Part shown: positions 1-64,000 of the stretch, piece after piece
Position numbering within the stretch: the first letter of the stretch is position 1
How the letters are laid out: each line of letters opens with the position of its first letter
Source: Streptosporangium becharense
GTDB lineage: Bacteria > Actinomycetota > Actinomycetes > Streptosporangiales > Streptosporangiaceae
Assembly (NCBI RefSeq): GCF_014204985.1
Contig: NZ_JACHMP010000001.1
Span: forward strand, 2,170,001-2,234,000
DNA length: 64,000 bases
Reading direction: 5' to 3'
Notes under the pieces: model-generated
The model's input: only the letters and a program-made list of their open reading frames with translations
What the model was told of the DNA's origin: nothing
The model's database searches: none
Translations under genes and position numbers: made by a program

Positions 1-444
1 CCCGGGGACCTGCTCACTGTGCGGCAGCACGGCCTCGATCTTGCCCAGGTCGACCAGGACCACCCGGGGGTCCTTGCCCTGCTGGATGACGCCCGCCACC
101 AGCTCGCCCTCGCGGCTGGCGAACTCGCCGAAGTTGATCTCGTCCTCGGCGTCGCGGAGCTGCTGCAGGATGACCTGCTTGGCGGTGGTCGCGGCGATGC
201 GGCTGAAGTTGCCCGGGGTGTCGTCGAACTCCCTGAGCACCTCCCCGCTCTCGGCGTCGATCTCGGCGGCGAAGATGGTCACGTGCCCGGAGGTGCGGTC
301 GAGCTCGGCCCGCGCCTTGGGCGCCGCACCCTCACTCCGGAAGTACGCGATCAGCAGTGCGTCCTCGATCGCCTTGACGACCAGGTCGAAGGAGATGTCC
401 TTCTCCCGCTCCAGGCTACGCAGGACGCTCATGTCGATGTCCAC
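1..444 (-). CDS. nusA: Transcription termination/antitermination factor NusA, N-terminal part (cut by window edge)
   Basis: Only the first 148 codons are present; the gene continues beyond base 1. NusA binds RNA polymerase and modulates pausing, termination and antitermination. The visible part is the N-terminal polymerase-binding domain (begins VDIDMSVLRSLE, then KAIEDALLIAYF) and the beginning of the S1 domain (VDLGKIEAVLP near the cut). GTG at 444 is preferred because AAGGGGGAG lies about 5 bases upstream; an in-frame ATG at 433 is the alternative. It lies 11 bases downstream of rimP on the same strand, the usual bacterial rimP-nusA operon. Confidence 0.95.
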   Translation of the reverse strand, partial: MDIDMSVLRSLEREKDISFDLVVKAIEDALLIAYFRSEGAAPKARAELDRTSGHVTIFAAEIDAESGEVLREFDDTPGNFSRIAATTAKQVILQQLRDAEDEINFGEFASREGELVAGVIQQGKDPRVVLVDLGKIEAVLPHSEQVPG

Positions 445-455
445 AAGGCTCCCCC

Positions 456-956
456 TTAGCCCTCGTCGCCGTCTTCGCCGTCGTCTTCGGCGTCATCGAA
501 CCGGCGGAACTCCACCTGCACCCGTCCTCGGGTCAGGTCCTGATATTCGATACGGCGCCGCGTGCCGTCGACGTCCAGCTCCACGCCCGCGTCGTCGGTG
601 GCGGCGATCCGTCCCTCCACTGTCGTGCCGTCCCGTAGGTCGGCCTTGACCAGCCTCCGCACTGCGCGGCGCCAGTGGCGCGGCTCGGTGAGCGGCCGGT
701 CGACCCCGGGGGAGGAGACCTCCAGCACGTACGGGGCGTTGCCCATGGCGTCGTCGGCGTCCAGTCTGGCGGACACGGCGTGGCTGACCTGGGCGACGTC
801 GTCCAGGCTCACCCCGCCGTCACGGTCGACGACGACGCGCAGCAGGCGCCGCTTACCCGCGGGGGTGACCGTGACGTCCTCCAAGTCGAGCCCTTCGGCT
901 CCGACGACGGGTTCCAGAAGCTTCATCAGGCGGTCGCGGGATGTGGCGTTGCCCAT
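456..956 (-). CDS. rimP: Ribosome maturation factor RimP
   Basis: This 166-residue protein is of normal RimP length and acts in 30S subunit maturation in the cytoplasm. The family signature SSPGVDRPL is at residues 81-89, followed by the small C-terminal SH3-like barrel (about 92-152). The last 13 residues form an acidic tail (DDAEDDGEDGDEG), common in high-GC actinobacteria. The ATG is preceded by GGGAGG with 5-base spacing. It is the first gene of the rimP-nusA operon and is divergent from the lipoprotein gene at 1150, so the roughly 190 bases between them should hold two promoters. Confidence 0.95.
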   Translation of the reverse strand: MGNATSRDRLMKLLEPVVGAEGLDLEDVTVTPAGKRRLLRVVVDRDGGVSLDDVAQVSHAVSARLDADDAMGNAPYVLEVSSPGVDRPLTEPRHWRRAVRRLVKADLRDGTTVEGRIAATDDAGVELDVDGTRRRIEYQDLTRGRVQVEFRRFDDAEDDGEDGDEG

Positions 957-1149
957 GCCGGCCTCCCATTGTCACGATCTCAGCCGGGCGGACCTCGCCC
1001 AAGCGGATAACCAGCCTATCCACACCAGGGCGTAGAAACGGCGCCACTCGGTGTGGCGACGCCGCCCGAGAAGCGTGGTGAGTGCGATTATGCCAACCCC
1101 GTACGATGCTAGATGCGCCAGCTGCCCGACACATGACCGGAGGTCGTCC

Positions 1150-1644
1150 GTGCGTTCCGTCTCCCGGCGTGCCCTGTTGCGGGGCGGCGCACTCGGGGTG
1201 ACCACCGTGACGCTGGCGGGGTGCGCCGAGGAGAAGCCGGTGCGCCTCGCCGCCAAGCCGCCCGACCCGGAGACCCTCCTCGTCAGGGAGCTGATCGCGG
1301 CCAAGGAGCGGACCGTCGCCCTGTACGCCTCGGCCGGCTCCGACCGCCTCACACCCTTCAGGCAGCGGCACGAGGCCCACCTGGCCGAGCTCCGCCGCCG
1401 CCTGCCGCCGGACGCCGCGACCGCCCCCGCACCCTCCGGGGCCGCGCCGGCCTCCGCGGTGCCCACCCCGTCACCGTCCCGGAACCGCAGGCCGACGGTG
1501 CGCACCCTGCGGGACCTGGAGCGTAAGGCCGCGGCGCTGCGCCCGCGCCAGCTGGCTGGGGTCTCCCCCGCGCTGGCCCAGCTGATCGCCTCCATCGGCG
1601 CCTGTGAGGCCGCGCACGCGCTGGCCCTGTCGAGGTCGCTGTGA
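1150..1644 (+). CDS. Putative Tat-exported lipoprotein, upstream partner of a DUF4439 protein
   Basis: A 164-residue protein if started at GTG 1150, chosen because GGAGG at 1139-1143 sits 6 bases before it; in-frame starts further upstream lack a site. The N-terminus has a twin-arginine motif (SRRALL, residues 5-10), a short hydrophobic stretch and a lipobox LAGC with Cys25, so a membrane-anchored lipoprotein is likely. The mature part is helical and charged, with a Pro/Ala/Ser-rich segment around residues 90-115. Its stop overlaps the start of the next gene (GTGA), indicating coupled translation. No function is recognised; such genes are seen near nusA/proS in actinobacteria. Confidence 0.75.
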   Translation: MRSVSRRALLRGGALGVTTVTLAGCAEEKPVRLAAKPPDPETLLVRELIAAKERTVALYASAGSDRLTPFRQRHEAHLAELRRRLPPDAATAPAPSGAAPASAVPTPSPSRNRRPTVRTLRDLERKAAALRPRQLAGVSPALAQLIASIGACEAAHALALSRSL

Positions 1645-2105
1645 GCGCCGCCGGCGGGCTCGACACGGCTCTGGCCGCCGAGCACGCGGCCGTCTACGCG
1701 TACGGGGTGATCGCGGCCAGGACCACGGGCCGGTTGCGTGTCACGGCGACGGCCGCGTTCAACGCCCACCGCGCCCGCCGCGACCGGCTCCGCGAGATGA
1801 TCATCGCTGCGGGCGGCACACCCGCCGAACCGACGGCGGTCTACCGGCTGCCGGTCACGCCGACGGGCGAGACCCAGGCGGTCGAGCTGGCCGTGCTGGT
1901 CGAGCGCGGGGTGACCGCCGCCTACCTGGAGCTGACGGCCTCCGCGGACGCCGCCGTGCGCGAGCTGGCCGCGCTGGCCATGCAGGAGTGCGTCGTCCGC
2001 GCGTACGAGCTGCGGCCGGAGATCGACGCCTTCCCCGGCATGCCCCGGGCGGCGCCCACGCCGACGCCCGCCCCCACGCCGACGTCTGCGACCACCCCGT
2101 CCTGA
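1641..2105 (+). CDS. DUF4439 ferritin-like domain protein
   Basis: This 154-residue protein resembles the DUF4439 family, a four-helix ferritin-like fold of unknown activity. The early segment with LAAEHAAVYAYGV carries Glu and His in the arrangement typical of ferritin-like helices; a second helix pair (RARRDRLREMI, then ALAMQECVVRAYEL) follows. The C-terminus is a low-complexity Pro/Thr tail. It begins with GTG inside the preceding gene's stop (4-base overlap), so it is translationally coupled to the lipoprotein gene. Metal binding is a family-based inference, not shown by the sequence. Confidence 0.8.
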   Translation: MSAAGGLDTALAAEHAAVYAYGVIAARTTGRLRVTATAAFNAHRARRDRLREMIIAAGGTPAEPTAVYRLPVTPTGETQAVELAVLVERGVTAAYLELTASADAAVRELAALAMQECVVRAYELRPEIDAFPGMPRAAPTPTPAPTPTSATTPS

Positions 2106-2288
2106 CTCCCGCGCCGGTGCCTCCGGCGACCGCCCCGGCCCGGCGCCGTGCCCGCGTCCTCGGCGCCCACCCCGTCCCGGCGTCCTCCCCGGGCCGTGGG
2201 AGGGGTTTCCGCGCCGGCCGGGCTCGATCCGGAACCATTCCCTCACGGCGTTCGTTTTCATGACACGTCGAGTTTTCGGGAGAAGAAC

Positions 2289-2495
2289 ATGGGCTGGGGA
2301 TACCGGAAGTCAATAAAGATCGGCCCCTTCCGCATCGACCTGTCTCCGCGAGGAGTCGGCCACAGCTTCGGCAACCGCCGCTTCCACGTCTCCAGAACCC
2401 CCGACGGCCGCAAGTACGTGACCGTCAACCTGCCCGGCGGCTTCCACGTGGGCAAGGCGATCGGCAGGCGTTCCCGGTACCGCGGCCACTACTGA
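2289..2495 (+). CDS. Small DUF4236 family protein
   Basis: A 68-residue protein. The first half (MGWGYRKSIKIGPFRIDLS then GVGHSFG) is the pattern of DUF4236 proteins, which typically open with RKSIKIGP and a glycine-rich turn. Function is unknown. The ATG follows a GGGAGAAG purine stretch. The C-terminus is basic (GRRSRYRGHY). It stands alone between the DUF4439 gene and a strong hairpin terminator. Confidence 0.7.
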   Translation: MGWGYRKSIKIGPFRIDLSPRGVGHSFGNRRFHVSRTPDGRKYVTVNLPGGFHVGKAIGRRSRYRGHY

Positions 2496-2525
2496 CGCGG
2501 CCCGCGCGGCCCCTGGAACGGCGAG

Positions 2526-2569
2526 GAGCGGCCCGTCCCCCGGAATTCACCGTCGGGGACGGGCCGCTC
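2526..2569. terminator. Strong hairpin between convergent genes
   Basis: A perfect 15-bp inverted repeat (2526-2540 with 2555-2569, arm GAGCGGCCCGTCCCC) encloses a 14-base loop. It lies between the DUF4236 gene (+) and proS (-), so it probably ends transcription from both sides. There is no clear U-tract, which is common in high-GC actinobacteria. Confidence 0.75.
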
Positions 2570-2656
2570 CCGTCATGACCTTTCCGCGTCCACGGCCGGC
2601 CGCCGCACCTTCCTACGCCCACGGCCGGCCGTCGTGCGGCCTCCCGGCGCGGCGGG

Positions 2657-4399
2657 TCAGGCCCGGCAGGCGGCCGTCACCCGGTCGGCGGCCTCGGCGA
2701 GCGGGATCTCCTCCTTGACGCCGGTGGCGCGGTCGCGCAGCTCGGCGACGCCCTGGGCGAGGCCGCGGCCGACGATCAGGATGGTCGGCATGCCGAGCAG
2801 CTCCGCGTCCTTGAACTTCACACCGGGGGAGACCGCGGGGCGGTCGTCGAGCAGGACGCGCAGGCCACGCGCCTGGAGCTCCTCGGCGATCCGGGTCGCG
2901 GCCTCGATCTGACCGTCCTTGCCGGTGCCCACGATGTGCACGTCGGCCGGAGCGATCTCACGGGGCCACAGCAGGCCCAGCTCGTCGTGCCGCTGCTCGG
3001 CCAGCACGGCCACCGCGCGGGAGACGCCGACCCCGTAGGAGCCCATGGTGACGCGGATCGGCTTGCCGTCGGGGCCGAGGGCGTCGAGCCGGGCGGCGTC
3101 GGCGTACTTGCGGCCGAGCTGGAAGATGTGGCCGATCTCGATGCCGCGGTCGATGGACAGGGCGGAGCCGCAGACCGGGCAGGCGTCGCCGGCGCGGACC
3201 TCGGCGGCCTCGATGGTGCCGTCGGGGACGAAGTCACGGCCCGCGACGACGTCGGCGGCGTGCTTGCCGGGCTCGTTGGCGCCGGTCACCCACGCGGTGC
3301 CGTCGACCACGCGGGGGTCGACGAGATAGCGGATGCCGAGCTCCTTGAGCACCTGGGGGCCGATGTAGCCGCGGACCAGGCCGGGGTGCCTGGCGAAGTC
3401 CTCGGCCTCGAAGATGGCGGGCTCGCCGGGCGCCAGCGACGCCTCCAGGCGCTTGAAGTCGACCTCGCGGTCTCCGGGCACGCCGACGACCAGGGTCTCG
3501 GCCTTGTCCGAACCGGGGAGGGTCACCTTGACGACGACGTTCTTGAGCGTCTGGGCCGCGGTGACGCCGAGTCCGTGGTGCTCGTTGACGTGGGCGACCA
3601 GTGTCTCGATGGTCGGGGTGTCCGGGGTGTCGAGCACCCGCATGGCGGGACGCTCGCCGGTGACCGCCTCCGGGGCGGGGGTGACGACGGCCTCGGCGTT
3701 GGCGGCGTACCCGCAGTGGTGGCAGGCCACGAAGGTGTCCTCGCCGGTGGGTGCGGGGGCCAGGAACTCCTCGGAGGCGGAGCCGCCCATCGCGCCGGAG
3801 GTGGCGAAGCAGATCTTGTAGGAGATGCCGAGCCGGTCGAAGATCCTGATGTAGGTCTCGCGGTGCCGCTCGTAGGAGCGCTTGAGCCCGTCGTCGTCGA
3901 GGTCGAAGGAGTAGGAGTCCTTCATGACGAACTCTCGACCACGCAGGATGCCCGCCCGGGGGCGGGCCTCGTCGCGGTATTTCGTCTGGATCTGGTACAG
4001 GGTGACCGGGTAATCCTTGTAAGAGGAGTACTCCCCCTTCACCATGTCGGTGAACAGTTCCTCGTGGGTCGGGCCGAGCAGGTAGTCGGCGCCCTTGCGG
4101 TCCTTGAGGCGGAAGAGCGTGTCGCCGTACTCGGTCCAGCGGCCGGTCGCCTCGTAGTACTCGCGCGGCAGCAGGGCGGGGAAGAGCACCTCCTGCCCGC
4201 CCATGCGGTCCATCTCCTCGCGGACCACGCGGGTGACGTTCTCCAGCACGGTCTTGCCGAGCGGCAGCCAGGAGTAGATCCCGGGTGCGACGCGGCGGAC
4301 GTAACCGGCGCGGACGAGCAGCTTGTGGCTCGGGACTTCCGCGTCTGCCGGGTCGTCCCTCAGCGTTCGAAGAAACAACGACGACATGCGCAGCAGCAC
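2657..4399 (-). CDS. proS: Prolyl-tRNA synthetase, bacterial type with editing insertion
   Basis: A 580-residue cytoplasmic class II synthetase that charges tRNA-Pro. Class II motif 2 is visible as [11 protein letters not shown] followed by [11 protein letters not shown] near residues 140-165. The long segment of roughly residues 230-400 between motifs 2 and 3 is the bacterial-type editing insertion. Motif 3 is seen as [14 protein letters not shown], followed by the anticodon-binding domain ending TAACRA. Length fits the bacterial family. Start at 4399 gives [10 protein letters not shown]; the in-frame ATG four codons later is equally plausible. Confidence 0.96.
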
Positions 4400-4475
4400 G
4401 GCTACTCCTCGCTAGCAGGGAACGATGCTCTACAGGCTATCGACTCCCGCAAGCCGATTGTCGGCCATCGGCCCC

Positions 4476-5132
4476 TCACAGTCCGGCGACGAACACGAAA
4501 TACGAGGACGCGATGGCCAGGGCGACCAGCGCGGAACAGATGCGGCGGCGTCCGCGGCGGAGCGTGAGGATCGTGCCCAGCCCGAGCACGGACACGGTGA
4601 GGGTCCCCCACGGCCAGAATCCGGGCACGTGGTCCGGCCCCCCCGGCAGCGACTTGTCGAGGCCGTCGAGCACGGCGAGCCCGGCCGCCGCGCCGGCCGC
4701 GAGGTCGCCCCACAGGTCCTCGCGCTTGGCGAGGTAGGAGAGCACGCCTATCGAGGCGATCGTGAAGATCATCAGGTTCGTCGCGGCGCCGTCGGTGCCG
4801 AGGCTGGGGAACCCGGCGCCCACCTCGAAGATCGAGGCGGCCATGAGCGAGATCACCGACCCGAAGGTGGCCAGGGTGCTGGACAGGACCGCCCAGCCGA
4901 ACCCGGCCGCGGTCCATCCCACGACGATCGCCAGCACGACGTACGCGTACGGGTCGTAGAGGGCGTGCGGCAGGCTCGGCCCGTAGACCAGCAGAGCCCC
5001 CAGGACGCCCAGTGCCATCCCCACGAAGAGCGACAGGACCATGTGCCGCAAAATCGCACGGTCCCGGCGGTCTCCCGCCGCGAAGTCGAATGCGTAATTC
5101 GGTTCCACCAAAGCCACTGATCCCCCGATCAC
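4476..5132 (-). CDS. Polytopic membrane protein of unknown function
   Basis: A 218-residue protein with about six or seven hydrophobic segments (near residues 32-52, 62-80, 85-103, 118-133, 142-155, 172-190 and 198-217) and a soluble N-terminus of about 30 residues. No enzyme motif is recognised. It lies upstream of proS on the same strand with a 76-base gap, so co-transcription is possible. A KstR2-like palindrome sits 72 bases upstream of its start (5204-5217), which might place it in that regulon, although its sequence gives no metabolic clue. Confidence 0.75.
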   Translation of the reverse strand: MIGGSVALVEPNYAFDFAAGDRRDRAILRHMVLSLFVGMALGVLGALLVYGPSLPHALYDPYAYVVLAIVVGWTAAGFGWAVLSSTLATFGSVISLMAASIFEVGAGFPSLGTDGAATNLMIFTIASIGVLSYLAKREDLWGDLAAGAAAGLAVLDGLDKSLPGGPDHVPGFWPWGTLTVSVLGLGTILTLRRGRRRICSALVALAIASSYFVFVAGL

Positions 5133-5388
5133 AATTGCTCGTGGCCATGTGGAGTATATCTGACCTGCGATAATGCCTAAAATGGTGCAAATGTTCTAGA
5201 GAAAGCGAGCGCTTGGCCGAACCTCTTCCGGAGAGCGCTTCGGCGAATCCCGCCAGAGATCGACGGAATTTCCCCGGGACCGTCCGCCCCCTCTCCCGCA
5301 GGCCCGGCGGGCGGGCCCCAGAGCACCACAGACGGGCCCCGTGACCCCGACGGGCGGGCCCGCGGCCGAGGCCCGGCTCCGGGCGGGG
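5133..5388. other. Intergenic region with one KstR2-like palindrome
   Basis: I see no convincing gene here. The stretch next to 5132 is less GC-rich and probably holds the promoter of the membrane-protein gene. The 5281-5370 part is extremely GC-rich with repeated GGGCCC and GACGGGC elements that could fold as a terminator for the minus-strand gene ending at 5389. Confidence 0.5.
5204..5217. promoter_or_regulatory. KstR2-like operator (8 of 10 fixed bases)
   Basis: The sequence is AGCGAGCGCTTGGC. Against AnCAAGnnCTTGnT it differs at the fourth and the last position. It lies upstream of the minus-strand membrane-protein gene. No catabolic gene is adjacent, so this is one of the less certain sites. 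Confidence 0.5.
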
Positions 5389-5847
5389 TCAGCCGCCGAG
5401 GAGGACCTCCCAGGGGTGGCGGCGGGCGGTCCGGCGGGTGGTGTCGAGAGCCTCGTCGAGGCGGCGCAGCCCCGGCCTGCCCCGGAAACGCTCGCGGCTC
5501 ACCGGGTCGACCGAGCGCAGGACGAACAGCACGCCCATGACGTCGAGGGTGGCGGTCCCGGCGGTGACGGGACCGGCGGGAACGACCGACGACCCGGGAC
5601 AGGCGGAGTCGGGCACGTGCGCGGTCAGGACCGCGGCGATCTCCGCCGCCCGGGGCCCGTCGCGCCACCGGATGTGCCAGCTGTGGTCCGTGCCGCGCCG
5701 CCAGGTCAGGTCGTGGCAGGACTCCATGAGCTCGGACTCGCCGGCGAGTGCGGCCATCACCCGCCCGAACGCCTCGTAGCGGCGCCCGCAGGACGGCTGG
5801 CCGTCGTCCGGCGGACCGAGGCGGCCTGCCCGGTGCGGTCCCCTCAT
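5389..5847 (-). CDS. Hypothetical protein, 152 residues
   Basis: The reading frame is open up to 6000, but ATG 5847 is preferred because the region above it is low in coding character and contains the promoter zone of the divergent gene. No signal peptide, membrane segment or known motif is recognised. Two soluble blocks are visible: WRRGTDHSWHIRWRDGPRAAE and DVMGVLFVLRSVDPVSRERF. The ribosome binding site is weak. It is probably a single-gene unit, divergent from the LLM oxidoreductase operon. Confidence 0.5.
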   Translation of the reverse strand: MRGPHRAGRLGPPDDGQPSCGRRYEAFGRVMAALAGESELMESCHDLTWRRGTDHSWHIRWRDGPRAAEIAAVLTAHVPDSACPGSSVVPAGPVTAGTATLDVMGVLFVLRSVDPVSRERFRGRPGLRRLDEALDTTRRTARRHPWEVLLGG

Positions 5848-5985
5848 GTCTGGGAGCGTGCCATCCTTCGGGCGCCGCGCACCCGCTTTTCGCCGCTTCT
5901 CCGCCCCTGAACTCACGAGAACCAACTGTGAGCCGCCGGACTTGTCCCCGCAAGCCCTGGTTCGGTACCGGCGCGGACGGTCGGC

Positions 5986-6014
5986 TTGTTGCCGCCCCAC
6001 CCGGCTGGTAATCT
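5986..6014 (+). promoter_or_regulatory. Candidate promoter of the LLM/PaaK-like/FadD3-like operon
   Basis: TTGTTG at 5986-5991 and TAATCT at 6009-6014 are separated by 17 bases. The KstR2-like operator at 6020-6033 starts just downstream, at about the expected transcription start, where a bound repressor would block initiation. Confidence 0.4.
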
Positions 6015-6019
6015 CGCCA

Positions 6020-6033
6020 AGCGAGCGCTTGGT
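6020..6033. promoter_or_regulatory. KstR2-like operator (9 of 10 fixed bases)
   Basis: The sequence AGCGAGCGCTTGGT is the core of the longer near-perfect palindrome CCAAGCGAGCGCTTGG (6018-6033 region). It differs from AnCAAGnnCTTGnT at one base. It lies 47 bases before the LLM oxidoreductase start. Confidence 0.8.
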
Positions 6034-6080
6034 TAAATAGGAGCCTCTCGGGGACCGGACGGAAGACAGCGGAGGCGTGG

Positions 6081-7148
6081 ATGGCGTCCCTACGGATCAG
6101 CCTGGGATACGAGCTGGAGGTCCGCGGCCGATCCCGCGAGGTCGAACAGCGGGCGTTCCGCAACGTGATCGACCAGGTGGTCCTCGGCGACCGGCTGGGC
6201 TTCGACACCGCCTGGTTCGTCGAGCACCACTTCACCCGGGGCTTCTCCCACTCCTCCGCCCCCGACCTGGTGCTCGCCGCCCTCTCCCAGCGCACCGAGC
6301 GGATCCGCCTCGGCCTGGGCGTGGTGCTGCTGCCCTTCCAGTCGCCCGTCCGCACGGCCGAGCGCGTCGCCACCCTCGACGTCGTCTCGGGCGGCCGGGT
6401 GGAGTTCGGCACCGGCCGGGGCGCCTCCCCGCTGGAGTACCAGGCGTTCCGGCGGCCCTTCGAGAGGTCGCGGCAGATCTGGGAGGACTCCCTGGAGGCC
6501 ACCCTGGCCATCTGGAACGCCGACGGTGAGCCGGTCAGCCGCTCCAACGAGTACTTCGAGATCCCCGGCGTCGCGGTCTACCCCCGGCCGGTCCAGGTGC
6601 CGCACCCGCCCGTGTGGGTGGCCTCCACCTCGCTGGAGGGCTACCTCGCCGCCGCCAGGCACGGTCACAACCTGCTCGGCATGACGATGCTCAAGGGCAT
6701 CGACGACGTCGCCGAGGACATCGCCGGCTACCGGCGGTGCCTGGCCGACAACGGCTTCGACCCGGACAGCCGCCGGGTCGCGCTGATGATCCCGTGGTTC
6801 GTCGCACCCAGCCGGGAACAGGCCTTCGAGATCGCCGCCGACCCGGTCCTGTGGTACATCCGGCGCCAGGTCAACCTGGTCACCCCGCCCGGCTACTACG
6901 ACGCCCGGCACGCCACCCACAAGGTCCTGGGCCAGCTCGCCGCCGGGATGCCTCCCGAGGAGGCCATGGCCGTCCTGCGCGAGCACCACATGGTGGTGAT
7001 CGACGACGTGGAGGGCTCACGCAAGGCCGCGGCCCGTGTCGCCGAGGCGGGGGCCACGGACCTGATCCTCCAGGCGCAGGTGGGCGGGCTGGCGCACGAG
7101 CACGTCTGCGAGTCGATGAGACTGTTCATGACGGGAGTGGCCGGTTGA
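6081..7148 (+). CDS. LLM-class flavin-dependent oxidoreductase
   Basis: A 355-residue protein of the bacterial luciferase-like family (TIM barrel using FMN or F420). Family features are the early WFVEHHF (residues about 45-51), RIRLGLGVVLLPFQSP after it, the DVVSGGRVEFGTGRG loop, and YPRPVQVPHPPVWVAS in the middle. The substrate is not evident. GGAGG lies 5 bases before the ATG. It is the first gene of an operon: its TGA overlaps the TTG of the PaaK-like gene, followed closely by the FadD3-like ligase. An upstream KstR2-like operator suggests induction by a CoA-linked catabolic intermediate. Cofactor identity (F420 or FMN) cannot be told from sequence alone. Confidence 0.88.
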   Translation: MASLRISLGYELEVRGRSREVEQRAFRNVIDQVVLGDRLGFDTAWFVEHHFTRGFSHSSAPDLVLAALSQRTERIRLGLGVVLLPFQSPVRTAERVATLDVVSGGRVEFGTGRGASPLEYQAFRRPFERSRQIWEDSLEATLAIWNADGEPVSRSNEYFEIPGVAVYPRPVQVPHPPVWVASTSLEGYLAAARHGHNLLGMTMLKGIDDVAEDIAGYRRCLADNGFDPDSRRVALMIPWFVAPSREQAFEIAADPVLWYIRRQVNLVTPPGYYDARHATHKVLGQLAAGMPPEEAMAVLREHHMVVIDDVEGSRKAAARVAEAGATDLILQAQVGGLAHEHVCESMRLFMTGVAG

Positions 7149-8254
7149 CCCCCTCCCCGCCCTCCCCGGGGCCGGAACGGGGCGGGTGGCCGTCGGCCTG
7201 GCTGACCAGGGACGACCTCGCCGGCGCGGGCCGCGCCGCGACCGGCCTGCTGCTGGTCTCCCCCGACTGCGGAAGCGTCGTCCCCGAGGGCGACCCGGCG
7301 GAGCCGGTGGCCGCCTGCGCCGCCGCGCTGCGGGCGGCGGGCGTGGACGGGCGCGACCGGGTGGTGGCGGCCCTGTCCGGCGACGGCGAGCTGGCCGGGC
7401 CCCGGTGGGCACGGGCCGCGGCCGAGGTGGCCCAGGCGGGCGCCTCGCTCGGCCCGCGGGGCCGGCTCAGGCTCCACCACGCGCTGGAGACGCTGGGGGC
7501 GACCACACTGGTGATCACGCCGACCGGCGCCATGGACCTGCTGGCCCGCCTGCACCTGGAGTTCCTGCTCGACCCGCTGGACCTGGGCCTGCGGCACATC
7601 GTCCTGACCGGTGAGATCGCCTCGCGGCGGACGATGCCGCACCTGGCGGCGGAGTTCGCGGCGAAGGTGACCGAGGTGTACTCCTCACCGTTCACCGGGG
7701 TCCCGCTGGGCTGGCGGTCCGCCGAGTCGGCGCCGCTCACCCTTCTCGCCCCCGGCTCGGTGCGGCTGGCCCCGCTCGGGAAGGACGAGCTGCTCCTCCC
7801 GCCGTACGCCGCGGGCCCGGCCGAGATCGTCGTGGCCGGCGCGGAGCCGGGGACGGCGGTGCGGACCGGGCAGGTGGTCCGGACCCCGGGCGGCGACGCG
7901 ATCCCGGCCCCCGGGCACACCGTCGGCGACCACGTGCTGGTGCGCGGGGTGTGGCTGTCGCTGGCGCGGATCCAGCGAGCGCTGGAGCGGGTGGACGGCG
8001 TCTCCGGATGGGAGCTGGGCCTCTCCCGGCGGGGCACTCTCGACGCGGCGACCCTGACGGTGACGTTCAACCGGAGGAGCCTCGTCGGCAACCCCATGTG
8101 GAGGTCGCGCATCGAGCAGTCGCTCAGGGCCGTCACCCCGGTGACGATCACCGTGGAGATCTCCGAGCAGGTCTCGGAGACCGGCTTCCCAGGCGTGGTG
8201 AACGACGCGCGCGGCCACCACCTGGGCAGGGACCGCACCGCTACCGCCCGCTGA
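7145..8254 (+). CDS. PaaK-like adenylate-forming domain protein, short and divergent
   Basis: Start TTG 7145 overlaps the previous stop (TTGA), giving 369 residues. The middle part (LRHIVLTGEIASRR, then VTEVYSSPF) and the C-terminal part (VGDHVLVRGVWLSLARIQRALE, residues near 260-285) align in order with phenylacetate-CoA ligase-type enzymes. The protein is about 60 residues shorter than PaaK. I cannot find the usual SSGTTG-type phosphate loop; the region before LHHALETLGATT is replaced by an Ala/Gly-rich segment. It may be a non-catalytic or altered ligase. Its tight coupling to the LLM and FadD3-like genes suggests a role in the same pathway. Confidence 0.7.
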   Translation: MTPSPPSPGPERGGWPSAWLTRDDLAGAGRAATGLLLVSPDCGSVVPEGDPAEPVAACAAALRAAGVDGRDRVVAALSGDGELAGPRWARAAAEVAQAGASLGPRGRLRLHHALETLGATTLVITPTGAMDLLARLHLEFLLDPLDLGLRHIVLTGEIASRRTMPHLAAEFAAKVTEVYSSPFTGVPLGWRSAESAPLTLLAPGSVRLAPLGKDELLLPPYAAGPAEIVVAGAEPGTAVRTGQVVRTPGGDAIPAPGHTVGDHVLVRGVWLSLARIQRALERVDGVSGWELGLSRRGTLDAATLTVTFNRRSLVGNPMWRSRIEQSLRAVTPVTITVEISEQVSETGFPGVVNDARGHHLGRDRTATAR

Positions 8255-8274
8255 CCCCCGAAAGGCGCGACGGC

Positions 8275-9876
8275 ATGGAAGTACCGGACTGGCGGACCGT
8301 TCCCCGGATGCTGCGGGACCTGGCCGACGGGCATCCCTGCGACATCGTGGTGACCGAGGGCACCGAGGGTCCGGTACGGCTGAGCCTCGCCGGCCTGCGC
8401 TCCCGGGCCGGTGACGTCGCCCGGGGCCTGATCGCGCTGGGCGTGCGGCCAGGCGACCGGGTGGCGGTCTGGGGGCCGAACGACGTCGACTGGGTGGTCG
8501 GCGCGTTCGGCGTCTGGGACGCCGGGGCGGTGCTCGTACCGCTGTCGTCCCGGTTCAAGGGCGTCGAGGCCGCCGAGGTGCTCCGCTCGACCGGGACGAG
8601 CGTGCTGATCACCGGTCACGGCCACGACGGCGTGGTCCTGGCCGGGCTGCTGGGCGGGGCGGCGGGCGGACCGGCCCCGGGGCGGCCCTTCGCCGGCCTG
8701 CCGGACCTGCGGCACGTGATCGTGCCGCAGGGGGTGGACCACCCCGGCGCGTCGCGGCCCGCACAGCTGCTGGCGGCCTCCTCGCGGGTCGGTCGCGCCG
8801 AGGCCGAGGAGCGCGCGCTGGCCGTGCGGCCGGACGACCTGTGCGAGATCATCTCGACCTCGGGCACGACCGGGACGCCCAAGGGCGTGATGCTGGAGCA
8901 CTCGCCCGTCCTGCGCGCGTACTGGGACTGGGCGGAGATCGTCACGCTCGGCCCCGGCGACCGCTACCCGGTGATCGCGCCGTTCGCGCACGGCTTCGGC
9001 CTCAACGCCGGCCTGCTGGCCTCGGTGATGCGCCGGGCCACGATGACGCCGGTCCGGGTCTTCGATGCCGAGTCCCTGGCCGGCCTGATCCGCGACCGGG
9101 GGGTCACGGTCCTGGCCGGCCCCCCGACGCTGTTCCACCGGCTGCTGGAGGAGGCGGAGCTCGACGGGCACGCGCTGCGCGTGGCGATCTGCGGCGCCGC
9201 CTCCGTGCCTCCGGAGCTGGTCCGCAGGCTGACGGATCGGCTCGGACTGGAGCGGGTGATCAACGCGTACGGGCTGATGGAGGGCACGGTCGTCTCCATG
9301 ACCAGGGCCGGCGACCCCGTCGAGGTGATCGCCTCCAGCGCCGGCCGCCCGGTGCCCGGAATGGAGGTCAGGATCGTCGGCGAGGACGGCCGCGACCTGC
9401 CCGCCGGAGAGCGCGGGGAGATCCTGGTCCGCGGGTACGGCGTCATGCGCGGCTACTGGGGCGAGCCCGGCAGGACGGCCGAGGTGATCAGGGACGGCTG
9501 GCTGCACACCGGCGACATCGGCACCCTCGGGCCGCGCGGTGACCTGTCGATCGTGGACCGCAAGAAGGAGCTGTTCATCACCGGCGGGTTCAACGTCTCC
9601 CCCGCCGAGGTGGAGGGGCTGCTGCTGCGCGAGGGCTCGCTGGCCCAGGTCGCGGTGGTCGGGGTGCCGGACCCGAGGCTGGGCGAGGTCGGCTGGGCGT
9701 TCGTGGTGCCGCGGCGGGGCACCGCCGCCGACCCGGACGCGATCATCGCCTGGGCCCGCGCCACCATGTCGAACTACAAGGTGCCCCGGCGGGTGATCGT
9801 GGTGGACGCGCTGCCCGTCAACGCCAACGGGAAGATCGACAAACGTGCCCTGCGTGCCCGGACGCCTGCCGGGTAG
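8275..9876 (+). CDS. fadD3: FadD3-like acyl-CoA synthetase (AMP-forming)
   Basis: A 533-residue acyl-CoA ligase with all core motifs: TSGTTGTPKGVM phosphate loop, NAYGLMEG, WLHTGDIG, DRKKELFITGGFNV, and a C-terminal NANGKIDKRAL catalytic lysine motif. Several stretches (IALGVRPGDRVAVW, TVLAGPPTLFHRLL, VPDPRLGEVGWAFVV) closely follow mycobacterial FadD3, which activates the ring-C/D steroid product HIP and is KstR2-controlled. The symbol rests on remembered similarity, so substrate is an inference. It is the third gene after a KstR2-like operator, which fits. ATG 8275 is preceded by GAAAGG. It could alternatively act on another cyclic or branched acid. Confidence 0.75.
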   Translation: MEVPDWRTVPRMLRDLADGHPCDIVVTEGTEGPVRLSLAGLRSRAGDVARGLIALGVRPGDRVAVWGPNDVDWVVGAFGVWDAGAVLVPLSSRFKGVEAAEVLRSTGTSVLITGHGHDGVVLAGLLGGAAGGPAPGRPFAGLPDLRHVIVPQGVDHPGASRPAQLLAASSRVGRAEAEERALAVRPDDLCEIISTSGTTGTPKGVMLEHSPVLRAYWDWAEIVTLGPGDRYPVIAPFAHGFGLNAGLLASVMRRATMTPVRVFDAESLAGLIRDRGVTVLAGPPTLFHRLLEEAELDGHALRVAICGAASVPPELVRRLTDRLGLERVINAYGLMEGTVVSMTRAGDPVEVIASSAGRPVPGMEVRIVGEDGRDLPAGERGEILVRGYGVMRGYWGEPGRTAEVIRDGWLHTGDIGTLGPRGDLSIVDRKKELFITGGFNVSPAEVEGLLLREGSLAQVAVVGVPDPRLGEVGWAFVVPRRGTAADPDAIIAWARATMSNYKVPRRVIVVDALPVNANGKIDKRALRARTPAG

Positions 9877-9963
9877 GGGTCGGCCGGGCGGGGATAGGGG
9901 CTGGCCGGGTGGGGCGCCGTGATGAAGAATCACCTTCTTGACAGCCAGCGCCGGGGAGGCGAC

Positions 9964-11274
9964 GTGTCACTGCGAGTCGCGGTTGTGGGGTCGGGGCCTG
10001 CCGGGCTGTACACGGCCGAGGCGCTGATGAAGCAGGCCGCCGAGCCCGTCACGGTGGACGTGCTGGAGCGGCTGCCGACCCCGTACGGGCTGGTGCGCTA
10101 CGGCGTGGCCCCCGACCACACCTCGATCAAGTCGATAGCGGGCTATCTGCGCGGTGTGCTGGAGCTGCCGGCCGTGCGCTTCCTCGGCGGCGTCGAGTTC
10201 GGCAGGCACGTCGACGCCGCGGACCTGCTGGCCTGCTACGACGCCGTGGTCTACTGCACCGGCGCGATGGTGGACCGGCGGATGGACATCCCCGGCGAGG
10301 ACCTGCCGGGCAGCGTCGCCGCCACCGACTTCGTCAACTGGTACTGCGGCCACCCCGACGTGCCCGCCGACCGTTTCGTCCTCGACAGCCCCGAGGTCGC
10401 GGTGGTCGGCGTGGGCAACGTGGCGGTCGACGTGGTGCGCGTCCTCGCCAAGACCGCCGACGAGCTGCGCTCCACGGACGTGCCCGAGGAGGTGCTGACC
10501 CGGCTGGCGGCCAGCCGGGTCAGGCGCATCCACATGATCGGCCGCCGGGGCCCGGAGCACGCCAAGTTCACCCTGAAGGAGCTGCGCGAGCTGGGCGAGC
10601 TGCCCAACGCGGACGTGCGCGTGCGGCCCGAGGAGTGCGCGGCGGACGTCACGGCGGCGTCGCGGCAGGTGCGCGGGAACGTGGAGGTGCTGCGCAGCTG
10701 GGCCGCGCGAGGGGTGACGGACCGGCCCCGCCGGGTGGAGATGCGGTTCTGGATGCGGCCGGTGGAGATCCTCGGTGACCGCCGGGTGGAGGCGATCCGG
10801 CTCGAACGCACCCGCCTGGTGGACGGCCGGGTCACGGGCACCGGCGAGTTCGAGACCCTGCCGGTCGGCATGGTGCTGCGCTCGGTCGGCTACCGGAGCG
10901 TTCCCCTGCCCGGCGTCCCCTTCTCCACCTCGACCATGACGGTGCCGAACGAGGCGGGCCGGGTGCGCGACCGCGAGTACGTGGCGGGCTGGCTGAAACG
11001 CGGCCCGACCGGTGTGATCGGCACCAACAAGTCCGACGCCGCCGAGACGGTCCGCACCCTGCTGGCCGACCTCGCCGGTCGTGAACCGGTGCGCCACGCG
11101 GACCTGGACGACATCCTCGCCGCGCGGGGCGTCACCCCCGTCACCTACGAGCAGTGGCTGTCCATCGAGGCCGCCGAGGCGGAGCTGGCCGGGTCCCTCG
11201 GCCGCGGCGAACGCGTGAAACTGCTCGGCCTGGCCGCCATGCTCACCGCCTGCGACCGGCGTCCGAGCCGCTGA
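9964..11274 (+). CDS. fprA: Ferredoxin/adrenodoxin-type NADP reductase, FprA family
   Basis: A 436-residue FAD enzyme passing electrons from NADPH to ferredoxin. GSGPAGLY (residues 9-16) is the FAD-binding loop; VGVGNVAVDVVRVLA is the NADP site; GRRGPEHAKFTLKEL and KRGPTGVIGTNKSDA are hallmark segments of FprA/adrenodoxin reductase. GTG 9964 is preferred: GGGGAGG is placed 5 bases before it, while the ATGs 45 bases upstream have no site. It follows the FadD3-like gene on the same strand after 87 bases. A link to cytochrome P450 or other ferredoxin-dependent steps of the catabolic regulon is plausible but not shown. Confidence 0.9.
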   Translation: MSLRVAVVGSGPAGLYTAEALMKQAAEPVTVDVLERLPTPYGLVRYGVAPDHTSIKSIAGYLRGVLELPAVRFLGGVEFGRHVDAADLLACYDAVVYCTGAMVDRRMDIPGEDLPGSVAATDFVNWYCGHPDVPADRFVLDSPEVAVVGVGNVAVDVVRVLAKTADELRSTDVPEEVLTRLAASRVRRIHMIGRRGPEHAKFTLKELRELGELPNADVRVRPEECAADVTAASRQVRGNVEVLRSWAARGVTDRPRRVEMRFWMRPVEILGDRRVEAIRLERTRLVDGRVTGTGEFETLPVGMVLRSVGYRSVPLPGVPFSTSTMTVPNEAGRVRDREYVAGWLKRGPTGVIGTNKSDAAETVRTLLADLAGREPVRHADLDDILAARGVTPVTYEQWLSIEAAEAELAGSLGRGERVKLLGLAAMLTACDRRPSR

Positions 11275-11517
11275 CGGCACCCGGCGGGCCGGCGCGGAGC
11301 CCCGGCGTCCCGGCGCGGAGTCCCAGCGGGACCGGCGCGGAGTCCCGACGGGCCGGGCGGGGCCGTGCGGACGGGGTCCCGCGAGCGGAGTCCGGGCGGA
11401 GGCCCGGCCGCCGGGGCGGTGCGGAGACGAGCCGGCCCCGGCCCGTGAACGGGCCGGGGCCGGAGGCTCGGCGGATCCGGCCGCCGCGTCAGCGGGCGGC
11501 GCGGGCCGGAGCCGGTG
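11275..11517. other. GC-rich intergenic region with imperfect short repeats
   Basis: Between 11280 and 11400 the motif CCGGCGCGGAGTCCC recurs imperfectly about three to four times. The only clear functional element is the hairpin at 11432-11463. No gene is supported. Confidence 0.5.
11432..11463. terminator. Bidirectional hairpin terminator
   Basis: A perfect 14-bp stem (11432-11445 with 11450-11463, arm CCGGCCCCGGCCCG) closes a TGAA tetraloop. It lies between fprA (+) and the secreted-protein gene (-), which converge here. Confidence 0.8.
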
Positions 11518-12054
11518 TCACTCGGTGCCCTGACCGCCCTGCTGGCCGCCGGAGCCCTCGGGCGCCGGAGCCGAGGAGTCCCCCGGCGGGACCGCCTCGC
11601 CGTTGTCGCCGCCGTTCCCGTTGTCGCCGCCGTCACCGGCAGCCGTGCAGGAGACCGCGAAACGGGCCTTCTTCGCCACGACGTGGCGCGGCTCCAGGAT
11701 CTCGAAGGACTGCCAGCCCTTCAGGGTGCCCTTGAAGGTGGCGCGGTCCTTGAGGGTCTTGGTCTTCTTGACCGAGACGACCTTGACCGGGCTCTTGGAG
11801 CCGTCGCCCCGGAGCCAGCGGTAGGCCACCTTGGTGGGCCGGTCCACCTTGATCTTCGCGGTGAAGGTCACGTTCACCGGGCACTCACCGGCGTGCTTGG
11901 CCGGGGTCGCCTTGACCGTCACGGCCACCTTCGGCCGCGCGGCGGCCGATCCCGCGGCCGACTCGGCGGACGCCGCGGCGGGTGCCGCCTGCACCAGGAG
12001 CAGGGCGGCCAGCAGGGACCCCGCCAGCGCGGACAGTCCCTTGAATCCGTTCAT
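11518..12054 (-). CDS. Secreted protein of unknown function
   Basis: A 178-residue protein with a clear Sec signal peptide (residues 1-29, hydrophobic SALAGSLLAALLLVQ, cleavage around AAAS). The mature part is a basic, beta-rich domain with two cysteines (in GECPVNVTF and FAVSCTA) that could form a disulfide, and Lys-rich repeats of the type VKVVSVKKTKTLKD. The C-terminal 40 residues are Gly/Asn/Asp/Pro-rich low complexity. The central domain looks like a small extracellular beta-sandwich. It is a stand-alone gene. Confidence 0.75.
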   Translation of the reverse strand: MNGFKGLSALAGSLLAALLLVQAAPAAASAESAAGSAAARPKVAVTVKATPAKHAGECPVNVTFTAKIKVDRPTKVAYRWLRGDGSKSPVKVVSVKKTKTLKDRATFKGTLKGWQSFEILEPRHVVAKKARFAVSCTAAGDGGDNGNGGDNGEAVPPGDSSAPAPEGSGGQQGGQGTE

Positions 12055-12306
12055 GTCACCTCATTAACGATATTCACATTGAGATCACAATTATGGTGGC
12101 TGAGACTTGCGGCCGGGTTGGGTTCGACTGAGAACCGCGGCCCGGCGCCGGGACTCATGGAGCGGCGCCGGGACTCATGGAGCGGCGCCGGGACTCCGGT
12201 CGGCCGGCAGCCGGCGCACACCGGCTACGTCCCCGCCGACCGGTTCGGCGCCTCGACGGCCGGGGAGTGGCAGGAGGAGCAGGCGCCGGGAGATGTGTGA
12301 CCCCGC
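12055..12306. other. Intergenic region with short tandem repeat
   Basis: The part next to 12055 is AT-richer (CATTAACGATATTCACATTGA, reading across 12058-12080) and probably carries the promoter of the minus-strand secreted-protein gene. The rest includes the 20-bp tandem repeat listed separately. I see no convincing gene. Confidence 0.5.
12143..12196. repeat. 20-bp tandem repeat, 2.7 copies
   Basis: The unit CGGCGCCGGGACTCATGGAG occurs at 12143-12162 and 12163-12182, then a partial third copy of 14 bases at 12183-12196. Copies are identical, suggesting recent slippage. It is intergenic. Confidence 0.85.
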
Positions 12307-12981
12307 TCAGTCGATCAGGCTGCGCCATACGCGCACCCGGCGGACGTCCACCGGGTCGGACCAGGAGGACCGCACCGCGCTGCCGACGTGGAAGGCGCGC
12401 ACACCGTACTCCAGCAGCAGCGGGACATGACCGGGACGCAGCCCGCCACCCGCCAGGATGAGCGGGCCGTCGCCGGCCTCACAGCGGGTCTTGAGCACCT
12501 TCAGGCCGTCCGGCACCCCGCCGGGCGCTCCGGCGGTGAGCACGGTGGCGAGGTTGGGCAGCAGGCGGACCGCGCGCCAGCCCGCCTGGACGTCGGCCGC
12601 GTGGTCGACCGCCCGGTGGAAGGTCCAGGGCAGCGGTGCGACCGCGTGGATGAGCACCTCGGTGGCGGCCAGGTCGACGGCTCCCTCGCGGTCGAGGAAG
12701 CCGAACACGAACCCGGCCGCGCCCGCCTCCGCGAGGAGCTTGGCCTCACGTGCCAGGGCCTCCAAGGAGGCGGGCGTGGCCAGGAACGAGGCGTCGCCGC
12801 GCAGCATCACCATCTGCGGCAGCGTGCATTTCTCGGATATCACCGCGACCGTCTCCACCGCCGGGGTGAGCCCGTCGGACGCCATGTCCACGACGATCTC
12901 CAGGCGGTCGGCGCCGCCCTCTTCGGCCGCGACGGCGTCACGCACGTCGAGCGCGATCACCTCAAGCAAGGATCCGGTCAT
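12307..12981 (-). CDS. cutC: CutC family protein
   Basis: A 224-residue TIM-barrel protein. The opening LLEVIALDVRDAVAAEEGGADRLE and FVFGFLDREGAVD, TFHRAVDH and GGGLRPGHV are recognisable CutC segments. CutC was named for copper homeostasis in E. coli, but that role is disputed and the true activity is unsettled. The length is close to normal (about 240). It is a stand-alone gene on the minus strand; the ribosome binding site is weak. Confidence 0.85.
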   Translation of the reverse strand: MTGSLLEVIALDVRDAVAAEEGGADRLEIVVDMASDGLTPAVETVAVISEKCTLPQMVMLRGDASFLATPASLEALAREAKLLAEAGAAGFVFGFLDREGAVDLAATEVLIHAVAPLPWTFHRAVDHAADVQAGWRAVRLLPNLATVLTAGAPGGVPDGLKVLKTRCEAGDGPLILAGGGLRPGHVPLLLEYGVRAFHVGSAVRSSWSDPVDVRRVRVWRSLID

Positions 12982-13024
12982 GAAGTGAGGCTATCCGATG
13001 ACTTTGTCCTGGGATCGCCGTGGT

Positions 13025-13636
13025 TCAGACATGCCCGGGGACCGGCACCCCGCGGTGGTCCGCGAAGGGCAGCGGGGCGCCGGACAGGCGGCACCGCGTG
13101 CCCCCCGGACGCTGAAAGAGGGCACCCGAGGCGCGGTGCGGCAGGTCGACCGTGCGGACGTGGGCGAACCGCCGGTCGCGGTAGTAGTCCTGCAGCCCCG
13201 GGTTGTCCTTGGCGCAGTCGAGCCGGAGCCACCTCCTGCCCCGGGCGAGGACCCGCAGGCCCGCCCAGTCGAGCAGCGCCTCGCCCAGGCCCCGGCCGGC
13301 GTGCGCGCGCGCGACGGCCAGCTTGTGGACGTACAGCGCCGAGCCCGGGTCGTCGCCTGCGGCCCAGAACTCGGGGTCGGCGTGACCGTCCAGGGCGATG
13401 GTGGCGACCGGGCCGTCCCCGCCGTGCCCGGTCTCCAGCAGGTACAGGACTCCTTCCTCGATCAGCGGGGCGACGCGTCCGGCGGGGAAGCCGGCGGCGG
13501 GCCACTGGCGCACGCCGCGGCGGTTCAGCCAGGCGGCGGCCTCGGCGAGGAGCGCGAGCACCCCGTCGAGGTCGGCGCCGGTGGCCTCGCGCAGAGTGAG
13601 ACGGCCCGTGACGGTGGGACTGGTGGTGGAGTGCAT
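13025..13636 (-). CDS. GNAT-family N-acetyltransferase
   Basis: A 203-residue protein. The acetyl-CoA binding motif A is seen as KLAVARAHAGRGLGEALLDWA (around residues 108-128), followed by LRLDCAKDNPGLQDYYRDRRF, the usual motif B and end of the fold. The substrate is unknown. The 40-residue C-terminal extension (from RASGALFQRPG) is not part of the core fold. AAGGGA precedes the ATG with good spacing. It lies 43 bases from the cutC start on the same strand. Confidence 0.85.
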   Translation of the reverse strand: MHSTTSPTVTGRLTLREATGADLDGVLALLAEAAAWLNRRGVRQWPAAGFPAGRVAPLIEEGVLYLLETGHGGDGPVATIALDGHADPEFWAAGDDPGSALYVHKLAVARAHAGRGLGEALLDWAGLRVLARGRRWLRLDCAKDNPGLQDYYRDRRFAHVRTVDLPHRASGALFQRPGGTRCRLSGAPLPFADHRGVPVPGHV

Positions 13637-13863
13637 GATTCATCCCTTCGTTGCACTCGGTACACGATTCGACACGGAGAGTGCCCGCACGGTGACGCGC
13701 GGTGTCCGTGCCGGGCTAGGCGGATGCCTAGGGGCTCGGGGTGGGGAAAGGGGGGGTGAGCCGGCGCACGGGGACGCGGTCAACCGCCCGGCGGGCACGG
13801 CCCGGTGGTCGTCCGCGACGCGGACGCGCCTGAAGCCGGCCCGTCAGGGCGGTCACGGAGACG

Positions 13864-14613
13864 TCAACGGCTTTCCAGCTCGTATCTGATCAGGTGTTTG
13901 TCCGCGGGCAGGACCGACACCGCGACCCGCACGGGGGTGTGGTCCTCGTCGTAGCCGACCCGGAGGTAGACGATGACCGGGGTGCCGAGCTGGAGCTGGA
14001 GTCGTTCGGTCTCGGCGCTGTTCGGCATCCGGGCCCAGATGTCGTCGACCACGCGCACCTGACGGTGGCCCAACTCCTCCAGGACCTTGTTGGCACCGCG
14101 TTCGATGTCCCCGGGGCGGGCGATCTCGGAGTCGCCCACCAGGGCCAGCGGGAAGTAGGAGTCGTTGGTGTTGTACGGCTGGCCGTCCACGAAGCGCAGG
14201 CGGCGGCGGACGACGGCGAGCTCGTCGTCGGCCAGTTCGAGCCTGCTGGCGATCTCCTCGGCCGGCCGTACGATCGACACCTCGATCTCCTGGCTGGGCA
14301 CTCGCCCCTCCTGGGAGACCGCCCAGGCGAACGCCTCGCGGGTCTCCTCCTGGGGCTGGGGGCGGAGCTCACGCTGGGGGTGCATGAGCAGCGGGCGGCG
14401 TTCCCGCACCACCGTGCCCCGGCGGGGGGTGCGGGTCACCAGACCCTCGTTCACCAGCTCGCCGAGGGCGAGGCGTACGGTGTTGCGGCTCACCTGGTGG
14501 GCGTGCATGAGCTCCGCCTCGGTCGGCAGCTGATCGCCCGGTGCGAGCGCACCGGAGTAGATGGTTCTCCTGAGGTCGGAGGCCACCAGTTGATACAGCG
14601 TTGACCGCGCCAT
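13864..14613 (-). CDS. GntR-family regulator with UTRA domain (HutC subfamily)
   Basis: A 249-residue transcription factor. Residues about 1-70 form the GntR winged helix (YQLVASDLRRTIYSGALAPGDQLPTE, with recognition segment VSRNTVRLAL); residues about 95-245 are a UTRA effector domain (VVRRRLRFVDGQPYNTNDSYFP). AAGGGGAC lies just before the ATG. A perfect inverted repeat ACTAGA-N9-TCTAGT lies 23 bases upstream of the start, in the divergent promoter region shared with the gene at 14749, so autoregulation and control of the divergent gene are likely. The ligand is unknown. Confidence 0.9.
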   Translation of the reverse strand: MARSTLYQLVASDLRRTIYSGALAPGDQLPTEAELMHAHQVSRNTVRLALGELVNEGLVTRTPRRGTVVRERRPLLMHPQRELRPQPQEETREAFAWAVSQEGRVPSQEIEVSIVRPAEEIASRLELADDELAVVRRRLRFVDGQPYNTNDSYFPLALVGDSEIARPGDIERGANKVLEELGHRQVRVVDDIWARMPNSAETERLQLQLGTPVIVYLRVGYDEDHTPVRVAVSVLPADKHLIRYELESR

Positions 14614-14635
14614 TTAGTCCCCTTTGTGCCAACAA

Positions 14636-14656
14636 ACTAGACGATCTGGTTCTAGT
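14636..14656. promoter_or_regulatory. Candidate operator of the GntR regulator
   Basis: ACTAGA (14636-14641) and TCTAGT (14651-14656) are a perfect inverted repeat with a 9-base spacer, placed between the GntR gene and the divergent gene at 14749. Confidence 0.55.
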
Positions 14657-14748
14657 GGGGAACAGCCCCTTGACCCAACCTCCCAAGACCCGCATCATCC
14701 AATCGTTGGTACAAATCCAGCGAAAAGTCGGGTGAGGGGTGAGGACCA

Positions 14749-15096
14749 GTGTTTTCGCTCCATCCGGGTACGCCGTACACGCCCTGGCATGATCCCCGCG
14801 AGGCGACGCGTTCACTGCGCTACGCGTTGCACCGCCACGGGTTCACCCACACCTACCAGAGCAACGGGAACGGCATATCCGTGCTCTCGGTGCTGACAGA
14901 CCTAACCGTTTGGTGTAGAAACGGGTTGTTTGTCTGGAACGAGGGCGGTCATGAGTCCTCTCACCCGGCCGACGACCCGGCGGGGGCCGCCCGCCTCATC
15001 GCAGAACATCGGCGGCCCGCTCCGGGCCACGACCCGGCGCAGGCGGCGGATCCCCGGATCCACGCCTCCGCCGTCACAGACTCCGCGCGCGGCTAG
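14749..15096 (+). CDS. Small hypothetical protein divergent from GntR gene
   Basis: A 115-residue protein starting at GTG 14749, with GAGG 4 bases before it. The first about 85 residues (TPYTPWHDPREATRSLRYAL, then HTYQSNGNGISVLSVLTDLTVWC) look like a compact folded domain and have strong codon bias; the rest is low complexity. I do not recognise a family function. Its position across a shared operator from a GntR/UTRA gene suggests it is regulated by it. Confidence 0.6.
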   Translation: MFSLHPGTPYTPWHDPREATRSLRYALHRHGFTHTYQSNGNGISVLSVLTDLTVWCRNGLFVWNEGGHESSHPADDPAGAARLIAEHRRPAPGHDPAQAADPRIHASAVTDSARG

Positions 15097-15324
15097 CGGC
15101 GCAGGACCCCATCCCTCGCCGGGGTCCTCGCCGCAGCCACGCCGGGGCGGAACGCGTCCTGGCGGGTCCCCCACGCCCGCCAGGACGCACCTTCCGCCCG
15201 GAAGGCGCACCCGGCGGCGCACGGACTCGCCGGGACGCCTCCGGCGCACGCCGCCCGCGCCGCCGCCCCCCTTTCCGCACCCTCTTCGGAGGACCGCCCC
15301 GCGGCGCGGGCCCGCCGGGTTCCC

Positions 15325-15729
15325 CTACCCGGTGCCGCCGCCGTCGTCCGCCGGGGCCCAGTCGACCAGCGTGACCCCTTCGCCGACGGTGGTGAGGCAC
15401 GCGCGGACGGGCTCGCCGGCGACCGGCTGCCGCGCGCCGCGCCAGTTGCCGTACATGACGCACTCCGCAGCGTCCGTCAGACGCACCATGACGACCACGT
15501 AGGGCTCGGTGGCACCGGGCAGGAAGGGCTGGTGGCTGACGATCCAGCTCTCGACGTGCCCGGCCGGCGCGACCGGCCACCAGCGCCACCCGCGGGTCCG
15601 GCAGCGGTGGCAGTACGCGCGGGCGGGGAAGCGCAGCGTGCCGCAGGAGTCGCACCGCTGGACGACGAACTCCCCCGCGGCCGTCCGCTCCCACCACTGC
15701 TCGGAGTCCCGGTCGGTGAGCGGACGCAC
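15325..15729 (-). CDS. DUF35 / Zn-ribbon plus OB-fold protein, partner of thiolase-fold enzyme
   Basis: A 134-residue protein with a rubredoxin-like zinc ribbon (Cys26, Cys29, Cys40, Cys43) followed by an OB-fold (about residues 50-125, including HVESWIVSHQPFLPG). DUF35 proteins form complexes with thiolase-like enzymes; in steroid side-chain degradation the ChsH2 DUF35 domain partners Ltp2 as a retro-aldolase, and in other systems DUF35 partners thiolases or HMG-CoA synthase. Its GTG start lies 3 bases past the stop of the thiolase-fold gene, with GGAGGGG inside that gene's end, so the two are coupled. Confidence 0.85.
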   Translation of the reverse strand: MRPLTDRDSEQWWERTAAGEFVVQRCDSCGTLRFPARAYCHRCRTRGWRWWPVAPAGHVESWIVSHQPFLPGATEPYVVVMVRLTDAAECVMYGNWRGARQPVAGEPVRACLTTVGEGVTLVDWAPADDGGGTG

Positions 15730-15732
15730 CTC

Positions 15733-16890
15733 TCACCCCCTCCGCATGATCAGGGCCGAGGTGGCGGGCAGGATGTAGCCGGGCTGGGCGGTGGACAGGG
15801 CCACCTCCGCACCGGCCACCTGCCTTTCACCGGCGTCGCCGCGCAGCTGGGAGACCGCCTCGGCGATGTGGTTGACGCCGTGCACGTATCCCTCGGAGAG
15901 GAACCCGCCGTGCGTGTTCACCGGCAGCTCGCCCCCGATCTCCAGCGCTCCCGAGGCGGCGTACGGCCCGCCCTCGCCCTTGGCGCAGAAGCCGTAGTCC
16001 TCCAGTTGCACGATCACCGAGTAGGTGAAGCAGTCGTAGATCTCGGCCACGTCGATCCCGGCCGGGCCGACGCCCGCCTGCCGGTACAGGCGCGGGGCCA
16101 GCTCGGCCGCACCGCTCACCGTGGTGTCCGCCCGCCCGCCGGACAGGAAGGAGACGCCGCCACCCCAGGCCGCCGCGGAGATCAGCACCGGCGGCCGGCG
16201 CAGGTCCGCGGCCCGCTCGGCGGTGGTGACGACGAGCGCGCACGCTCCGTCGGTCTCCAGGCAGCAGTCGAGGAGCCGGAACGGCTCGGCGATCCACCGG
16301 CTCGCCAGGTAGTCGTCCAGGGTGATCGGGATGCGCATGAGCGCGCGCGGGTTGCGGACCGCGTTGGCCCGCTGGAGCACGGCCAGATGCCCGAAGTGCT
16401 CGGGGCGGGTGCCGTACCTCGTCATGTGAGCACGGGCGAGCATCGCGTACTGCTGCGGCGGGGCGACATAGCCGTACGGCGCCTGGTACTGCGCCTCGGG
16501 ACCGGCGGGTGCCGCCCGGCCGGTCCCGCCCATCCGGAACTCCGAGCGCGCGTTGATCGCCCGGTAGCAGACGACCGTATCGGCCATCCCCGCCGCGACC
16601 GCGAGCGCGGCCTGCCCCACGACCGAGTGGGAGACGCTGCCTCCGCCGAACTGGTCGAGGTACCAGGCCGGCTCGCGCAGGCCGAGTGCGGGGCCGACCA
16701 GGGAGGGGGCCGCGGAGTCGCCGACCCGGTGGGTGGCGATGCCGTCCACGTCGTCGGCCGTCAACCCGGCGTCCTCCAGGGCGGCCAGCACCGCCTCGCA
16801 GGCCAGGGTGAGGGTGCTGACGCCGGAGTTCCTGGAGAAACGGGTGTACCCGACCCCCGCGACGGCCGTACGGTCCCGGAACCCGCGCAC
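15733..16890 (-). CDS. Thiolase-fold (SCP2/Ltp-like) protein, candidate acyl-CoA aldolase
   Basis: A 385-residue member of the non-specific lipid-transfer/thiolase family. GTG 16890 is chosen because GGGAGG lies 6 bases before it; an upstream TTG (16914) would overlap the operator. The family C-terminal signature NTHGGFLSEGYVHGVNHIAEA is present. At the position of the thiolase nucleophile Cys the protein has a Ser-rich GGGSVSHSVVG, so classical thiolysis is unlikely and a retro-aldol role, as in Ltp2, is possible. It is coupled to the DUF35 gene and preceded by a KstR2-like operator. The closest paralogue in the window is at 40384. Confidence 0.85.
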   Translation of the reverse strand: MRGFRDRTAVAGVGYTRFSRNSGVSTLTLACEAVLAALEDAGLTADDVDGIATHRVGDSAAPSLVGPALGLREPAWYLDQFGGGSVSHSVVGQAALAVAAGMADTVVCYRAINARSEFRMGGTGRAAPAGPEAQYQAPYGYVAPPQQYAMLARAHMTRYGTRPEHFGHLAVLQRANAVRNPRALMRIPITLDDYLASRWIAEPFRLLDCCLETDGACALVVTTAERAADLRRPPVLISAAAWGGGVSFLSGGRADTTVSGAAELAPRLYRQAGVGPAGIDVAEIYDCFTYSVIVQLEDYGFCAKGEGGPYAASGALEIGGELPVNTHGGFLSEGYVHGVNHIAEAVSQLRGDAGERQVAGAEVALSTAQPGYILPATSALIMRRG

Positions 16891-16909
16891 CCGCACCCTC
16901 CCGCACTCA

Positions 16910-16923
16910 AGCAAGCGCTTGGC
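16910..16923. promoter_or_regulatory. KstR2-like operator (9 of 10 fixed bases)
   Basis: AGCAAGCGCTTGGC differs from AnCAAGnnCTTGnT only in the last base. It lies 20 bases upstream of the thiolase-fold start and just ahead of its ribosome binding site. Confidence 0.8.
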
Positions 16924-17094
16924 CAGAGGCTAGGCCGGGACCCCGCCGGTGTCAACGGACGTCCCCGAGGACGGACGGTCGGGCGAGGACGGCCGGGTGA
17001 GGGCGGCCGGGCGAGGGCGGCCGGGCGGGGCGGGCGTCACCCTCGGAGCACCGGGGCCGCCGGACGGGAAATCCGGCGGGAACCGCGCAATCCA

Positions 17095-17108
17095 AGCAAG
17101 CGCTTGGT
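17095..17108. promoter_or_regulatory. KstR2-like operator, full match to the published motif
   Basis: AGCAAGCGCTTGGT matches AnCAAGnnCTTGnT at all 10 fixed positions and sits inside the 16-base near-palindrome CCAAGCAAGCGCTTGG. A -10-like TATAAC (17111-17116) follows directly, so a bound repressor would cover the promoter of the flavin reductase. Confidence 0.85.
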
Positions 17109-17184
17109 AATATAACGCCGGACGGCGTCCGCCGCCGGATCCCCCGAGAGGCCGGGCGGGCCTGATCGAGGAGTGAGCACGACG

Positions 17185-17835
17185 ATGAGCATCCACGCGG
17201 CCCCGCCACCGGCCGACTGCCCCCCGCGCACCGTCCCGGCCCGGCGCGGCACCACCGCCAACGGAGTCGCCATGCACAGCGGCCTGTCCCAGGGCTCACC
17301 CAACGGATCCGACGACCGCCGCCTCCCCGCGGGCGGGGCGGCCCCCCATGGTGGCGCCACGGACAGCCGCTGGTTCCGGTCCGTACTCGGCCGCTTCGCC
17401 ACCGGGGTCGTGGCCATCACCGCCATCGACCCCGGCAGCGGCGAGCCGTGCGGCCTGGCGGCCAACTCCTTCACCTCGGTCTCCCTGGAGCCCCCGCTGA
17501 TCGCCTTCTGCGTGGCCCACACCAGCACGAGCTGGCCGCGGCTGCGCGCCGCCCGGATCCAGACGGTGAACGTGCTCGCAGAGCACCAGCAGCCGGTCTG
17601 TGCGGCCCTCGCCGGCCGGGGCGGTGACAAGTTCGCCACGCTCGACTGGACCGGCTCCCCCGCCGGGAACCCGGTGATCGGCGGCACCCTCGCCTGGCTC
17701 GACTGCTCCATCGAGGCGGAACACCCGGCGGGCGACCACGTCATCGTCGTCGCCAGGGTGCACGACCTGGGCGTCCACGGCGACGACGGGCCGCTGGTGT
17801 TCTTCCAGGGCGGCTACGGCCGCTTCACGGCCTGA
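17185..17835 (+). CDS. Flavin reductase, HsaB-like
   Basis: A 216-residue protein; about 50 N-terminal residues are low complexity, then a flavin-reductase split-barrel domain (RSVLGRFATGVVAIT, GLAANSFTSVSLEPPL, CVAHTSTSWPRLR, FFQGGYGRF). This is the layout of small FMN/FAD reductases that supply reduced flavin to two-component monooxygenases such as HsaAB of steroid catabolism. No oxygenase component is adjacent, so its partner must be elsewhere. ATG 17185 is preferred; GTG 17173 overlaps the GAGGAG site. It is directly downstream of the best KstR2-like operator. Confidence 0.82.
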   Translation: MSIHAAPPPADCPPRTVPARRGTTANGVAMHSGLSQGSPNGSDDRRLPAGGAAPHGGATDSRWFRSVLGRFATGVVAITAIDPGSGEPCGLAANSFTSVSLEPPLIAFCVAHTSTSWPRLRAARIQTVNVLAEHQQPVCAALAGRGGDKFATLDWTGSPAGNPVIGGTLAWLDCSIEAEHPAGDHVIVVARVHDLGVHGDDGPLVFFQGGYGRFTA

Positions 17836-17983
17836 CCCCCGGGCACCGACCGGCCCCTCGTGACGAGCCCGTCGGCACTCCGGCCGCGGATCCGGGCCGT
17901 CGTCCAGCGGGGTGCCCGGAGCGCGGCAGCACGAATCCAGCCGACATACCGGAGACGCAGGGATACCGGGGACAATCAGCCCC

Positions 17984-20900
17984 ATGCGGTTCGGGATTCT
18001 GGGCACCACGAAGGCATGGCGCGGCGACGCAAGCGAGGTGCCTCTCGGAGGCCCGGCCCGGCGCGCGCTGCTGACCCTGCTGCTCGCCCGCGCCGGCGAG
18101 ACGGTGACGGCCGACGGCCTGGTCGACGACCTGTACGGTGCGGGGTCATCGGACGGGGCCGCGCACGCCCTGCGTTCGCAGGTGTCCCGGCTCCGCCGGG
18201 CCCTGGGGCCGGAGGTCACGATCGAGGCCGTCCCGGCGGGCTACCGGATCGCGGCCGATCCCGACGACGTCGACGCCCACCGTTTCGAACGACTGGCGGA
18301 CGAGGGGCGGCTGGCCCTGCGGGACGGGGACGCCGCGCGGGCGGCCTCGCTCCTGCGCCAGGCCCTCGGCCTGTGGCGGGGGTCCGCGCTCGCCGACGCC
18401 GCGGACGCCGGATCCGTCCGGGGGCGGATCATCCGGCTGGAGGAGCGAAGGCTCGGTGCCGTGGAGGACCGGATCGAAGCCGACCTCCGGCGGGGCGAAC
18501 ATCCGGCCGTCGTCCCCGAGCTGCGGGAGCTGGTCGCCCGCCACCCCCTCCGGGAGAGGCTTCACGGCCTGTTGATGCGCGCTCTGCAGGCGGCCGGCCT
18601 GCGGGCTGAGGCACTGGCCGCGTTCGAGGAGACACGCCGGCTCCTGGCCGCGGAGCTCGGGACGGATCCCTCCGCCGAGCTCGCGGCCATACACCGGGGC
18701 CTGCTCCGGGGTGAGCGGCCGTTCGAGCCGCCCAGGCCGCCCGCACAGCTGACGAGCTTCGTAGGCCGCGCGCAGGACATGGCCCGGGTCTCCGAGCTGC
18801 TCGGGACCTCGCGGCTGGTCACCCTGCTCGGTCCCGGAGGCGCGGGCAAGACCCGGCTGGCGATCGAGGTCGCGGCTCGCCGCTCCGGTGTCTGCTTCGT
18901 CGAGCTGGCGGCGTTGCGCGACGGACGGCAGCTACCGCAGACCCTGCTGGGGTCGCTCGGAATCCGAGAGGGAGGGCTGCTCACCACGCCGCCCGCCGCA
19001 CCGGGCGAGACGCCGTCCGTGGCACGCCTGATCGCCGCACTGGCCGAGCGTCCACCGCTGCTGCTCGTCCTGGACAACTGCGAGCATGTCGTCGATGCCA
19101 CGGCGACCCTGGCGGAGGAACTGCTCGCCGGCTGCCCGCGGCTGCGCATCCTGGTGACGAGCCGGGAACCACTCGGCATCACCGGGGAGCACCTGTGGCC
19201 GGTCCGGCCTCTCACGCCCTCGCACGCCGCGCGCCTGTTCGCCGACCGGGCCTCGGCCGTGCGAGCGGGCTTCACCATGGACGACCCCGGTGCGGGCACG
19301 GGCGTCGGCACGGGCCCCGGCACCGATGCCGAGGCCGTGCGGCGGATCTGCCACGCCCTCGACGGTCTGCCGCTGGCCATCGAACTGGCCGCGGCGCGGA
19401 TGCGCACGTACGACGCGCCGGAACTCGCCGCCCGCCTGGACGACCGCTTCCGCCTGTTGTCACGCGGCAGCCGTACGGCCGATCCCAGGCACCGGACGCT
19501 GCGCGCGGTCGTGGCGTGGAGCTGGGATCTGCTGTCCGGGGCCGAGCAGGTGATGGCCAGGCGCCTGGCGGTCTTCTCCGGCGGCGCGACCGCCGAGGCC
19601 GCGAGGCGCGTCTGCGGTGTCGCCGAGGCCGAGGAACTGCTGGAGTCGCTCGCCGACAAGTCGCTGCTGGAGGTCTCGGGCAGGCGCTACCGAATGCTCG
19701 ACACGATCCGCGCCTACTGCGCCGAACAACTGGACGCGGCCGGGGAGACCCGGGCGATGCGGCACGCGCACGCCGGGCACTTCCTACGCCTGGCGCAAAC
19801 CGCCGACCCCCTCCTGCGCCGCGCCGGGCAGCTGGAGTGGCTGGAGACCCTCACCGCGGAGCACGACAACCTCCACACCGCCCTGCGCTGGGCCGTCGAG
19901 GCCGAGGAGACCGCGCTCGCGCTCGAACTGCTCGCCTCACTGTCGTCGTACCTGTGGATGCGCGGCATGCGCACCTCGGTGACGGCACAGGCGGCCGGAC
20001 TGCTGGAGGCGATCGGTGACGGCCCGCCGCGGGAGCTCCAGGACGAGTACGTGCTCTGCGTGCTGGCGACGGCGGCCGGCGAGGCGGGACGGGACGCCTG
20101 GGAACGTCACCGGGCGACGGCCGAGTCGATCATCACCGGGCCCGGCGGGCCGCACCGTCATCCGATGATCACTTTCCTCTGGCCGATGATCAACTCCAGC
20201 GCGGAGGACCCGCACGTCACGCTCTCGGTGCTGGCCCGCGGACAGGCCGGATCCGACCCGTGGGAGAGGGCCGTCGTCCACCTGATGTGGGGGTATCCGC
20301 AGCTCGCCCACGGAGACCTCGCGTGGGCCGAGCACGAGTTCACCTCGGCCGTCGACGCCTTCCGGTCCCTGGGCGACCGGTGGGGGACGGCACTGGCCCT
20401 GGACGCGCTGGCAGGGCTGGCGAACCTGCGCGGCGACCATCGCAGGGCGATCGCCCTGACCGGCGAGGCGATCGCCCTCGCCGAGCGGCTCGGCGCGATC
20501 GAGGACGTCTCCGACCTGCTCTGCGGCCGGGGGGACCACCGCGTCCGCGCCGCGCTCGCCGGAGGCGGGCCGGCGGGCACCGGTCTCGTGGAGGCACGCG
20601 CCGACTACGAGAGGGCCGCGAAGATCGCCCGGCGCGCGGGCGCCCCCACGTGTCTCGCCGGGGCGCTGCGCGGCCTCGGTGATCTCGCACGGCTGGCGGG
20701 TGACCTCGCCGGGGCCCGCCGACTGTACGAACAGGCACTCGACCGGCTCGAAAAACACTGGATCAGGAGCGCGGAGCACTGGGCGGGCGCGCTCTGCGGG
20801 CTGGGCATGGTCACCGAGGCATCGGGCGACCTCCCCGGCGCCCGGGCCCTGCACCACCGGGCCGCGGAGGTCATGGCACGGATGGGACTGATCGCCGAAA

Positions 20901-21217
20901 ACGCCCGGGTGGCGGGGGCGCTGGCGGGGATCGCACTGCGGGAGGGTGACGCCCGGACGGCGGCCCGGCTGCTCGGCGCGGCCGGCACCCTGCGCGGAGT
21001 CCACGTCGAGGACGACCCCGCGGTCTCCAGGACGGCGGCCGGCGCGCGGGCGGCTCTGGGCGACGCCGGGTACGAGGCCGCCCACCGCGAAGGCGCGCGG
21101 CTGTCCCGGCAGGACGCGCTCCGGCTGACCGGTGTGCCCGAGTCCGTCATCCGGATGTCGCCGATCAACTCCGTCACCGGCCGTGAGCTGGCCGCCCGCC
21201 GGACCGTCCGCGGCTGA
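17984..21217 (+). CDS. AfsR-like transcriptional regulator (winged helix, BTAD, NB-ARC ATPase, TPR)
   Basis: A 1077-residue protein. Residues about 1-90 are an OmpR-like winged-helix DNA-binding domain (LLLARAGETVTADGLVDDLYG), about 95-240 a BTAD domain (RHPLRERLHGLLMRALQAAG), about 255-560 an NB-ARC ATPase with P-loop GPGGAGKTR near residue 285 and Walker B LLLVLDNCEHVV, then tetratricopeptide-like repeats to about 1060. The frame is open further upstream, but ATG 17984 starts the conserved fold. Such regulators activate nearby genes; the monooxygenase at 21359 directly downstream is the likely target. Confidence 0.88.
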   Translation: MRFGILGTTKAWRGDASEVPLGGPARRALLTLLLARAGETVTADGLVDDLYGAGSSDGAAHALRSQVSRLRRALGPEVTIEAVPAGYRIAADPDDVDAHRFERLADEGRLALRDGDAARAASLLRQALGLWRGSALADAADAGSVRGRIIRLEERRLGAVEDRIEADLRRGEHPAVVPELRELVARHPLRERLHGLLMRALQAAGLRAEALAAFEETRRLLAAELGTDPSAELAAIHRGLLRGERPFEPPRPPAQLTSFVGRAQDMARVSELLGTSRLVTLLGPGGAGKTRLAIEVAARRSGVCFVELAALRDGRQLPQTLLGSLGIREGGLLTTPPAAPGETPSVARLIAALAERPPLLLVLDNCEHVVDATATLAEELLAGCPRLRILVTSREPLGITGEHLWPVRPLTPSHAARLFADRASAVRAGFTMDDPGAGTGVGTGPGTDAEAVRRICHALDGLPLAIELAAARMRTYDAPELAARLDDRFRLLSRGSRTADPRHRTLRAVVAWSWDLLSGAEQVMARRLAVFSGGATAEAARRVCGVAEAEELLESLADKSLLEVSGRRYRMLDTIRAYCAEQLDAAGETRAMRHAHAGHFLRLAQTADPLLRRAGQLEWLETLTAEHDNLHTALRWAVEAEETALALELLASLSSYLWMRGMRTSVTAQAAGLLEAIGDGPPRELQDEYVLCVLATAAGEAGRDAWERHRATAESIITGPGGPHRHPMITFLWPMINSSAEDPHVTLSVLARGQAGSDPWERAVVHLMWGYPQLAHGDLAWAEHEFTSAVDAFRSLGDRWGTALALDALAGLANLRGDHRRAIALTGEAIALAERLGAIEDVSDLLCGRGDHRVRAALAGGGPAGTGLVEARADYERAAKIARRAGAPTCLAGALRGLGDLARLAGDLAGARRLYEQALDRLEKHWIRSAEHWAGALCGLGMVTEASGDLPGARALHHRAAEVMARMGLIAENARVAGALAGIALREGDARTAARLLGAAGTLRGVHVEDDPAVSRTAAGARAALGDAGYEAAHREGARLSRQDALRLTGVPESVIRMSPINSVTGRELAARRTVRG

Positions 21218-21358
21218 GCCGCACCCGCCGGGCGGTGGCGCCGTCACCGGCTCCCGCCCCCTCGTGCCCGCGCCGCGTCCGGACCGCCCGCGCCGCGGTG
21301 GACGACCGGTGAGGTTCCGGTGAGCGACCGGTGATAACCGCCGGACAGCCTTGCGGGC

Positions 21359-22561
21359 ATGGACATCACACGACCGCTCAAGAACAAGAACATCCTGATC
21401 TCCGGGGCGGGGGTCGCCGGTCCGGCGCTGGCCTACTGGCTGCACCGCCACGGCTTCGCCCCGACGGTGCTGGAACGGGCAGCCGCGCTCCGCGACGGCG
21501 GCTACGCCGTCGACTTCCGGGGCGAGGCGCACCTCACCGTGCTCGACCGGATGGGGGTTCTGGCCGACGTCCGACGTGAGCAGACGCACATGGGCGTCAT
21601 GTGGTACGTCGACGGCACGGGCAGGAGGATCGCGAGCATGCCCGCCGACGTCTACAGCGGCGACCTTGAGATCCTCCGCGGTGACCTGGTCCGGATCCTC
21701 CACGCGAAGACCGCGGACCGCGTGGAGTACGTCTTCGACGACTCCATCACCTCCATCGCCGAGGAGGAGGACGGCGTCCGGGTCACCTTCGAGCGGAGCG
21801 CACCGCGCAGGTTCGACCTGGTCGTGGGGGCCGACGGAGTGCACTCCAACGTCCGGGCACTGGCGTTCGGGCCGGAGCGGCGGTTCCTGCGGGAGATGGG
21901 CCTGCACTGTGCGATCTTCACCACCCCCAACCTTCTCGGCCTCGACCGCACCGGGCACATCCACAACACACCGGGCAGGGCCGTCGCCGTCTACAGCGCC
22001 CGGCGGAACACCGAGGCCCGGGCGATGTTCTACTTCACCTCCCCTGTGCCGGACCACGACCGCCATGACACCGGCCTGCAGAGGAAGATCCTCGCCGAAG
22101 CGTTCGCCGGTGCCGGCTGGGAGACCTCCCGCCTGCTGGAGGCGATGTGGGAGGCGCCGGACTTCTACTTCGACTCGATCGGCCAAGTCCACGTGGACGG
22201 CTGGTCAAGGGGTCGGACGGTGCTGCTCGGCGACGCCGCCTGCTGCGCCTCGCCGCTGTCGGGCATGGGCACCGGCCTGGCCATGGTCGGGGCCTATGTG
22301 CTGGCCGGTGAGCTGGCGGCCGCCGCCGGCGACCACCGCGTGGGTTTCGCGCGCTATGAGGAGGCCATGCGCGGCTACGCCAGGGGGTGCCAGCGGTCGG
22401 CCGACGGGGTGGGTGCGTGGATGGTGCCCGGCAACCGGTTCATGACGTGGTTCGTGCACCGGAGCCATCGGCTGCTGCCGTACATGCCGGGGAAGGGGTT
22501 GATCGCCAGGAACATCCGGAAGACGGCGAACGCCATCACCCTGAAGGACTACGGGCTCTGA
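21359..22561 (+). CDS. FAD-dependent monooxygenase, TetX/PHBH type
   Basis: A 400-residue flavoprotein hydroxylase. The FAD-binding loop GAGVAG occurs at residues 20-25, the DG motif as DLVVGADGVHSNVR near residue 155, and the GD motif as RTVLLGDAACCASPLSGMGTG near residues 280-300. The class hydroxylates aromatic or polycyclic substrates with NADPH and O2; the substrate here is unknown. It follows the AfsR-like regulator on the same strand after 141 bases, so a small regulated pair is likely. It lacks a DNA-binding or thioredoxin extension. Confidence 0.88.
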   Translation: MDITRPLKNKNILISGAGVAGPALAYWLHRHGFAPTVLERAAALRDGGYAVDFRGEAHLTVLDRMGVLADVRREQTHMGVMWYVDGTGRRIASMPADVYSGDLEILRGDLVRILHAKTADRVEYVFDDSITSIAEEEDGVRVTFERSAPRRFDLVVGADGVHSNVRALAFGPERRFLREMGLHCAIFTTPNLLGLDRTGHIHNTPGRAVAVYSARRNTEARAMFYFTSPVPDHDRHDTGLQRKILAEAFAGAGWETSRLLEAMWEAPDFYFDSIGQVHVDGWSRGRTVLLGDAACCASPLSGMGTGLAMVGAYVLAGELAAAAGDHRVGFARYEEAMRGYARGCQRSADGVGAWMVPGNRFMTWFVHRSHRLLPYMPGKGLIARNIRKTANAITLKDYGL

Positions 22562-22985
22562 CCTGGAAACCGGTCGGCCGGGGCGTGGAGCCGAGGCGGC
22601 CGGAAAGGATTCCCCCACCAAACCGCCCGTCCCGTGACGGGCACGGATTCCCACCCGGAATTTCAACGCCGAGCACATGGCGAGATCTCCCTTTCGAACA
22701 CCCGGGCAGGGAAGCGCCACACCTCCGCATCCCGCTTCCCGCCCGGCCGGAGAACCCATCCCACCTGCCCGAATATCGCCTTGAATTACTCTAAAGCAGC
22801 CCGAATAATACAAGGTGAGGAAAGATTATAATTAAACGGGCGGCTTTTAGGTTGATGTGACATCTGTTTGCCATCATCGAATATTCGCCCAGGTGTCCCG
22901 GTTTCACGGTGCGGGCATCTCTGAATCGCATCGCTCGCAATGCGGTGACCGGAAAGTTCAATTCCTCATCTTGGAGGGAAATCAA
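22562..22985. other. 424-base intergenic region, partly AT-richer
   Basis: A perfect 7-bp hairpin (22625-22631 with 22636-22642, arm GCCCGTC) may end the monooxygenase transcript. The 22780-22900 part is clearly AT-richer than its surroundings (TATAATTAAACGGGCGGC around 22826-22844) and probably carries the promoter of the secreted-protein gene. A stretch near 22740-22810 repeats CCCGAATA twice. No gene is supported. Confidence 0.5.
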
Positions 22986-23516
22986 TTGATTTCTCGTAAG
23001 AGCAGCGCGACGTCCGGCCGTACCGCCCGCCGTCTGCTTACCTGGGCCGTCGCGGCGACGGTGGCGGCCTGCGGACCCGTGGCACTGGTGGGCTCGACCG
23101 CCGCGAACGCCGCCGTCGGCCACCGGGTGACCGTGGACGACCCGGAGAACCACTACGAGAACCCGCACACGTGGCTCGACTCGACCCCCGTGCTGACCTC
23201 CGTCTACCCGCCCGCGTTCCATGTCTTCCAGGTGTCGGCCAAGGACGGCGTCCCCTGGATCAGGGACCCGCGCACGACCGAGAACTCGGGATGGCACAAC
23301 CTCCGGAGGATCAAGAACAGCGAGGGGGGTTACGTCACCAACATCACCATCGCCCAGGAGGTCGAGAAGCTTCTCAACGACAAGAAGGCCGTGGTGAGGA
23401 TCACCGCACGGGTGGCGGGGGGCAGGATCTACTCCACCCTGTGCGACGTCACCAAGAAGCTTCCGCCGGTGGGTTACCTGCCGTGCGAGGACTGGGCCGC
23501 GATCTCCAAGCCCTGA
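22986..23516 (+). CDS. Secreted protein of unknown function
   Basis: Start TTG 22986 is supported by GGAGGG at 22973-22978, giving 176 residues. A Sec signal peptide spans about residues 1-41 (LLTWAVAATVAACGPVALVG, cleavage near ANA-A). The mature domain of about 135 residues has two cysteines (LCDV and LPCEDW) and no family I recognise. The upstream region is unusually AT-rich for this genome, consistent with a strong promoter. Confidence 0.75.
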   Translation: MISRKSSATSGRTARRLLTWAVAATVAACGPVALVGSTAANAAVGHRVTVDDPENHYENPHTWLDSTPVLTSVYPPAFHVFQVSAKDGVPWIRDPRTTENSGWHNLRRIKNSEGGYVTNITIAQEVEKLLNDKKAVVRITARVAGGRIYSTLCDVTKKLPPVGYLPCEDWAAISKP

Positions 23517-23698
23517 CGACCGCGTCGGCGAAGTGACGATCAGGGCGGACGTCCCCGGGTGCCGGATCTCACCCGTGGGCCGCCCGCCCTGTTCGACTCC
23601 GTGACGCCCGCCCTGATCGACGCCCGGCCGGCCGGTCTCCACGTGTCCGCGATCCGTAACCCCCGTCAACTGGTGCCGTTCCGGTATTACCCCCTAAC

Positions 23699-25003
23699 GT
23701 GCGCACCATGACCATCGATGGGCGCTCAGCGCACATTCTCGACATCCTGATCACCGAGTTCGGCGACTCCATGCGGCGCGACCCCGCCGCCTTCCGGCGC
23801 AAGTTCCGGAAGATGGCCGCCTCCCCCTTCGCCTTCTACCGCGGCAGCGCCTGCCTGTTCTACTCCGACATGACCGGCGCGTTCGCCGACGACGCCTTCC
23901 TGGACGACCGGACCAGTCGGGTGTGGATACACGGTGACCTGCACGCCGAGAACTTCGGCACCTACATGAACGCCTCGGGTGTCCTGGTGTTCAACGTCAA
24001 CGACTTCGACGAGGCGTACGTCGGCCCCTACATCTGGGATCTCAAGCGGTTCGCGGCCAGCGTCGCGCTCATCGGGTACGCCAAGGCGCTGTCGGACGAG
24101 GTCATCACCGGCCTGGTGACCGAGTTCGCCCGCTGCTACCTCGCCGAACTGACCGGCATCTCCCACGGCGGGGACGACGCGATCGGCTCGCTGACCCTGG
24201 AGACGACGACCGGGGTGCTCCACCGGGTGCTCCAGCTGGCCCGGTTGAACACGCGGGTCGCGCTGCTGGACGTGGAGACCACGGTGGAGAACTTCGACCG
24301 CCGCTTCGCCCTGATGGAGGGCCGCTACCCCATCGACGAGGAGACCCGCAAGGCCGTCGAGGCCGCGTTCGCCGACTACCTGACGACCCTGCCCGCGGTC
24401 TCGCCGGTCGAGCACCGCATCAAGGACTTCGCGCTCCGTACCGGCGTCGGCATCGGCTCGGCCGGGCTGCCGTCGTACAACATGCTGCTGGAGGGCCACA
24501 CGCAGGCCCTGGAGAACGACGTCATCCTCTACATGAAGCAGGCCCAGGTGCCCGCGGTGGCGCGGTACATCACCGACGACAAGGTGCGCGCCTACTTCAA
24601 GCACCAGGGGCACCGCACCGCGGAGTCGCAGCGGGCACTGCAGGCGTACGCCGACCCCTGGCTCGGTTACACGACGCTCAACGGCGTGGGGCAGCTGGTC
24701 GCCGAGGTCTCCCCCTACTCCGCGGACCTCGACTGGGGCGACGTCAACGAGCCGGACGAGCTGGCCTCGGTCATCCGCGACCTGGGCCGCGCCGTGGCCC
24801 GCATGCACTCGGTGGCCGACGACGAATCGAGCCATGACCTGGTCGACTTCTCCACCGAGGACGCGATCGTGGCGGTGATCGACGGTGACGCCGACGGTTT
24901 CGTCCGGACGCTCGTCGACTTCGCCCACGCCTACGGCGCCCGGGCCCGTGCCGACCACGGCCTCTTCGTCGACCTGTTCCGCAACGGCCGCCTGCCCCTC
25001 TGA
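23699..25003 (+). CDS. DUF2252 family protein (kinase-like fold)
   Basis: A 434-residue protein. The DUF2252 signature is clear: FYRGSACLFYSDM, WIHGDLHAENFGTY and VFNVNDFDEAYVGPY, resembling the catalytic HGDLHxxN and metal-binding D segments of aminoglycoside-phosphotransferase folds. Enzymatic activity is not known. The GTG at 23699 lies 8 bases after TATTAC (23685-23690), so a leaderless or near-leaderless transcript is possible; ATG 23708 is an alternative start. It appears to be a stand-alone gene. Confidence 0.85.
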   Translation: MRTMTIDGRSAHILDILITEFGDSMRRDPAAFRRKFRKMAASPFAFYRGSACLFYSDMTGAFADDAFLDDRTSRVWIHGDLHAENFGTYMNASGVLVFNVNDFDEAYVGPYIWDLKRFAASVALIGYAKALSDEVITGLVTEFARCYLAELTGISHGGDDAIGSLTLETTTGVLHRVLQLARLNTRVALLDVETTVENFDRRFALMEGRYPIDEETRKAVEAAFADYLTTLPAVSPVEHRIKDFALRTGVGIGSAGLPSYNMLLEGHTQALENDVILYMKQAQVPAVARYITDDKVRAYFKHQGHRTAESQRALQAYADPWLGYTTLNGVGQLVAEVSPYSADLDWGDVNEPDELASVIRDLGRAVARMHSVADDESSHDLVDFSTEDAIVAVIDGDADGFVRTLVDFAHAYGARARADHGLFVDLFRNGRLPL

Positions 25004-25153
25004 TCACATCCACCCCGGGGGAGACCGTGACACGGTGAGGAGCGCCTCCGGCTCGCGACCTCCGGCCCGCCTCCCCTCTCTCACCGCCCGGGCCGTGGGA
25101 CGCACGGGGCGGGACCGACCAGTCGGTATGGACGAGGACCGTCAGGGTGCGGC

Positions 25154-25927
25154 ATGCTACAGAACATGACTCTGTTCTCGGTGGAAGGCAAGACCGTCGT
25201 CGTCACGGGCGGCTCCCGGGGGATCGGCCGGATGATCGCGGCCGGGTTCGTCGACGCGGGCGCCACGGTGTACATCTCCTCTCGCAAGGCGGACGAGGTC
25301 GCCAAGACCGCCGCCGAGCTCGGATGCACCGCCGTACCGGCCGACCTGTCCACCGGCGAGGGCGTGTCCGCGCTGGTCGAGGCGGTCTCCGCGCGCGAGT
25401 CCCGGCTGGACGTGCTGGTCAACAACGCCGGGGCAACCTGGGGGGCACCGCTTGAGGAGTTCCCCGAGCACGCCTTCGACAAGCTCTGGGGGATCAACGT
25501 CAAGGGCGTCTTCTACCTGACCCAGCGTTTCCTGCCCCTGCTCCGCGCCGCCGCGAGCCCCGAGTCTCCGGCCAGGGTGATCAACATCGGGTCCGTGGAC
25601 GGCATCCGGGTGCCGGCGATGGAGAACTACGCCTACTCGGCGGCCAAGGCGGCCGTGCACATGCTCACCCGTCACCTGGCCCAGCGGCTCGCCAAGGAGT
25701 CGATCACGGTCAACGCCATCGCGCCGGGGCCGTTCCCGTCGAAGATGATGGCCTTCGCCCTCGACGACCCGTCGGCGCGCGCGGTGGTCGCCTCCCACGT
25801 GCCGCTGGGCAGGATCGGCAGCCCCGAGGACATGGCGGGGACCGCCATCTTCCTGGCGTCACGGGCCGGCGCCTACCTGACCGGGACGGTCATCCCGGTG
25901 GACGGCGGCATCACCGCCCAGAGCTGA
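25154..25927 (+). CDS. Short-chain dehydrogenase/reductase
   Basis: A 257-residue classical SDR. TGGSRGIG near residues 18-25 binds NAD(P), NNAG near residue 91, catalytic YSAAK near residue 156, and the C-terminal GTVIPVDGG is the usual ending. An Arg after the first strand (SSRKADE) favours NADPH. It resembles RhlG-type 3-oxoacyl reductases, but the substrate cannot be assigned. The start may be ATG 25154 or ATG 25166. No KstR2-like site is seen upstream. Confidence 0.85.
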   Translation: MLQNMTLFSVEGKTVVVTGGSRGIGRMIAAGFVDAGATVYISSRKADEVAKTAAELGCTAVPADLSTGEGVSALVEAVSARESRLDVLVNNAGATWGAPLEEFPEHAFDKLWGINVKGVFYLTQRFLPLLRAAASPESPARVINIGSVDGIRVPAMENYAYSAAKAAVHMLTRHLAQRLAKESITVNAIAPGPFPSKMMAFALDDPSARAVVASHVPLGRIGSPEDMAGTAIFLASRAGAYLTGTVIPVDGGITAQS

Positions 25928-25934
25928 GCCGTCT

Positions 25935-26007
25935 CCGCGCTGAGCCGTCTCCGCCGCGCCGGGAGTCCCCTTCCGTAGCCGGGAGTCCCCTTCCGTAAAG
26001 GAAGGGG
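25935..26007. repeat. Direct repeats and a small hairpin between SDR and peptidase genes
   Basis: GAGCCGTCTCCG occurs twice (about 25926-25955) and GCCGGGAGTCCCCTTCCGTA occurs twice in tandem (about 25958-25998). CCCCTTCC (25987-25994) pairs with GGAAGGGG (26000-26007) around GTAAA, giving an 8-bp hairpin that may be a weak terminator. Confidence 0.6.
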
Positions 26008-26053
26008 AAAATTAAATCTTGATGTCATTTGCGGCAGATGACAGCTTTACCTC

Positions 26054-28576
26054 ATGCTGAAGCGTTTCAGGGTCGTGGCGCCGGCCGTCCTGGCCGTCGC
26101 CGTCGCCCTTCCCGCCGGGGTCGCGCACGCGGTTCCCACCCCGGTCGCACCCCCCGCAGGCGCCTGTGACCCCACCGGGACTCCCCCCGCCCACCACGGC
26201 GGGGTGCCCACCCCCAAGAGCGTTCTCGGCTTCGACCTCGGCGAGCGCGAGGTGACCGCCGCCGAGTCCGACACCCTGCTGACCGCGATCGACCGGGCCA
26301 GCGACCGGGTCGTCTCCGGCACCCTGGCCACGAGCGCCGAGGGACGGCCGCTGAAGTACGCGATCGTCGGCACCCCGCGCAACATCCGCAACCTGCGCGC
26401 GATCGAGACCTCGATCAAGCTGCTGCGCAACCCGCTCACCCCGGCCCCCGCCGCCAGAGCCCTGGCCAGGACGACGCCCGCGATCCTCTGGGTCGCCGGG
26501 AACGTCCACGGCGGTGAGGAGAGCGGCACCGACGCGGCGCTGAAGACCCTCTACGAGCTGGCCGGGCGTGACGACTGCGCCGCCGGCCGGATCCTCGGCA
26601 ACGCCGTGGTGGTGATCCTGCCGACGCAGAACCCCGACGGCCGCGAGGCCGACACCCGGCGCAACGCCTACGCCTTCGACATGAACCGCGACTGGTTCGC
26701 CCGCACCCAGCCGGAGACCGACGGCAAGATCGAGCTGATGCGCAGGTATCCGCCGCAGCTCTTCATCGACGCCCACGAGATGGGCGGCACCGAGTACTTC
26801 TTCCCGCCGAACGCCGACCCGATCTACCACGACATCGCCGAACCGGCGGTCGACTGGATCAACGACACCTACGGCTCCGCGATGATCGGGGAGTTCACCC
26901 GGCGCGGCATCCCGTTCTTCAACCGCGACGTCTACGACATGTTCTACATGGGGTACGGCGACACGGTCCCCACGGCCGGCTTCAACGCGGCGGGCATGAC
27001 CTTCGAGAAGGGCAACGCCTCGCCGATCGCCGCCCGGACCTTCGAGCAGTGGCTCACCCAGTGGGTCTCGCTCTCGGCCGCCGCCGCCAGGAAGACCGAG
27101 ATCCTCACCACCTGGCACGGCATGTACGCCGAAGCGTTCAGACAGGGCATCGAGGGCCGCCTGGAGCCGAACAAGGTCTACAACCCGGGCAACGAGGTCA
27201 TCACCCAGGTGCCCGGCCGCCCGGTGCGCCACTATTTCCTGCGGGCCGACGACCCGGCCAAGAAGGCCGAGACCGACCTGGTGGTGCGACGCCTGCAACG
27301 CATGGACGTCCAGGTCTTCACGCTGACGAAACCGCTGACGGTGCGGGACTTCAAGCCGTACGGCAGGCCGGAGGCGAAGACCACCCTGCCCAGGGGCACC
27401 TACTGGATCCCGCTGGCCCAGGGGCAGAAGCACTGGGTGCAGGCCATGCTGAACGAGGACACCTACACGCCGTTCCCCTACTTCTACGACGTGACCGCCT
27501 GGAGCCTGCCGTTGCTGGGCAACGTCTCCGGCGGCTCCTCCGGCCGGGTGCTGCTGCCCGCCGCGACCCCGGTCAAACCGGTGGACGCCCCCTCGGCCCG
27601 CCTGTCCACCTCGCGCGTGATCGGCGTCCTGCAGATGGCGGGCCCGGAGCGGAACGCCAACGAGTCCACCGGCTGGCTCCGGCACCGCCTGGACCGCGAC
27701 TGGAGGCTGCCCTACCGGGTGCTCACCCCGGCCGACGTCGCCGCGGGGAAGCTGGCCGGGCTGGACGTGCTGCTCGTGCCGGACGGTCCGGCCACGGCGG
27801 CGGACGCCGGCCTCGGCGAGGCGGGCCGCGCCGCGCTGCGCGGCTGGGTCGGCGGCGGCGGGCGTTACGTCGGCTGGGCGGGCGGCGCCCGGCTGGCCGC
27901 GCTCGCCGGGATCTCCGGTGTGACACTCGCCGAACCGGTCTCGGACGTGCCCGGCTCGCTGTTCCGCGTGACCGTGGACGAAGGGCCGCTGGGTGCGGGC
28001 GTCGGGCCGGACGTGATGCAGTTCTATGCCTACGACCTGGTGATGCGGGCCGCGGACCCGTCGCACGTGGTGGCCGCCTACCCGGCGGCGGACTCGCCGG
28101 ACTGGTTCCTGTCCGGGTTCGCGCTGGGTGCCGAGGAACTCGGCGGGACGGCGGCGGTGGTGGATGAGCCGGTGGGCGCCGGTCACACGGTGCTGTTCGC
28201 CGCCGAGCCGAACTTCCGGGCCTTCACCGACGGCACCGCGAAGATCCTCGCCAACGCGATCACCGCCGACCTGCCCTCCGCTCGTGCGCGGGCCGCCACC
28301 CCGGCTCCCGGGGCGGCCCGCGCGGCGGCGGCCGTCCCGGACCGGGAGGCACCGATCCGGGTCACGGTCGCGGCCGTCGAGCGCGACCGGGCCGCCGCGG
28401 TGCTGAACGGCTTCGGCGCCACCTGGACCGAGCAGGGCGCCACCGGTGGCGCGGTCCGCTTCGTCGTGGCCAACCCCGGCGGCCTCGACCCGCACGAACA
28501 TCCCTGGGCCGCGAAGCTGCCGGGTGCGCTCCGCACCGCCGGGGTCTCCCCGCTCGCGGTGGTGCTGCCCCGCTGA
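26054..28576 (+). CDS. Secreted M14-family zinc carboxypeptidase
   Basis: An 840-residue exported protein with a Sec signal peptide (residues 1-26, cleavage AHA-V). The M14 catalytic domain spans about residues 70-430: zinc ligands H152 and E155 in NVHGGEESG and H241 in IDAHEMGG, substrate-binding NRDW at 211-214, and MTFEKG as candidate for the catalytic Glu. The C-terminal about 400 residues hold a glutamine-amidotransferase-like segment (LLVPDGPATAADAGL and RYVGWAGG). This is the layout of large actinobacterial M14 proteins acting on extracellular peptides. Confidence 0.88.
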   Translation: MLKRFRVVAPAVLAVAVALPAGVAHAVPTPVAPPAGACDPTGTPPAHHGGVPTPKSVLGFDLGEREVTAAESDTLLTAIDRASDRVVSGTLATSAEGRPLKYAIVGTPRNIRNLRAIETSIKLLRNPLTPAPAARALARTTPAILWVAGNVHGGEESGTDAALKTLYELAGRDDCAAGRILGNAVVVILPTQNPDGREADTRRNAYAFDMNRDWFARTQPETDGKIELMRRYPPQLFIDAHEMGGTEYFFPPNADPIYHDIAEPAVDWINDTYGSAMIGEFTRRGIPFFNRDVYDMFYMGYGDTVPTAGFNAAGMTFEKGNASPIAARTFEQWLTQWVSLSAAAARKTEILTTWHGMYAEAFRQGIEGRLEPNKVYNPGNEVITQVPGRPVRHYFLRADDPAKKAETDLVVRRLQRMDVQVFTLTKPLTVRDFKPYGRPEAKTTLPRGTYWIPLAQGQKHWVQAMLNEDTYTPFPYFYDVTAWSLPLLGNVSGGSSGRVLLPAATPVKPVDAPSARLSTSRVIGVLQMAGPERNANESTGWLRHRLDRDWRLPYRVLTPADVAAGKLAGLDVLLVPDGPATAADAGLGEAGRAALRGWVGGGGRYVGWAGGARLAALAGISGVTLAEPVSDVPGSLFRVTVDEGPLGAGVGPDVMQFYAYDLVMRAADPSHVVAAYPAADSPDWFLSGFALGAEELGGTAAVVDEPVGAGHTVLFAAEPNFRAFTDGTAKILANAITADLPSARARAATPAPGAARAAAAVPDREAPIRVTVAAVERDRAAAVLNGFGATWTEQGATGGAVRFVVANPGGLDPHEHPWAAKLPGALRTAGVSPLAVVLPR

Positions 28577-28736
28577 GCCCGGACCCGCGCGGCGCGCACC
28601 CCCGCCGGGTGCGCGCCGCCCCGGGCGATCCGCCCCTGAAGTGGTCCGCTCGCGGGGCGGTGCGCTCGCGGGTATCCGCTCGCGGTCCGTTCCTGGGGCG
28701 GTCCGTTCCTGGGGCGGTCCGCTCGCGGAGCACCGG

Positions 28737-29570
28737 TCAGAGCGCCTCGGCCAGCGCGCGGGCCAGGGCGGTCGCCGCGCCGGGCGCGTAGCGCAGGAAC
28801 AGGTAGGGCTCGGTCAGTTCCAGCTCGATGAGGGCCGGGCTGCCGTCGGCGAGGCGGACCAGGTCGACGCGGGCGTACAGCACGCCGGGGAACTCGGCGA
28901 GCGCCCGCTCGGCCAGGGCGACCTGGTCGGCGTCCGGGGTGCGGAGCGTGCCCCGGCCGTTCTCCCAGTCCGGCGCCGCGGCGGCGCCGGCCAGCATCGG
29001 GTGGCGCCGCACGGCGTGGCTGAACCGGCCGCCGAAGTAGATCAGGGAGGTCTCCCCCTCGATCTCGACCATGTCCAGGTAGGGCTGGACCATCGCGGTG
29101 CGGCCCTCCGCGGCCAGTCGCGCCGCGTGCGCCAGGGCCTCGTCCCGGTCGGCGGTCCTGATCGTGTCGCGCGCTCCCGCGGACACCGACGGCTTGACCA
29201 CGTACTCGTCGAGGGACGGGACGTCCGCGGCCTCGCCGGGGGCGACCCAGAAGGTGGGGATGGACGGCACCGGCAGATCGCGCAGGTAGGTCTTGTCGGT
29301 GTTGCGCTCCAGCACGCCGGCCGGGTTGAGCAGCCGGGTGACGGCCTCCACCTCGCGGGCCCAGGTCAGGAACTCCGCCCGCCGCGTCACGTAGTCCCAC
29401 GGTGTGCGGACCACGACGGCGTCGAAGGCCGCCCAGTCGACCGCCGGGTCGTCCCAGCGCGTGATGTGCCCGGTGATCCCGGCTTCGGCCCAGGCCGCGA
29501 CGGCGAGTTCCTTCTCGTCGTCGAAGCCCTTCGGGTCGGCGGCCGTCACATATGCGGCAGAGATCGCCAC
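28737..29570 (-). CDS. ATP-grasp domain protein
   Basis: The frame is open from 29642, but GTG 29570 is chosen because GGGGGA lies 5 bases before it and the fold starts there (VAISAAYVTAAD); this gives 277 residues. ATP-grasp elements are visible: YVVKPSVSAGARDT, AMVQPYLDMVEIEGETSLIYFGG and ALIELELTEPYLFLRY, the last being the metal-binding end of the domain. It resembles small glutathione-synthetase-like ligases joining carboxylates and amines; the substrate is unknown. It is divergent from the AraC-type gene at 29751. Confidence 0.8.
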   Translation of the reverse strand: MAISAAYVTAADPKGFDDEKELAVAAWAEAGITGHITRWDDPAVDWAAFDAVVVRTPWDYVTRRAEFLTWAREVEAVTRLLNPAGVLERNTDKTYLRDLPVPSIPTFWVAPGEAADVPSLDEYVVKPSVSAGARDTIRTADRDEALAHAARLAAEGRTAMVQPYLDMVEIEGETSLIYFGGRFSHAVRRHPMLAGAAAAPDWENGRGTLRTPDADQVALAERALAEFPGVLYARVDLVRLADGSPALIELELTEPYLFLRYAPGAATALARALAEAL

Positions 29571-29750
29571 GAGAATCCCCCAGGTAAGTACCGATGTGCT
29601 ATCGGGCACCTTACCCATGGGCTTCCGCGGACGCTCACCCACCTTTCATGACAATAATCGCTGATCATATTAAAGGGCCAGATTTCCGATGGCAGGCTGG
29701 TCGGCGGGCCGCCAGGTGACGCGGCCGTTCCGGTCGGGAGAGGGCGAGAG

Positions 29751-30788
29751 ATGGTGCGCTGGAAAGCGGCGGAGCCGGCTACCTGCTGGCCTCAGGGGCT
29801 GCTCGGCGTGCTGGAGTATGTCGCCGCCCGGGGCGGCGCGGCCGAGGTCGCCCAGGTGGAGCGCGCGGTCGGGTTCACCCGCGCCACCCTGGCCGCACGC
29901 ACCGACCGCATCCCGATCGAGACGTACTACGCCGGGGTCGAGGCGGCGGCCCAGGCGCTGCGCGCGCCGCATTTCGGCCTCGACTACATCGACGCCGTGG
30001 AGCCCGCGGAGCTGGAGACCGTCGGATTCCTCGCCGCGGCGAGCGAGACCGTCGGCGAGGCGTTCGGCAAGATCATGCGGTTTCACCGGTTCATGACCAC
30101 TGGTGACGTCTTCACCATGGACCGCGGTCCCACGACGGCCACCTTCACTCTGACCGCCTGGGGTCCGCCGCGGCCGGCGCACGCCCTCGTGACCGAGATG
30201 TACGTCGCCGACACCGTCACCCTGATCGAGCGGATGGCCGGCGCTCCGGTGACGGTACGCGGCATGCGGCTACGGCACCGTCCCGCCGATCCGGCGCAGT
30301 TCGCCGCCCGGGTGGGGTTCGCCCCCGAGACCTGGGCCGACCGCAACGAATGGACGATCGACGCGGACGCGCTCGACGCGCCGATGCCCCGGCCGGATCG
30401 GGCGCTGTCGGAGTTCCTGGAGGGGCTCCTGCTGCCACGGGCCCGGCCGTATCTGGACCCGGCGTCCACGGCGGGGACGGGCGGGCACTCCCCCGGCACC
30501 CTCGACCAGGTGCGCGCCGTCATCGAACGGGAGCTGCACGACGGCCCGCCGACCGTCGCGCAGACCGCCCGCGGGCTCGGGTTGTCCCCCCGGACGCTGC
30601 AGAGGCGCCTGGCCGACGCCTCGACGACCTACGGCGAACTGCTCGACATGATCCGCCGGGATGTCGCGGCGCGCTGCGCGCGGGCCGGCCGGTCGCTGGA
30701 GGAGACGGCCATGCTCTGCGGATACGCCGATCTGTCGTCGTTCCACCGGGCCCGCCGCCGCTGGCGGGCCGGAGGGACCGCCGGCTGA
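29751..30788 (+). CDS. AraC-family regulator with OruR/ArgR-type N-terminal domain
   Basis: A 345-residue regulator. Residues about 15-200 are the arabinose-binding-like domain of the OruR group (ETVGFLAAASETVGEAFGKIM, then HALVTEMYVADTVTLIERM). Residues about 255-340 carry two helix-turn-helix motifs (PTVAQTARGLGLSPRTLQRRLA and SLEETAMLCGYADLSSFHRA). The ligand is unknown. It converges with the reductase gene at 30792 and is divergent from the ATP-grasp gene. Confidence 0.88.
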   Translation: MVRWKAAEPATCWPQGLLGVLEYVAARGGAAEVAQVERAVGFTRATLAARTDRIPIETYYAGVEAAAQALRAPHFGLDYIDAVEPAELETVGFLAAASETVGEAFGKIMRFHRFMTTGDVFTMDRGPTTATFTLTAWGPPRPAHALVTEMYVADTVTLIERMAGAPVTVRGMRLRHRPADPAQFAARVGFAPETWADRNEWTIDADALDAPMPRPDRALSEFLEGLLLPRARPYLDPASTAGTGGHSPGTLDQVRAVIERELHDGPPTVAQTARGLGLSPRTLQRRLADASTTYGELLDMIRRDVAARCARAGRSLEETAMLCGYADLSSFHRARRRWRAGGTAG

Positions 30789-30791
30789 CGG

Positions 30792-31904
30792 TCAGGCCGG
30801 TGCCGGCGAGGCCGGTTCGGGCACGGTCGGCCACAGTGCGCTCTCGCCCGCGTGCACCCGCACCGCGCACCCCTCGATCGTGGCCGCGAACTCGGCGCCG
30901 AACGCCTCCGAGACGGTGAGCACGCCGGTGCGCCGCACCGTCCCGGCCAGCACCCGCTGGACGGCCGCGACAGCGGCGCGCGCGGTCAGCAGGTAGCCCT
31001 CCGGACCGCCGAAGGTGCCGGTGACGTATTCGTCGCCGCGCGCCGCCTGTGCCCAGAACCACGCGCGGCCGGTCCCGATCAGCTCCGCCGACGGGCCGGT
31101 CACCGTCTTGGCGACGATCGCGTCCAGCACCCGGGCCACCGGACGGACGCCGAACAGGCGACGCAGCCGCCCGGCCGCCCGCATCCCGCCGATCGCCGAG
31201 CGCGGCATGGCCGCGTAGGTCGTCACATCGGGGACGCCGACCGAGAAGGCCGAGGTCACCAGGTCGCCCCAGGGCACGGTGACCGCATGGCGATCGCCGG
31301 TGGGGAACGGGATCTCCCGGACCCGCGCCGCGACCGGGATGCTGACCAGCCGTCCGTCGCGGCGGGCCAGGCCGCCCCGTGGGAACGCCTCCACCATCGA
31401 CCGCGCCGTGCCCCGGCTCGGCTGGAAGTCACCGCCCCAGGCGATGTCGAGGCGCTCGGCCCCGGGCAGCCGTTCGCACACCAGGGCGGCCAGGCAGTCG
31501 GAGGGGACGACGTCGAAGCCGACCGCGGGGATCGCCACCCCGCCGGCCGCCGCGACCTCGTCCCGGCGGGCGAAGGTGGCTCCGATCACCTCCACGTCGC
31601 CGTTCAGGTCCAGGTACGCGGTGCCGGTGCGCAGGCAGGTGTCGAGCAACGGCGCGGAGGTCGCCGAGAACGGCCCGGCCACGACCAGCAGCACGTCGAT
31701 GTCGGCCAATGCCGCGTCGGCGGCGGCCGCGTCATCGACCGGGAAGGCCCGCCAGGGAAGGCCCGCCTCGTCCGCCAGGGACCGGACCGCCTCCTGCCGC
31801 CGCCCGGCCAGGACGGGAGTCAGTCCCAGCCTCCGCGCCTGCTCGACCACGAGCCGGCCTGTGTATCCGTTGCAGCCGTAGATCATCCACTTTCGTGCGG
31901 TCAT
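30792..31904 (-). CDS. Saccharopine-dehydrogenase-like / trans-acting enoyl reductase family protein
   Basis: A 370-residue protein starting at ATG 31904. The N-terminal Rossmann motif YGCNGYTGRLVVEQA (residues about 9-23) and VVAGPFSATSAPLLDTCLRTGTAYLDLNGD match saccharopine dehydrogenase-like proteins, a family that includes the mycobacterial trans-acting enoyl reductase. The substrate is not evident. No lipid-synthesis genes are adjacent. The frame is open far upstream through the hexosaminidase, but that part is out of frame with the real gene. Confidence 0.82.
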   Translation of the reverse strand: MTARKWMIYGCNGYTGRLVVEQARRLGLTPVLAGRRQEAVRSLADEAGLPWRAFPVDDAAAADAALADIDVLLVVAGPFSATSAPLLDTCLRTGTAYLDLNGDVEVIGATFARRDEVAAAGGVAIPAVGFDVVPSDCLAALVCERLPGAERLDIAWGGDFQPSRGTARSMVEAFPRGGLARRDGRLVSIPVAARVREIPFPTGDRHAVTVPWGDLVTSAFSVGVPDVTTYAAMPRSAIGGMRAAGRLRRLFGVRPVARVLDAIVAKTVTGPSAELIGTGRAWFWAQAARGDEYVTGTFGGPEGYLLTARAAVAAVQRVLAGTVRRTGVLTVSEAFGAEFAATIEGCAVRVHAGESALWPTVPEPASPAPA

Positions 31905-32061
31905 AGTCGGCAGTCTCGCCGCGCACTCCCCGGAACGCAGTGGCCGCACGCGCCAGGCCGGGTGACATCTCGTGCCGTGCCGCCTTTCCCGGCCGCCGGG
32001 GCCGCCTCCCGGCTCCCCGGCCGGGACCGGCCCGGCCCCGGCGTCACGGGGACTTCGCGGG

Positions 32062-33654
32062 CTATACCTCGGCGGACCGGCGGGACGGCCCGGGACCGGC
32101 GTCCCCGGCCCCGGGACCGGCGTCCCCGGCCCCGGGACCGGCGGCCCCGGCGAGGAGCTCCGCGGCGGCCTGACCGCAGACCCGGGCCGAGCCGTGGGTG
32201 GCGATGTGCACGGCGCCGAAGTCGGAACGGGCGGGCAGTCCCATCTCGACCACGATCGCGTCGCCCCGGGCGGCCAGGAGATGGGTGAGCGTGTCGATCT
32301 GCCAGGCGTGGCGGTGGGCGTCGCGGACGACGACGACCAGAGGACGCCCGGCCGCGGCGGCGAGGGCGGCCTCCGCGGCGGCCCCGGTGGCGGCCGGCGC
32401 TCCCAGCCGGGTGACCGTGGTGCCGGGCAGGAGTTTGCCGAGCGGCTCGCCGACGCCCCAGGGCGTGTCCTTCTCGATGGCGAGGTTCGTCTCGGGAGCC
32501 AGCTCCACGACGTGGGGCGGGGCGGGCAGCGGGAACGCCGCGACGGCGGAGCGGCGGGTGACCCGCAGGGCCCGCCGGGCGGCGACCAAGCCGATCGACG
32601 GCTCACCGGGACCGCCGGGGGCGGCCGTGACGTGCCCGGCGGCCGACCGGCGGGCGGAGGCGCCCCAGAGCGCGAGGTCGCAGACCCGCCGGGCGGCGTC
32701 GGCCAGCCGCTCCTCGGGAAGCCGGCCCTCGACGACGGCGTCCACGATGGCGTCGCGGACCGCGTCCGCGGTCTCCTCGTCGGCGTGCTCACCGCCCACA
32801 CAGACGGCGTCCGCGCCTGCGGCGACGGCCAGCGCCGAGGCGCCGCCGATCCCGTACCTGCCGGAGACGGCCGCCATCTCGATGCCGTCGGTGACGATGA
32901 CACCCTCGAAGCCCAGTTCGGCGCGGAGCAGGTCGTGCAGGACCCGGCCGCTGAGCGTGGCGGGCAGCACCGGGTCCAGGGCCCGGACGAGCAGGTGGCC
33001 GGTCATGACCGAGCGCACCCCTTCGGCGACGGCCGCGCGGAAGGGCCGCAGCGCCACCTCGTGCAGCTCCTCGATGGTCGCGGCCACCAGCGGGACGCTG
33101 TGATGGGAATCGACCGAGGTGTCGCCGTGGCCGGGGAAGTGCTTGGCGCAGGCGGCCACGCCCGCGGACTGCATGCCGCGGACCCAGGCCGCGGTGTGCC
33201 GGGCGACGAGGCCGGGGTCGGCGCCGAAGGCCCGCAACCCGATCACCGGGTTGCGGGGGTTGGAGTTGACGTCGGCGGAGGGGGCGAAGTTGAGGTTGAC
33301 GCCCGCCAGCGCCAGGTCACGGCCGAGGCCGGCGGCGATCTCCTCGGTGAGTCCGACGTCGTCGACCACGCCGAGGGCATAGTTGCCCGGCCGGGTGCTG
33401 CCGGCCGCCGCCTCAAGGCGGGTGACGTCACCCGACTCCTCGTCGATGCCGACGAGGACCTGCAGGTTCTCCGCCCGGAGCGCGGCGGTCAGCTCGGCGA
33501 GCTGGGCAGGGGCTCCGATGTTCCTGGAGAAGAGCACCACCCCGGTCAGCCCCCGGCCCAACCTCCGCAGGACCCAGTCGGGCGGGATTCTGCCCTCGAA
33601 GCCCGGAAGGACAACGGTGTCCGCCAGACGGAGCAGCTCCGTGCTGCGCTTCAT
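32062..33654 (-). CDS. Glycoside hydrolase family 3 beta-N-acetylhexosaminidase, NagZ-like
   Basis: A 530-residue cytoplasmic-type protein (no signal peptide). The NagZ signature KHFPGHGDTSVDSH (about residues 163-176), whose His acts as acid/base in this subfamily, is intact; the nucleophile Asp is in VTDGIEMAA. The second domain (about 330-505) is more variable. The last about 20 residues are a DNA-repeat-encoded GAGDAGP run. It removes GlcNAc from muropeptide or chitin oligomers in the family. A palindrome AGGAAAGTTTCCT lies about 110 bases upstream, probably an operator. It is a single-gene unit. Confidence 0.88.
   Translation of the reverse strand: MKRSTELLRLADTVVLPGFEGRIPPDWVLRRLGRGLTGVVLFSRNIGAPAQLAELTAALRAENLQVLVGIDEESGDVTRLEAAAGSTRPGNYALGVVDDVGLTEEIAAGLGRDLALAGVNLNFAPSADVNSNPRNPVIGLRAFGADPGLVARHTAAWVRGMQSAGVAACAKHFPGHGDTSVDSHHSVPLVAATIEELHEVALRPFRAAVAEGVRSVMTGHLLVRALDPVLPATLSGRVLHDLLRAELGFEGVIVTDGIEMAAVSGRYGIGGASALAVAAGADAVCVGGEHADEETADAVRDAIVDAVVEGRLPEERLADAARRVCDLALWGASARRSAAGHVTAAPGGPGEPSIGLVAARRALRVTRRSAVAAFPLPAPPHVVELAPETNLAIEKDTPWGVGEPLGKLLPGTTVTRLGAPAATGAAAEAALAAAAGRPLVVVVRDAHRHAWQIDTLTHLLAARGDAIVVEMGLPARSDFGAVHIATHGSARVCGQAAAELLAGAAGPGAGDAGPGAGDAGPGPSRRSAEV
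32093..32152. repeat. 21-bp tandem repeat in the 3' end of the hexosaminidase gene
   Basis: The unit GACCGGCGTCCCCGGCCCCGG occurs nearly three times in tandem (the last with GGC for GTC). It encodes the repeated GAGDAGP tail on the minus strand. Identical copies point to slippage expansion. Confidence 0.75.
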
Positions 33655-33765
33655 TCACTCCTCCTCGCCTGAGGGCCGGTCGGCATCCGATGCCGAAGAC
33701 GCGCAGACACCACGTTGTCCGACGCCGCCGTGGATCGCCCCGCGACGGCTCGACGCAAATCTAAT

Positions 33766-33778
33766 AGGAAAGTTTCCT
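33766..33778. promoter_or_regulatory. Candidate operator upstream of hexosaminidase
   Basis: AGGAAAGTTTCCT is a perfect palindrome (6-bp arms, one central base) in a local AT-rich patch. The regulator is unknown; the site does not look like the DasR box. Confidence 0.55.
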
Positions 33779-34009
33779 GTTTGCTAGTGGGCTGACCACG
33801 GGCCTTCACCGGCCGGGCCGCCGTCCTCGCGACCGGCGGGTGAAGCGGCCGGGCGGAACCGGCCCGGAGGGCGGGCGGAACCCGCGAGGATGCCGGGCGG
33901 AACCGGCCGGGGGAACAGCCGGCGCCGGCGGGGAGCGGCGACGGCGCCGGCCCCCGGCCGGTTCCGGAGACGGTCACGTCCGGAGACGGGATGAGCTGGA
34001 GCGTTCAGG

Positions 34010-34039
34010 TGAACAAGCGATTGCGCAAGGGCCCATAAT
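34010..34039 (+). promoter_or_regulatory. Leaderless kstR2 promoter
   Basis: TGAACA (34010-34015) and CATAAT (34034-34039) are separated by 18 bases. The GTG start at 34046 lies 6 bases after the -10, so transcription should begin at or within a base of the start codon. There is no spaced ribosome binding site other than GGAGG touching the start. Confidence 0.5.
34012..34025. promoter_or_regulatory. Autoregulatory KstR2-like operator (8 of 10 fixed bases)
   Basis: AACAAGCGATTGCG keeps the left half CAAG intact and has two substitutions in the right half. It lies across the -35/spacer of the kstR2 promoter. Weaker autoregulatory sites are common for repressors. Confidence 0.55.
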
Positions 34040-34045
34040 GGAGGC

Positions 34046-34732
34046 GTGAACACGCGAAAGAACTCCGGCGGCTCGACCACGACCCCGGTCAAGCGCCAGG
34101 GCACGACGAAACGCGCCGCATCCGGCTCCGCCTCGGAGCGCCGTGATCACCTCGTCAAACTCGCCGCCGAGCTCTTCGCCCGCAAAGGCTTCCAGGCGAC
34201 CACCGTCCGCGAGATCGCGGAGGAGGCGGGCATCCTCTCCGGGAGCCTCTACCACCACTTCGACTCCAAGGAGACGATCGTCGACGAGGTGCTGACCACC
34301 TTCCTCGACGACCTCGTCGGCCGCTACCGCGCCGCGCTGGAGCAGGGCGGCGACCCGCGCACGATCCTCTCAGAGATGGTGCGCATCGGTTTCAGCACTC
34401 TGGAGCCGCACCGCGCCGCGATCACCGTCATGCAGAACGACTGGAACTACCTGCGCTCCCTCCCCGGGAACCGCTTCGACTACCTGGTCAGGGCGGAGGA
34501 GGAGGTCGAGCGGATGTGGGTCGAGCAGATCAAGCGCGGCCAGGCGGCCGGTCAGCTCCGTTCCGACGTCGACCCCAAGCTCACCTACCGCATGATCCGT
34601 GACACCATCTGGGTGGCCGTGCGCTGGTTCCGCCCCGGGGGCCGCCTGAACACCGGCGGCCTCGCCGAGCACTACATCACGGTCCTGTTCGACGGCGTGG
34701 CCACCGGCGAGCGAAGCAGCCAGCACGGCTGA
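34046..34732 (+). CDS. kstR2: TetR-family repressor, KstR2-like
   Basis: A 228-residue repressor. The HTH region (ELFARKGFQATTVREIAEEAG followed by ILSGSLYHHFDSKE) and the ligand domain ending MWVEQIKRGQ, YRMIRDTIWVAVRWFRPGG closely follow mycobacterial KstR2 from memory. KstR2 represses the genes for degrading steroid rings C and D and responds to HIP-CoA (known for Mycobacterium). Compared with KstR2 it has an N-terminal basic extension of about 20 residues. Nine KstR2-like sites occur in this window, including one in its own promoter. The GTG start lies 6 bases after a -10 hexamer. Confidence 0.85.
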   Translation: MNTRKNSGGSTTTPVKRQGTTKRAASGSASERRDHLVKLAAELFARKGFQATTVREIAEEAGILSGSLYHHFDSKETIVDEVLTTFLDDLVGRYRAALEQGGDPRTILSEMVRIGFSTLEPHRAAITVMQNDWNYLRSLPGNRFDYLVRAEEEVERMWVEQIKRGQAAGQLRSDVDPKLTYRMIRDTIWVAVRWFRPGGRLNTGGLAEHYITVLFDGVATGERSSQHG

Positions 34733-34819
34733 CGCCCGCGGGCGGGCCCCGGCACGGTGAGCGGGGCGGCCGACGAAGGGCGAACCGCCCGCGGAGCGAA
34801 CGAGGAGTGACAGGCGAGC

Positions 34820-35503
34820 ATGGAGACACTGCGGAAGGCCGTCCGCATGGCGCTCACCGACGTGGCCGACCCCGCGAAGGCGCCGGCGATGCAGGCGTAC
34901 ATGAAGTCGTCCATGCCCTTTCTCGGCGTGCAGGCGGTGCCGCGCCGCGCCGCCCTGCGGCGGGTCTTCGCCGAGCGTCCCTTCGACGACGCCCCCGGCT
35001 GGCGCGGGGCGGTGCTGGAGCTGTGGCGGGAGGCCGAGTACCGCGAGGAGCGGTACGCGGCGATCGAGCTGACCGGCTTCCGCCGCTACCGCGGCTTCCA
35101 GACCACCGAGACGCTGCCGATGTACGAGGAGATGATCGTCACCGGCGCCTGGTGGGACTATGTCGACGATCTCGCCGTCCACCGGATCGGCGGCCTGCTC
35201 GCGGCCTTCCCCGACACGATGCGACCCCTGGTGCTCCGCTGGGCCCACGACGACGACCTCTGGAAGCGCCGCACGGCGATCCTCTGCCAGAACCGGTTCA
35301 AGTCGGCCACCGACACCGGCCTCCTCTATGCCTGCATCGCGCCGAGCCTGTCCGACACCCACTTCTTCGCCCGTAAGGCGATCGGCTGGGCGTTGCGCGA
35401 GTACGCCAAGACCAACCCCGGCGAGGTCCTCCGTTATGTCGACCACACCGGCATCGCGGGGCTGAGCCGCCGTGAGGCGCTGAAGAACCTCCGGGTCACC
35501 TAG
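34820..35503 (+). CDS. AlkD-like DNA alkylation repair protein
   Basis: A 227-residue all-helical HEAT-like protein. The segment WWDYVDDLAVHRIGGLLAAFP, then LRWAHDDDLWKRRTAILCQ and FFARKAIGWALREYAKTNP are typical of AlkD glycosylases, which remove cationic alkylated bases. It lies 88 bases downstream of kstR2 on the same strand and may be co-transcribed, though no functional link is apparent. Confidence 0.85.
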   Translation: METLRKAVRMALTDVADPAKAPAMQAYMKSSMPFLGVQAVPRRAALRRVFAERPFDDAPGWRGAVLELWREAEYREERYAAIELTGFRRYRGFQTTETLPMYEEMIVTGAWWDYVDDLAVHRIGGLLAAFPDTMRPLVLRWAHDDDLWKRRTAILCQNRFKSATDTGLLYACIAPSLSDTHFFARKAIGWALREYAKTNPGEVLRYVDHTGIAGLSRREALKNLRVT

Positions 35504-35596
35504 CGGACCCGGGTCGTAGCGAGACCCGCCCTCCGGGGCGTCCCCGACCTGCGCTCTTTCCGTTCACCCCACCCTCATCCGTCTCCCGGATCATCT

Positions 35597-35640
35597 TTAG
35601 GTTAGGCTTTCCTAATATTAGTTAGGCTTGGTATACCTAA
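35597..35640. promoter_or_regulatory. Two iron boxes (IdeR/DmdR1 type) upstream of the siderophore-binding protein
   Basis: TTAGGTTAGGCTTTCCTAA (35597-35615) matches the actinobacterial iron box TTAGGTTAGGCTAACCTAA at 17 of 19 positions. A second, looser one, TTAGGCTTGGTATACCTAA (35622-35640), follows directly. Iron-replete repressor would cover the promoter of the gene at 35651. Confidence 0.85.
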
Positions 35641-35650
35641 TCGTGGAGTA

Positions 35651-36664
35651 ATGATGAGATCTCCGATCCGTCGTCGCTGGATGACCGCCGTCGTCGTGGT
35701 CGCGACGGCGCTGGGGCTTTCCGCCTGCGGTTCCGGCACGGACACGGCCGCCGGTGCGGGGACCGGAGCCGCCCCGGCCGCGGGCGACGTCCGGAAGGTC
35801 CAGCACGAGCTCGGCAGCACCGACGTACCCGTCGCCCCCAAGCGCGTCGTCTCGGTGAGCGTGACGCTGACCGGGCACCTGCTGGCGCTGGAGGCGCCGC
35901 TGGTGGCCTCGCAGGCCACCGCGCCCGGCCCGTTCACCGACGGGAACGGCTTCTTCAAGCAGTGGGGGGACGTCGCCACCCAGCGCGGCGTTCAAGTGGT
36001 CTACCAGGGCTTCGAGGCGGACATCGAGAAGGTCATCGCCGCCAAGCCCGACCTGATCATCGGCTCCGCCTCCGGCGCGGACAGCACGTCGAAGGTGTAC
36101 GACCGGCTCAAGAACATCGCGCCGACCCTGCTCTTCCGGCACGACAACGCGACCTGGCAGGAGCTCACCACCAAGCTGGGTGCCGCCCTCGGCCTGGAGG
36201 CGAACGCCGCGAAGGTCGTCTCCGCCTATGACAAGCGCGTGACCGAGGTGAAGGACAAGATCAAGAGGCCCGAGCAGGACATCGTGGTGCTGCGCGACAA
36301 CAACACCGACATCCCGGTGTTCACCGAGACGTCCGCCCAGGGCGCCGTGCTCACCGCACTCGGTTTCAAGATCCACCCCATCGACTCCTCCCTGGCCGCC
36401 GCGTCCACCGCGGAGGGCGGCGCGCGCACGGACATCGTGAGCCTCAAGCAGGAGAACGTCGTCAAGGCGATCGGGGACAGCTCGGTCTTCTTCGTCGGAC
36501 ACAGCGCCGACCAGATCGCCGCCACGCAGGCCAAGCCGCTCTGGAAGGACCTGGCCGCCGTCGCCGACAAGCGGGTCCACGACCTCGGCCTCGACTCGTT
36601 CCGCATCGACTACTTCAGCGCGTCCAGCATCGTCGACCGCATCGAGAAGGAGTTCGCCGGCTGA
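35651..36664 (+). CDS. Iron-siderophore ABC transporter substrate-binding lipoprotein (FecB/FepB type)
   Basis: A 337-residue lipoprotein: hydrophobic signal, lipobox LSAC with Cys26, then a periplasmic-binding-protein type III fold (RVVSVSVTLTGHLLAL, VIAAKPDLIIGSASGADS, YDRLKNIAPTLLF). It captures ferric siderophore outside the membrane. Two iron boxes precede it. Its stop overlaps the ATG of the esterase gene by one base, so they form an operon. ATG 35654 is an equally possible start. Confidence 0.9.
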   Translation: MMRSPIRRRWMTAVVVVATALGLSACGSGTDTAAGAGTGAAPAAGDVRKVQHELGSTDVPVAPKRVVSVSVTLTGHLLALEAPLVASQATAPGPFTDGNGFFKQWGDVATQRGVQVVYQGFEADIEKVIAAKPDLIIGSASGADSTSKVYDRLKNIAPTLLFRHDNATWQELTTKLGAALGLEANAAKVVSAYDKRVTEVKDKIKRPEQDIVVLRDNNTDIPVFTETSAQGAVLTALGFKIHPIDSSLAAASTAEGGARTDIVSLKQENVVKAIGDSSVFFVGHSADQIAATQAKPLWKDLAAVADKRVHDLGLDSFRIDYFSASSIVDRIEKEFAG

Positions 36665-38136
36665 TGCGGCACGTCCCGCCGCAGGTCCCGCGTCCCGCCC
36701 CGCCCGAGATCGTGGTGAGCCCGCGGCTCGCGGCGCTGGCCGCCGAGCTGCGGGCGGGCCGGGCGGAGGCGCTCGAGGGGTTCTGGGCGGCGGTGACCGC
36801 CGAGGGCACGCCGCTGGTCGAGGAGATCCCCGGCGACCCCGTACACCGCGCCGTGACGTTCCTGTGGCGCGGGGACGCGGACGACGTGCTCGTCATGGCC
36901 AACAAGCTCAACGACCCGAGCGTGCTGGAGGCGAGCCTCATGGAACGGCTCGGCGGCACCGACGTGTGGCACCGCACCTACCGCGTCGGATCCGCCTGGC
37001 GAGCCTCCTACCGGCTGGCGCCGGGCGGCCGCGAGGGTTCCCGGACGGACGCCGCCGAGGACCGTCCGGGCCCCGGCGCCGGCGCCGCGGAAGCCCGCCC
37101 CGTCACCGACGTGAAGGACCGGACGGGCACGGACGCTGGCACGGGCACGCAAGGCCGGACAGGCACGGACGCGGGCACGGACGCTGGCACCGCGGGTCTC
37201 GCGTCCTCCGTCCCGCTCGGTGGCGAGGTGGCGCGCCGAAGGGACGCGATGATCGCCGCCGGGTCGCGGGTGCCGCGCGCGGCGATCGAGCGCTGGTGCC
37301 TGGGGCTCGCCCGGGCGATCGCCGACCCGCTCAACCCGCGGTCCTGGCGCGGGTACTCGGTGGCCGAGATGCCGGACGCGCCTCCGCAGCACGCGCTCGC
37401 GCCGCGCCGGAGCCGGCGCGAGCCGACCCGGCACGTGATCGGCGGCCGGACCGTGTGGCGGTACGACCCGGCACGGCCTTCCGCCGCGACGCTCGTCCTG
37501 CTGGACGGCGAAGACTGGACCGGGGACGCCCCGGTCATCCTCGGCAACCTCATCGAGGCGGGAGCGGTGCCGCCGCTGACCGCGTTCCTGGTGGAGTCGG
37601 GCGGCCATCGGGCCAGAACCCGCGACCTGACGTGCGACGACGGGTTCGTGTCCTTCCTGGCCGACGAACTGCCCACCGGGGAGCACCCCCCGTCCCGGAC
37701 CGCCATCGCGGGGCAGAGCCTGGGCGGGCTGACCGCCCTGTACGCGGCGTACCGCCGGCCTGACCGGTTCGGAGCGGCCATCTCGCAGTCCGGGTCGTTC
37801 TGGTGGCCCAATCAGTCCGGCGGGCCCGGCGAACCCGGTGGGGCGGGCGGACCGGGCTCATCCGGCGGGCCCGATCCGTCCGGCGGGTCCCGCGGATCTC
37901 ACGGCGAGTGGCTGACCGCGGAGCTGGCCCGCGCCTCGCGTGTCCCGGCCCGGTGTCACGTGGAGGTCGGCACTCAGGAGTGGGCGCTGCTCGGCCCGAC
38001 CCGGCGGCTGCGTGACGTGCTGCGCGCCGGGGGCTGCGATCTGACCTACCGCGAGTACGAGGGCGGTCACGACGGCGCCTGCTGGCGCGGCTCGCTCGCG
38101 GACGGGCTCGTCGCGGTGTTCCGCGGGACCTCCTGA
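36664..38136 (+). CDS. Enterochelin esterase-like siderophore hydrolase (Fes type)
   Basis: A 490-residue alpha/beta hydrolase with a Fes N-terminal domain (residues about 40-125, TFLWRGDADDVLVMANKLN) and an esterase domain (about 260-490) with nucleophile motif IAGQSLGGLTALYAAYR. Fes enzymes hydrolyse ester siderophores to release iron in the cytoplasm. Two low-complexity insertions (about 125-180, and a Gly/Pro/Ser-rich run near 380-410 in the hydrolase domain) are unusual. Coupled to the binding protein (1-base overlap). Confidence 0.88.
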   Translation: MRHVPPQVPRPAPPEIVVSPRLAALAAELRAGRAEALEGFWAAVTAEGTPLVEEIPGDPVHRAVTFLWRGDADDVLVMANKLNDPSVLEASLMERLGGTDVWHRTYRVGSAWRASYRLAPGGREGSRTDAAEDRPGPGAGAAEARPVTDVKDRTGTDAGTGTQGRTGTDAGTDAGTAGLASSVPLGGEVARRRDAMIAAGSRVPRAAIERWCLGLARAIADPLNPRSWRGYSVAEMPDAPPQHALAPRRSRREPTRHVIGGRTVWRYDPARPSAATLVLLDGEDWTGDAPVILGNLIEAGAVPPLTAFLVESGGHRARTRDLTCDDGFVSFLADELPTGEHPPSRTAIAGQSLGGLTALYAAYRRPDRFGAAISQSGSFWWPNQSGGPGEPGGAGGPGSSGGPDPSGGSRGSHGEWLTAELARASRVPARCHVEVGTQEWALLGPTRRLRDVLRAGGCDLTYREYEGGHDGACWRGSLADGLVAVFRGTS

Positions 38137-38258
38137 CCGCCCGGGACGGAGCGCCTGCCGCGCTCAGGACCCGTTCTCCCCGGCCGTCCGGGGCAGAACG
38201 CCCGATCTGCCGGACCTGACCGCCCGGGACAGGACGCCCGACCCCCGGGTCTGACCGT

Positions 38259-39299
38259 TCAGGAACGGCCCGCCCGCCATTCCCGGTGGAGCAGCCAGGC
38301 GAGATAGAGCCCGCCGAGCCCGCCGGTCAGCACGCCCACGGGCAGCTGGCCGGTGGTCGGCAACCGCTGGGCCACCAGATCGGCGGTGGCCAGCAGCACC
38401 GCCCCGGTCACCGCCCCGGCGGCGACGCCCGCGCCGGGCGCCCTGGTCAGCCGCCGGGCGAGCTGCGGGGCGGCGAGCGCGACGAAGCTGACGGGGCCGG
38501 CCGCGGATACCGCCACTCCGGACAGCACCACGGCGACGACCAGCAGGGCGAGGCGGTGGCGCTCCACGGAGAGACCGAGTGCCGCGGCGGTGTCGTCGCC
38601 CATCTCCATGGCCCGCAGCGAGCGGCTCAGCACCAGCGCCATCGGAAGCAGCAGCGTCACCGCCACCGCCACCGGCCACACCCGCTCCCAGCCTGCCCCT
38701 GCCAGGCTGCCGACGAGCCACACCTTCGCCCCCTGCGACTCGTACAGGTCGGCTCTGGTCAGCAGGTAGGCGATGAAGGAGTGGAGCATCGCGGTGACGC
38801 CGATGCCGACGAGCACCAGCCGGTTGCCCTGCACACCGCGTTTGAAGGACAGCGCGTAGACGAGGAGAGAGGCCGCCAGGCCGCAGAGCAGCGATCCCGT
38901 GGCGACGGCCAGGGCCGTGGCGGCGTCCACGAGGAGGATCACCGCGACGGCGCCCGCCGCGGCGCCCGCGTTCACCCCGACGATGTCGGGGCTGCCGAGC
39001 GGGTTGCGGGACAGGCTCTGCACCACGGCGCCGCCGACGCCGAGCGCCGCCCCGACCAGGAGGGCGAGCAGCACACGCGGGGCACGTACCTCGTAGACGA
39101 CCATCTCACTCGCGCCGTCGCCCTGCCCGAGCAGGGTCTTGACCGCATCCCAGGGGGAGATCGCCGAGCCGGTGCCGAGGGCGAGCAGCCCGACCACGGC
39201 GGCGACGGAGAGCAGACCGAGGACGACCGTGGCCGCCCGGAGGTGGATCCGCAGCGAGATCCGGCGCGACGGGGTGCGGACGGTGCGGTAGGCGCTCAC
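38259..39299 (-). CDS. FecCD-family siderophore ABC permease, second subunit
   Basis: A 346-residue permease with about 9-10 membrane helices. FecCD signatures are VRAPRVLLALLVGAALGVGGAVVQ and NPLGSPDIVGVNAGAAAGAV; HLGAPELVRRLT-like QLARRLTRAPG is present near the end. Start GTG 39299 overlaps the stop of the upstream permease (GTGA), showing tight coupling. It converges with the esterase gene. No ATP-binding subunit follows. Confidence 0.9.
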   Translation of the reverse strand: MSAYRTVRTPSRRISLRIHLRAATVVLGLLSVAAVVGLLALGTGSAISPWDAVKTLLGQGDGASEMVVYEVRAPRVLLALLVGAALGVGGAVVQSLSRNPLGSPDIVGVNAGAAAGAVAVILLVDAATALAVATGSLLCGLAASLLVYALSFKRGVQGNRLVLVGIGVTAMLHSFIAYLLTRADLYESQGAKVWLVGSLAGAGWERVWPVAVAVTLLLPMALVLSRSLRAMEMGDDTAAALGLSVERHRLALLVVAVVLSGVAVSAAGPVSFVALAAPQLARRLTRAPGAGVAAGAVTGAVLLATADLVAQRLPTTGQLPVGVLTGGLGGLYLAWLLHREWRAGRS

Positions 39300-40282
39300 A
39301 GGGTGATCTTTCGACGGCGGAGGAGGTAGATGAACATCGGGGCTCCGACGAACGCGGTGACGATGCCGCTCTCCAGTTCGTTGGGGTGCACCACGACCCT
39401 GCCGATGACGTCGGCCGCGAGCAGCAGCGCCGGGGCCATGACGGCCGAGTAGGCCAGCACCCAGCGGTTGTCGGGGCCGGCGAAGGCGCGGACGGTGTGC
39501 GGGGCCATGAGCCCGATGAAGCCGATGGGCCCGGCGGCGGCGGTGGCGGCGCCGCAGAGCAGCATGATCGCCACCACGCCGACGAGCCGGATGCGGCCCA
39601 GGTTCGCCCCCAGGCTCTGCCCCGTCTGCTCGCCCAGCGCGACGGCGTTGAGCCCCCGCCCGAGCCCGAGGGCGAGCACGGCGCCCACCGCGACGAACGG
39701 CGCGATCTGCCGCACGACGTCCGCGTCCCGGCCGGCGAGCGCACCCACGTCCCAGAACCGCCACTGCTCGAAGACCCCGGAGTCGAGGGTGAGCACCCCG
39801 TCGATGACGGCGATCAGGAAGGCGCTGACCGCCGCGCCGGCGAGCACCAGCCGGGCCGGGTTCGCGGCGCCGCGTCCCGTCGTGCCCAGCACGTAGACCG
39901 TGACCGTGGCCAGGGCGGCGCCCACGAGCGCGAACACCACCCATATCTTCACGTCGGTGACATCGAAGAACAGGATGGAGCAGACCACGGCCAGTGAGGC
40001 CCCGGAGTTGACGCCGAGCAGGCCGGGATCGGCCAGCGGGTTACGGGTGAGCGCCTGCATGAGCGCCCCGGCGAGACCGAGCGCGGTGCCGACGCAGATA
40101 CCGAGCAACGTCCGGGGAACCCGCAGATCATGGACGACCGCGGCGGTCTCCCCCCCGTCAGGGGACCACAGCTGCCGCCAGACCTCGTCGACCGGGATCG
40201 TCTGGGCACCGACCGCGACGCTCAGCACCGCCGTCACCGCGAGAACCACGAAGGAGACGGCGAGCACCGTCCACCGCATCAA
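39296..40282 (-). CDS. FecCD-family siderophore ABC permease, first subunit
   Basis: A 328-residue permease with RVPRTLLGICVGTALGLAGALMQALTRNP-type FecCD signature near residues 60-85 and NPLADPGLLGVNSGASLAVV. It pairs with the following gene to form the membrane channel for ferric siderophore. An iron box (40296-40314) lies 14 bases upstream of the start. The missing ATPase must be supplied from elsewhere. Confidence 0.9.
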   Translation of the reverse strand: MMRWTVLAVSFVVLAVTAVLSVAVGAQTIPVDEVWRQLWSPDGGETAAVVHDLRVPRTLLGICVGTALGLAGALMQALTRNPLADPGLLGVNSGASLAVVCSILFFDVTDVKIWVVFALVGAALATVTVYVLGTTGRGAANPARLVLAGAAVSAFLIAVIDGVLTLDSGVFEQWRFWDVGALAGRDADVVRQIAPFVAVGAVLALGLGRGLNAVALGEQTGQSLGANLGRIRLVGVVAIMLLCGAATAAAGPIGFIGLMAPHTVRAFAGPDNRWVLAYSAVMAPALLLAADVIGRVVVHPNELESGIVTAFVGAPMFIYLLRRRKITL

Positions 40283-40295
40283 GCCTCCCCATCAT

Positions 40296-40314
40296 TTAGG
40301 AGAGGCTTACCTTA
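40296..40314. promoter_or_regulatory. Iron box upstream of the permease operon
   Basis: TTAGGAGAGGCTTACCTTA shares 15 of 19 positions with TTAGGTTAGGCTAACCTAA. It sits immediately upstream of the permease start on the minus strand. Confidence 0.75.
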
Positions 40315-40383
40315 ATAGACATGCCATCCAACGGAATAACCGGGGCGGAAGTGCCGGAAGGCGGCCGATCCGGCTTCAGGCCC

Positions 40384-41463
40384 TCAACCGTGCACCAGTA
40401 AGGCCGCGCTACCGTAACTGCCGCCGAAGCCGGTCACCAGCGCCGCCTCCCGGCCGGCTCGGAGCTCCCGCACCGCCTGCGCCACGTTGTTCAGGCCGTG
40501 CACGTAACCCTCCGAGAGCAGGCCGCCGTGCGGGTTGACCGCGGCATGGCGGCGGGCGAGCAGGAACTCGCCGAGCCCGTCCCGGGTGACCAGGCCGAAG
40601 TCCTCCAACTGGCGGGGGACGAGCCAGGAGTAGGCGTCGTAGAGCAGGGCCACGTCCACGTCCGGCGGACGCATTCCGGCGGCCTCCCACAGCGGGGCCG
40701 CGACGTGGGCGGAGAAGATCGCGGTGACGTCGGGCGAACGGTCCATCGAGGAGCAGCCGGGGCCGCCTCCCCGCACCACCGCGCGGACGCGCGGAGCGCC
40801 GGGGGCCAGCCGCGCGTCGCGGACCACGAGAGCGCAGGCGCCGTCGGTCTCCTGGCAGCAGTCGGCCGCGCGCAGCGGCGAGGAGATGTACGGAGCGGCC
40901 AGGTAGTCCCGCAGGGAGAGCGGGTCGCGCCGCAGGGCACGGGGGTTGCCCGCCGCGTTGTCACGCGACTGGGCGACCACCGCGTGCAGGTGCTCCTCCC
41001 CCAGGCCGGTGTCGTGCAGGTAGCGCCGGGCCGCCAGGGCGAACAGCGGGACGGGCCCGGCCATGCCGTACGGGGCGGTGAAGCGCTCCTGCGGGCCGGT
41101 GGAGACGGTGTTCATGCGCTTGCCGGAACGGCCGTTGAGTGCCCGGTAGATCAGTACGGTGCGCGCGACCCCGCAGGCCACGAGCATGGCCGCGTCGCCG
41201 AGGATCGACGCCGCCTGGGTGCCGCCGCCGGCGATGTCGTTGTGCCAGCCGAGCCGTTCGACGCCCAGCGCGCGGGCGACCTGGACCACCGGCGCGGAGT
41301 CGTTCAGGTGGTAGCTGAGGACCGCGTCGACGTCAGCGGCCTTCAGACGGGCGTCGGCCAGCGCGGCCCGCGCCGCCTCGACCGCGAGCTCCAACTCGGT
41401 CCTGCCCGACCGGCGGGTCAGTGCCGTCATGCCGACGCCCGCGACGGCCGCCCTGTCCCGCAT
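40384..41463 (-). CDS. Thiolase-fold (SCP2/Ltp-like) protein, second copy
   Basis: A 359-residue paralogue of the gene at 15733 (shared RDRxAVAGVGxT start, YHLNDSAP-like segment, LYDAYSWLVPRQLEDFG, NPHGGLLSEGYVHGLNNVAQAV). At the thiolase nucleophile position it has GGGTQAASILG, again without Cys. A KstR2-like operator lies 130 bases upstream. No DUF35 gene is adjacent, so it may work with the DUF35 protein at 59612 or another partner. Start ATG 41463 follows CGGGAG. Confidence 0.85.
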   Translation of the reverse strand: MRDRAAVAGVGMTALTRRSGRTELELAVEAARAALADARLKAADVDAVLSYHLNDSAPVVQVARALGVERLGWHNDIAGGGTQAASILGDAAMLVACGVARTVLIYRALNGRSGKRMNTVSTGPQERFTAPYGMAGPVPLFALAARRYLHDTGLGEEHLHAVVAQSRDNAAGNPRALRRDPLSLRDYLAAPYISSPLRAADCCQETDGACALVVRDARLAPGAPRVRAVVRGGGPGCSSMDRSPDVTAIFSAHVAAPLWEAAGMRPPDVDVALLYDAYSWLVPRQLEDFGLVTRDGLGEFLLARRHAAVNPHGGLLSEGYVHGLNNVAQAVRELRAGREAALVTGFGGSYGSAALLVHG

Positions 41464-41813
41464 GTGACTCCCGCCGGGTCGGGTCGCCCGCCGGGGCGGG
41501 ACGCGATCCGTCCCGGCGGGCGACGTCGATGGACCGCCGGGCGCCGCGGGCGCGGGCGATCGCCCGTCACGCTAACCTCCACACCCACTACAGGCAAGCG
41601 CTTGCTCGGAGAAGTAACCGCCACCCGCCAGGGCCACGGCCACGCGCCGCTCAGCGCTCAGCACCCCGGCTGCGGACCGGACGCGAGCCGGGCACGAGCC
41701 GGGCACGAGCCAGGTGCAAGCCAGGTGCGGACCGGACGCGAGCCGGGCACGAAGCGGGTGCAGGCCGGACGCACCGGAATCGGACGCCGCTTGGCTAGCT
41801 GTACTATCCAGCA
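41464..41813. other. 350-base intergenic region with KstR2-like site and degenerate repeats
   Basis: The region divides the thiolase-fold gene (-) from the MerR gene (+). The operator is at 41593-41606. From 41670 to 41770 there is a run of about 10-bp degenerate repeats (CGAGCCGGGCA, CCAGGTGCAAG and variants). No gene is supported. Confidence 0.55.
41593..41606. promoter_or_regulatory. KstR2-like operator (9 of 10 fixed bases)
   Basis: GGCAAGCGCTTGCT differs from AnCAAGnnCTTGnT only in the first base and is a perfect AGCAAGCGCTTGCT-like palindrome in its core. It is 130 bases from the thiolase-fold gene and 208 bases from the MerR gene. Confidence 0.75.
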
Positions 41814-42575
41814 GTGCGGATATCAGAGCTCAGCACCGCATCGGGCGTGCCCATCCCGACGATCAAGTACTACCTGCGCGAGGGCCTCCTTCCGGCGGGC
41901 GTACAGACCTCGGCCACCAGGGCGGAGTACGGCGAGAGCCACCTGCGGCGGCTGCGGTTGATCCGGGCGCTGCTCGAGGTGGGGCGGCTGTCCATCGCGT
42001 CCATCCGGAGGGTGCTCGCCGCCGTCGACGACGAGGGCCTGAGCATGCACCGCGTGCTGGGCACCGCGCACTACGCCATCGCCCCGCCGGTGGAGCCGCC
42101 ACCGCCCGGCGAGAGGTGGCGACGTGCCCGCGCCGAGGTCGACGCCCTGATCGACGACCTCGGCTGGCGGATAGACCCCGAGGCCCCCACCCGAGACGAG
42201 CTGGCCCACGCGGTTCTCGCCCTCGACCGGCTCGGCATGCCCGCCACCGGGGAGGCCCTGCGTCCCTACGCCGAGACCGCCGCCAGGCTCGTCGCCGAAC
42301 ACGAGATCGGCACCATTCCCGTCGGCGGCTCCCGGGAGGCCGCGGTCGAGGCCCTGGTCCTCGGCACGGTCCTGCACGGCAGGATTCTGGACGTCATGCG
42401 GCGCCTGGCGCACGAGTCGGTCTCGGCCGTCACCTTCGGCCCGGCCGGCGAGAACGGCCCGACCGGTGAGAGCGGCGGCCCGGCAAGCGAGGGGGACGGC
42501 CCGGCGGGTGACGGCGGCGGCCCGGTCGGCGGCGGGGGCGGCCCGGTCGGCGGCGGGGGCGGACAGTCGGCGTGA
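41814..42575 (+). CDS. MerR-family transcriptional regulator
   Basis: A 253-residue protein. The MerR winged helix fills residues 1-70 (MRISELSTASGVPIPTIKYYLREGLLP, RRLRLIRALLEVGRLSIASI). The C-terminal part is a helical effector domain without Cys clusters, so a metal sensor is unlikely. The last about 35 residues are Gly/Pro/Asp low complexity (repeated GDGGGPVGGGGG). GTG 41814 lies 6 bases after TACTAT (41802-41807), suggesting a leaderless transcript. Confidence 0.85.
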   Translation: MRISELSTASGVPIPTIKYYLREGLLPAGVQTSATRAEYGESHLRRLRLIRALLEVGRLSIASIRRVLAAVDDEGLSMHRVLGTAHYAIAPPVEPPPPGERWRRARAEVDALIDDLGWRIDPEAPTRDELAHAVLALDRLGMPATGEALRPYAETAARLVAEHEIGTIPVGGSREAAVEALVLGTVLHGRILDVMRRLAHESVSAVTFGPAGENGPTGESGGPASEGDGPAGDGGGPVGGGGGPVGGGGGQSA

Positions 42576-42681
42576 CGGAAGTCTCATCCACCCCGCCCGA
42601 ACGGAGAACAGGCAGCTCACAGCCCTGAATCGGGGCTGTGCGGGGTTTTCCCACCGCCGCTGCCTGCCCAAACGGCCCTGG

Positions 42682-42719
42682 GTAACACCCTGTTCACATA
42701 CGGGCAACAGTTGCGAAAT
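42682..42719 (+). promoter_or_regulatory. GlnR box upstream of glutamine synthetase
   Basis: Four 5-mers repeat every 11 bases: GTAAC (42682-42686), TTCAC (42693-42697), GCAAC (42704-42708) and GAAAT (42715-42719), fitting the two-copy GlnR pattern gTnAC-n6-GaAAC. It lies about 58 bases before the start of glnII, so nitrogen control by GlnR is expected. Confidence 0.75.
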
Positions 42720-42776
42720 CGCGTCTTGCGAATCTCTTAGCGCAGCAGATCCCCTTCCTCCTCAAGGACTCCGCCG

Positions 42777-43790
42777 ATGACCTTCAAGGCTGAATACATC
42801 TGGATCGACGGCACGCAGCCGACCGCCAAGCTCCGTTCCAAGACCAGGATCCTGGCGGACGGCGCCGAGCTCCCGATCTGGGGCTTCGACGGGTCCAGCA
42901 CCAACCAGGCCGACGGCGGTTCCTCCGACCGCGTGCTCAAGCCGGTCTTCAGCTGCCCGGACCCGATCCGCGGCGGCGACAACCTGCTGGTGCTCTGCGA
43001 GGTCCTGAACATCGACATGACCCCGCACGAGAGCAACACCCGCGCCGCCCTCGTCGAGGTTGCCGAGAAGTACGCCGACCAGGAGTCCTGGTTCGGCATC
43101 GAGCAGGAGTACACCTTCTTCAAGGAGGGCCGCCCGCTCGGCTTCCCGCTCGGCGGCTTCCCGGCCCCGCAGGGTGGCTACTACTGCGGCGTCGGCGCCG
43201 ACGAGGTTTTCGGCCGCGAGGTCGTCGAGAAGCACCTCGACTACTGCCTGGCCGCCGGCCTGGCCATCTCCGGCATCAACGCCGAGGTCATGCCCGGTCA
43301 GTGGGAGTTCCAGGTCGGCCCGGCGGGCCCCGTCGAGGTCGCCGACCACCTGTGGATCGCCCGCTGGCTGCTCTACCGCACCGCCGAGGACTTCAACATC
43401 GCCGCCACCCTGGACGCCAAGCCGGTGAAGGGCGACTGGAACGGCGCCGGTGCGCACACCAACTTCTCCACCAAGGCGATGCGCGAGGGCTACGACGCGA
43501 TCATCACCGCCTGTGAGGCCCTGGGCACCAACGCCGAGGAGCACGTCAGGAACTACGGCGCCGGCATCGAGGACCGCCTCACCGGCCACCACGAGACCGC
43601 TCCGTGGAACAAGTACAGCTACGGCGTCTCCGACCGCGGCGCCTCGGTCCGCATCCCGTGGCAGGTCGAGGTCGACAAGAAGGGCTACATCGAGGACCGT
43701 CGCCCGAACGCCAACGTCGACCCCTACAAGGTGACCCGCCTCATCGTGAACACCTGCTGCTCCGCCCTGGAGAAGGCCGGCCAGGTCTGA
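42777..43790 (+). CDS. glnII: Glutamine synthetase type II (eukaryote-like)
   Basis: A 337-residue enzyme making glutamine from glutamate, ammonia and ATP. Catalytic segments of the GSII class are present: WFGIEQEYTFF, NAEVMPGQWEFQVGP, and WNGAGAHTNFSTKAMR; the length (about 340) is that of GSII, not the 470-residue GSI, and there is no adenylylation site. The GlnR box upstream places it under nitrogen control, as for glnII of Streptomyces. A strong hairpin follows the stop. Confidence 0.95.
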   Translation: MTFKAEYIWIDGTQPTAKLRSKTRILADGAELPIWGFDGSSTNQADGGSSDRVLKPVFSCPDPIRGGDNLLVLCEVLNIDMTPHESNTRAALVEVAEKYADQESWFGIEQEYTFFKEGRPLGFPLGGFPAPQGGYYCGVGADEVFGREVVEKHLDYCLAAGLAISGINAEVMPGQWEFQVGPAGPVEVADHLWIARWLLYRTAEDFNIAATLDAKPVKGDWNGAGAHTNFSTKAMREGYDAIITACEALGTNAEEHVRNYGAGIEDRLTGHHETAPWNKYSYGVSDRGASVRIPWQVEVDKKGYIEDRRPNANVDPYKVTRLIVNTCCSALEKAGQV

Positions 43791-43810
43791 CCCGGGTCCG
43801 ATCACCGCGA

Positions 43811-43846
43811 AGGCCGCGGACGCCCTGCCGGGGGCGTCCGCGGCCT
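43811..43846 (+). terminator. Rho-independent-type terminator of glnII
   Basis: A perfect 15-bp stem (43811-43825 with 43832-43846, arm AGGCCGCGGACGCCC) closes a 6-base loop and is followed by CACCCTTT, 21 bases after the glnII stop. Confidence 0.85.
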
Positions 43847-43857
43847 CACCCTTTAAC

Positions 43858-43882
43858 AAGACGAGACGTTCCGGTTCGTCTT
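43858..43882. promoter_or_regulatory. Candidate operator of the downstream TetR gene
   Basis: AAGACGA (43858-43864) and TCGTCTT (43876-43882) form a perfect inverted repeat with an 11-base spacer, just upstream of the -10-like TACATT (43887-43892) and the ATG at 43900. Confidence 0.6.
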
Positions 43883-43899
43883 TTGGTACATTCGACCGG

Positions 43900-44523
43900 A
43901 TGAAGACCCCGAACCCGACCCGGCGCAGCGAACGGTCGCGCCAGGCCATTCTGAGCGCCGCGTTCGACCTGGTCGCCGAGATCGGGTACGCCAAACTGAC
44001 CGTCGAGGCCATCGCCGCGCGCGCGGGCGTGGGCAAGCAGACGATCTACCGCTGGTGGCCGTCCAAGGGGGCCGTGTTCGTCGAGGCGGTGCTCGACCTG
44101 AGCCGGGACGAGCGGGGGGAACTTGCGCTGCCCGACACCGGCGACCTCCGGGCCGACCTGCGCGGCGTGCTCCGCGCCATCGTCGACGAGTACAACGATC
44201 CCAAGCTCGACGCGATGAGCCGTGCCCTCAGCGCCGAGGCGCTGGCCGACCCCGCGCTCAACTCGGAGATCACCGGCCGGATCCTGGGGCCGATCCTGGA
44301 GGCGACCAGGGAGCGGCTGCGCAGTGCCCGGCGGGCGGGCCAGGTGGCCGCGGACGCCGACCTGAGCGTGGCCGTCGAGCTGCTGTTCGGACCGGTCTAT
44401 CACCGCTGGATGCTGCGGACGAACCCGCTGACCCACGAGTACGCCGACACGGTGGTGGAGTTCGCCCTGCGGGCATTGGCCCCGACTCAAGGCGAATCCG
44501 ATTCGGTTTCTGTCAAAGGGTGA
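43900..44523 (+). CDS. TetR-family transcriptional regulator
   Basis: A 207-residue repressor. The HTH is at about residues 25-60 (DLVAEIGYAKLTVEAIAARAGVGKQTIYRWWPSKG). The C-terminal TetR_C-type domain (AEALADPALNSEITGRIL, VELLFGPVYHRWML) resembles TetR proteins with unknown ligands. Autoregulation is likely through the inverted repeat at 43858. ATG lies 7 bases after TACATT, so the transcript may be leaderless. No structural gene is divergent or next to it in the same direction. Confidence 0.88.
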   Translation: MKTPNPTRRSERSRQAILSAAFDLVAEIGYAKLTVEAIAARAGVGKQTIYRWWPSKGAVFVEAVLDLSRDERGELALPDTGDLRADLRGVLRAIVDEYNDPKLDAMSRALSAEALADPALNSEITGRILGPILEATRERLRSARRAGQVAADADLSVAVELLFGPVYHRWMLRTNPLTHEYADTVVEFALRALAPTQGESDSVSVKG

Positions 44524-44659
44524 AAAATTCCTCCCTGGCCCCCCAACCTGCCCCAACGACACAAAACACCAGCACAACCCACCTATGTGGAAAAAATCCC
44601 CTGAAACAGGTCCTTTAGGACAGCGCTAAACGGCTATCGCGCGCCGTACCATAACTGCG

Positions 44660-45556
44660 ATGCGCGATGTAGTGGAGCAATTACAGCGCCTGGGCATGTC
44701 TGGGTACGAAGCCAAGGCGTACGTCACCCTGGTCGGAGCCGGACAGCCGCTCAACGGCTACGAGGTCGCCAAGCGTTCGGGCGTGCCCCGCAGCACGGTC
44801 TACGAGACGCTGGGCAAACTCGTGGCCAAGGGGGCGGCGTACGAACTGCGGGGGGCCGACGACGCCACCGACTACCTGCCCCTGCCGCCGCGGTCGCTGC
44901 TGGAGCGGCTGCGGCGGGAGTTCGACGACTCGATCGAGGCGCTGGAGTCATCGCTGCCGGCGATCGTGGCCCCGCCCGGAGCCCACCTGATCCACAGCCT
45001 CAAGGACGCCGGCGCGCTGCTCGCACGGGCCGAGGACGTGATCGCCGGGGCACGCGCAGACCTGTTCCTGTCGATCTGGCCCGAGGAGATGAAGCGGCTC
45101 GCCCCGCTGGTCAAGCGGGCCGCCGAGCGCGGCGTGGACACCTCGGTGCTGCACTTCGGACCGGTCGCGGACCCGGTGGGCCACATGTACGAACACCGCT
45201 TCCCCTCCCTCGACGAGGACCTGGAGGAGCCGGGCCGGCGCCTCCTGGTCGTGGCGGCCGACCGGCGGGAGACCCTGGTCGGCGGGTTCGCGGGCGACAC
45301 CGCGTGGGGCGTCTACACCGAGGACCCGGCGGTGGTGACGATGGCGGTGGAGTACGTCGGGAACGACATCGTCATGCAGGTCATCGCCGAACGGGTCGGC
45401 CACGAGACCATGCGCGGGTTCTGGGCCGACGATCCCCGGCTCGCGCACCTGCGCGCCGCCCGCGACCGGTACGCCGCCCTTGTCCGGGCCGCCGGTCCGC
45501 CGGCCCGTCCGGAGGGCTCGCAGGCGGCCCCCCTGCACCCCGGAGACGTCCGCTGA
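44660..45556 (+). CDS. TrmB-family transcriptional regulator
   Basis: A 298-residue protein. Residues about 1-70 are the TrmB winged helix (LGMSGYEAKAYVTLVG, YEVAKRSGVPRSTVYETLGKL), followed by a coiled coil (LLERLRREFDDSIEALESSL) and a C-terminal sensor domain of the phospholipase-D-like type (IWPEEMKRLAPLVKRAAERGVDTSVLHFG). TrmB regulators usually sense sugars; the ligand is unknown here. ATG lies 7 bases after TACCAT (44647-44652), suggesting a leaderless transcript. Confidence 0.85.
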   Translation: MRDVVEQLQRLGMSGYEAKAYVTLVGAGQPLNGYEVAKRSGVPRSTVYETLGKLVAKGAAYELRGADDATDYLPLPPRSLLERLRREFDDSIEALESSLPAIVAPPGAHLIHSLKDAGALLARAEDVIAGARADLFLSIWPEEMKRLAPLVKRAAERGVDTSVLHFGPVADPVGHMYEHRFPSLDEDLEEPGRRLLVVAADRRETLVGGFAGDTAWGVYTEDPAVVTMAVEYVGNDIVMQVIAERVGHETMRGFWADDPRLAHLRAARDRYAALVRAAGPPARPEGSQAAPLHPGDVR

Positions 45557-45785
45557 TCCGGGAGCCGCCGGGGAATTCCGGCGGTTCCCGGGGTGCCCCG
45601 CCGCCCGCGGACGCCCCCGGCGCCGACCCGTGCCCCCCGGTGCCGGCGCGTGCCCTCCGGCGCCTGCGGGCGCCTCGGACGCCCATGATCGTCCGTCGGG
45701 GGAAAAATGGCTCTTAACGTAGATATGACATCCTTCGGAGAGATTGTCTCCTTCTGGATCGTCTCCATCTCGGGGAAGGCAGCGT

Positions 45786-47450
45786 ATGGACAAGCCGGTC
45801 ATCATGACGGTCGACGACGATCCCGGCGTTTCACGCTCGGTCGCGCGTGACCTGCGGCGCAGGTACGGGCAGTCGTACCGGATCATCCGGGCCGAGACGG
45901 CGGCGCAGGGCATCGAGAGCGTGCGCGAGCTGCGGCTGCGCGGCGACGACGTCGCCGCGATCCTCGCCGACTACCGGATGCCCCAGATGAACGGCGTGGA
46001 GTTCCTGGAGCAGGCGATGGACCTGTACCCCTACGCCCGCCGCGTGCTGCTGACCGCCTACGCCGACACCGACGCGGCGATCCAGGCGATCAACGTGGTC
46101 GACCTCGACCACTACCTGCTCAAGCCGTGGGACCCGCCGGAGGAGAAGTTCTACCCGGTGCTGGACGCCCAGCTGGACGCCTGGCAGCGCACGGACCGGC
46201 GGGAGACGGACGAGCTGCGGGTGGTGGGGGCACGCTGGTCGGCGCGGTCGTACAAGATCCGTGACTTCCTGGCCCGCAACCAGGTTCCCTACCGCTGGGT
46301 GCTGGCCGACAGCCCGGAGGGCTCCGAGCTGCTGGCCGCGGCCGGAGAGGCGTGCACGATCGGCCCGGCGAAGCTGCCGCTGGTCATCACCGCCGGCGGC
46401 GCCAAGCTCACCGCGCCGGGCACCGCCGAGCTGGCGGAGGCCGTCGGGTTGTCCACCGCCCCGGCCACCGACTTCTACGACCTGATCGTGATCGGCGGGG
46501 GCCCCGGTGGCCTGGGCGCCGCGGTCTACGGCGCCTCCGAGGGGCTGCGCACGGTGATGGTCGAGCAGCACGCCTCCGGCGGGCAGGCCGGGCAGAGCTC
46601 CCGCATCGAGAACTACCTGGGCTTCCCCGACGGCGTCTCCGGCTCCCAGCTCGCCGACCGAGCCCGCCGTCAGGCGCTGAAGTTCGGCGCGGAGCTGCTC
46701 ACCGCGCGCAAGGTGACCAGCCTGGAGGTCAAGGGCCAGGCCAAGGTGGTCGGTTTCGCCGACGGCGGCAGCATCGCCGGGCACACCGTCATCCTGGCCA
46801 CCGGCGTCTCCTACCGGCGGCTGAACGCCCCCGGCCTCGACGACTTCATCGGCTCCGGCTGCTACTACGGCGCGGCCATGACGGAGGCGTCCGAGTGCCG
46901 GGACCGCGAGGTCTACATCGTCGGCGCGGCCAACTCGGCCGGTCAGAGCGCGGTCCACCTCTCGGGCTACGCGAGCAGGGTCCATCTCGTCGTCAGGGGC
47001 GACGGGCTGGAGCGGACCATGTCGCACTACCTGATCGAGCAGATCTCACAGCTGCCCAACATCGAGGTGCACACCGGGACCGAGGTCGTCGGCGGCGAGG
47101 GCGACGGCCACCTGGAGCGGATCACGCTGAAGGGCCCGGACGGCGAGCGCACGGTCGACGCCGAGTGGCTGTTCGTCTTCATCGGCGCCGAGCCGTTCAC
47201 CGACTGGCTCGGAGACACCGTCGAACGCGACGGGCGGGGCTTCATCCTCACCGGGCCCGACCTGACCTCCGGCGAGAGCCGCCCCCGCAACTGGCCGCTG
47301 CGGCGTGACCCGTACCACCTGGAGACCAACGTGCCGGGGGTGTTCGCCGCCGGCGACGTACGGGCCGACTCGATCAAGCGGGTCGCCTCGGCCGTCGGCG
47401 AAGGCGCGATGGCCGTGGCCCTCGTCCACCGCTACCTGGAGCAGGCGTGA
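45786..47450 (+). CDS. Response regulator fused to thioredoxin-reductase-like flavoprotein
   Basis: A 554-residue fusion starting at ATG 45786 (GGGGAAGG upstream). Residues 1-125 are a receiver domain with acidic pocket DDD (10-12), phospho-Asp in ADYRMPQMNG, and Thr/Lys of the switch (LLTAYAD, LLKPWD). Residues about 140-225 look like a glutaredoxin-like linker domain; residues 230-550 are a TrxB-like FAD/NADPH domain (GGGPGGLGAAVYG, GGQAGQSSRIENYLGFP, GAANSAGQSAVHL). The TrxB active-site CXXC is replaced by GSGCYYGAAM, so dithiol reduction is doubtful. Translation is coupled to the kinase gene (GTGA overlap). Confidence 0.88.
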   Translation: MDKPVIMTVDDDPGVSRSVARDLRRRYGQSYRIIRAETAAQGIESVRELRLRGDDVAAILADYRMPQMNGVEFLEQAMDLYPYARRVLLTAYADTDAAIQAINVVDLDHYLLKPWDPPEEKFYPVLDAQLDAWQRTDRRETDELRVVGARWSARSYKIRDFLARNQVPYRWVLADSPEGSELLAAAGEACTIGPAKLPLVITAGGAKLTAPGTAELAEAVGLSTAPATDFYDLIVIGGGPGGLGAAVYGASEGLRTVMVEQHASGGQAGQSSRIENYLGFPDGVSGSQLADRARRQALKFGAELLTARKVTSLEVKGQAKVVGFADGGSIAGHTVILATGVSYRRLNAPGLDDFIGSGCYYGAAMTEASECRDREVYIVGAANSAGQSAVHLSGYASRVHLVVRGDGLERTMSHYLIEQISQLPNIEVHTGTEVVGGEGDGHLERITLKGPDGERTVDAEWLFVFIGAEPFTDWLGDTVERDGRGFILTGPDLTSGESRPRNWPLRRDPYHLETNVPGVFAAGDVRADSIKRVASAVGEGAMAVALVHRYLEQA

Positions 47451-48922
47451 CCGGCCCGGCGGAGCCCGGCGGCGTTCCCCGGGCGGAGCACAAGGTCGAC
47501 GTCGACGTGCTCCGCGGCCTGTTCCTCTTCGAGGACCTCGACAGGGAACGGCTGGAGTGGCTGGCCGCACACGGCGTGCAGCAGGAGTTCGCGGCGGGCG
47601 AGCCGATCGTCAGGCAGGGCGACCCCGCCGAGCGCTTCGTCGTGCTCGTCGAGGGCGAGATCGTGATGGTCACCGAGACCCCCGCGGGGACGGTCACGAT
47701 GACCCCCACCTCCCAGCCCGGCGCCTACGCCGGGGCGATCTCCGCCTACCTGGGCGACCGGGCCCCGGAGAACTACACGCACTCGCTGCGCGCCACCAAG
47801 CCGACGCGGATGTTCGTGCTGCCGGCCGAGCGGTTCCGCTGGATGATGACCGAATGGTTCCCCATGGCGGTGCACCTGCTCGACGGGGTGCGCATGGGCG
47901 GGATGGCCCAGCGGGAGCTCATCGACCGGCGGCAGCGGTTGACCGCGCTCGGCACCATCACCGCCGGCCTCACCCACGAGCTCAACAACCCGGCCGCCGC
48001 GGCCGTGCGGGCCGTGGGCGACCTGCGGGACAAGATACGGATGTCGCGCCGGCGGCTGGCCGAGCTGGCCGAGTCCGGGATCGAGCCCGAGCGGCTCCGT
48101 GCCCTGGTCGACCTGCAGGAGACGTGCGCCGAGAGCGTCGGCGAGGTGCCGAAGCGCTCCCCGCTGGAGACCTCCGACGCCGAGGACGAGCTCTCCGACG
48201 CCCTGGAGGACGCCGGGGTCGAGGACGCCTGGGACATCGCGCCGCCGCTGGTGGGCGCCGGGTTCACCGTCGACGTGCTGGAGAAGGTCCGCGGCGCCGC
48301 GGGCGACCGGCACCTGAACGCGGCCGTGCACTGGATGGCCGAGGCGATCGAGATCTCGCAGATGCTGAACGAGGTCACCGACGCGACCGAGCGGATCTCC
48401 TCGCTGATCGCCTCCGCCAAGCAGTACTCCCAGATGGACCGCGCGCCGTACCAGACGGTGGACGTGCGGGAACTGCTCGACAGCACGCTCACCATGTTCC
48501 GCGGCAAGATCCCGCCGGGGATCAGCCTGGCCACCGACTACGACCCGGCGCTGCCCCCCGTCCCGGCCTACGCCGGGGAGCTCAACCAGGTGTGGAGCAA
48601 TCTGATCCACAACGCCCTGGACGCGATGGGGAGCACCGGGACCCTCACCGTACGCACCCGGCTGGAACACGACACGGTCGCGCTGATCGAGGTCTGCGAC
48701 ACCGGTCCGGGCGTCCCCGAGGAACTGCGGGAGCGGATCTTCGAGCCGTTCTTCACCACCAAGGCGGTCGGCGAGGGCACCGGTCTCGGCCTGGACATCT
48801 CCTTCCGCATCGTCTCCGGCCGCCACGGAGGCGACCTGCGGGTGGAGTCGCGTCCCGGTGACACCCGGTTCCAGGTGCGCCTGCCTCTCGCCGAGACGCC
48901 GAGCACCGCGGGAACGTCCTGA
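47447..48922 (+). CDS. Cyclic-nucleotide-domain sensor histidine kinase
   Basis: A 491-residue soluble kinase. Residues about 22-150 are a cNMP-binding-type domain ([32 protein letters not shown]), though the phosphate-binding cassette is altered ([16 protein letters not shown]). After a helical segment comes the H-box ([14 protein letters not shown], His at about 180), then a long helical insert (about 195-330), and the ATPase domain with N box [26 protein letters not shown] and [13 protein letters not shown]. It should phosphorylate the receiver domain of the upstream fusion protein. Confidence 0.9.
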
Positions 48923-49024
48923 CCCTCTCCCGCCGCGTCCTCCCCTGCGGAGCGGCGGGCCCCGCAGTGGCGGGCCCACCCGGAGCGGCGGGCCCGCGAG
49001 AGCCGCGGACCCGCCGGGGCGGCG

Positions 49025-50284
49025 TCAGGAGCCGTGGACGCCGTTGACGATGTCCATCAGGCGGGCCAGGACCCTGCCGCCGGAGACCCGCAGGCCGTCG
49101 TGCTCCCACTCGTTGGTCACCCACGTCCGCACGTTACCGATCGCGGCGGCGGTCCGCATGGACAGGTCCTCCTCGACGTACATGTCGTCGTAGTAGACGG
49201 CCGCGGCCACGGGAACCCGGTTGGCCGCGAGCCGGGCCGGGTCGTAGAGGGCGGGCCAGCCGGACTCGGCGGCGAGGATCTCGGCGGCGCCCTTGAACGG
49301 GCGGAGGGCGGCGATGTCGTCGAACATCCAGGGGTAGATCATCTCTCCGACGGGGAGCGCCGGCTCGGCGTCCTCGTGGAACTCCCCGGGCAGCAACCGG
49401 TGGGCCGCCCAGGCCGTGGCGGCCCCCTGGGCGTAGATCGCCTCGTGCATGACCGCGTAGAGCGGGTTGCCGACGAACCCGGTGGCCATCATGACCTCGT
49501 ACCGGAACAGGTCGGAGAGCCTGTCACCGTGCCACGCCTCGTCCAGCAGCCAGTGCAGGTATTCGGCGCCGTCGCTCATACCGAGGCACAGGCCGAGGGT
49601 CTGCAGGCGGCGCACGGTCAGCACGTCGCCGTCCGGCAGCATGACCTCGTGGTGGCGCAGGTGGTCGGTGACCGCCCGCAGGCGCCCGGCGTCCTCGGGA
49701 TAGCGGGCGAAGTAGCGGTCGACCTTGGCGCGGACCCTGGGGTAGGTGCGGGCGTAGACGTCGTCGGCGGTGGCCTCGAGACCGGGCAGTCCGCCCGTTA
49801 TGTAACAGGCCTTGAGCCCTTCGGGAGCGCGGGAGAGGTAGGTCAGCGTGACGAAACCGCCGTAGCTCTGGCCGAGGGTCTCCCACGGCCGGTCGCCGCA
49901 GAGCTCGCGCCGGATCAGCTCGGCGTCGGCCACGATCGAGTCGGCCCGGTAGTGCATGAGCCGGGCGGCGATCTCCTCGTCCGTCCCGGTCACCGTGCGC
50001 GCGGTGAGGGGCGTGCTGCGTCCGGCCCCGCGCTGGTCGAGCAGGAGCACCCGGTGGGTCTTCAGCGCGTGTCCCAGCCAGCCGTCGGCGGCGGTCGGCC
50101 GCGGCGACTTGCCTCCGGGCCCGCCCTGCAGGAAGAGCAGCCACGGCAGGTTCTCACCCCTCCTGGCCGGGTCGATCGCCTCACGGGCGAAGATCTCTAT
50201 CGTCTCGCCGCCGGGGTCGGCGTGGTCCAGGGGGACGGTGAACGTGTGGTCGGTGAGCGCCACACCGGGCAGAAGGACAGTCAC
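49025..50284 (-). CDS. Alpha/beta hydrolase, prolyl aminopeptidase-like (S33)
   Basis: A 419-residue hydrolase starting at GTG 50284. The oxyanion/strand motif [27 protein letters not shown] and nucleophile elbow [15 protein letters not shown] are the signature of the S33 proline iminopeptidase family; the final catalytic His is in [12 protein letters not shown]. It releases N-terminal proline or hydrolyses related amides/esters. It is not obviously part of the catabolic regulon; the frame is open far upstream but the fold begins at 50284. Confidence 0.85.
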
Positions 50285-50357
50285 CCGGGAGAAACTACCC
50301 AACCTCGCGCGCGGGGCCGCGCCTGGTGGGTGCGATTCGCCGGCACGGCCGCGCGGG

Positions 50358-50423
50358 GACCTCACGCGGACGGTGCACGGAGACCTCACGCGGACGGTGC
50401 ACGGAGACCTCACGCGGACGGCG
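50358..50423. repeat. 24-bp tandem repeat, 2.75 copies
   Basis: The unit GACCTCACGCGGACGGTGCACGGA occurs at 50358-50381 and 50382-50405, with a partial third copy to 50423. Copies are nearly identical. Confidence 0.85.
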
Positions 50424-50502
50424 GCGCCGGGCGGGGGTCCGTGGTCCGCCGGTACCGCCGCGCGGGGACTTCCCCCCGGGCGGGGAACTGGTACGCTTCC
50501 CA

Positions 50503-50516
50503 AGCGAGCGCTTGGT
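50503..50516. promoter_or_regulatory. KstR2-like operator (9 of 10 fixed bases)
   Basis: AGCGAGCGCTTGGT within CCAAGCGAGCGCTTGG, identical in its 16-base core to the site at 6020. It lies 69 bases before the LLM gene at 50585. Confidence 0.8.
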
Positions 50517-50584
50517 TTCGGACGGGCCGCCGTACCCGAGGCCGCGGAACGGGACAGCCGGAGACGACCCCCAGGGGACAGCCG

Positions 50585-51643
50585 ATGAAGTTCTCGACCT
50601 TCCACCTCTTCCACCGGTTCGACGGCCAGAGCTTCAAGGACGTCTACGACCACCACCTGCGGCTGATCGAACTCGCCGAGGAGCTGGGGTTCCACGGCGT
50701 CCGGCTGGCCGAGCACCACTTCCGCGACTACGGCGTGGTCCCCAACCTGTTCACGATGCTCGCGGCCATGGCGGCGCGCACCGACCGGATCCGGCTGGGA
50801 ACCGGCGTCGTGGTGCTGCCGCTGCACAACCCGATCCACGTCGCCGAGGAGGCGGCGATGGTCGACGTTCTCTCCGGCGGGCGGCTGGAGCTGGGCATCG
50901 GACGCGGCTACCAGAGCTTCGAGTTCCAGGGCTTCGGCGTCGAGCTGGCCGAGGCCCGTGACCGGTTCGACGAGGCGCTGGAGGTCGTCCTCGGGCTGTG
51001 GGGCGCCGGGGCCTTCCGGCACGAGGGCAAGTTCTACCGGACCGGGACCGGGGTGGAGCTCGTCCCCCGGCCGCTCCAGTCCCCGTTCCCGCCGATCCAC
51101 GTGGCGGCCGTGTCGCCGGAGACCGTCACCATGTACGCCGGACGCGGCCTGCCGATCCTGGCCGACCCGGCCGCGCCGTTCCACAAGGTGGTCGGGGCCG
51201 CGCGGACCTGGCGGGAGACCGCCGAGCGCACCGGGCACGACGTGACCGGTGCCGAGCTGGTGGTCGCGCGCAGCGTCTACGTGGCCCCGACCCTGGAACG
51301 GGCCCGCGAGGACCAGGCCGCCTTCGAGGCGGGTTTCGACCGGGGCCGGATCTTCAACCGGGAGAGCGCACCGATCGACCCGCGGACCGGCCGGGCGGCG
51401 CAGGGGTTCGAGTACTACCAGGACCGCTACCTCAAGGGTGGTTCGCTCTCCAACGACTTCCGCTGGGAGCAGTTGGAGGTCATCGGCGACCCCGGGCGGG
51501 TGATCGGCCAGATCCGGCTGCTCCGGGACGCCGGGTTCGCCAACCTGCTCTGCGACTTCGGCAGCACCCGGCCGATGCCGGCGGCGGAGCTGGAGAAGGT
51601 GATGCGGTTCTTCGCCGCCGAGGTCATGCCGGCCTTCCGGTGA
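50585..51643 (+). CDS. LLM-class flavin-dependent oxidoreductase, second copy
   Basis: A 352-residue luciferase-like protein starting at ATG 50585 with AGGGGA upstream. Family features: LAEHHFRDYGVVPNL, RIRLGTGVVVLPLHNP, DVLSGGRLELGIGRGY and RPLQSPFPPIHVAA. It is only moderately similar to the copy at 6081, so they may act on different intermediates. It is followed at 70 bases by an acyl-CoA ligase and preceded by a KstR2-like operator. Confidence 0.88.
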   Translation: MKFSTFHLFHRFDGQSFKDVYDHHLRLIELAEELGFHGVRLAEHHFRDYGVVPNLFTMLAAMAARTDRIRLGTGVVVLPLHNPIHVAEEAAMVDVLSGGRLELGIGRGYQSFEFQGFGVELAEARDRFDEALEVVLGLWGAGAFRHEGKFYRTGTGVELVPRPLQSPFPPIHVAAVSPETVTMYAGRGLPILADPAAPFHKVVGAARTWRETAERTGHDVTGAELVVARSVYVAPTLERAREDQAAFEAGFDRGRIFNRESAPIDPRTGRAAQGFEYYQDRYLKGGSLSNDFRWEQLEVIGDPGRVIGQIRLLRDAGFANLLCDFGSTRPMPAAELEKVMRFFAAEVMPAFR

Positions 51644-51713
51644 CCGGTCCCGTACGACGCGTGCCGGCCGCGGCGCGGGCCGCGGTCGCACGCCATCCCC
51701 AGCAGGAGACGCG

Positions 51714-53270
51714 ATGATCCACCGGTTGACCCTGTCCGACGTCCTCGCCGAGCACGCCCGCAGCCGCCCCCTGGTGACGGCCGTGGTGGACGGCGAGGTG
51801 CGGCTCACCTACCCCGAGCTCGACGCGCGGGTCACCCGCCTGGCCGACGCGCTGGCCGCGCGGGGCGTCGCCGCCGGAGACCGGGTGCTGTGGCTGGGAC
51901 GCAACAGCCACGCGGTACTGGAGCTGCTGCTGGCCGCCTCCCGGCTCGGCGCGGTCTTCTGCCCGGCCAACTGGCGGCAGTCGACCGGCGAGCTGGCCTT
52001 CGTCCTGGACGACCTGGCCCCGAAGGCCGTCGTCTGGGAGGAGTCGGAGGCCGCCGCGCCGCTCCGCGGGGACGACTGGATCCTCATGGGGGCCGGTTAT
52101 GAGACGTTCCTGGCCGGCGGGTCCGGCGGGTCCGGTGGAAGCGCGGACGGCGACCCCGGCGGCACCAGCGACCCCGGCGGCGGCACCGGCGACGACACCG
52201 GTGACGACACCGGTGACGACACGGCGCCGGTTCTCGCGCTCTACACCGCCGCCTTCGACGGCCGTCCCGCCGCCGCCCTGCTCAGCAGCGCCGCCCTGGT
52301 CGCGCACAGCGTGTCGCTGCTGGTGGTCCGCCAGATGGAGCCGGGCTTCACCTTCCTCAACAGCGGCCCGCTGTTCCACGTGGGCACAATGATGTTCTGC
52401 CTGGCCACCCTGCAGATCGGCGGGACGAACGTCTTCACCCCCGCGTTCGACGCCGAGGAGGTCTGCCGGCTGGTCGAGGCGGAGAAGGTCACCCAGGCGT
52501 TCCTGTTCGGCCGGATGATCGACGAGGTGGCCGAGGCGAACGGGGACGGCCGGTACGACCTGTCCTCGCTCCGCTTCGTCTCCCACTCGGCCGCGTGGGA
52601 CGCGATGACGACGGTGGACGACTCCCCCTGGTGCCGGTCGAAGATGGGCGGCTACGGGCAGACCGAGGTGGGCGGCATGCTGACCTTCCTCGGGCTGGCG
52701 CCCGGTGCCGCCGGTCCCGCCGGGCGGCCGTCCCCGCTGGTCCAGGTGCGGATCCTGGACCCCGACGGCCGCGAGGTGCCCGCCGGGGAGGTGGGCGAGA
52801 TCTGCGCACGCGGCAGGTCGCTCTTCTCCGGCTACCTCAACCGGCCGGAGCTGACCGCGGCCAGGATCCGGGACGGTTGGCACCACACCGGTGACCTCGG
52901 CCGCCGGGAGGCCGACGGCACGATCACGTTCGTCGGCCCGCGGCTCCGCATGATCAAGTCGGGCAACGAGAACGTCTACCCGGCCGAGGTCGAGCGCGTG
53001 CTGAAGACCCACCCCGCCGTCGCGGACGCGGCCGTGATCGGGGTGCCCGACGACCGGTGGCACCAGGTGGTCAAGGCCGTCGTGGTCCTCGCGGACGATG
53101 CCGGGCCGGTCACCGCCGAGGACGTCGCCGAGCACGTCCGGGCCAGGATCGCCTCCTACAAGAGACCCCGCCACGTCGCCTTCGTCGAGGCCATCCCGAA
53201 GAAGGGCTTCACCCCCGACTACGACGCCCTCGACGCCGCCCACGGTGGCGGCGGCTACCCCGGCGGCTGA
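51714..53270 (+). CDS. Acyl-CoA synthetase (AMP-forming) with altered phosphate loop
   Basis: A 518-residue member of the adenylate-forming family: WLGRNSHAVLELLLAASRLGAV, GYGQTEVGGML, WHHTGDLGR and KSGNENVYPAEVE are typical. The usual TSGTTGxPKG loop is replaced by TAAFDGRPAAALL, a known variant in some actinobacterial ligases, and the C-terminal lysine motif is KKGFTPDYDAL. A low-complexity insertion (about residues 140-170, with GDDT repeats) precedes the loop. It is the second gene behind the operator at 50503. Activity needs proof because of the loop. Confidence 0.8.
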   Translation: MIHRLTLSDVLAEHARSRPLVTAVVDGEVRLTYPELDARVTRLADALAARGVAAGDRVLWLGRNSHAVLELLLAASRLGAVFCPANWRQSTGELAFVLDDLAPKAVVWEESEAAAPLRGDDWILMGAGYETFLAGGSGGSGGSADGDPGGTSDPGGGTGDDTGDDTGDDTAPVLALYTAAFDGRPAAALLSSAALVAHSVSLLVVRQMEPGFTFLNSGPLFHVGTMMFCLATLQIGGTNVFTPAFDAEEVCRLVEAEKVTQAFLFGRMIDEVAEANGDGRYDLSSLRFVSHSAAWDAMTTVDDSPWCRSKMGGYGQTEVGGMLTFLGLAPGAAGPAGRPSPLVQVRILDPDGREVPAGEVGEICARGRSLFSGYLNRPELTAARIRDGWHHTGDLGRREADGTITFVGPRLRMIKSGNENVYPAEVERVLKTHPAVADAAVIGVPDDRWHQVVKAVVVLADDAGPVTAEDVAEHVRARIASYKRPRHVAFVEAIPKKGFTPDYDALDAAHGGGGYPGG

Positions 53271-53359
53271 CCCCGCACCGAAGACCGGGGCCAGGACGGC
53301 TGACCCCGCACCGGGAAGGCCGGGACCAGGACGGCCGATCCCGGCGCCGGGAGGCCGGA

Positions 53360-55030
53360 TCAGGACGGCTCCGGCCAGAAGCCGAGGTTGTGGTCGGCGG
53401 CGTAGTCGACGGGCCCGACCGCACCCGGTACGAGCGCCTGGGTGTGCGGGACGGACGCGGCGGGGTCGAAGCGCTCCCAGCGGGGCCGCCCGGCTCCGTT
53501 GGGGTCCCCGGTGCGGGCGAAGGCGGTCCAGTAGTCGATCATCTGGTCCGACAGCGCCCGCTGGGCGGGGGTGAACGCCGCCTTCTCCTCGGTGAACAGG
53601 TACGGCAGGTCGGCCGCGTGGAAGGCGCCGAAGGGGAAGTCCGTCCTCAGCGGCAGGAACATCGGGGCCTTCCGGTCGGCGAACTGGTAGGCGTAGACCG
53701 GAACCCCGGCGCCGAGCAGCCGGTTCTGCTCGAACGTCGCGCGGGCCCACATCCGGTCGGTGACGACGGCGGACCAGGCCAGCGCGGGGGAACCGTGCTT
53801 GTCCGGCGGGTACTCGGCGGCGACCGCCGCCGCCTCGCGGCCGAACGCGGTGCGCAGCAGCCCGCGGTAGGCCGCCGCGGTGACCGGCCTGCCCGCCGCC
53901 TCGTGCAGCAGGGCGGTGAAGAGGCGATGCTCGTCACGGGTGGCCCCGGAGATCACCGGGACCCGGTGGAAGCGCCCGGCCCGCAGTTCCCCGGCCGGCG
54001 GACGGGGCAGCGTCTCGCCGCCGTGCGCGTACGCCTGGAACATGTTCATGATCTGCGGGACCTTCAGGATCCGCTCCACCGGCAGGGCACGCAGGCAGCG
54101 CAGGTCGCCGCAGCCGAGCCGGGACGCCGCGTACTTCCCCGTCTCCTCGGTCTCGCGCACGGTGCGCAGGCCGTAGGAGGGCTGGGCGGGAACGTCCTCC
54201 CCCATGCTGCCGGCGAGCATGTCCATCATGCCCTCGCCGCTCTGCAGGACGGCCCGGTCGAACAGGCCGCGGGCACCGGGTGAGGTCAGGTGACCGGTGA
54301 TGCTCAGCGCCCCCCAGGAGACGCCGAACACGGTCACGTTGCCGGGATCGCCGCCGAACGCGGCGGCGTTGCGGCGGACCCAGCGCAGGGCGGCCTGCTG
54401 GTCCTGCAGACCGTAGGTCCCCGACCCGGCCAGCCCCGGGTAGCCGAACCCGCCGAACACGCCGAGCCGGTAGTTGATCGTGACGACCGCCACGTCCCCC
54501 CTGGTGGCGAGGCGGCGCGCGTCGGCGAGATCTCCCGAGCCCAGCGCGCCGTCGCCGTGGATCCACACCATGACCGGCTTTCCGCCGCCGGGTGTGCGCG
54601 GCACGGTCACGTTGAGGAACAGGCAGTCCTCCTTCGAGCTGGAGATCTTCGCGTAGTCGCTGCCCACCTGCGGGCACATGGCACCCGGCCGGGTGGCGTC
54701 CCTGACGCCGGCCCAGGGGGCGGGCGGGCGGGGGGAGCTCCAGCGGAGCTCGCCGACCGGCGGGGCCGCGTACGGGATTCCCTGGAAGATCCGGTGCCCG
54801 TGGGTCACCGTCCCCCGCACGGCCCCCGCGTCGGTCCGCACCATGCTCCCGTCGGCGCTTCCACCGGCGTCGCCGACGGTGCCCGTACCGACGCTCCCGG
54901 CGGTGCCCACACCGGCGGGAGCGCCGGCCGCCTCTCGCGCCTGTCCCGCCGGCGGACCCGCGCACGCCGCCACCAGGGCGACCACCGCGGCCAGGGCACC
55001 TGCCGTCTTTCCTCTCCTGTCTCCACTCAT
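53360..55030 (-). CDS. Type-B carboxylesterase lipoprotein
   Basis: A 556-residue lipoprotein (lipobox VAAC, Cys23). Carboxylesterase features: QGIPYAAPPVGELRW, DCLFLNVTVPRT, oxyanion-hole segment WIHGDGALGSGD, and late GAFHAADLPYLFTEEK with the catalytic His. The nucleophile elbow is FGVSWGALSITGHL, whereas the family normally has GESAGG, so substrate or activity may be unusual. It is extracytoplasmic and converges with the ligase gene. No KstR2-like operator precedes it. Confidence 0.85.
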   Translation of the reverse strand: MSGDRRGKTAGALAAVVALVAACAGPPAGQAREAAGAPAGVGTAGSVGTGTVGDAGGSADGSMVRTDAGAVRGTVTHGHRIFQGIPYAAPPVGELRWSSPRPPAPWAGVRDATRPGAMCPQVGSDYAKISSSKEDCLFLNVTVPRTPGGGKPVMVWIHGDGALGSGDLADARRLATRGDVAVVTINYRLGVFGGFGYPGLAGSGTYGLQDQQAALRWVRRNAAAFGGDPGNVTVFGVSWGALSITGHLTSPGARGLFDRAVLQSGEGMMDMLAGSMGEDVPAQPSYGLRTVRETEETGKYAASRLGCGDLRCLRALPVERILKVPQIMNMFQAYAHGGETLPRPPAGELRAGRFHRVPVISGATRDEHRLFTALLHEAAGRPVTAAAYRGLLRTAFGREAAAVAAEYPPDKHGSPALAWSAVVTDRMWARATFEQNRLLGAGVPVYAYQFADRKAPMFLPLRTDFPFGAFHAADLPYLFTEEKAAFTPAQRALSDQMIDYWTAFARTGDPNGAGRPRWERFDPAASVPHTQALVPGAVGPVDYAADHNLGFWPEPS

Positions 55031-55255
55031 GCCTCCACGCTGTCAGGACCGGGTCCGGCGCCCCAGACTCATCGGTACGCGATCGGCCGGGACAGATGTC
55101 CCGGCCCGGATCGGGCGGGATCGGGCGGGATCTGCCCGAATCGGACAGGATCGGACAGGATCGGGCTGGGTCGGGCGGGCACGGGCGGAGAGCCGTCCCC
55201 CGGAGGCTCGCGGAGGATGCCTTCAAAGGGTTCGGATGGTGGAGGACGGCCGCCT
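55031..55255. other. Intergenic region with GC-rich short repeats
   Basis: Imperfect repeats of GGATCGGACA and GGGATCGGGCG fill about 55110-55190. No gene or KstR2-like site is seen. Confidence 0.5.
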
Positions 55256-56251
55256 TCAGAGGATCGCCAGGGGCGTGATCGGGCTGCCCGTCCCGCCCTC
55301 GATCCGCAGCGGCGCCGCGACGAAGACGAAGTCCCCGCCGGGACGGCCGGCGCAGGCCGCGCCGAGCTCCTCCAGTGAGAGCATCTCGGCCAGATGGATG
55401 CCGTGCCGCCAGAGCAGGATCATGTGCAGGTCGTCCTCGATGCTCTCGCCGGCGAGCTGGCGGGCGTCGAGGCCGCCGACGGCGGCGTTGTCGGCGGCGA
55501 CCACGGCGACGTCGCGGGCGGCGAGCCACCGGCCGCCGTCGGCGGACAGCCCCGGCTGGCCCGCCCAGTACGCCTCGGGGGAGCTCTCCCAGACCAGGGG
55601 CCAGCCGGTGCGGACCACGGCCACGTCACCGGGGCGTACGTCGTCGTGGATCTCCGCCAGCAGGTCGCCGGAGACGCGGAAGTCCACCGGGAGGTGGGCG
55701 AGGCCGAGGTGGCGGGGGACGTCGAAGAGCACCCCCCGCGCCACGACCCCACCGACGTTCTCGATACCGCAGCGGGCGGCGCCGTACGACCTGACCCGGG
55801 CGGCCGGGTGGCCGTTGTAGAGCTCCTCCCCCGACCACATGTGGCACAGCGCGTCCATGTGGGTGGTGGTCCCGTGGTGGGTGACGACGAGTGCGTCGTC
55901 GGCCACGCGCAGGCCGGCTCCGATCGGGCGGGCACCGGCCGCGTAGTCGCCGCCGTCGACCGACATGAAGTGCTGCGGCAGTGGCCGGCCCCGCAGGTGG
56001 GGAACCGTCGTGGGAGCGGCCGAAGAGGTCGCACCCCGGATCGGCATGGCCAGACTGATCACCCGGCCGGTGACCGCGGAGCCCAGGGCGGCCAGGACGG
56101 CGGCGGGGGTCAGCAGGTTCAGGGTGCCGCGCTGGTCCTGCGGACCGAAGCGGCCCCAGTTGCCGGGCTCGGCCCTGTCGCCGGGGTCGGTGTCATTGCC
56201 GCATTCGGTACCGTTGCCGGATTCGGCGCTGTCGCCGGGTTCGGTGCTCAC
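55256..56251 (-). CDS. Cyclase-family (kynurenine formamidase-like) metal-dependent hydrolase
   Basis: A 331-residue protein. The family metal motif is HHGTTTHMDALCH (about residues 112-124), where His/Asp/His ligands lie; other segments are ALVVTHHG, VRPGDVAVVRTGWPLVWE and FVFVAAPLRIEGGTGSP, the family's characteristic ending. Known members open cyclic amides or lactone-like rings (for example N-formylkynurenine hydrolysis). Start GTG 56251 follows the SDR stop by 14 bases, so SDR and cyclase form one operon under the operator at 57204. The first about 30 residues are low complexity. Confidence 0.82.
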   Translation of the reverse strand: MSTEPGDSAESGNGTECGNDTDPGDRAEPGNWGRFGPQDQRGTLNLLTPAAVLAALGSAVTGRVISLAMPIRGATSSAAPTTVPHLRGRPLPQHFMSVDGGDYAAGARPIGAGLRVADDALVVTHHGTTTHMDALCHMWSGEELYNGHPAARVRSYGAARCGIENVGGVVARGVLFDVPRHLGLAHLPVDFRVSGDLLAEIHDDVRPGDVAVVRTGWPLVWESSPEAYWAGQPGLSADGGRWLAARDVAVVAADNAAVGGLDARQLAGESIEDDLHMILLWRHGIHLAEMLSLEELGAACAGRPGGDFVFVAAPLRIEGGTGSPITPLAIL

Positions 56252-56265
56252 GTGGACGCCCGCTC

Positions 56266-57168
56266 TCAGTGCATCGTGACGCCGCCGCTGACCGACAGCG
56301 TCTGGCCCGTGACGTAGGCGGCCCGGTCGGTGCACAGGTAGGCGACCAGCCCCGCGACGTCCTCGGGGGTGCCCAGGCGGCGCAGCGGGACGTCCCTGAC
56401 GATCCTGCCGACCAGCCCCGGCCTCTCGGCGTCGACGCGGCGGAGCATCGGGGTGTCGGTGGGGCCGGGGCAGACCACGTTCGAGGTGACGCCGCCCCGC
56501 GCGGCCTCCCTGGCGAGGCTCTTGGCCAGGCCGAACAGCCCGGCCTTGGTCGCGGCGTACGCCCCCTCGCCGCCGGAGCCGGCCCGTGCCCCGTCGGAGG
56601 AGACGAAGACCAGCCGGCCCCAGCCCCGTTCGGTCATCCCCGGCAGCAGCAGCCGGGTCAGGAGCATCGGGCCGCGCAGGTTGACCCGCCACATCAGCTC
56701 CCAGCCCGCCGGGTCGCTCGTGGCGAACGGCTCCACGATCGAGATCCCGGCGTTGTTGACGAGGATGTCCACCGGCCCGGTCCGGTCGGGGACCCGCTCC
56801 ACGGAGCCGGGATCGGCCAGATCCACGCACAGGGCGACGGCGGGCGCCCGCGGTCCCGTACGGGACCCGGACCGCGGCCCGGGCGGGACGGACGGACCCG
56901 GTGGGACAGGCGGCTCGGGCGGACGAGACGGGTGGGGAGGGCCGGGCGGGACGGACGGACCCGGAGGGCGAGGAGGTCGAGGCGGGCCGGCCGGGCCCTT
57001 GGAGGTGCCGTTGATCTCGTCGGCGACGGCGACGGCGCCGTCCTCGTCCACGTCGGCCACGACGACCCGGGCCCCGAGCGCGGCGAGGTCACGGCAGACG
57101 GCCGCGCCGATCGCCCCCGCGCCGCCGGTCACCACCGCGACGCGGCCGTCCAGTCGCAGGCCGTCCAT
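56266..57168 (-). CDS. Short-chain dehydrogenase/reductase with proline-rich insertion
   Basis: A 300-residue SDR starting at ATG 57168 (GGAGG upstream). The NAD(P) loop VVTGGAGAIGAAV, NNAG and the catalytic YAATK (with Ser in SSDGARAG) are present. Between NGTSKGPAG and VALCVDLADP it has about 45 residues of Pro/Gly/Arg-rich sequence (repeated PPGP, PPRPP), not part of the SDR fold. It is coupled to the cyclase gene. IpdF of the KstR2 regulon is also an SDR; this one could be an analogue but similarity to it is not established. Confidence 0.85.
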   Translation of the reverse strand: MDGLRLDGRVAVVTGGAGAIGAAVCRDLAALGARVVVADVDEDGAVAVADEINGTSKGPAGPPRPPRPPGPSVPPGPPHPSRPPEPPVPPGPSVPPGPRSGSRTGPRAPAVALCVDLADPGSVERVPDRTGPVDILVNNAGISIVEPFATSDPAGWELMWRVNLRGPMLLTRLLLPGMTERGWGRLVFVSSDGARAGSGGEGAYAATKAGLFGLAKSLAREAARGGVTSNVVCPGPTDTPMLRRVDAERPGLVGRIVRDVPLRRLGTPEDVAGLVAYLCTDRAAYVTGQTLSVSGGVTMH

Positions 57169-57203
57169 GTGTCCACGCCTCCACCGCACCCGCGCTCCAT
57201 CTA

Positions 57204-57217
57204 GTCGAGCGCTTGCT
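57204..57217. promoter_or_regulatory. KstR2-like operator (8 of 10 fixed bases)
   Basis: Read on the minus strand it is AGCAAGCGCTCGAC, with an intact left half (CAAG) and two substitutions to the right. It lies 36 bases upstream of the SDR start; CTAGAT on the minus strand just beyond it could be the -10 element. Confidence 0.6.
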
Positions 57218-57363
57218 TGGTCATCGCTCGGAGCCTAACACGCGGCCGGGCCTTCTCCCGGCCCGACAACCGCGCGCTCTACGACAAAATTCATCGATCG
57301 TGACAACCAGCCCCATGGGTGAGACCGTCGAACAAGTTGACGGCACTCTGAGGGGGATCTGCA

Positions 57364-59580
57364 GTGGTTCCGGGATACCGCGAGGTTCGAGAGCTCGGCG
57401 TCGGCGGGGGCGGACGCGTGGTGCTGGCCACGTACACCGCCACCGGAGCCTACGTGGCCATCAAGTACCTCAACGCGGCCCTGAAGGACGATCACCGCTT
57501 CCTGACGCGCTTCCGCGAGGAAGCGCGGATCATGGTGGAGTTGAGCGACCCGAACGTGGTGCAGCTCTACGAGTACTACGAGGACGTGCTCGACGCCGCG
57601 ATCGTGATGGAGCTGGTCGACGGAGTCTCGCTGAGGAAGATCCTGACCCGGCACGGCGGCACGAGCCCCGAGGCGGCGCTCACCGTACTCAAGGGCTCGC
57701 TGCTGGGCCTGGCGTCCGTCCACGCCGCAGGGGTCGTCCACCGCGACTACAAGCCGGAGAACGTGCTCGTCCAGGCCGACGGCGCCAGCAAGCTGGCCGA
57801 CTTCGGCATCGCCACGCACGTCGGGGAGACGGGCGTGGCCGCGGGCACCCCGCCCTACATGGCGCCGGAACAGTGGGACGGAGCCCCGGCGAGTGCCGCC
57901 ACGGACGTCTACGCGGCCACGTGCGTGTTCTTCGAGTGCCTCACCGGGCACCGGCCGTACCCGGCCGGCCACGACGCCGTGCTGATGCACCGGCACCGCG
58001 ACGCCCCGATCCCGGTGCACGAGGTGCCGAGCTCGGTCCGCGCGCTGGTCGCGCGGGGCATGGCCAAGCACCCGGCGGACCGGCCGGTGAGCGCGCGGGC
58101 GTTCCTCGACGAGGTGGAGACGGCGGCGCTGGCCGCCTACGGGTCGGAGTGGGAACAGCGCGGACGTCGGCATCTGGCCGAGCTCGCCACACTGCTGGCG
58201 CTGGCGTTCCCGCTGGCCAGGCCGGCCCCGCGGGCGAGCACCTCGATCGCCGGCACCGTACTCGGCCGGGTGGGGCGGATGCGCCGCCTCCGGCCGGGCC
58301 CGCGGACGCTGGCCGGGGTCGGCGTGGTCACCGTCGCGGTGACCGTCGCTCTCATCGCGGCCAACCGCCCGTCCGACCGGCTCTCCGCGGGCACCGTCTT
58401 CACTCCCCCGCCCGGTCCCGCGGTGGCCGGGGAGAGGCCCGCGCCGCGTCGGCGGAGCCCGGCGCCACCGGTGCCCGACGCCCCGGGCGTGGCCGGTCCG
58501 GCCACCGCGCCGGAGCCGGCGCCGACCGCCGCGGCCACCGGACGCCCCGTACCGCCCCCACGGGCCGGCGGGGCCGGCCGGGTCACCCCGCCACCGCCGG
58601 TCCCGACCCGCACGCGGACGGCCACCGCCGCACCCACACCGGTGCGGCCCCCCACCCAGGCCCCCACCCAGGCCCCCACCCCGGCTCCCACGTCGCCCCC
58701 CACCCGCGTGCCGACCCCCACTCCCACGGGCACGCCGTCCCCGGAGCCGGTGCACGCGGTCGGCGACCTGGCGGTCACCGGGATCGACGCGGACGGCGCC
58801 ACGATCGGACTGCGCGCCTCCACCCCGGCGGACGTCGTGCTGACCGTCGCCTTCGCCGAGGGGGACGACCCGGACCGGCTCCGGGAGGCGTCCTCGCGCG
58901 CCGTCACGCTCGCCGGATCGACGGCCTACTCCCGGACGGTCCCCTACGCCTTCTCCACCCCCGGCTGCGGGCGGACGCTCTACCGCAGGGTGACCGTCTC
59001 CACCTCCCCCCGGGCGGAGAACGGCACGCGCACCCGGACCGAGACGGTCCGGGGCGAGCCGTGCGCGCCGCCCTCGGTCTCGATCGGTGCCTTCGACGGC
59101 GCCGTGGTGGGCTTCCGGGTGCGGACGGCGGACACCTCGCCGGTGACCGTCCGGCTCGGCTTCACGCAGCGGGTCGCCGGCGGCCGGGACACTCCGGCGG
59201 GCACCGTCCGGGAGCTTCCGCTCTCCGGCGCCGTCGACTACCGGCGCCGGATCGCCGGGGAGTTCGCCCCGCTGCCCCGCTGTGGGGAGTACGCCGTCCG
59301 GACGGTGACGATCACCACCGTGCCGGCGGGCGGTACGGTCACCCGCGAGGCGCGGATCGACCTGCCCGACTGCTCGTCCGGGCCCTCCTCCGGGCCGCCG
59401 TCGGAACCGCCGTCAGAGCCACCGTCAGAGCCGCCGTCGGTGCCCTCGCCGAATTCTTCACCGTCCCGGGTGCCCGTCCCGGTCGGGGAGCCCGCCGCGA
59501 CCCCGCGGCCCTCCCCCGCGCGGGAGCCCGCGGGCTTCGTGGACGTTCCCGGCGAAATGGGCAAGGACCGCGCCTTGTAA
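57364..59580 (+). CDS. Membrane Ser/Thr protein kinase (PknB-like) with paired ectodomain repeats
   Basis: A 738-residue protein starting at GTG 57364 with AGGGGGA upstream. Kinase domain about residues 1-260: Gly-rich loop GVGGGG (11-16), Lys33, catalytic HRDYKPEN (126-133, Tyr where Leu is usual), DFG near 147. A single membrane helix lies near residues 316-336 (VGVVTVAVTVALIAA). Then a Pro/Thr-rich linker (about 345-460) and an extracytoplasmic region of two similar repeats (about 465-575 and 580-680), each ending in a Cys pair. No PASTA domains. The last 40 residues are Pro/Ser-rich. Confidence 0.88.
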   Translation: MVPGYREVRELGVGGGGRVVLATYTATGAYVAIKYLNAALKDDHRFLTRFREEARIMVELSDPNVVQLYEYYEDVLDAAIVMELVDGVSLRKILTRHGGTSPEAALTVLKGSLLGLASVHAAGVVHRDYKPENVLVQADGASKLADFGIATHVGETGVAAGTPPYMAPEQWDGAPASAATDVYAATCVFFECLTGHRPYPAGHDAVLMHRHRDAPIPVHEVPSSVRALVARGMAKHPADRPVSARAFLDEVETAALAAYGSEWEQRGRRHLAELATLLALAFPLARPAPRASTSIAGTVLGRVGRMRRLRPGPRTLAGVGVVTVAVTVALIAANRPSDRLSAGTVFTPPPGPAVAGERPAPRRRSPAPPVPDAPGVAGPATAPEPAPTAAATGRPVPPPRAGGAGRVTPPPPVPTRTRTATAAPTPVRPPTQAPTQAPTPAPTSPPTRVPTPTPTGTPSPEPVHAVGDLAVTGIDADGATIGLRASTPADVVLTVAFAEGDDPDRLREASSRAVTLAGSTAYSRTVPYAFSTPGCGRTLYRRVTVSTSPRAENGTRTRTETVRGEPCAPPSVSIGAFDGAVVGFRVRTADTSPVTVRLGFTQRVAGGRDTPAGTVRELPLSGAVDYRRRIAGEFAPLPRCGEYAVRTVTITTVPAGGTVTREARIDLPDCSSGPSSGPPSEPPSEPPSEPPSVPSPNSSPSRVPVPVGEPAATPRPSPAREPAGFVDVPGEMGKDRAL

Positions 59581-59603
59581 GCAAACCAAGCGTGCGCTAG
59601 CTT
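59575..59603 (+). promoter_or_regulatory. Promoter of the DUF35/ligase/ADP-synthetase operon
   Basis: TTGTAA (59575-59580, overlapping the kinase stop) and TAGCTT (59598-59603) are separated by 17 bases. The ATG at 59612 is 8 bases after the -10, so the leader is absent or very short; no ribosome binding site is visible. Confidence 0.5.
59589..59602. promoter_or_regulatory. Divergent KstR2-like operator (7 of 10 fixed bases)
   Basis: AGCGTGCGCTAGCT lies within the longer inverted repeat CCAAGC-N8-GCTTGG (59586-59605), the outer bases of the other operators but with a changed centre. It overlaps the -10 element of the promoter. Confidence 0.45.
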
Positions 59604-59611
59604 GGCGATCG

Positions 59612-59974
59612 ATGAGCTTCGACACGCGCGCCTACTGGGACGCCTGCCGCCGCGGTGAGCTGGTCGTCCAGCGCTGCACGGCCTGCGACCGGCGGGTGCA
59701 CCTGCCCGCCCCCGAATGCCCCCACTGCGGCGGCACCGAGCTGCCCTACGAACCCGTCTCCGGCGATGGCACCGTGCACACCTTCACCGTGGTGCACCGC
59801 TCGTTCGCCCCCGGGTTCCGGGGCCGGGAGCCGTACGTGACGGCCTGGATCGACCTGCCCGAAGGTGTGCGGGCGTTCGGGCAGGTGGTGGAGTGCCCGC
59901 CGGACCTCGTGCGGATCGGCATGCCGGTGCGTGTGACCTTCGTCGACGACCTGCCCCAGTGGAGACCCGCGTGA
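59612..59974 (+). CDS. DUF35 / Zn-ribbon plus OB-fold protein, second copy
   Basis: A 120-residue protein with a zinc ribbon (Cys22, Cys25, Cys36, Cys39) and an OB-fold (about residues 45-118, with VHRSFAPGFRGREPY). As for the copy at 15325, the family partners thiolase-fold enzymes. No thiolase-fold gene is adjacent, so its partner may be the orphan protein encoded at 40384. It is the first gene of an operon with a ligase and an ADP-forming synthetase. Confidence 0.85.
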   Translation: MSFDTRAYWDACRRGELVVQRCTACDRRVHLPAPECPHCGGTELPYEPVSGDGTVHTFTVVHRSFAPGFRGREPYVTAWIDLPEGVRAFGQVVECPPDLVRIGMPVRVTFVDDLPQWRPA

Positions 59975-60020
59975 TCGGGCCCGGTGGCGTCCCGACCCGT
60001 CCCCTGAACGGAGGCCAGCC

Positions 60021-61658
60021 ATGGCGCACCCGACCCCGGCAGGCAGCCCCCACGGCGATCCCTGTGGCACCCCCCGCGGTAACCCTTATGGCAACCCTTA
60101 TGGCAACTACGCGCACGCCGTCCTCACCGCCGGTGCCCTGCGCACCCCCGACCGGGTCGCGCTGACCTACTGCGGCGAACGGAGCCTCACCTACGCCGAG
60201 CTCGACCGTCGCGTCAACAGGCGGGCCCACGCGCTGGCGGCCGCCGGGGTCGAGCCGGGACGGCGGGTGGCGGCGCTGCTCAACGAGACGCTGCACGTGG
60301 CCGAGGTCTACCTGGCCGCGGCCAAGCTCGGCGCCGTCGTCGCGACGCTCAACCCGTACTGGCCGGTCGAGACCCTGCGGGAGGTCGTCGCGCACTCCCG
60401 GGCCGCCGCGTTCGTCTACGATTCCACCGTCGAGCGCTCCGTGGCGGAGATCCGCCCCCGGCTGCCGGAGGTCACCCGCTGGGTGAGGATCGGCGGGCCC
60501 GGCGCGGAGGCCGTCGACCTGGACGCGCTCACCGCCGGCGCCTCCGAGGAGGAACCCCCGCTGGGCGGCTTCGGCGACGACCCGCTGGCGCTCTACTACA
60601 CCTCGGGGACGACCGGTCTGCCCAAGGCCGTGGTCCACACGCACGCCTCGTCGTTCGCCACCGCGCAGATCTGGCTGGACGTCCCGCACGCCGAGGACTC
60701 GGTGCTCGGCACCGGGGCGATCATCTGGGGCATCGGCTTCCCCGCGCTGGTCGGTCCCGCGCTGTACGCGGGCATGCGGCTGGTGCTGGAGCAGGACTGG
60801 GGGCCGGCGAACTTCCTGAAGGTCGTTCCCCGGGAGCGCGTCACCCATGTCTCACAGATCCCGTCCTTCTACGCGGCGCTCCTGGCCTCCGGCGAGCACG
60901 AGGGGGTGGATCTGTCCTCCCTGCGGGTCATCATGCTGGGCGGCGAGCCGCTCCCTACGACGCTGCTGGCCCGGATGAAGGAGCGGCTCCCCGACGCGGG
61001 CGTCTACTCCTACTACGGGCAGACCGAGGCCCCCTACACCTGTTTCGGCCGGGTCGACGACGGCAGCACCCCGCCGGGCTCCTCCGGCAGGGCCAGGACC
61101 GGCAACGCCGTGCGCGTCACCGGTCCCTCCGGTGAGCGGGTGGTCGGCGAGGTCGGCGAGATCAACCTCGCCGGGCCGCACCGCATGGCCGGCTACGACG
61201 GACTGCCCGGCAGGACCGCCGAGGTGCTGCGCGGCGAGTGGTACGTGGGCGGCGACCTGGGCGTCCTCGGTGAGGACGGCAACCTGACCGTGCTCGGCCG
61301 CCGGGAGGACTCCATCCTGAAGGGCGGCGCCTGGTCGCAGCCCGCGTCGATCGAGGAGGCGGCGACCGCGCTGGACGGCGTCGCCGAGGCCGGGGCGGCC
61401 GGGGTCCCCGAGCAGCCCGAGGGCCGGGAGGCGGTGGAGCAGCGGATCCTGCTCGCGGTGGTCGCCAGGGCCGGCCACCGGCTCGACCCCGCCGGGATCG
61501 CCCACGCCCTCACCGGTGTCCTGCCCGCCCACCGGCGCCCGGACCGCGTCGTGGTCGTCCCCGAGCTGCCCCACTTCCGGGACGCCTCCGGCGGGCCGGG
61601 CAAGCTGCTGCGGCGGGAGATCCGGGACCGCTACCGGCACCTCCTGGACGAGGCGTGA
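60021..61658 (+). CDS. Acyl-CoA synthetase / AMP-forming ligase
   Basis: A 545-residue enzyme with canonical motifs: LYYTSGTTGLPKAVV phosphate loop, YSYYGQTEAPYT, GEWYVGGDLGVLG and a C-terminal lysine in GGPGKLLRREIRDR. The N-terminus is a His/Pro/Asn-rich repeat (GNPYGNPYGNY), low complexity. GGAGG precedes the ATG. It is coupled to the ADP-forming synthetase (GTGA overlap). The substrate is unknown; context suggests a carboxylate feeding the KstR2-like regulon. Confidence 0.87.
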   Translation: MAHPTPAGSPHGDPCGTPRGNPYGNPYGNYAHAVLTAGALRTPDRVALTYCGERSLTYAELDRRVNRRAHALAAAGVEPGRRVAALLNETLHVAEVYLAAAKLGAVVATLNPYWPVETLREVVAHSRAAAFVYDSTVERSVAEIRPRLPEVTRWVRIGGPGAEAVDLDALTAGASEEEPPLGGFGDDPLALYYTSGTTGLPKAVVHTHASSFATAQIWLDVPHAEDSVLGTGAIIWGIGFPALVGPALYAGMRLVLEQDWGPANFLKVVPRERVTHVSQIPSFYAALLASGEHEGVDLSSLRVIMLGGEPLPTTLLARMKERLPDAGVYSYYGQTEAPYTCFGRVDDGSTPPGSSGRARTGNAVRVTGPSGERVVGEVGEINLAGPHRMAGYDGLPGRTAEVLRGEWYVGGDLGVLGEDGNLTVLGRREDSILKGGAWSQPASIEEAATALDGVAEAGAAGVPEQPEGREAVEQRILLAVVARAGHRLDPAGIAHALTGVLPAHRRPDRVVVVPELPHFRDASGGPGKLLRREIRDRYRHLLDEA

Positions 61659-63961
61659 GCGCGGGCCGCGGCCCGTACGAGCACGAGGTCAAGGCACTGC
61701 TGCGCGAGCACGGGGTGGCGGTGCCGCGAGGCACGACGGCGGGCTCCCCCCGCGAGGCCGGTGCCGTCGCCGCGACACTGACCTCGCCCCTGGTGCTCAA
61801 GGCGTTCGGCCCGGGGCTGGTGCACAAGTCGGACGCCGGGGCGGTCCGGCTGGGGCTGACCGGCCCGGCCGGGGTCGAACGGGCCGCCGCCGAGATGCTG
61901 GCCGGGCTCACCCGCCTGGGTGTCGTCCCCGGCGGTTTCCTGGTGGAGGAGCAGATGCCGCCGGGGGTCGAGCTGATCGTCGGCGTGGTGTGCGACCCGG
62001 GCTTCGGCCCCGTCCTGCTCGCCGGGCTCGGCGGCGTCTGGACCGAGGTCCTGGACGACACCGCACTACGCCTGTGTCCGATCTCCACGGACGACGCCCG
62101 GCGGATGCTCGCCTCCCTGCGGGGTGCGCCGCTGCTGCACGGCCATCGGGGCCGCCCGCCGGTGGACGTCGAGGCCGTGGTGCGGTTGCTGCTCGCGGTC
62201 GGCGGTCGCGGGGGGCTGTGGGAACGGCTGGAGCTCGGCGAGTTCGAGCTCAATCCGGTGATCGCCACCGGGGACGGCGCCGTCGCGGTGGACGCGCGCC
62301 ACCTGCCCACCCCCCGGACACCCGCCGCACCGGACGGGGATCGGGACCTCGCCGGGCCCCGGGAGGACGGGAGCCGGACGGGGGACTTCACCGCACCGCG
62401 GGAGGACGGGAGCCGGCCGGGGGACTTCACCGCGCTGTTCGAGCCCAGAGCCGTGGCCGTGGTCGGAGCGTCCACCGGCAGGCCGAACTTCGGGAACATG
62501 TTCCTGGAGTTCTACAAGGCCACCGGAGTGCCGCTGGTCGCGGTGCATCCCGAGGCGGCGGAGGTCGGCGGCGTGCCCGCGGTGCCGACGCTGGCGGACG
62601 CGGACGTCGACTACGCGCTGGTGGCCGTCCCGGCCGGCCGATGCGCCGAGGTCGTGCGGCAGGCGACGGGCGTGCCGTTCGTCCAGGTGATGAGCGGCGG
62701 GTTCGGCGAGGCCGGAGAACCCGGGCTGGAGGCCGGCCTGGTCACCGCGGCCCGGGAGGCCGGGACACGGCTGCTCGGACCGAACTGCATGGGCGTCTAC
62801 AGCCCACGCGGCCGGCAGACCTTCGTCGGCGGGCGGCAGGGCCCGCCGGGCCGGGTGGCGCTGATCTCGCAGAGCGGCGGGCTGGCCGGTGAGGTGATCA
62901 AGGTCGGTGAGCGGCGCGGACTGGCGTTCAGCCGGGTGGCCACGGTCGGCAACGCCGCCGACGTCACCCCGGCCGAACTGCTGCGCTGGCTCGCCACGGA
63001 CGAGCACACCTCGGTCGTCGGCATGTATCTGGAGGACCCCCGGGACGGCCGGGCCCTGTTCGAGGCCCTGGCCGCGGTGCGCGGGCGGCTCCCCGTCGTC
63101 CTGCTGACCGGCGGCCGAAGCGGCCAGGGCCGCAGGGCCGCCGCCTCCCACACCGGCGGCATGGCCGGTGACGGCCGCGTCTGGCGGGCCCTGGCGGAGC
63201 AGACGGGCGCCGCCCTGGTCACCGGTCAGGACGACCTGGTCGGCACCCTGTCGTTCTTCCAGTCACACGCCTCCCGGCTCATCCGCCCCGCCCCGGGAGG
63301 CTCCGCCTCCGGGAGATCCGCCTCCGGGAGATCCGCCCCGGGAGACGCCGTACCTGGAGGCGCCGTACCCGGAGGCGCCGTACCGGAAAGTTCTGCGCGT
63401 CCGGTGGCGGCGCCGGACGCGGAGCACTCCGGGGACCACTCCGTTCTGGTGGTCGGCCCGAGTGGCGGGGCGAGCGTGCTGGCGGCCGACGCCTTCGACG
63501 CGGCGGGGCTGGAGCTGGCGCCGTTGCCGGACGGGGCGGCGCAGGCACTCGGCGTTCTGGGCGGCGGGGTGCCCGGGATCTCCCCGGCCAACCCGCTGGA
63601 GATCCCGGTCGGCCCGCGGACCCGCCCGGAGCTGGCCCGGGAGGTCATCGCGGCGATCCTCGCACGACGGCCGTACACCGACGTCGTGGCGCACGTCAAC
63701 GCACAGAGCTTCTTCACCTTCGGAACCACCGCCGACCCCCTGTACGCCTACGCCCGGGAGCTGGCCCGCGCTCAGCGGGACCTGCCGGGGGTCAGGATCA
63801 CCCTGGTGTGCAGGAACGGCGAGTGCGCACCGTACGGGGTCGAGGACCGGGTCCGCGCGATCACGGCCGGTGCGGGGATCCCCCTCTACCGCTCGATGGA
63901 GTCGGCGGCCGTGGCCGTGGCCGCCGCCCGGCGCTTCGTCCGGGGGCTGGGTGGTCAGTAG
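61655..63961 (+). CDS. Acyl-CoA synthetase (NDP-forming), fused ATP-grasp and CoA-binding domains
   Basis: A 768-residue single-chain acyl-CoA synthetase of the acetate-CoA ligase (ADP-forming) superfamily. Domain order is ATP-grasp first (residues about 1-225, VLKAFGPGLVHKSDAG and ELIVGVVCDPGFGPV), then CoA-binding Rossmann (about 265-390, VVGASTGRPNFGN) and the two succinyl-CoA-ligase-like domains with the phospho-His segment SHTGGMAGD. A low-complexity Gly/Ser/Pro run (about 545-590) separates the last domain. These enzymes make acyl-CoA with ATP and release ADP. It overlaps the AMP-forming ligase gene; having both types in one operon is unusual. Confidence 0.87.
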   Translation: MSAGRGPYEHEVKALLREHGVAVPRGTTAGSPREAGAVAATLTSPLVLKAFGPGLVHKSDAGAVRLGLTGPAGVERAAAEMLAGLTRLGVVPGGFLVEEQMPPGVELIVGVVCDPGFGPVLLAGLGGVWTEVLDDTALRLCPISTDDARRMLASLRGAPLLHGHRGRPPVDVEAVVRLLLAVGGRGGLWERLELGEFELNPVIATGDGAVAVDARHLPTPRTPAAPDGDRDLAGPREDGSRTGDFTAPREDGSRPGDFTALFEPRAVAVVGASTGRPNFGNMFLEFYKATGVPLVAVHPEAAEVGGVPAVPTLADADVDYALVAVPAGRCAEVVRQATGVPFVQVMSGGFGEAGEPGLEAGLVTAAREAGTRLLGPNCMGVYSPRGRQTFVGGRQGPPGRVALISQSGGLAGEVIKVGERRGLAFSRVATVGNAADVTPAELLRWLATDEHTSVVGMYLEDPRDGRALFEALAAVRGRLPVVLLTGGRSGQGRRAAASHTGGMAGDGRVWRALAEQTGAALVTGQDDLVGTLSFFQSHASRLIRPAPGGSASGRSASGRSAPGDAVPGGAVPGGAVPESSARPVAAPDAEHSGDHSVLVVGPSGGASVLAADAFDAAGLELAPLPDGAAQALGVLGGGVPGISPANPLEIPVGPRTRPELAREVIAAILARRPYTDVVAHVNAQSFFTFGTTADPLYAYARELARAQRDLPGVRITLVCRNGECAPYGVEDRVRAITAGAGIPLYRSMESAAVAVAAARRFVRGLGGQ

Positions 63962-64000
63962 AACGTCGGCCATCCGGCGCAGGTGTGGTCGCTCGTCCGC

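Follow-up and report, generated by a model that had tools for sequence, protein, structure and literature searches.

Predicted KstR2-type operators and a putative enlarged steroid ring C/D regulon in Streptosporangium becharense

In Streptosporangium becharense, a KstR2-type TetR repressor encoded at position 34046 of a 64,000-nucleotide stretch of contig NZ_JACHMP010000001.1 (positions 2,170,001 to 2,234,000; the whole stretch is called the window) probably runs an enlarged, lineage-specific form of the regulon for steroid rings C and D (HIP). The operator type, its conservation, the homology of the TetR protein and the linkage to ipdA were observed directly. The island looks like a novel form of the KstR2 regulon and may serve an as yet unrecognised route into the ring C/D pathway.

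The KstR2 regulon of Mycobacterium and Rhodococcus comprises 15 genes behind three promoter regions in one block (PMC3068626). It resembles the S. becharense island in its operator (AnCAAGnnCTTGnT, with one identical 14-mer), a same-family TetR sharing the helix core, genes of acyl-CoA catabolism and a putative self-operator. Unlike that regulon, the island spreads about nine promoters across 70 kb, ipdAB lying elsewhere in S. becharense, and includes two luciferase-like (LLM) oxygenases, an HsaB-like reductase, an Ltp2/DUF35 pair and a cyclase. Nocardioides simplex is similar in that predicted KstR2 sites are dispersed before many operons (29), with more than one ipdAB copy; it differs in that ring A/B genes are listed, and the term LLM occurs 0 times in the main text (PMC7807495).

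Operator sites and their conservation

An earlier note on this DNA listed nine palindromic 14-mers as retaining 7-10 of the ten bases that are fixed in AnCAAGnnCTTGnT. All nine were found at their coordinates and the recount agreed, with 8, 9, 9, 10, 8, 9, 9, 8 and 7 fixed bases kept, in order (Table 1). With up to three mismatches, CCAAGCRAGCGCTTGG had 12 matches in the window, whereas 100 shuffles averaged 1.79 and never exceeded 6. All four exact copies of CAAGCRAGCGCTTG in the 7.82 Mb genome lie inside the window, as do 8 of its 14 genome matches that differ by no more than one base (two overlap).

A matrix built solely from seven published mycobacterial and rhodococcal KstR2 sites gave 9 window matches scoring at least 12 (0.25 expected) and 5 scoring at least 18 (0 in 60 first-order Markov simulations). 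The top eight matches are eight of the nine listed sites; the ninth match of at least 12, at 22979, lies outside the list. The lowest listed site in this matrix (34010, before the TetR gene; 9.8, rank 11) is kept in relatives. Site 17095 is identical over 14 bp to a KstR2 operator proven by gel shift, as given in the tables of PMC3068626. The published matrix, this match and footprinting in relatives support the KstR2-type reading, and the AnCAAGnnCTTGnT operator of the KstR2 regulon is present here, two of the nine sites (5204 and 59589) being doubtful.

Table 1. Predicted operator sites and genes (window coordinates)
Feature	Positions	Strand	Evidence
Small gene	4476..5132	-	No Pfam family; hydrophobic by eye
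Operator-like site AGCGAGCGCTTGGC	5204..5217	.	Published-matrix score 12.7; faces gene 4476-5132
Predicted operator AGCGAGCGCTTGGT, before LLM-A operon	6020..6033	.	Score 22.0; site at 30/30 LLM-A loci, own included
LLM-A, luciferase-like monooxygenase	6081..7148	+	PF00296 5.5e-54; PDB PuwE 2e-30, luciferase-like matches; no NCBIfam match at 1e-60
Conserved protein, second in LLM-A operon	7145..8254	+	Alignment A1; no Pfam or NCBIfam family; PDB profile search empty
FadD3-like AMP-forming acyl-CoA ligase	8308..9876	+	Best NCBIfam match FadD3 family, 521 bits (cut-off 657)
FAD/NAD(P)-binding oxidoreductase, possible operon end	9985..11274	+	PF07992 on 9919-11274
DUF35/ChsH2-like protein	15325..15729	-	PF12172, PF01796
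Ltp2-type thiolase-fold aldolase or thiolase	15733..16890	-	PRK07855 392 bits (cut-off 469); PDB 6ok1 2.9e-88
Predicted operator AGCAAGCGCTTGGC, before thiolase	16910..16923	.	Score 18.4; upstream site in 12/12 relatives with orthologue, the divergent promoter region also containing site 17095
Predicted operator AGCAAGCGCTTGGT, before flavin reductase	17095..17108	.	Score 27.0; upstream site in 11/12 relatives
HsaB-like flavin reductase	17185..17835	+	Sole NCBIfam match HsaB, 174 bits (cut-off 230); Pfam on 17173-17835
Weak putative self-operator AACAAGCGATTGCG, before repressor	34012..34025	.	Published-matrix score 9.8
KstR2-type TetR repressor	34046..34732	+	PDB 2ibd 1.8e-53, KstR2 4w1u 7.7e-49; tree
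Ltp-type thiolase-fold protein	40384..41463	-	PRK07855 282 bits, under cut-off
Predicted operator GGCAAGCGCTTGCT, before Ltp-type gene	41593..41606	.	Score 20.4; 8/13 relatives, 15/80 named loci
Predicted operator AGCGAGCGCTTGGT, before second LLM operon	50503..50516	.	Score 22.0; 13/13 relatives
Second luciferase-like monooxygenase (LLM-50585)	50585..51643	+	Luciferase-like NCBIfam matches, all under cut-offs; PDB 7bip 4.5e-39
AMP-forming acyl-CoA ligase	51714..53270	+	PF00501
Cyclase-family hydrolase	55256..56251	-	PF04199 1e-15
Short-chain dehydrogenase (SDR)	56266..57168	-	Best NCBIfam model BadH, under cut-off
Predicted operator GTCGAGCGCTTGCT, before SDR operon	57204..57217	.	Score 13.1; a site heads the SDR gene pair in 5 relatives
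Doubtful site AGCGTGCGCTAGCT, before DUF35/ligase operon	59589..59602	.	Score 12.7
DUF35/ChsH2-like protein	59612..59974	+	
AMP-forming acyl-CoA ligase	60021..61658	+	
Acyl-CoA synthetase, ADP-forming type	61655..63961	+	Under cut-offs

Two of the listed sites stand apart: 5204, whose target gene is gone, and 59589, which is not conserved. At the place of site 5204 six relatives have an IpdE2-like acyl-CoA dehydrogenase gene, with a site of at least 15 in five of them, and this gene is missing in the window. Site 5204 is probably a relic of that promoter, and it may still serve gene 4476-5132. In relatives, no more than one of nine orthologues of the gene next to site 59589 comes with a site of at least 15, and in that case the site is the one shared with the SDR.

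The unusual membership (LLM oxygenases, ligases) pointed out earlier is real and conserved in relatives. The protein encoded at 7145..8254 by eye resembles a degenerate PaaK-type adenylating enzyme, which it may be. PDB 6ok1, matched by the 15733..16890 product, is a lipid-transfer protein; the name Ltp2 for this product is presumed. Three plasmid matches are to records without annotation.

Relatives were chosen partly for carrying the motif, and in the regions of 18 of them (1.09 Mb) 94 predicted sites score at least 15, against 2 on reversed sequence; none of the 94 reaches further than 40 bp into a called gene. Among five relatives chosen without the exact 16-mer (G016, G054, G023, G018 and G067), two have no site of at least 15. 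The exact 16-mer, CAAGCRAGCGCTTGGT, is present in 35 of 120 genomes, while its backward control has one match in all 120. A TetR at least 50% identical to that of the window is encoded in 34 of these 35 genomes, and none of the 36 genomes lacking a KstR2-like TetR (1e-28) contains the 16-mer. A FadE30-type gene comes after the flavin reductase gene in seven relatives, with an IpdF-type gene too in three.

The scattering over more than 50 kb described earlier holds for this genome, where the regulon runs on past the window's end as far as about 75.3 kb in window coordinates (2,245,284), but not as a rule: in G021, G076 and G110 the main operons lie within about 15-22 kb of the stretches analysed.

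Linkage to ipd genes and ring A/B enzymes

No ipdAB or fadE genes were in view according to the earlier note, which is correct for the window but not for the genome. The absence is an effect of the window because a canonical ipd locus lies at about 0.48-0.49 Mb, 1.7 Mb away, and this rules out a genome without an ipd block. Control of ipdAB, ipdC, echA20, fadA6 and fadE30-type genes is a mark of the KstR2 regulon. While the island here is without ipd genes, in relatives these are part of it: ipdA is 5-33 kb from the window-type TetR gene, on the same contig, in 10 of the 13 LLM-A genomes that encode just one KstR2-like TetR, and in the ten relatives so arranged no other KstR2-like TetR was found there. 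Nine of the ten were scanned, with a site of at least 10 close to ipdA in 8/9 and of at least 13 in 7/9. Two drafts with one TetR and with ipdA on another contig (G001 and G071) have no site of at least 10 at the ipdA locus.

Steroid degraders have an HsaAB monooxygenase and an Ltp2-ChsH2 aldolase. The window's flavin reductase is HsaB-like and its thiolase Ltp2-like; unlike in HsaAB, however, the oxygenase partner would be luciferase-like rather than HsaA. Among 394 genomes from the class, LLM-A was found in 9, every one of them in the window's family. In the set of 120 genomes, 56 have ipdA and 31 of these 56 carry LLM-A. In contrast to HsaAB steroid degraders, 29 of the 31 lack an HsaC-like ring A/B dioxygenase (at least 45% identity), which is present in 24 of the 25 other ipdA genomes; these counts are uncorrected for kinship, HsaC and KstD were each represented by one query (from G032), and 45% identity is our own line. 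HsaD is above the cut-off in none of the 31 (six have a weaker match). In S. becharense itself, the three enzymes sought as marks of a 9,10-seco steroid degrader, HsaD (1e-60), HsaC (1e-30) and KstD (1e-70), gave no match at these thresholds.

Both the lack of these matches in S. becharense and the missing HsaC-like enzyme in 29 of the 31 would suit a separate non-steroid pathway (for example, for a hydrindane terpenoid) under an ancestral KstR2-like repressor whose inducer is not HIP-CoA. This is unlikely, though the least so of the alternatives, as it has to contend with IpdA in all 31 LLM-A genomes (p = 1e-13, uncorrected for kinship), with ipdA within the island in ten genomes and with a FadD3-like ligase inside the operon. 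The alternatives overlap partly with the preferred explanation, and their probabilities do not sum to one.

The repressor at 34046 and a second KstR2-like TetR

The KstR2-like character first ascribed to the TetR at 34046 is upheld, as its closest solved relatives are KstR2 chains (42% identity to 4w1u and 45% to 2ibd, the best PDB relatives). The segment GILSGSLYHHF, which we take to be the recognition helix, is identical in both KstR2 chains, and R-D-T-x-W, presumably the HIP-CoA contacts, is kept. The protein may be a strict orthologue of KstR2; in the TetR tree the proteins form sister clades whose branching order is not settled (86/88).

A second KstR2-like TetR, with a similar HTH, is encoded at 0.488 Mb in the same genome, beside the canonical ipd locus, and its two sites score 18.3 and 22.4 in the published matrix; given this similarity and this fit, it could bind some window sites. 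It, or both repressors, might thus control them, with 34046 acting mainly on itself and its neighbour. The 34046-type TetR is also kept in relatives without LLM-A, and since 28 of the 72 genomes that encode a window-type TetR contain no IpdA and no LLM-A, it must have another use there. Control by the second TetR nevertheless appears improbable. In 13 of the 31 LLM-A genomes the window-type TetR is the only KstR2-like one (1e-28), yet the operator before LLM-A is kept. Among nine two-TetR LLM-A genomes scanned, a site of at least 10 lies within 1.5 kb of ipdA in two (15.7 in S. becharense and 12.1 in G052), whereas seven (G044, G064, G087, G091, G110, G112 and G115) have none. Furthermore, although the putative self-operator is weak in S. 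becharense, a site of at least 14 precedes the 34046-type gene in 61 of 80 named relatives.

Strong matches to the motif are concentrated in the window, but genome-wide the two-mismatch patterns fall below the backward-read control (73 vs 129; 450 vs 518), so only strong matches are informative. That the sites arose by chance, or from a sequence tendency common to the whole GC-rich genome, is scarcely credible: although loose patterns are unenriched genome-wide and one shows a marginal excess in the window (CAAG-N6-CTTG with one mismatch, 14 vs 8.4 expected, reached by 2 of 100 shuffles), strong matches are enriched and conserved, and shuffles, published matrix and footprinting speak against it.

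A candidate route into the ring C/D pathway

Under the preferred explanation, an enlarged regulon run by the 34046 repressor, binding, repression, inducer and chemistry are inferred. A TetR dimer would occupy the AnCRAGCGCTTGGT palindromes at 6020, 16910, 17095, 34012, 41593, 50503 and 57204, as well as two divergent promoters just beyond the window, 5204 and 59589 being doubtful. It would let go once a pathway CoA thioester appears; this is probably HIP-CoA, or a compound close to it, formed by the FadD3-like ligase (8308). The two luciferase-like oxygenases would be supplied by the HsaB-like flavin reductase, and together with the ligases, the Ltp2/DUF35 pair, the cyclase-type hydrolase and the SDR they would join or feed the IpdAB pathway. 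Counting against this explanation, the ligase, reductase and thiolase all fall under model cut-offs.

More tentatively, a luciferase-type oxygenase module under KstR2-type control may, in this family, have taken over the supply of IpdAB from the aromatising 9,10-seco pathway for rings A and B, with an unrecognised class of polycyclic substrates, or an unrecognised mode of steroid-ring opening, converging on HIP-type CoA thioesters. Among the open-access papers searched, none was found that brings KstR2 together with luciferase-like proteins, or that connects a luciferase-like monooxygenase to both steroids and HIP-CoA.

IpdAB is known to act on the last two rings of steroids (PMC5380842). In 29 of the 31 LLM-A genomes ipdA is accompanied by a luciferase-type oxygenase module, and an HsaC-like enzyme is missing. 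If this reading is true, ipdAB alone would be no marker of a classical steroid degrader, a set of soil actinomycetes would hold a candidate oxidative route, and the regulator could serve as a biosensor.

Predicted operator sites and regulator in the window

All nine palindromes that the earlier note had read as a KstR2-type operator (5204, 6020, 16910, 17095, 34012, 41593, 50503, 57204 and 59589) were found at these positions. The window has 12 matches to CCAAGCRAGCGCTTGG at ≤ 3 mismatches (1.8 expected), and all four exact copies of CAAGCRAGCGCTTG in the 7.82 Mb genome fall inside it. Enrichment of CAAG-N6-CTTG with one mismatch was only marginal in the window, and two-mismatch pattern scans of the whole genome gave fewer matches than controls and no enrichment. 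The best test was a matrix of seven distinct published KstR2 sites, from nine in a table of PMC3068626, because it is independent of the window. Its eight top matches (17093, 50501, 6018, 41591, 16908, 57202, 5202 and 59587) correspond to eight of the nine palindromes, in agreement with the proposed operator. The ninth match (22979) lies outside this set, while the remaining palindrome, before the TetR gene, ranks eleventh (34010). Nine window matches score ≥ 12 (0.25 expected) and five score ≥ 18 (none in 60 Markov simulations). The 14-mer AGCAAGCGCTTGGT at 17095 is identical to part of the Rv3557c/Rv3558 (kstR2 promoter) probe, to which KstR2 binding has been demonstrated (PMC3068626).

The GILSGSLYHHF stretch of KstR2 chains is identical in the protein encoded at 34046, and R-D-T-x-W is retained. 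Its nearest solved chains by far, as expected for the KstR2-like TetR suggested earlier, are 2ibd (1.8e-53, 45% identity), presumably from Rhodococcus RHA1, and KstR2 (4w1u, 7.7e-49, 42% identity; 4w97, 9e-49); the next chain follows at 1.2e-21. In a 47-row tree the window-type TetRs, mycobacterial-rhodococcal KstR2 and relatives' ipd-linked TetRs form separate clades, with the order among them unresolved.

Far from this operator-bearing island, the published-site matrix matches at 1.847-1.862 Mb (L029:6782, 20.3; L029:19273, 25.2; L030:1938, 16.8). Downstream are hydantoinase/acetone-carboxylase-like genes and an operon for PhyH, phosphotriesterase-like and P450 proteins. At 2.684 Mb, operator-like sites (L035:4075, 15.1; L035:5496, 15.9) adjoin FadD-like, lipid-transfer, weakly DUF35-like and EchA19-like genes, a set reminiscent of sterol side-chain degradation. 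On L027 (10433-15628) an operator in a divergent promoter is followed by LLM genes, a HipA-like kinase and a DUF3037 gene, apparently in one operon. Within the window, 45744-48922 encodes a pyridine-nucleotide-disulphide oxidoreductase fused to a response-regulator domain, next to a cNMP-binding histidine-kinase-like protein. The SDR encoded by 56266-57168 has 300 aa (about 243-261 aa in orthologues) and seems to have an insert close to its N-terminus; the gene of about 200 aa ahead of it in relatives is not called in the window.

Conservation of the operator in relatives

Footprinting covered 1.09 Mb of sequence around these loci in 18 relatives, many of which had been picked for having the motif; the relatives include many drafts. 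This sequence contains 94 sites scoring ≥ 15, none of which sits > 40 bp within a called gene; when reversed, it yields two. A site lies upstream of all orthologues of the luciferase-like monooxygenase genes LLM-50585 (50585-51643; 13/13) and LLM-A (6081-7148; 12/12) and of the Ltp2-type thiolase gene (15733-16890; 12/12). The same is true of 11 of 12 HsaB-like flavin reductase orthologues (17185-17835), 8 of 13 for the Ltp-type gene 40384-41463 and 7 of 18 for TetR; outside the ten-member gene list, 53 of 832 genes have a site, divergent neighbours counted. At threshold 14 a site precedes TetR in 61 of 80 named relatives. All LLM-A loci scanned, own included, also have a site (30/30).

Of 120 family genomes, 35 contain an exact copy of the 16-mer CAAGCRAGCGCTTGGT (backward control: one match over all 120), and 34 of the 35 encode a TetR ≥ 50% identical to that of the window. 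None of the 36 genomes lacking a KstR2-like TetR at 1e-28 contains this 16-mer. The window-type TetR is found without IpdA or LLM-A in 28 of the 120. Since both are absent, and the 16-mer is present in just two of the 28, TetR must have another role there.

Ring C/D genes and the own ipd locus

IpdA is encoded in all 31 LLM-A genomes versus 25 of the 89 others. A single KstR2-like TetR (1e-28) is present in 13 LLM-A genomes; ipdA is 5-33 kb away on the same contig in ten and on a different contig in the remaining three, which are drafts. A site scoring ≥ 10 was detected near ipdA in eight of nine TetR-linked genomes scanned (seven at ≥ 13; G089 is not among the nine), G003 alone having none, and in neither of the one-TetR drafts G001 and G071. 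Two KstR2-like TetRs occur in 18 LLM-A genomes, the second sharing a contig with ipdA in 16; two of nine scanned have a site ≥ 10 within 1.5 kb of ipdA (own, 15.7; G052, 12.1). The island of G003, G100 and G103 contains ipdA, ipdB and ipdC-like genes. In 22 of 80 named relatives a site separates TetR from a divergently oriented FadA6-type gene. Downstream of the flavin reductase comes a FadE30-type gene in seven relatives, joined by an IpdF-type gene in three. For the window ligase at 8308, FadD3 is the nearest model, at a score below its cut-off.

The own genome's second KstR2-like TetR (488,228; 42% identity to the 34046 TetR) is surrounded by a canonical ipd locus. Two sites of this locus also match the published-site matrix.

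Genes of the ipd locus with the 488,228 TetR
Product	Match
FadA6-type thiolase	
IpdF-type SDR	
FadE30-type acyl-CoA dehydrogenase	
IpdE2-type acyl-CoA dehydrogenase	IpdE2 model score below cut-off
FabK/IpdC-like protein	
IpdA	PDB 6co6, 1.3e-101
EchA20-type hydratase	

The own IpdA (G000:C1 468001-508000; L164, L165) shows 87% and 85% identity to copies from two other genera (G067, G016). Its identity to the G071 copy, from the same genus, and to the copies in G095, G044 and G058 is just 64-68%. Judged by these identities, it is likely a replacement or horizontal arrival that brought its own TetR type.

LLM-A and steroid ring enzymes

The nearest solved chains of the two luciferase-like proteins are of PuwE, 7bip and bacterial luciferase types, and that of the Ltp2/DUF35 pair is 6ok1. 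Ligases would produce CoA thioesters, and the HsaB-like reductase may supply reduced flavin to both luciferase-like oxygenases, which could insert oxygen beside a ring ketone. The product would be opened and oxidised by the cyclase-family hydrolase and SDR; the Ltp2/DUF35 pair would catalyse carbon-carbon cleavage, and IpdAB with dehydrogenases the final steps. HIP-CoA or a similar thioester is the putative inducer.

The 369-aa protein encoded by 7145-8254 (49-74% identity across 10 relatives) has no match in Pfam, NCBIfam or PDB; this type of gene accompanies LLM-A in all 12 sampled relatives that have it.

Among 394 sampled genomes of the class, LLM-A is present in nine, all in the window's family, and IpdA in 106. 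Thermomonospora curvata reportedly uses cholate for growth and carries, apart from its cholate genes, a distinct ring C/D cluster (PMC4810484). HsaC, HsaD and KstD were surveyed in 56 IpdA genomes. HsaC-like proteins (≥ 45%) occur in 2 of 31 genomes with LLM-A versus 24 of 25 without (P = 1.8e-12, kinship ignored), and KstD-like proteins (≥ 45%) in 7 of 31 versus 24 of 25. HsaD was above cut-off in none of 31 versus 10 of 25, or 6 of 31 versus 24 of 25 with weaker matches (1e-60) included. IpdA genomes with and without LLM-A both occur in at least two genera (g16, g37). From these counts, where a genome of this family encodes IpdA, LLM-A therefore tends to replace the known enzymes of rings A and B covered by the survey.
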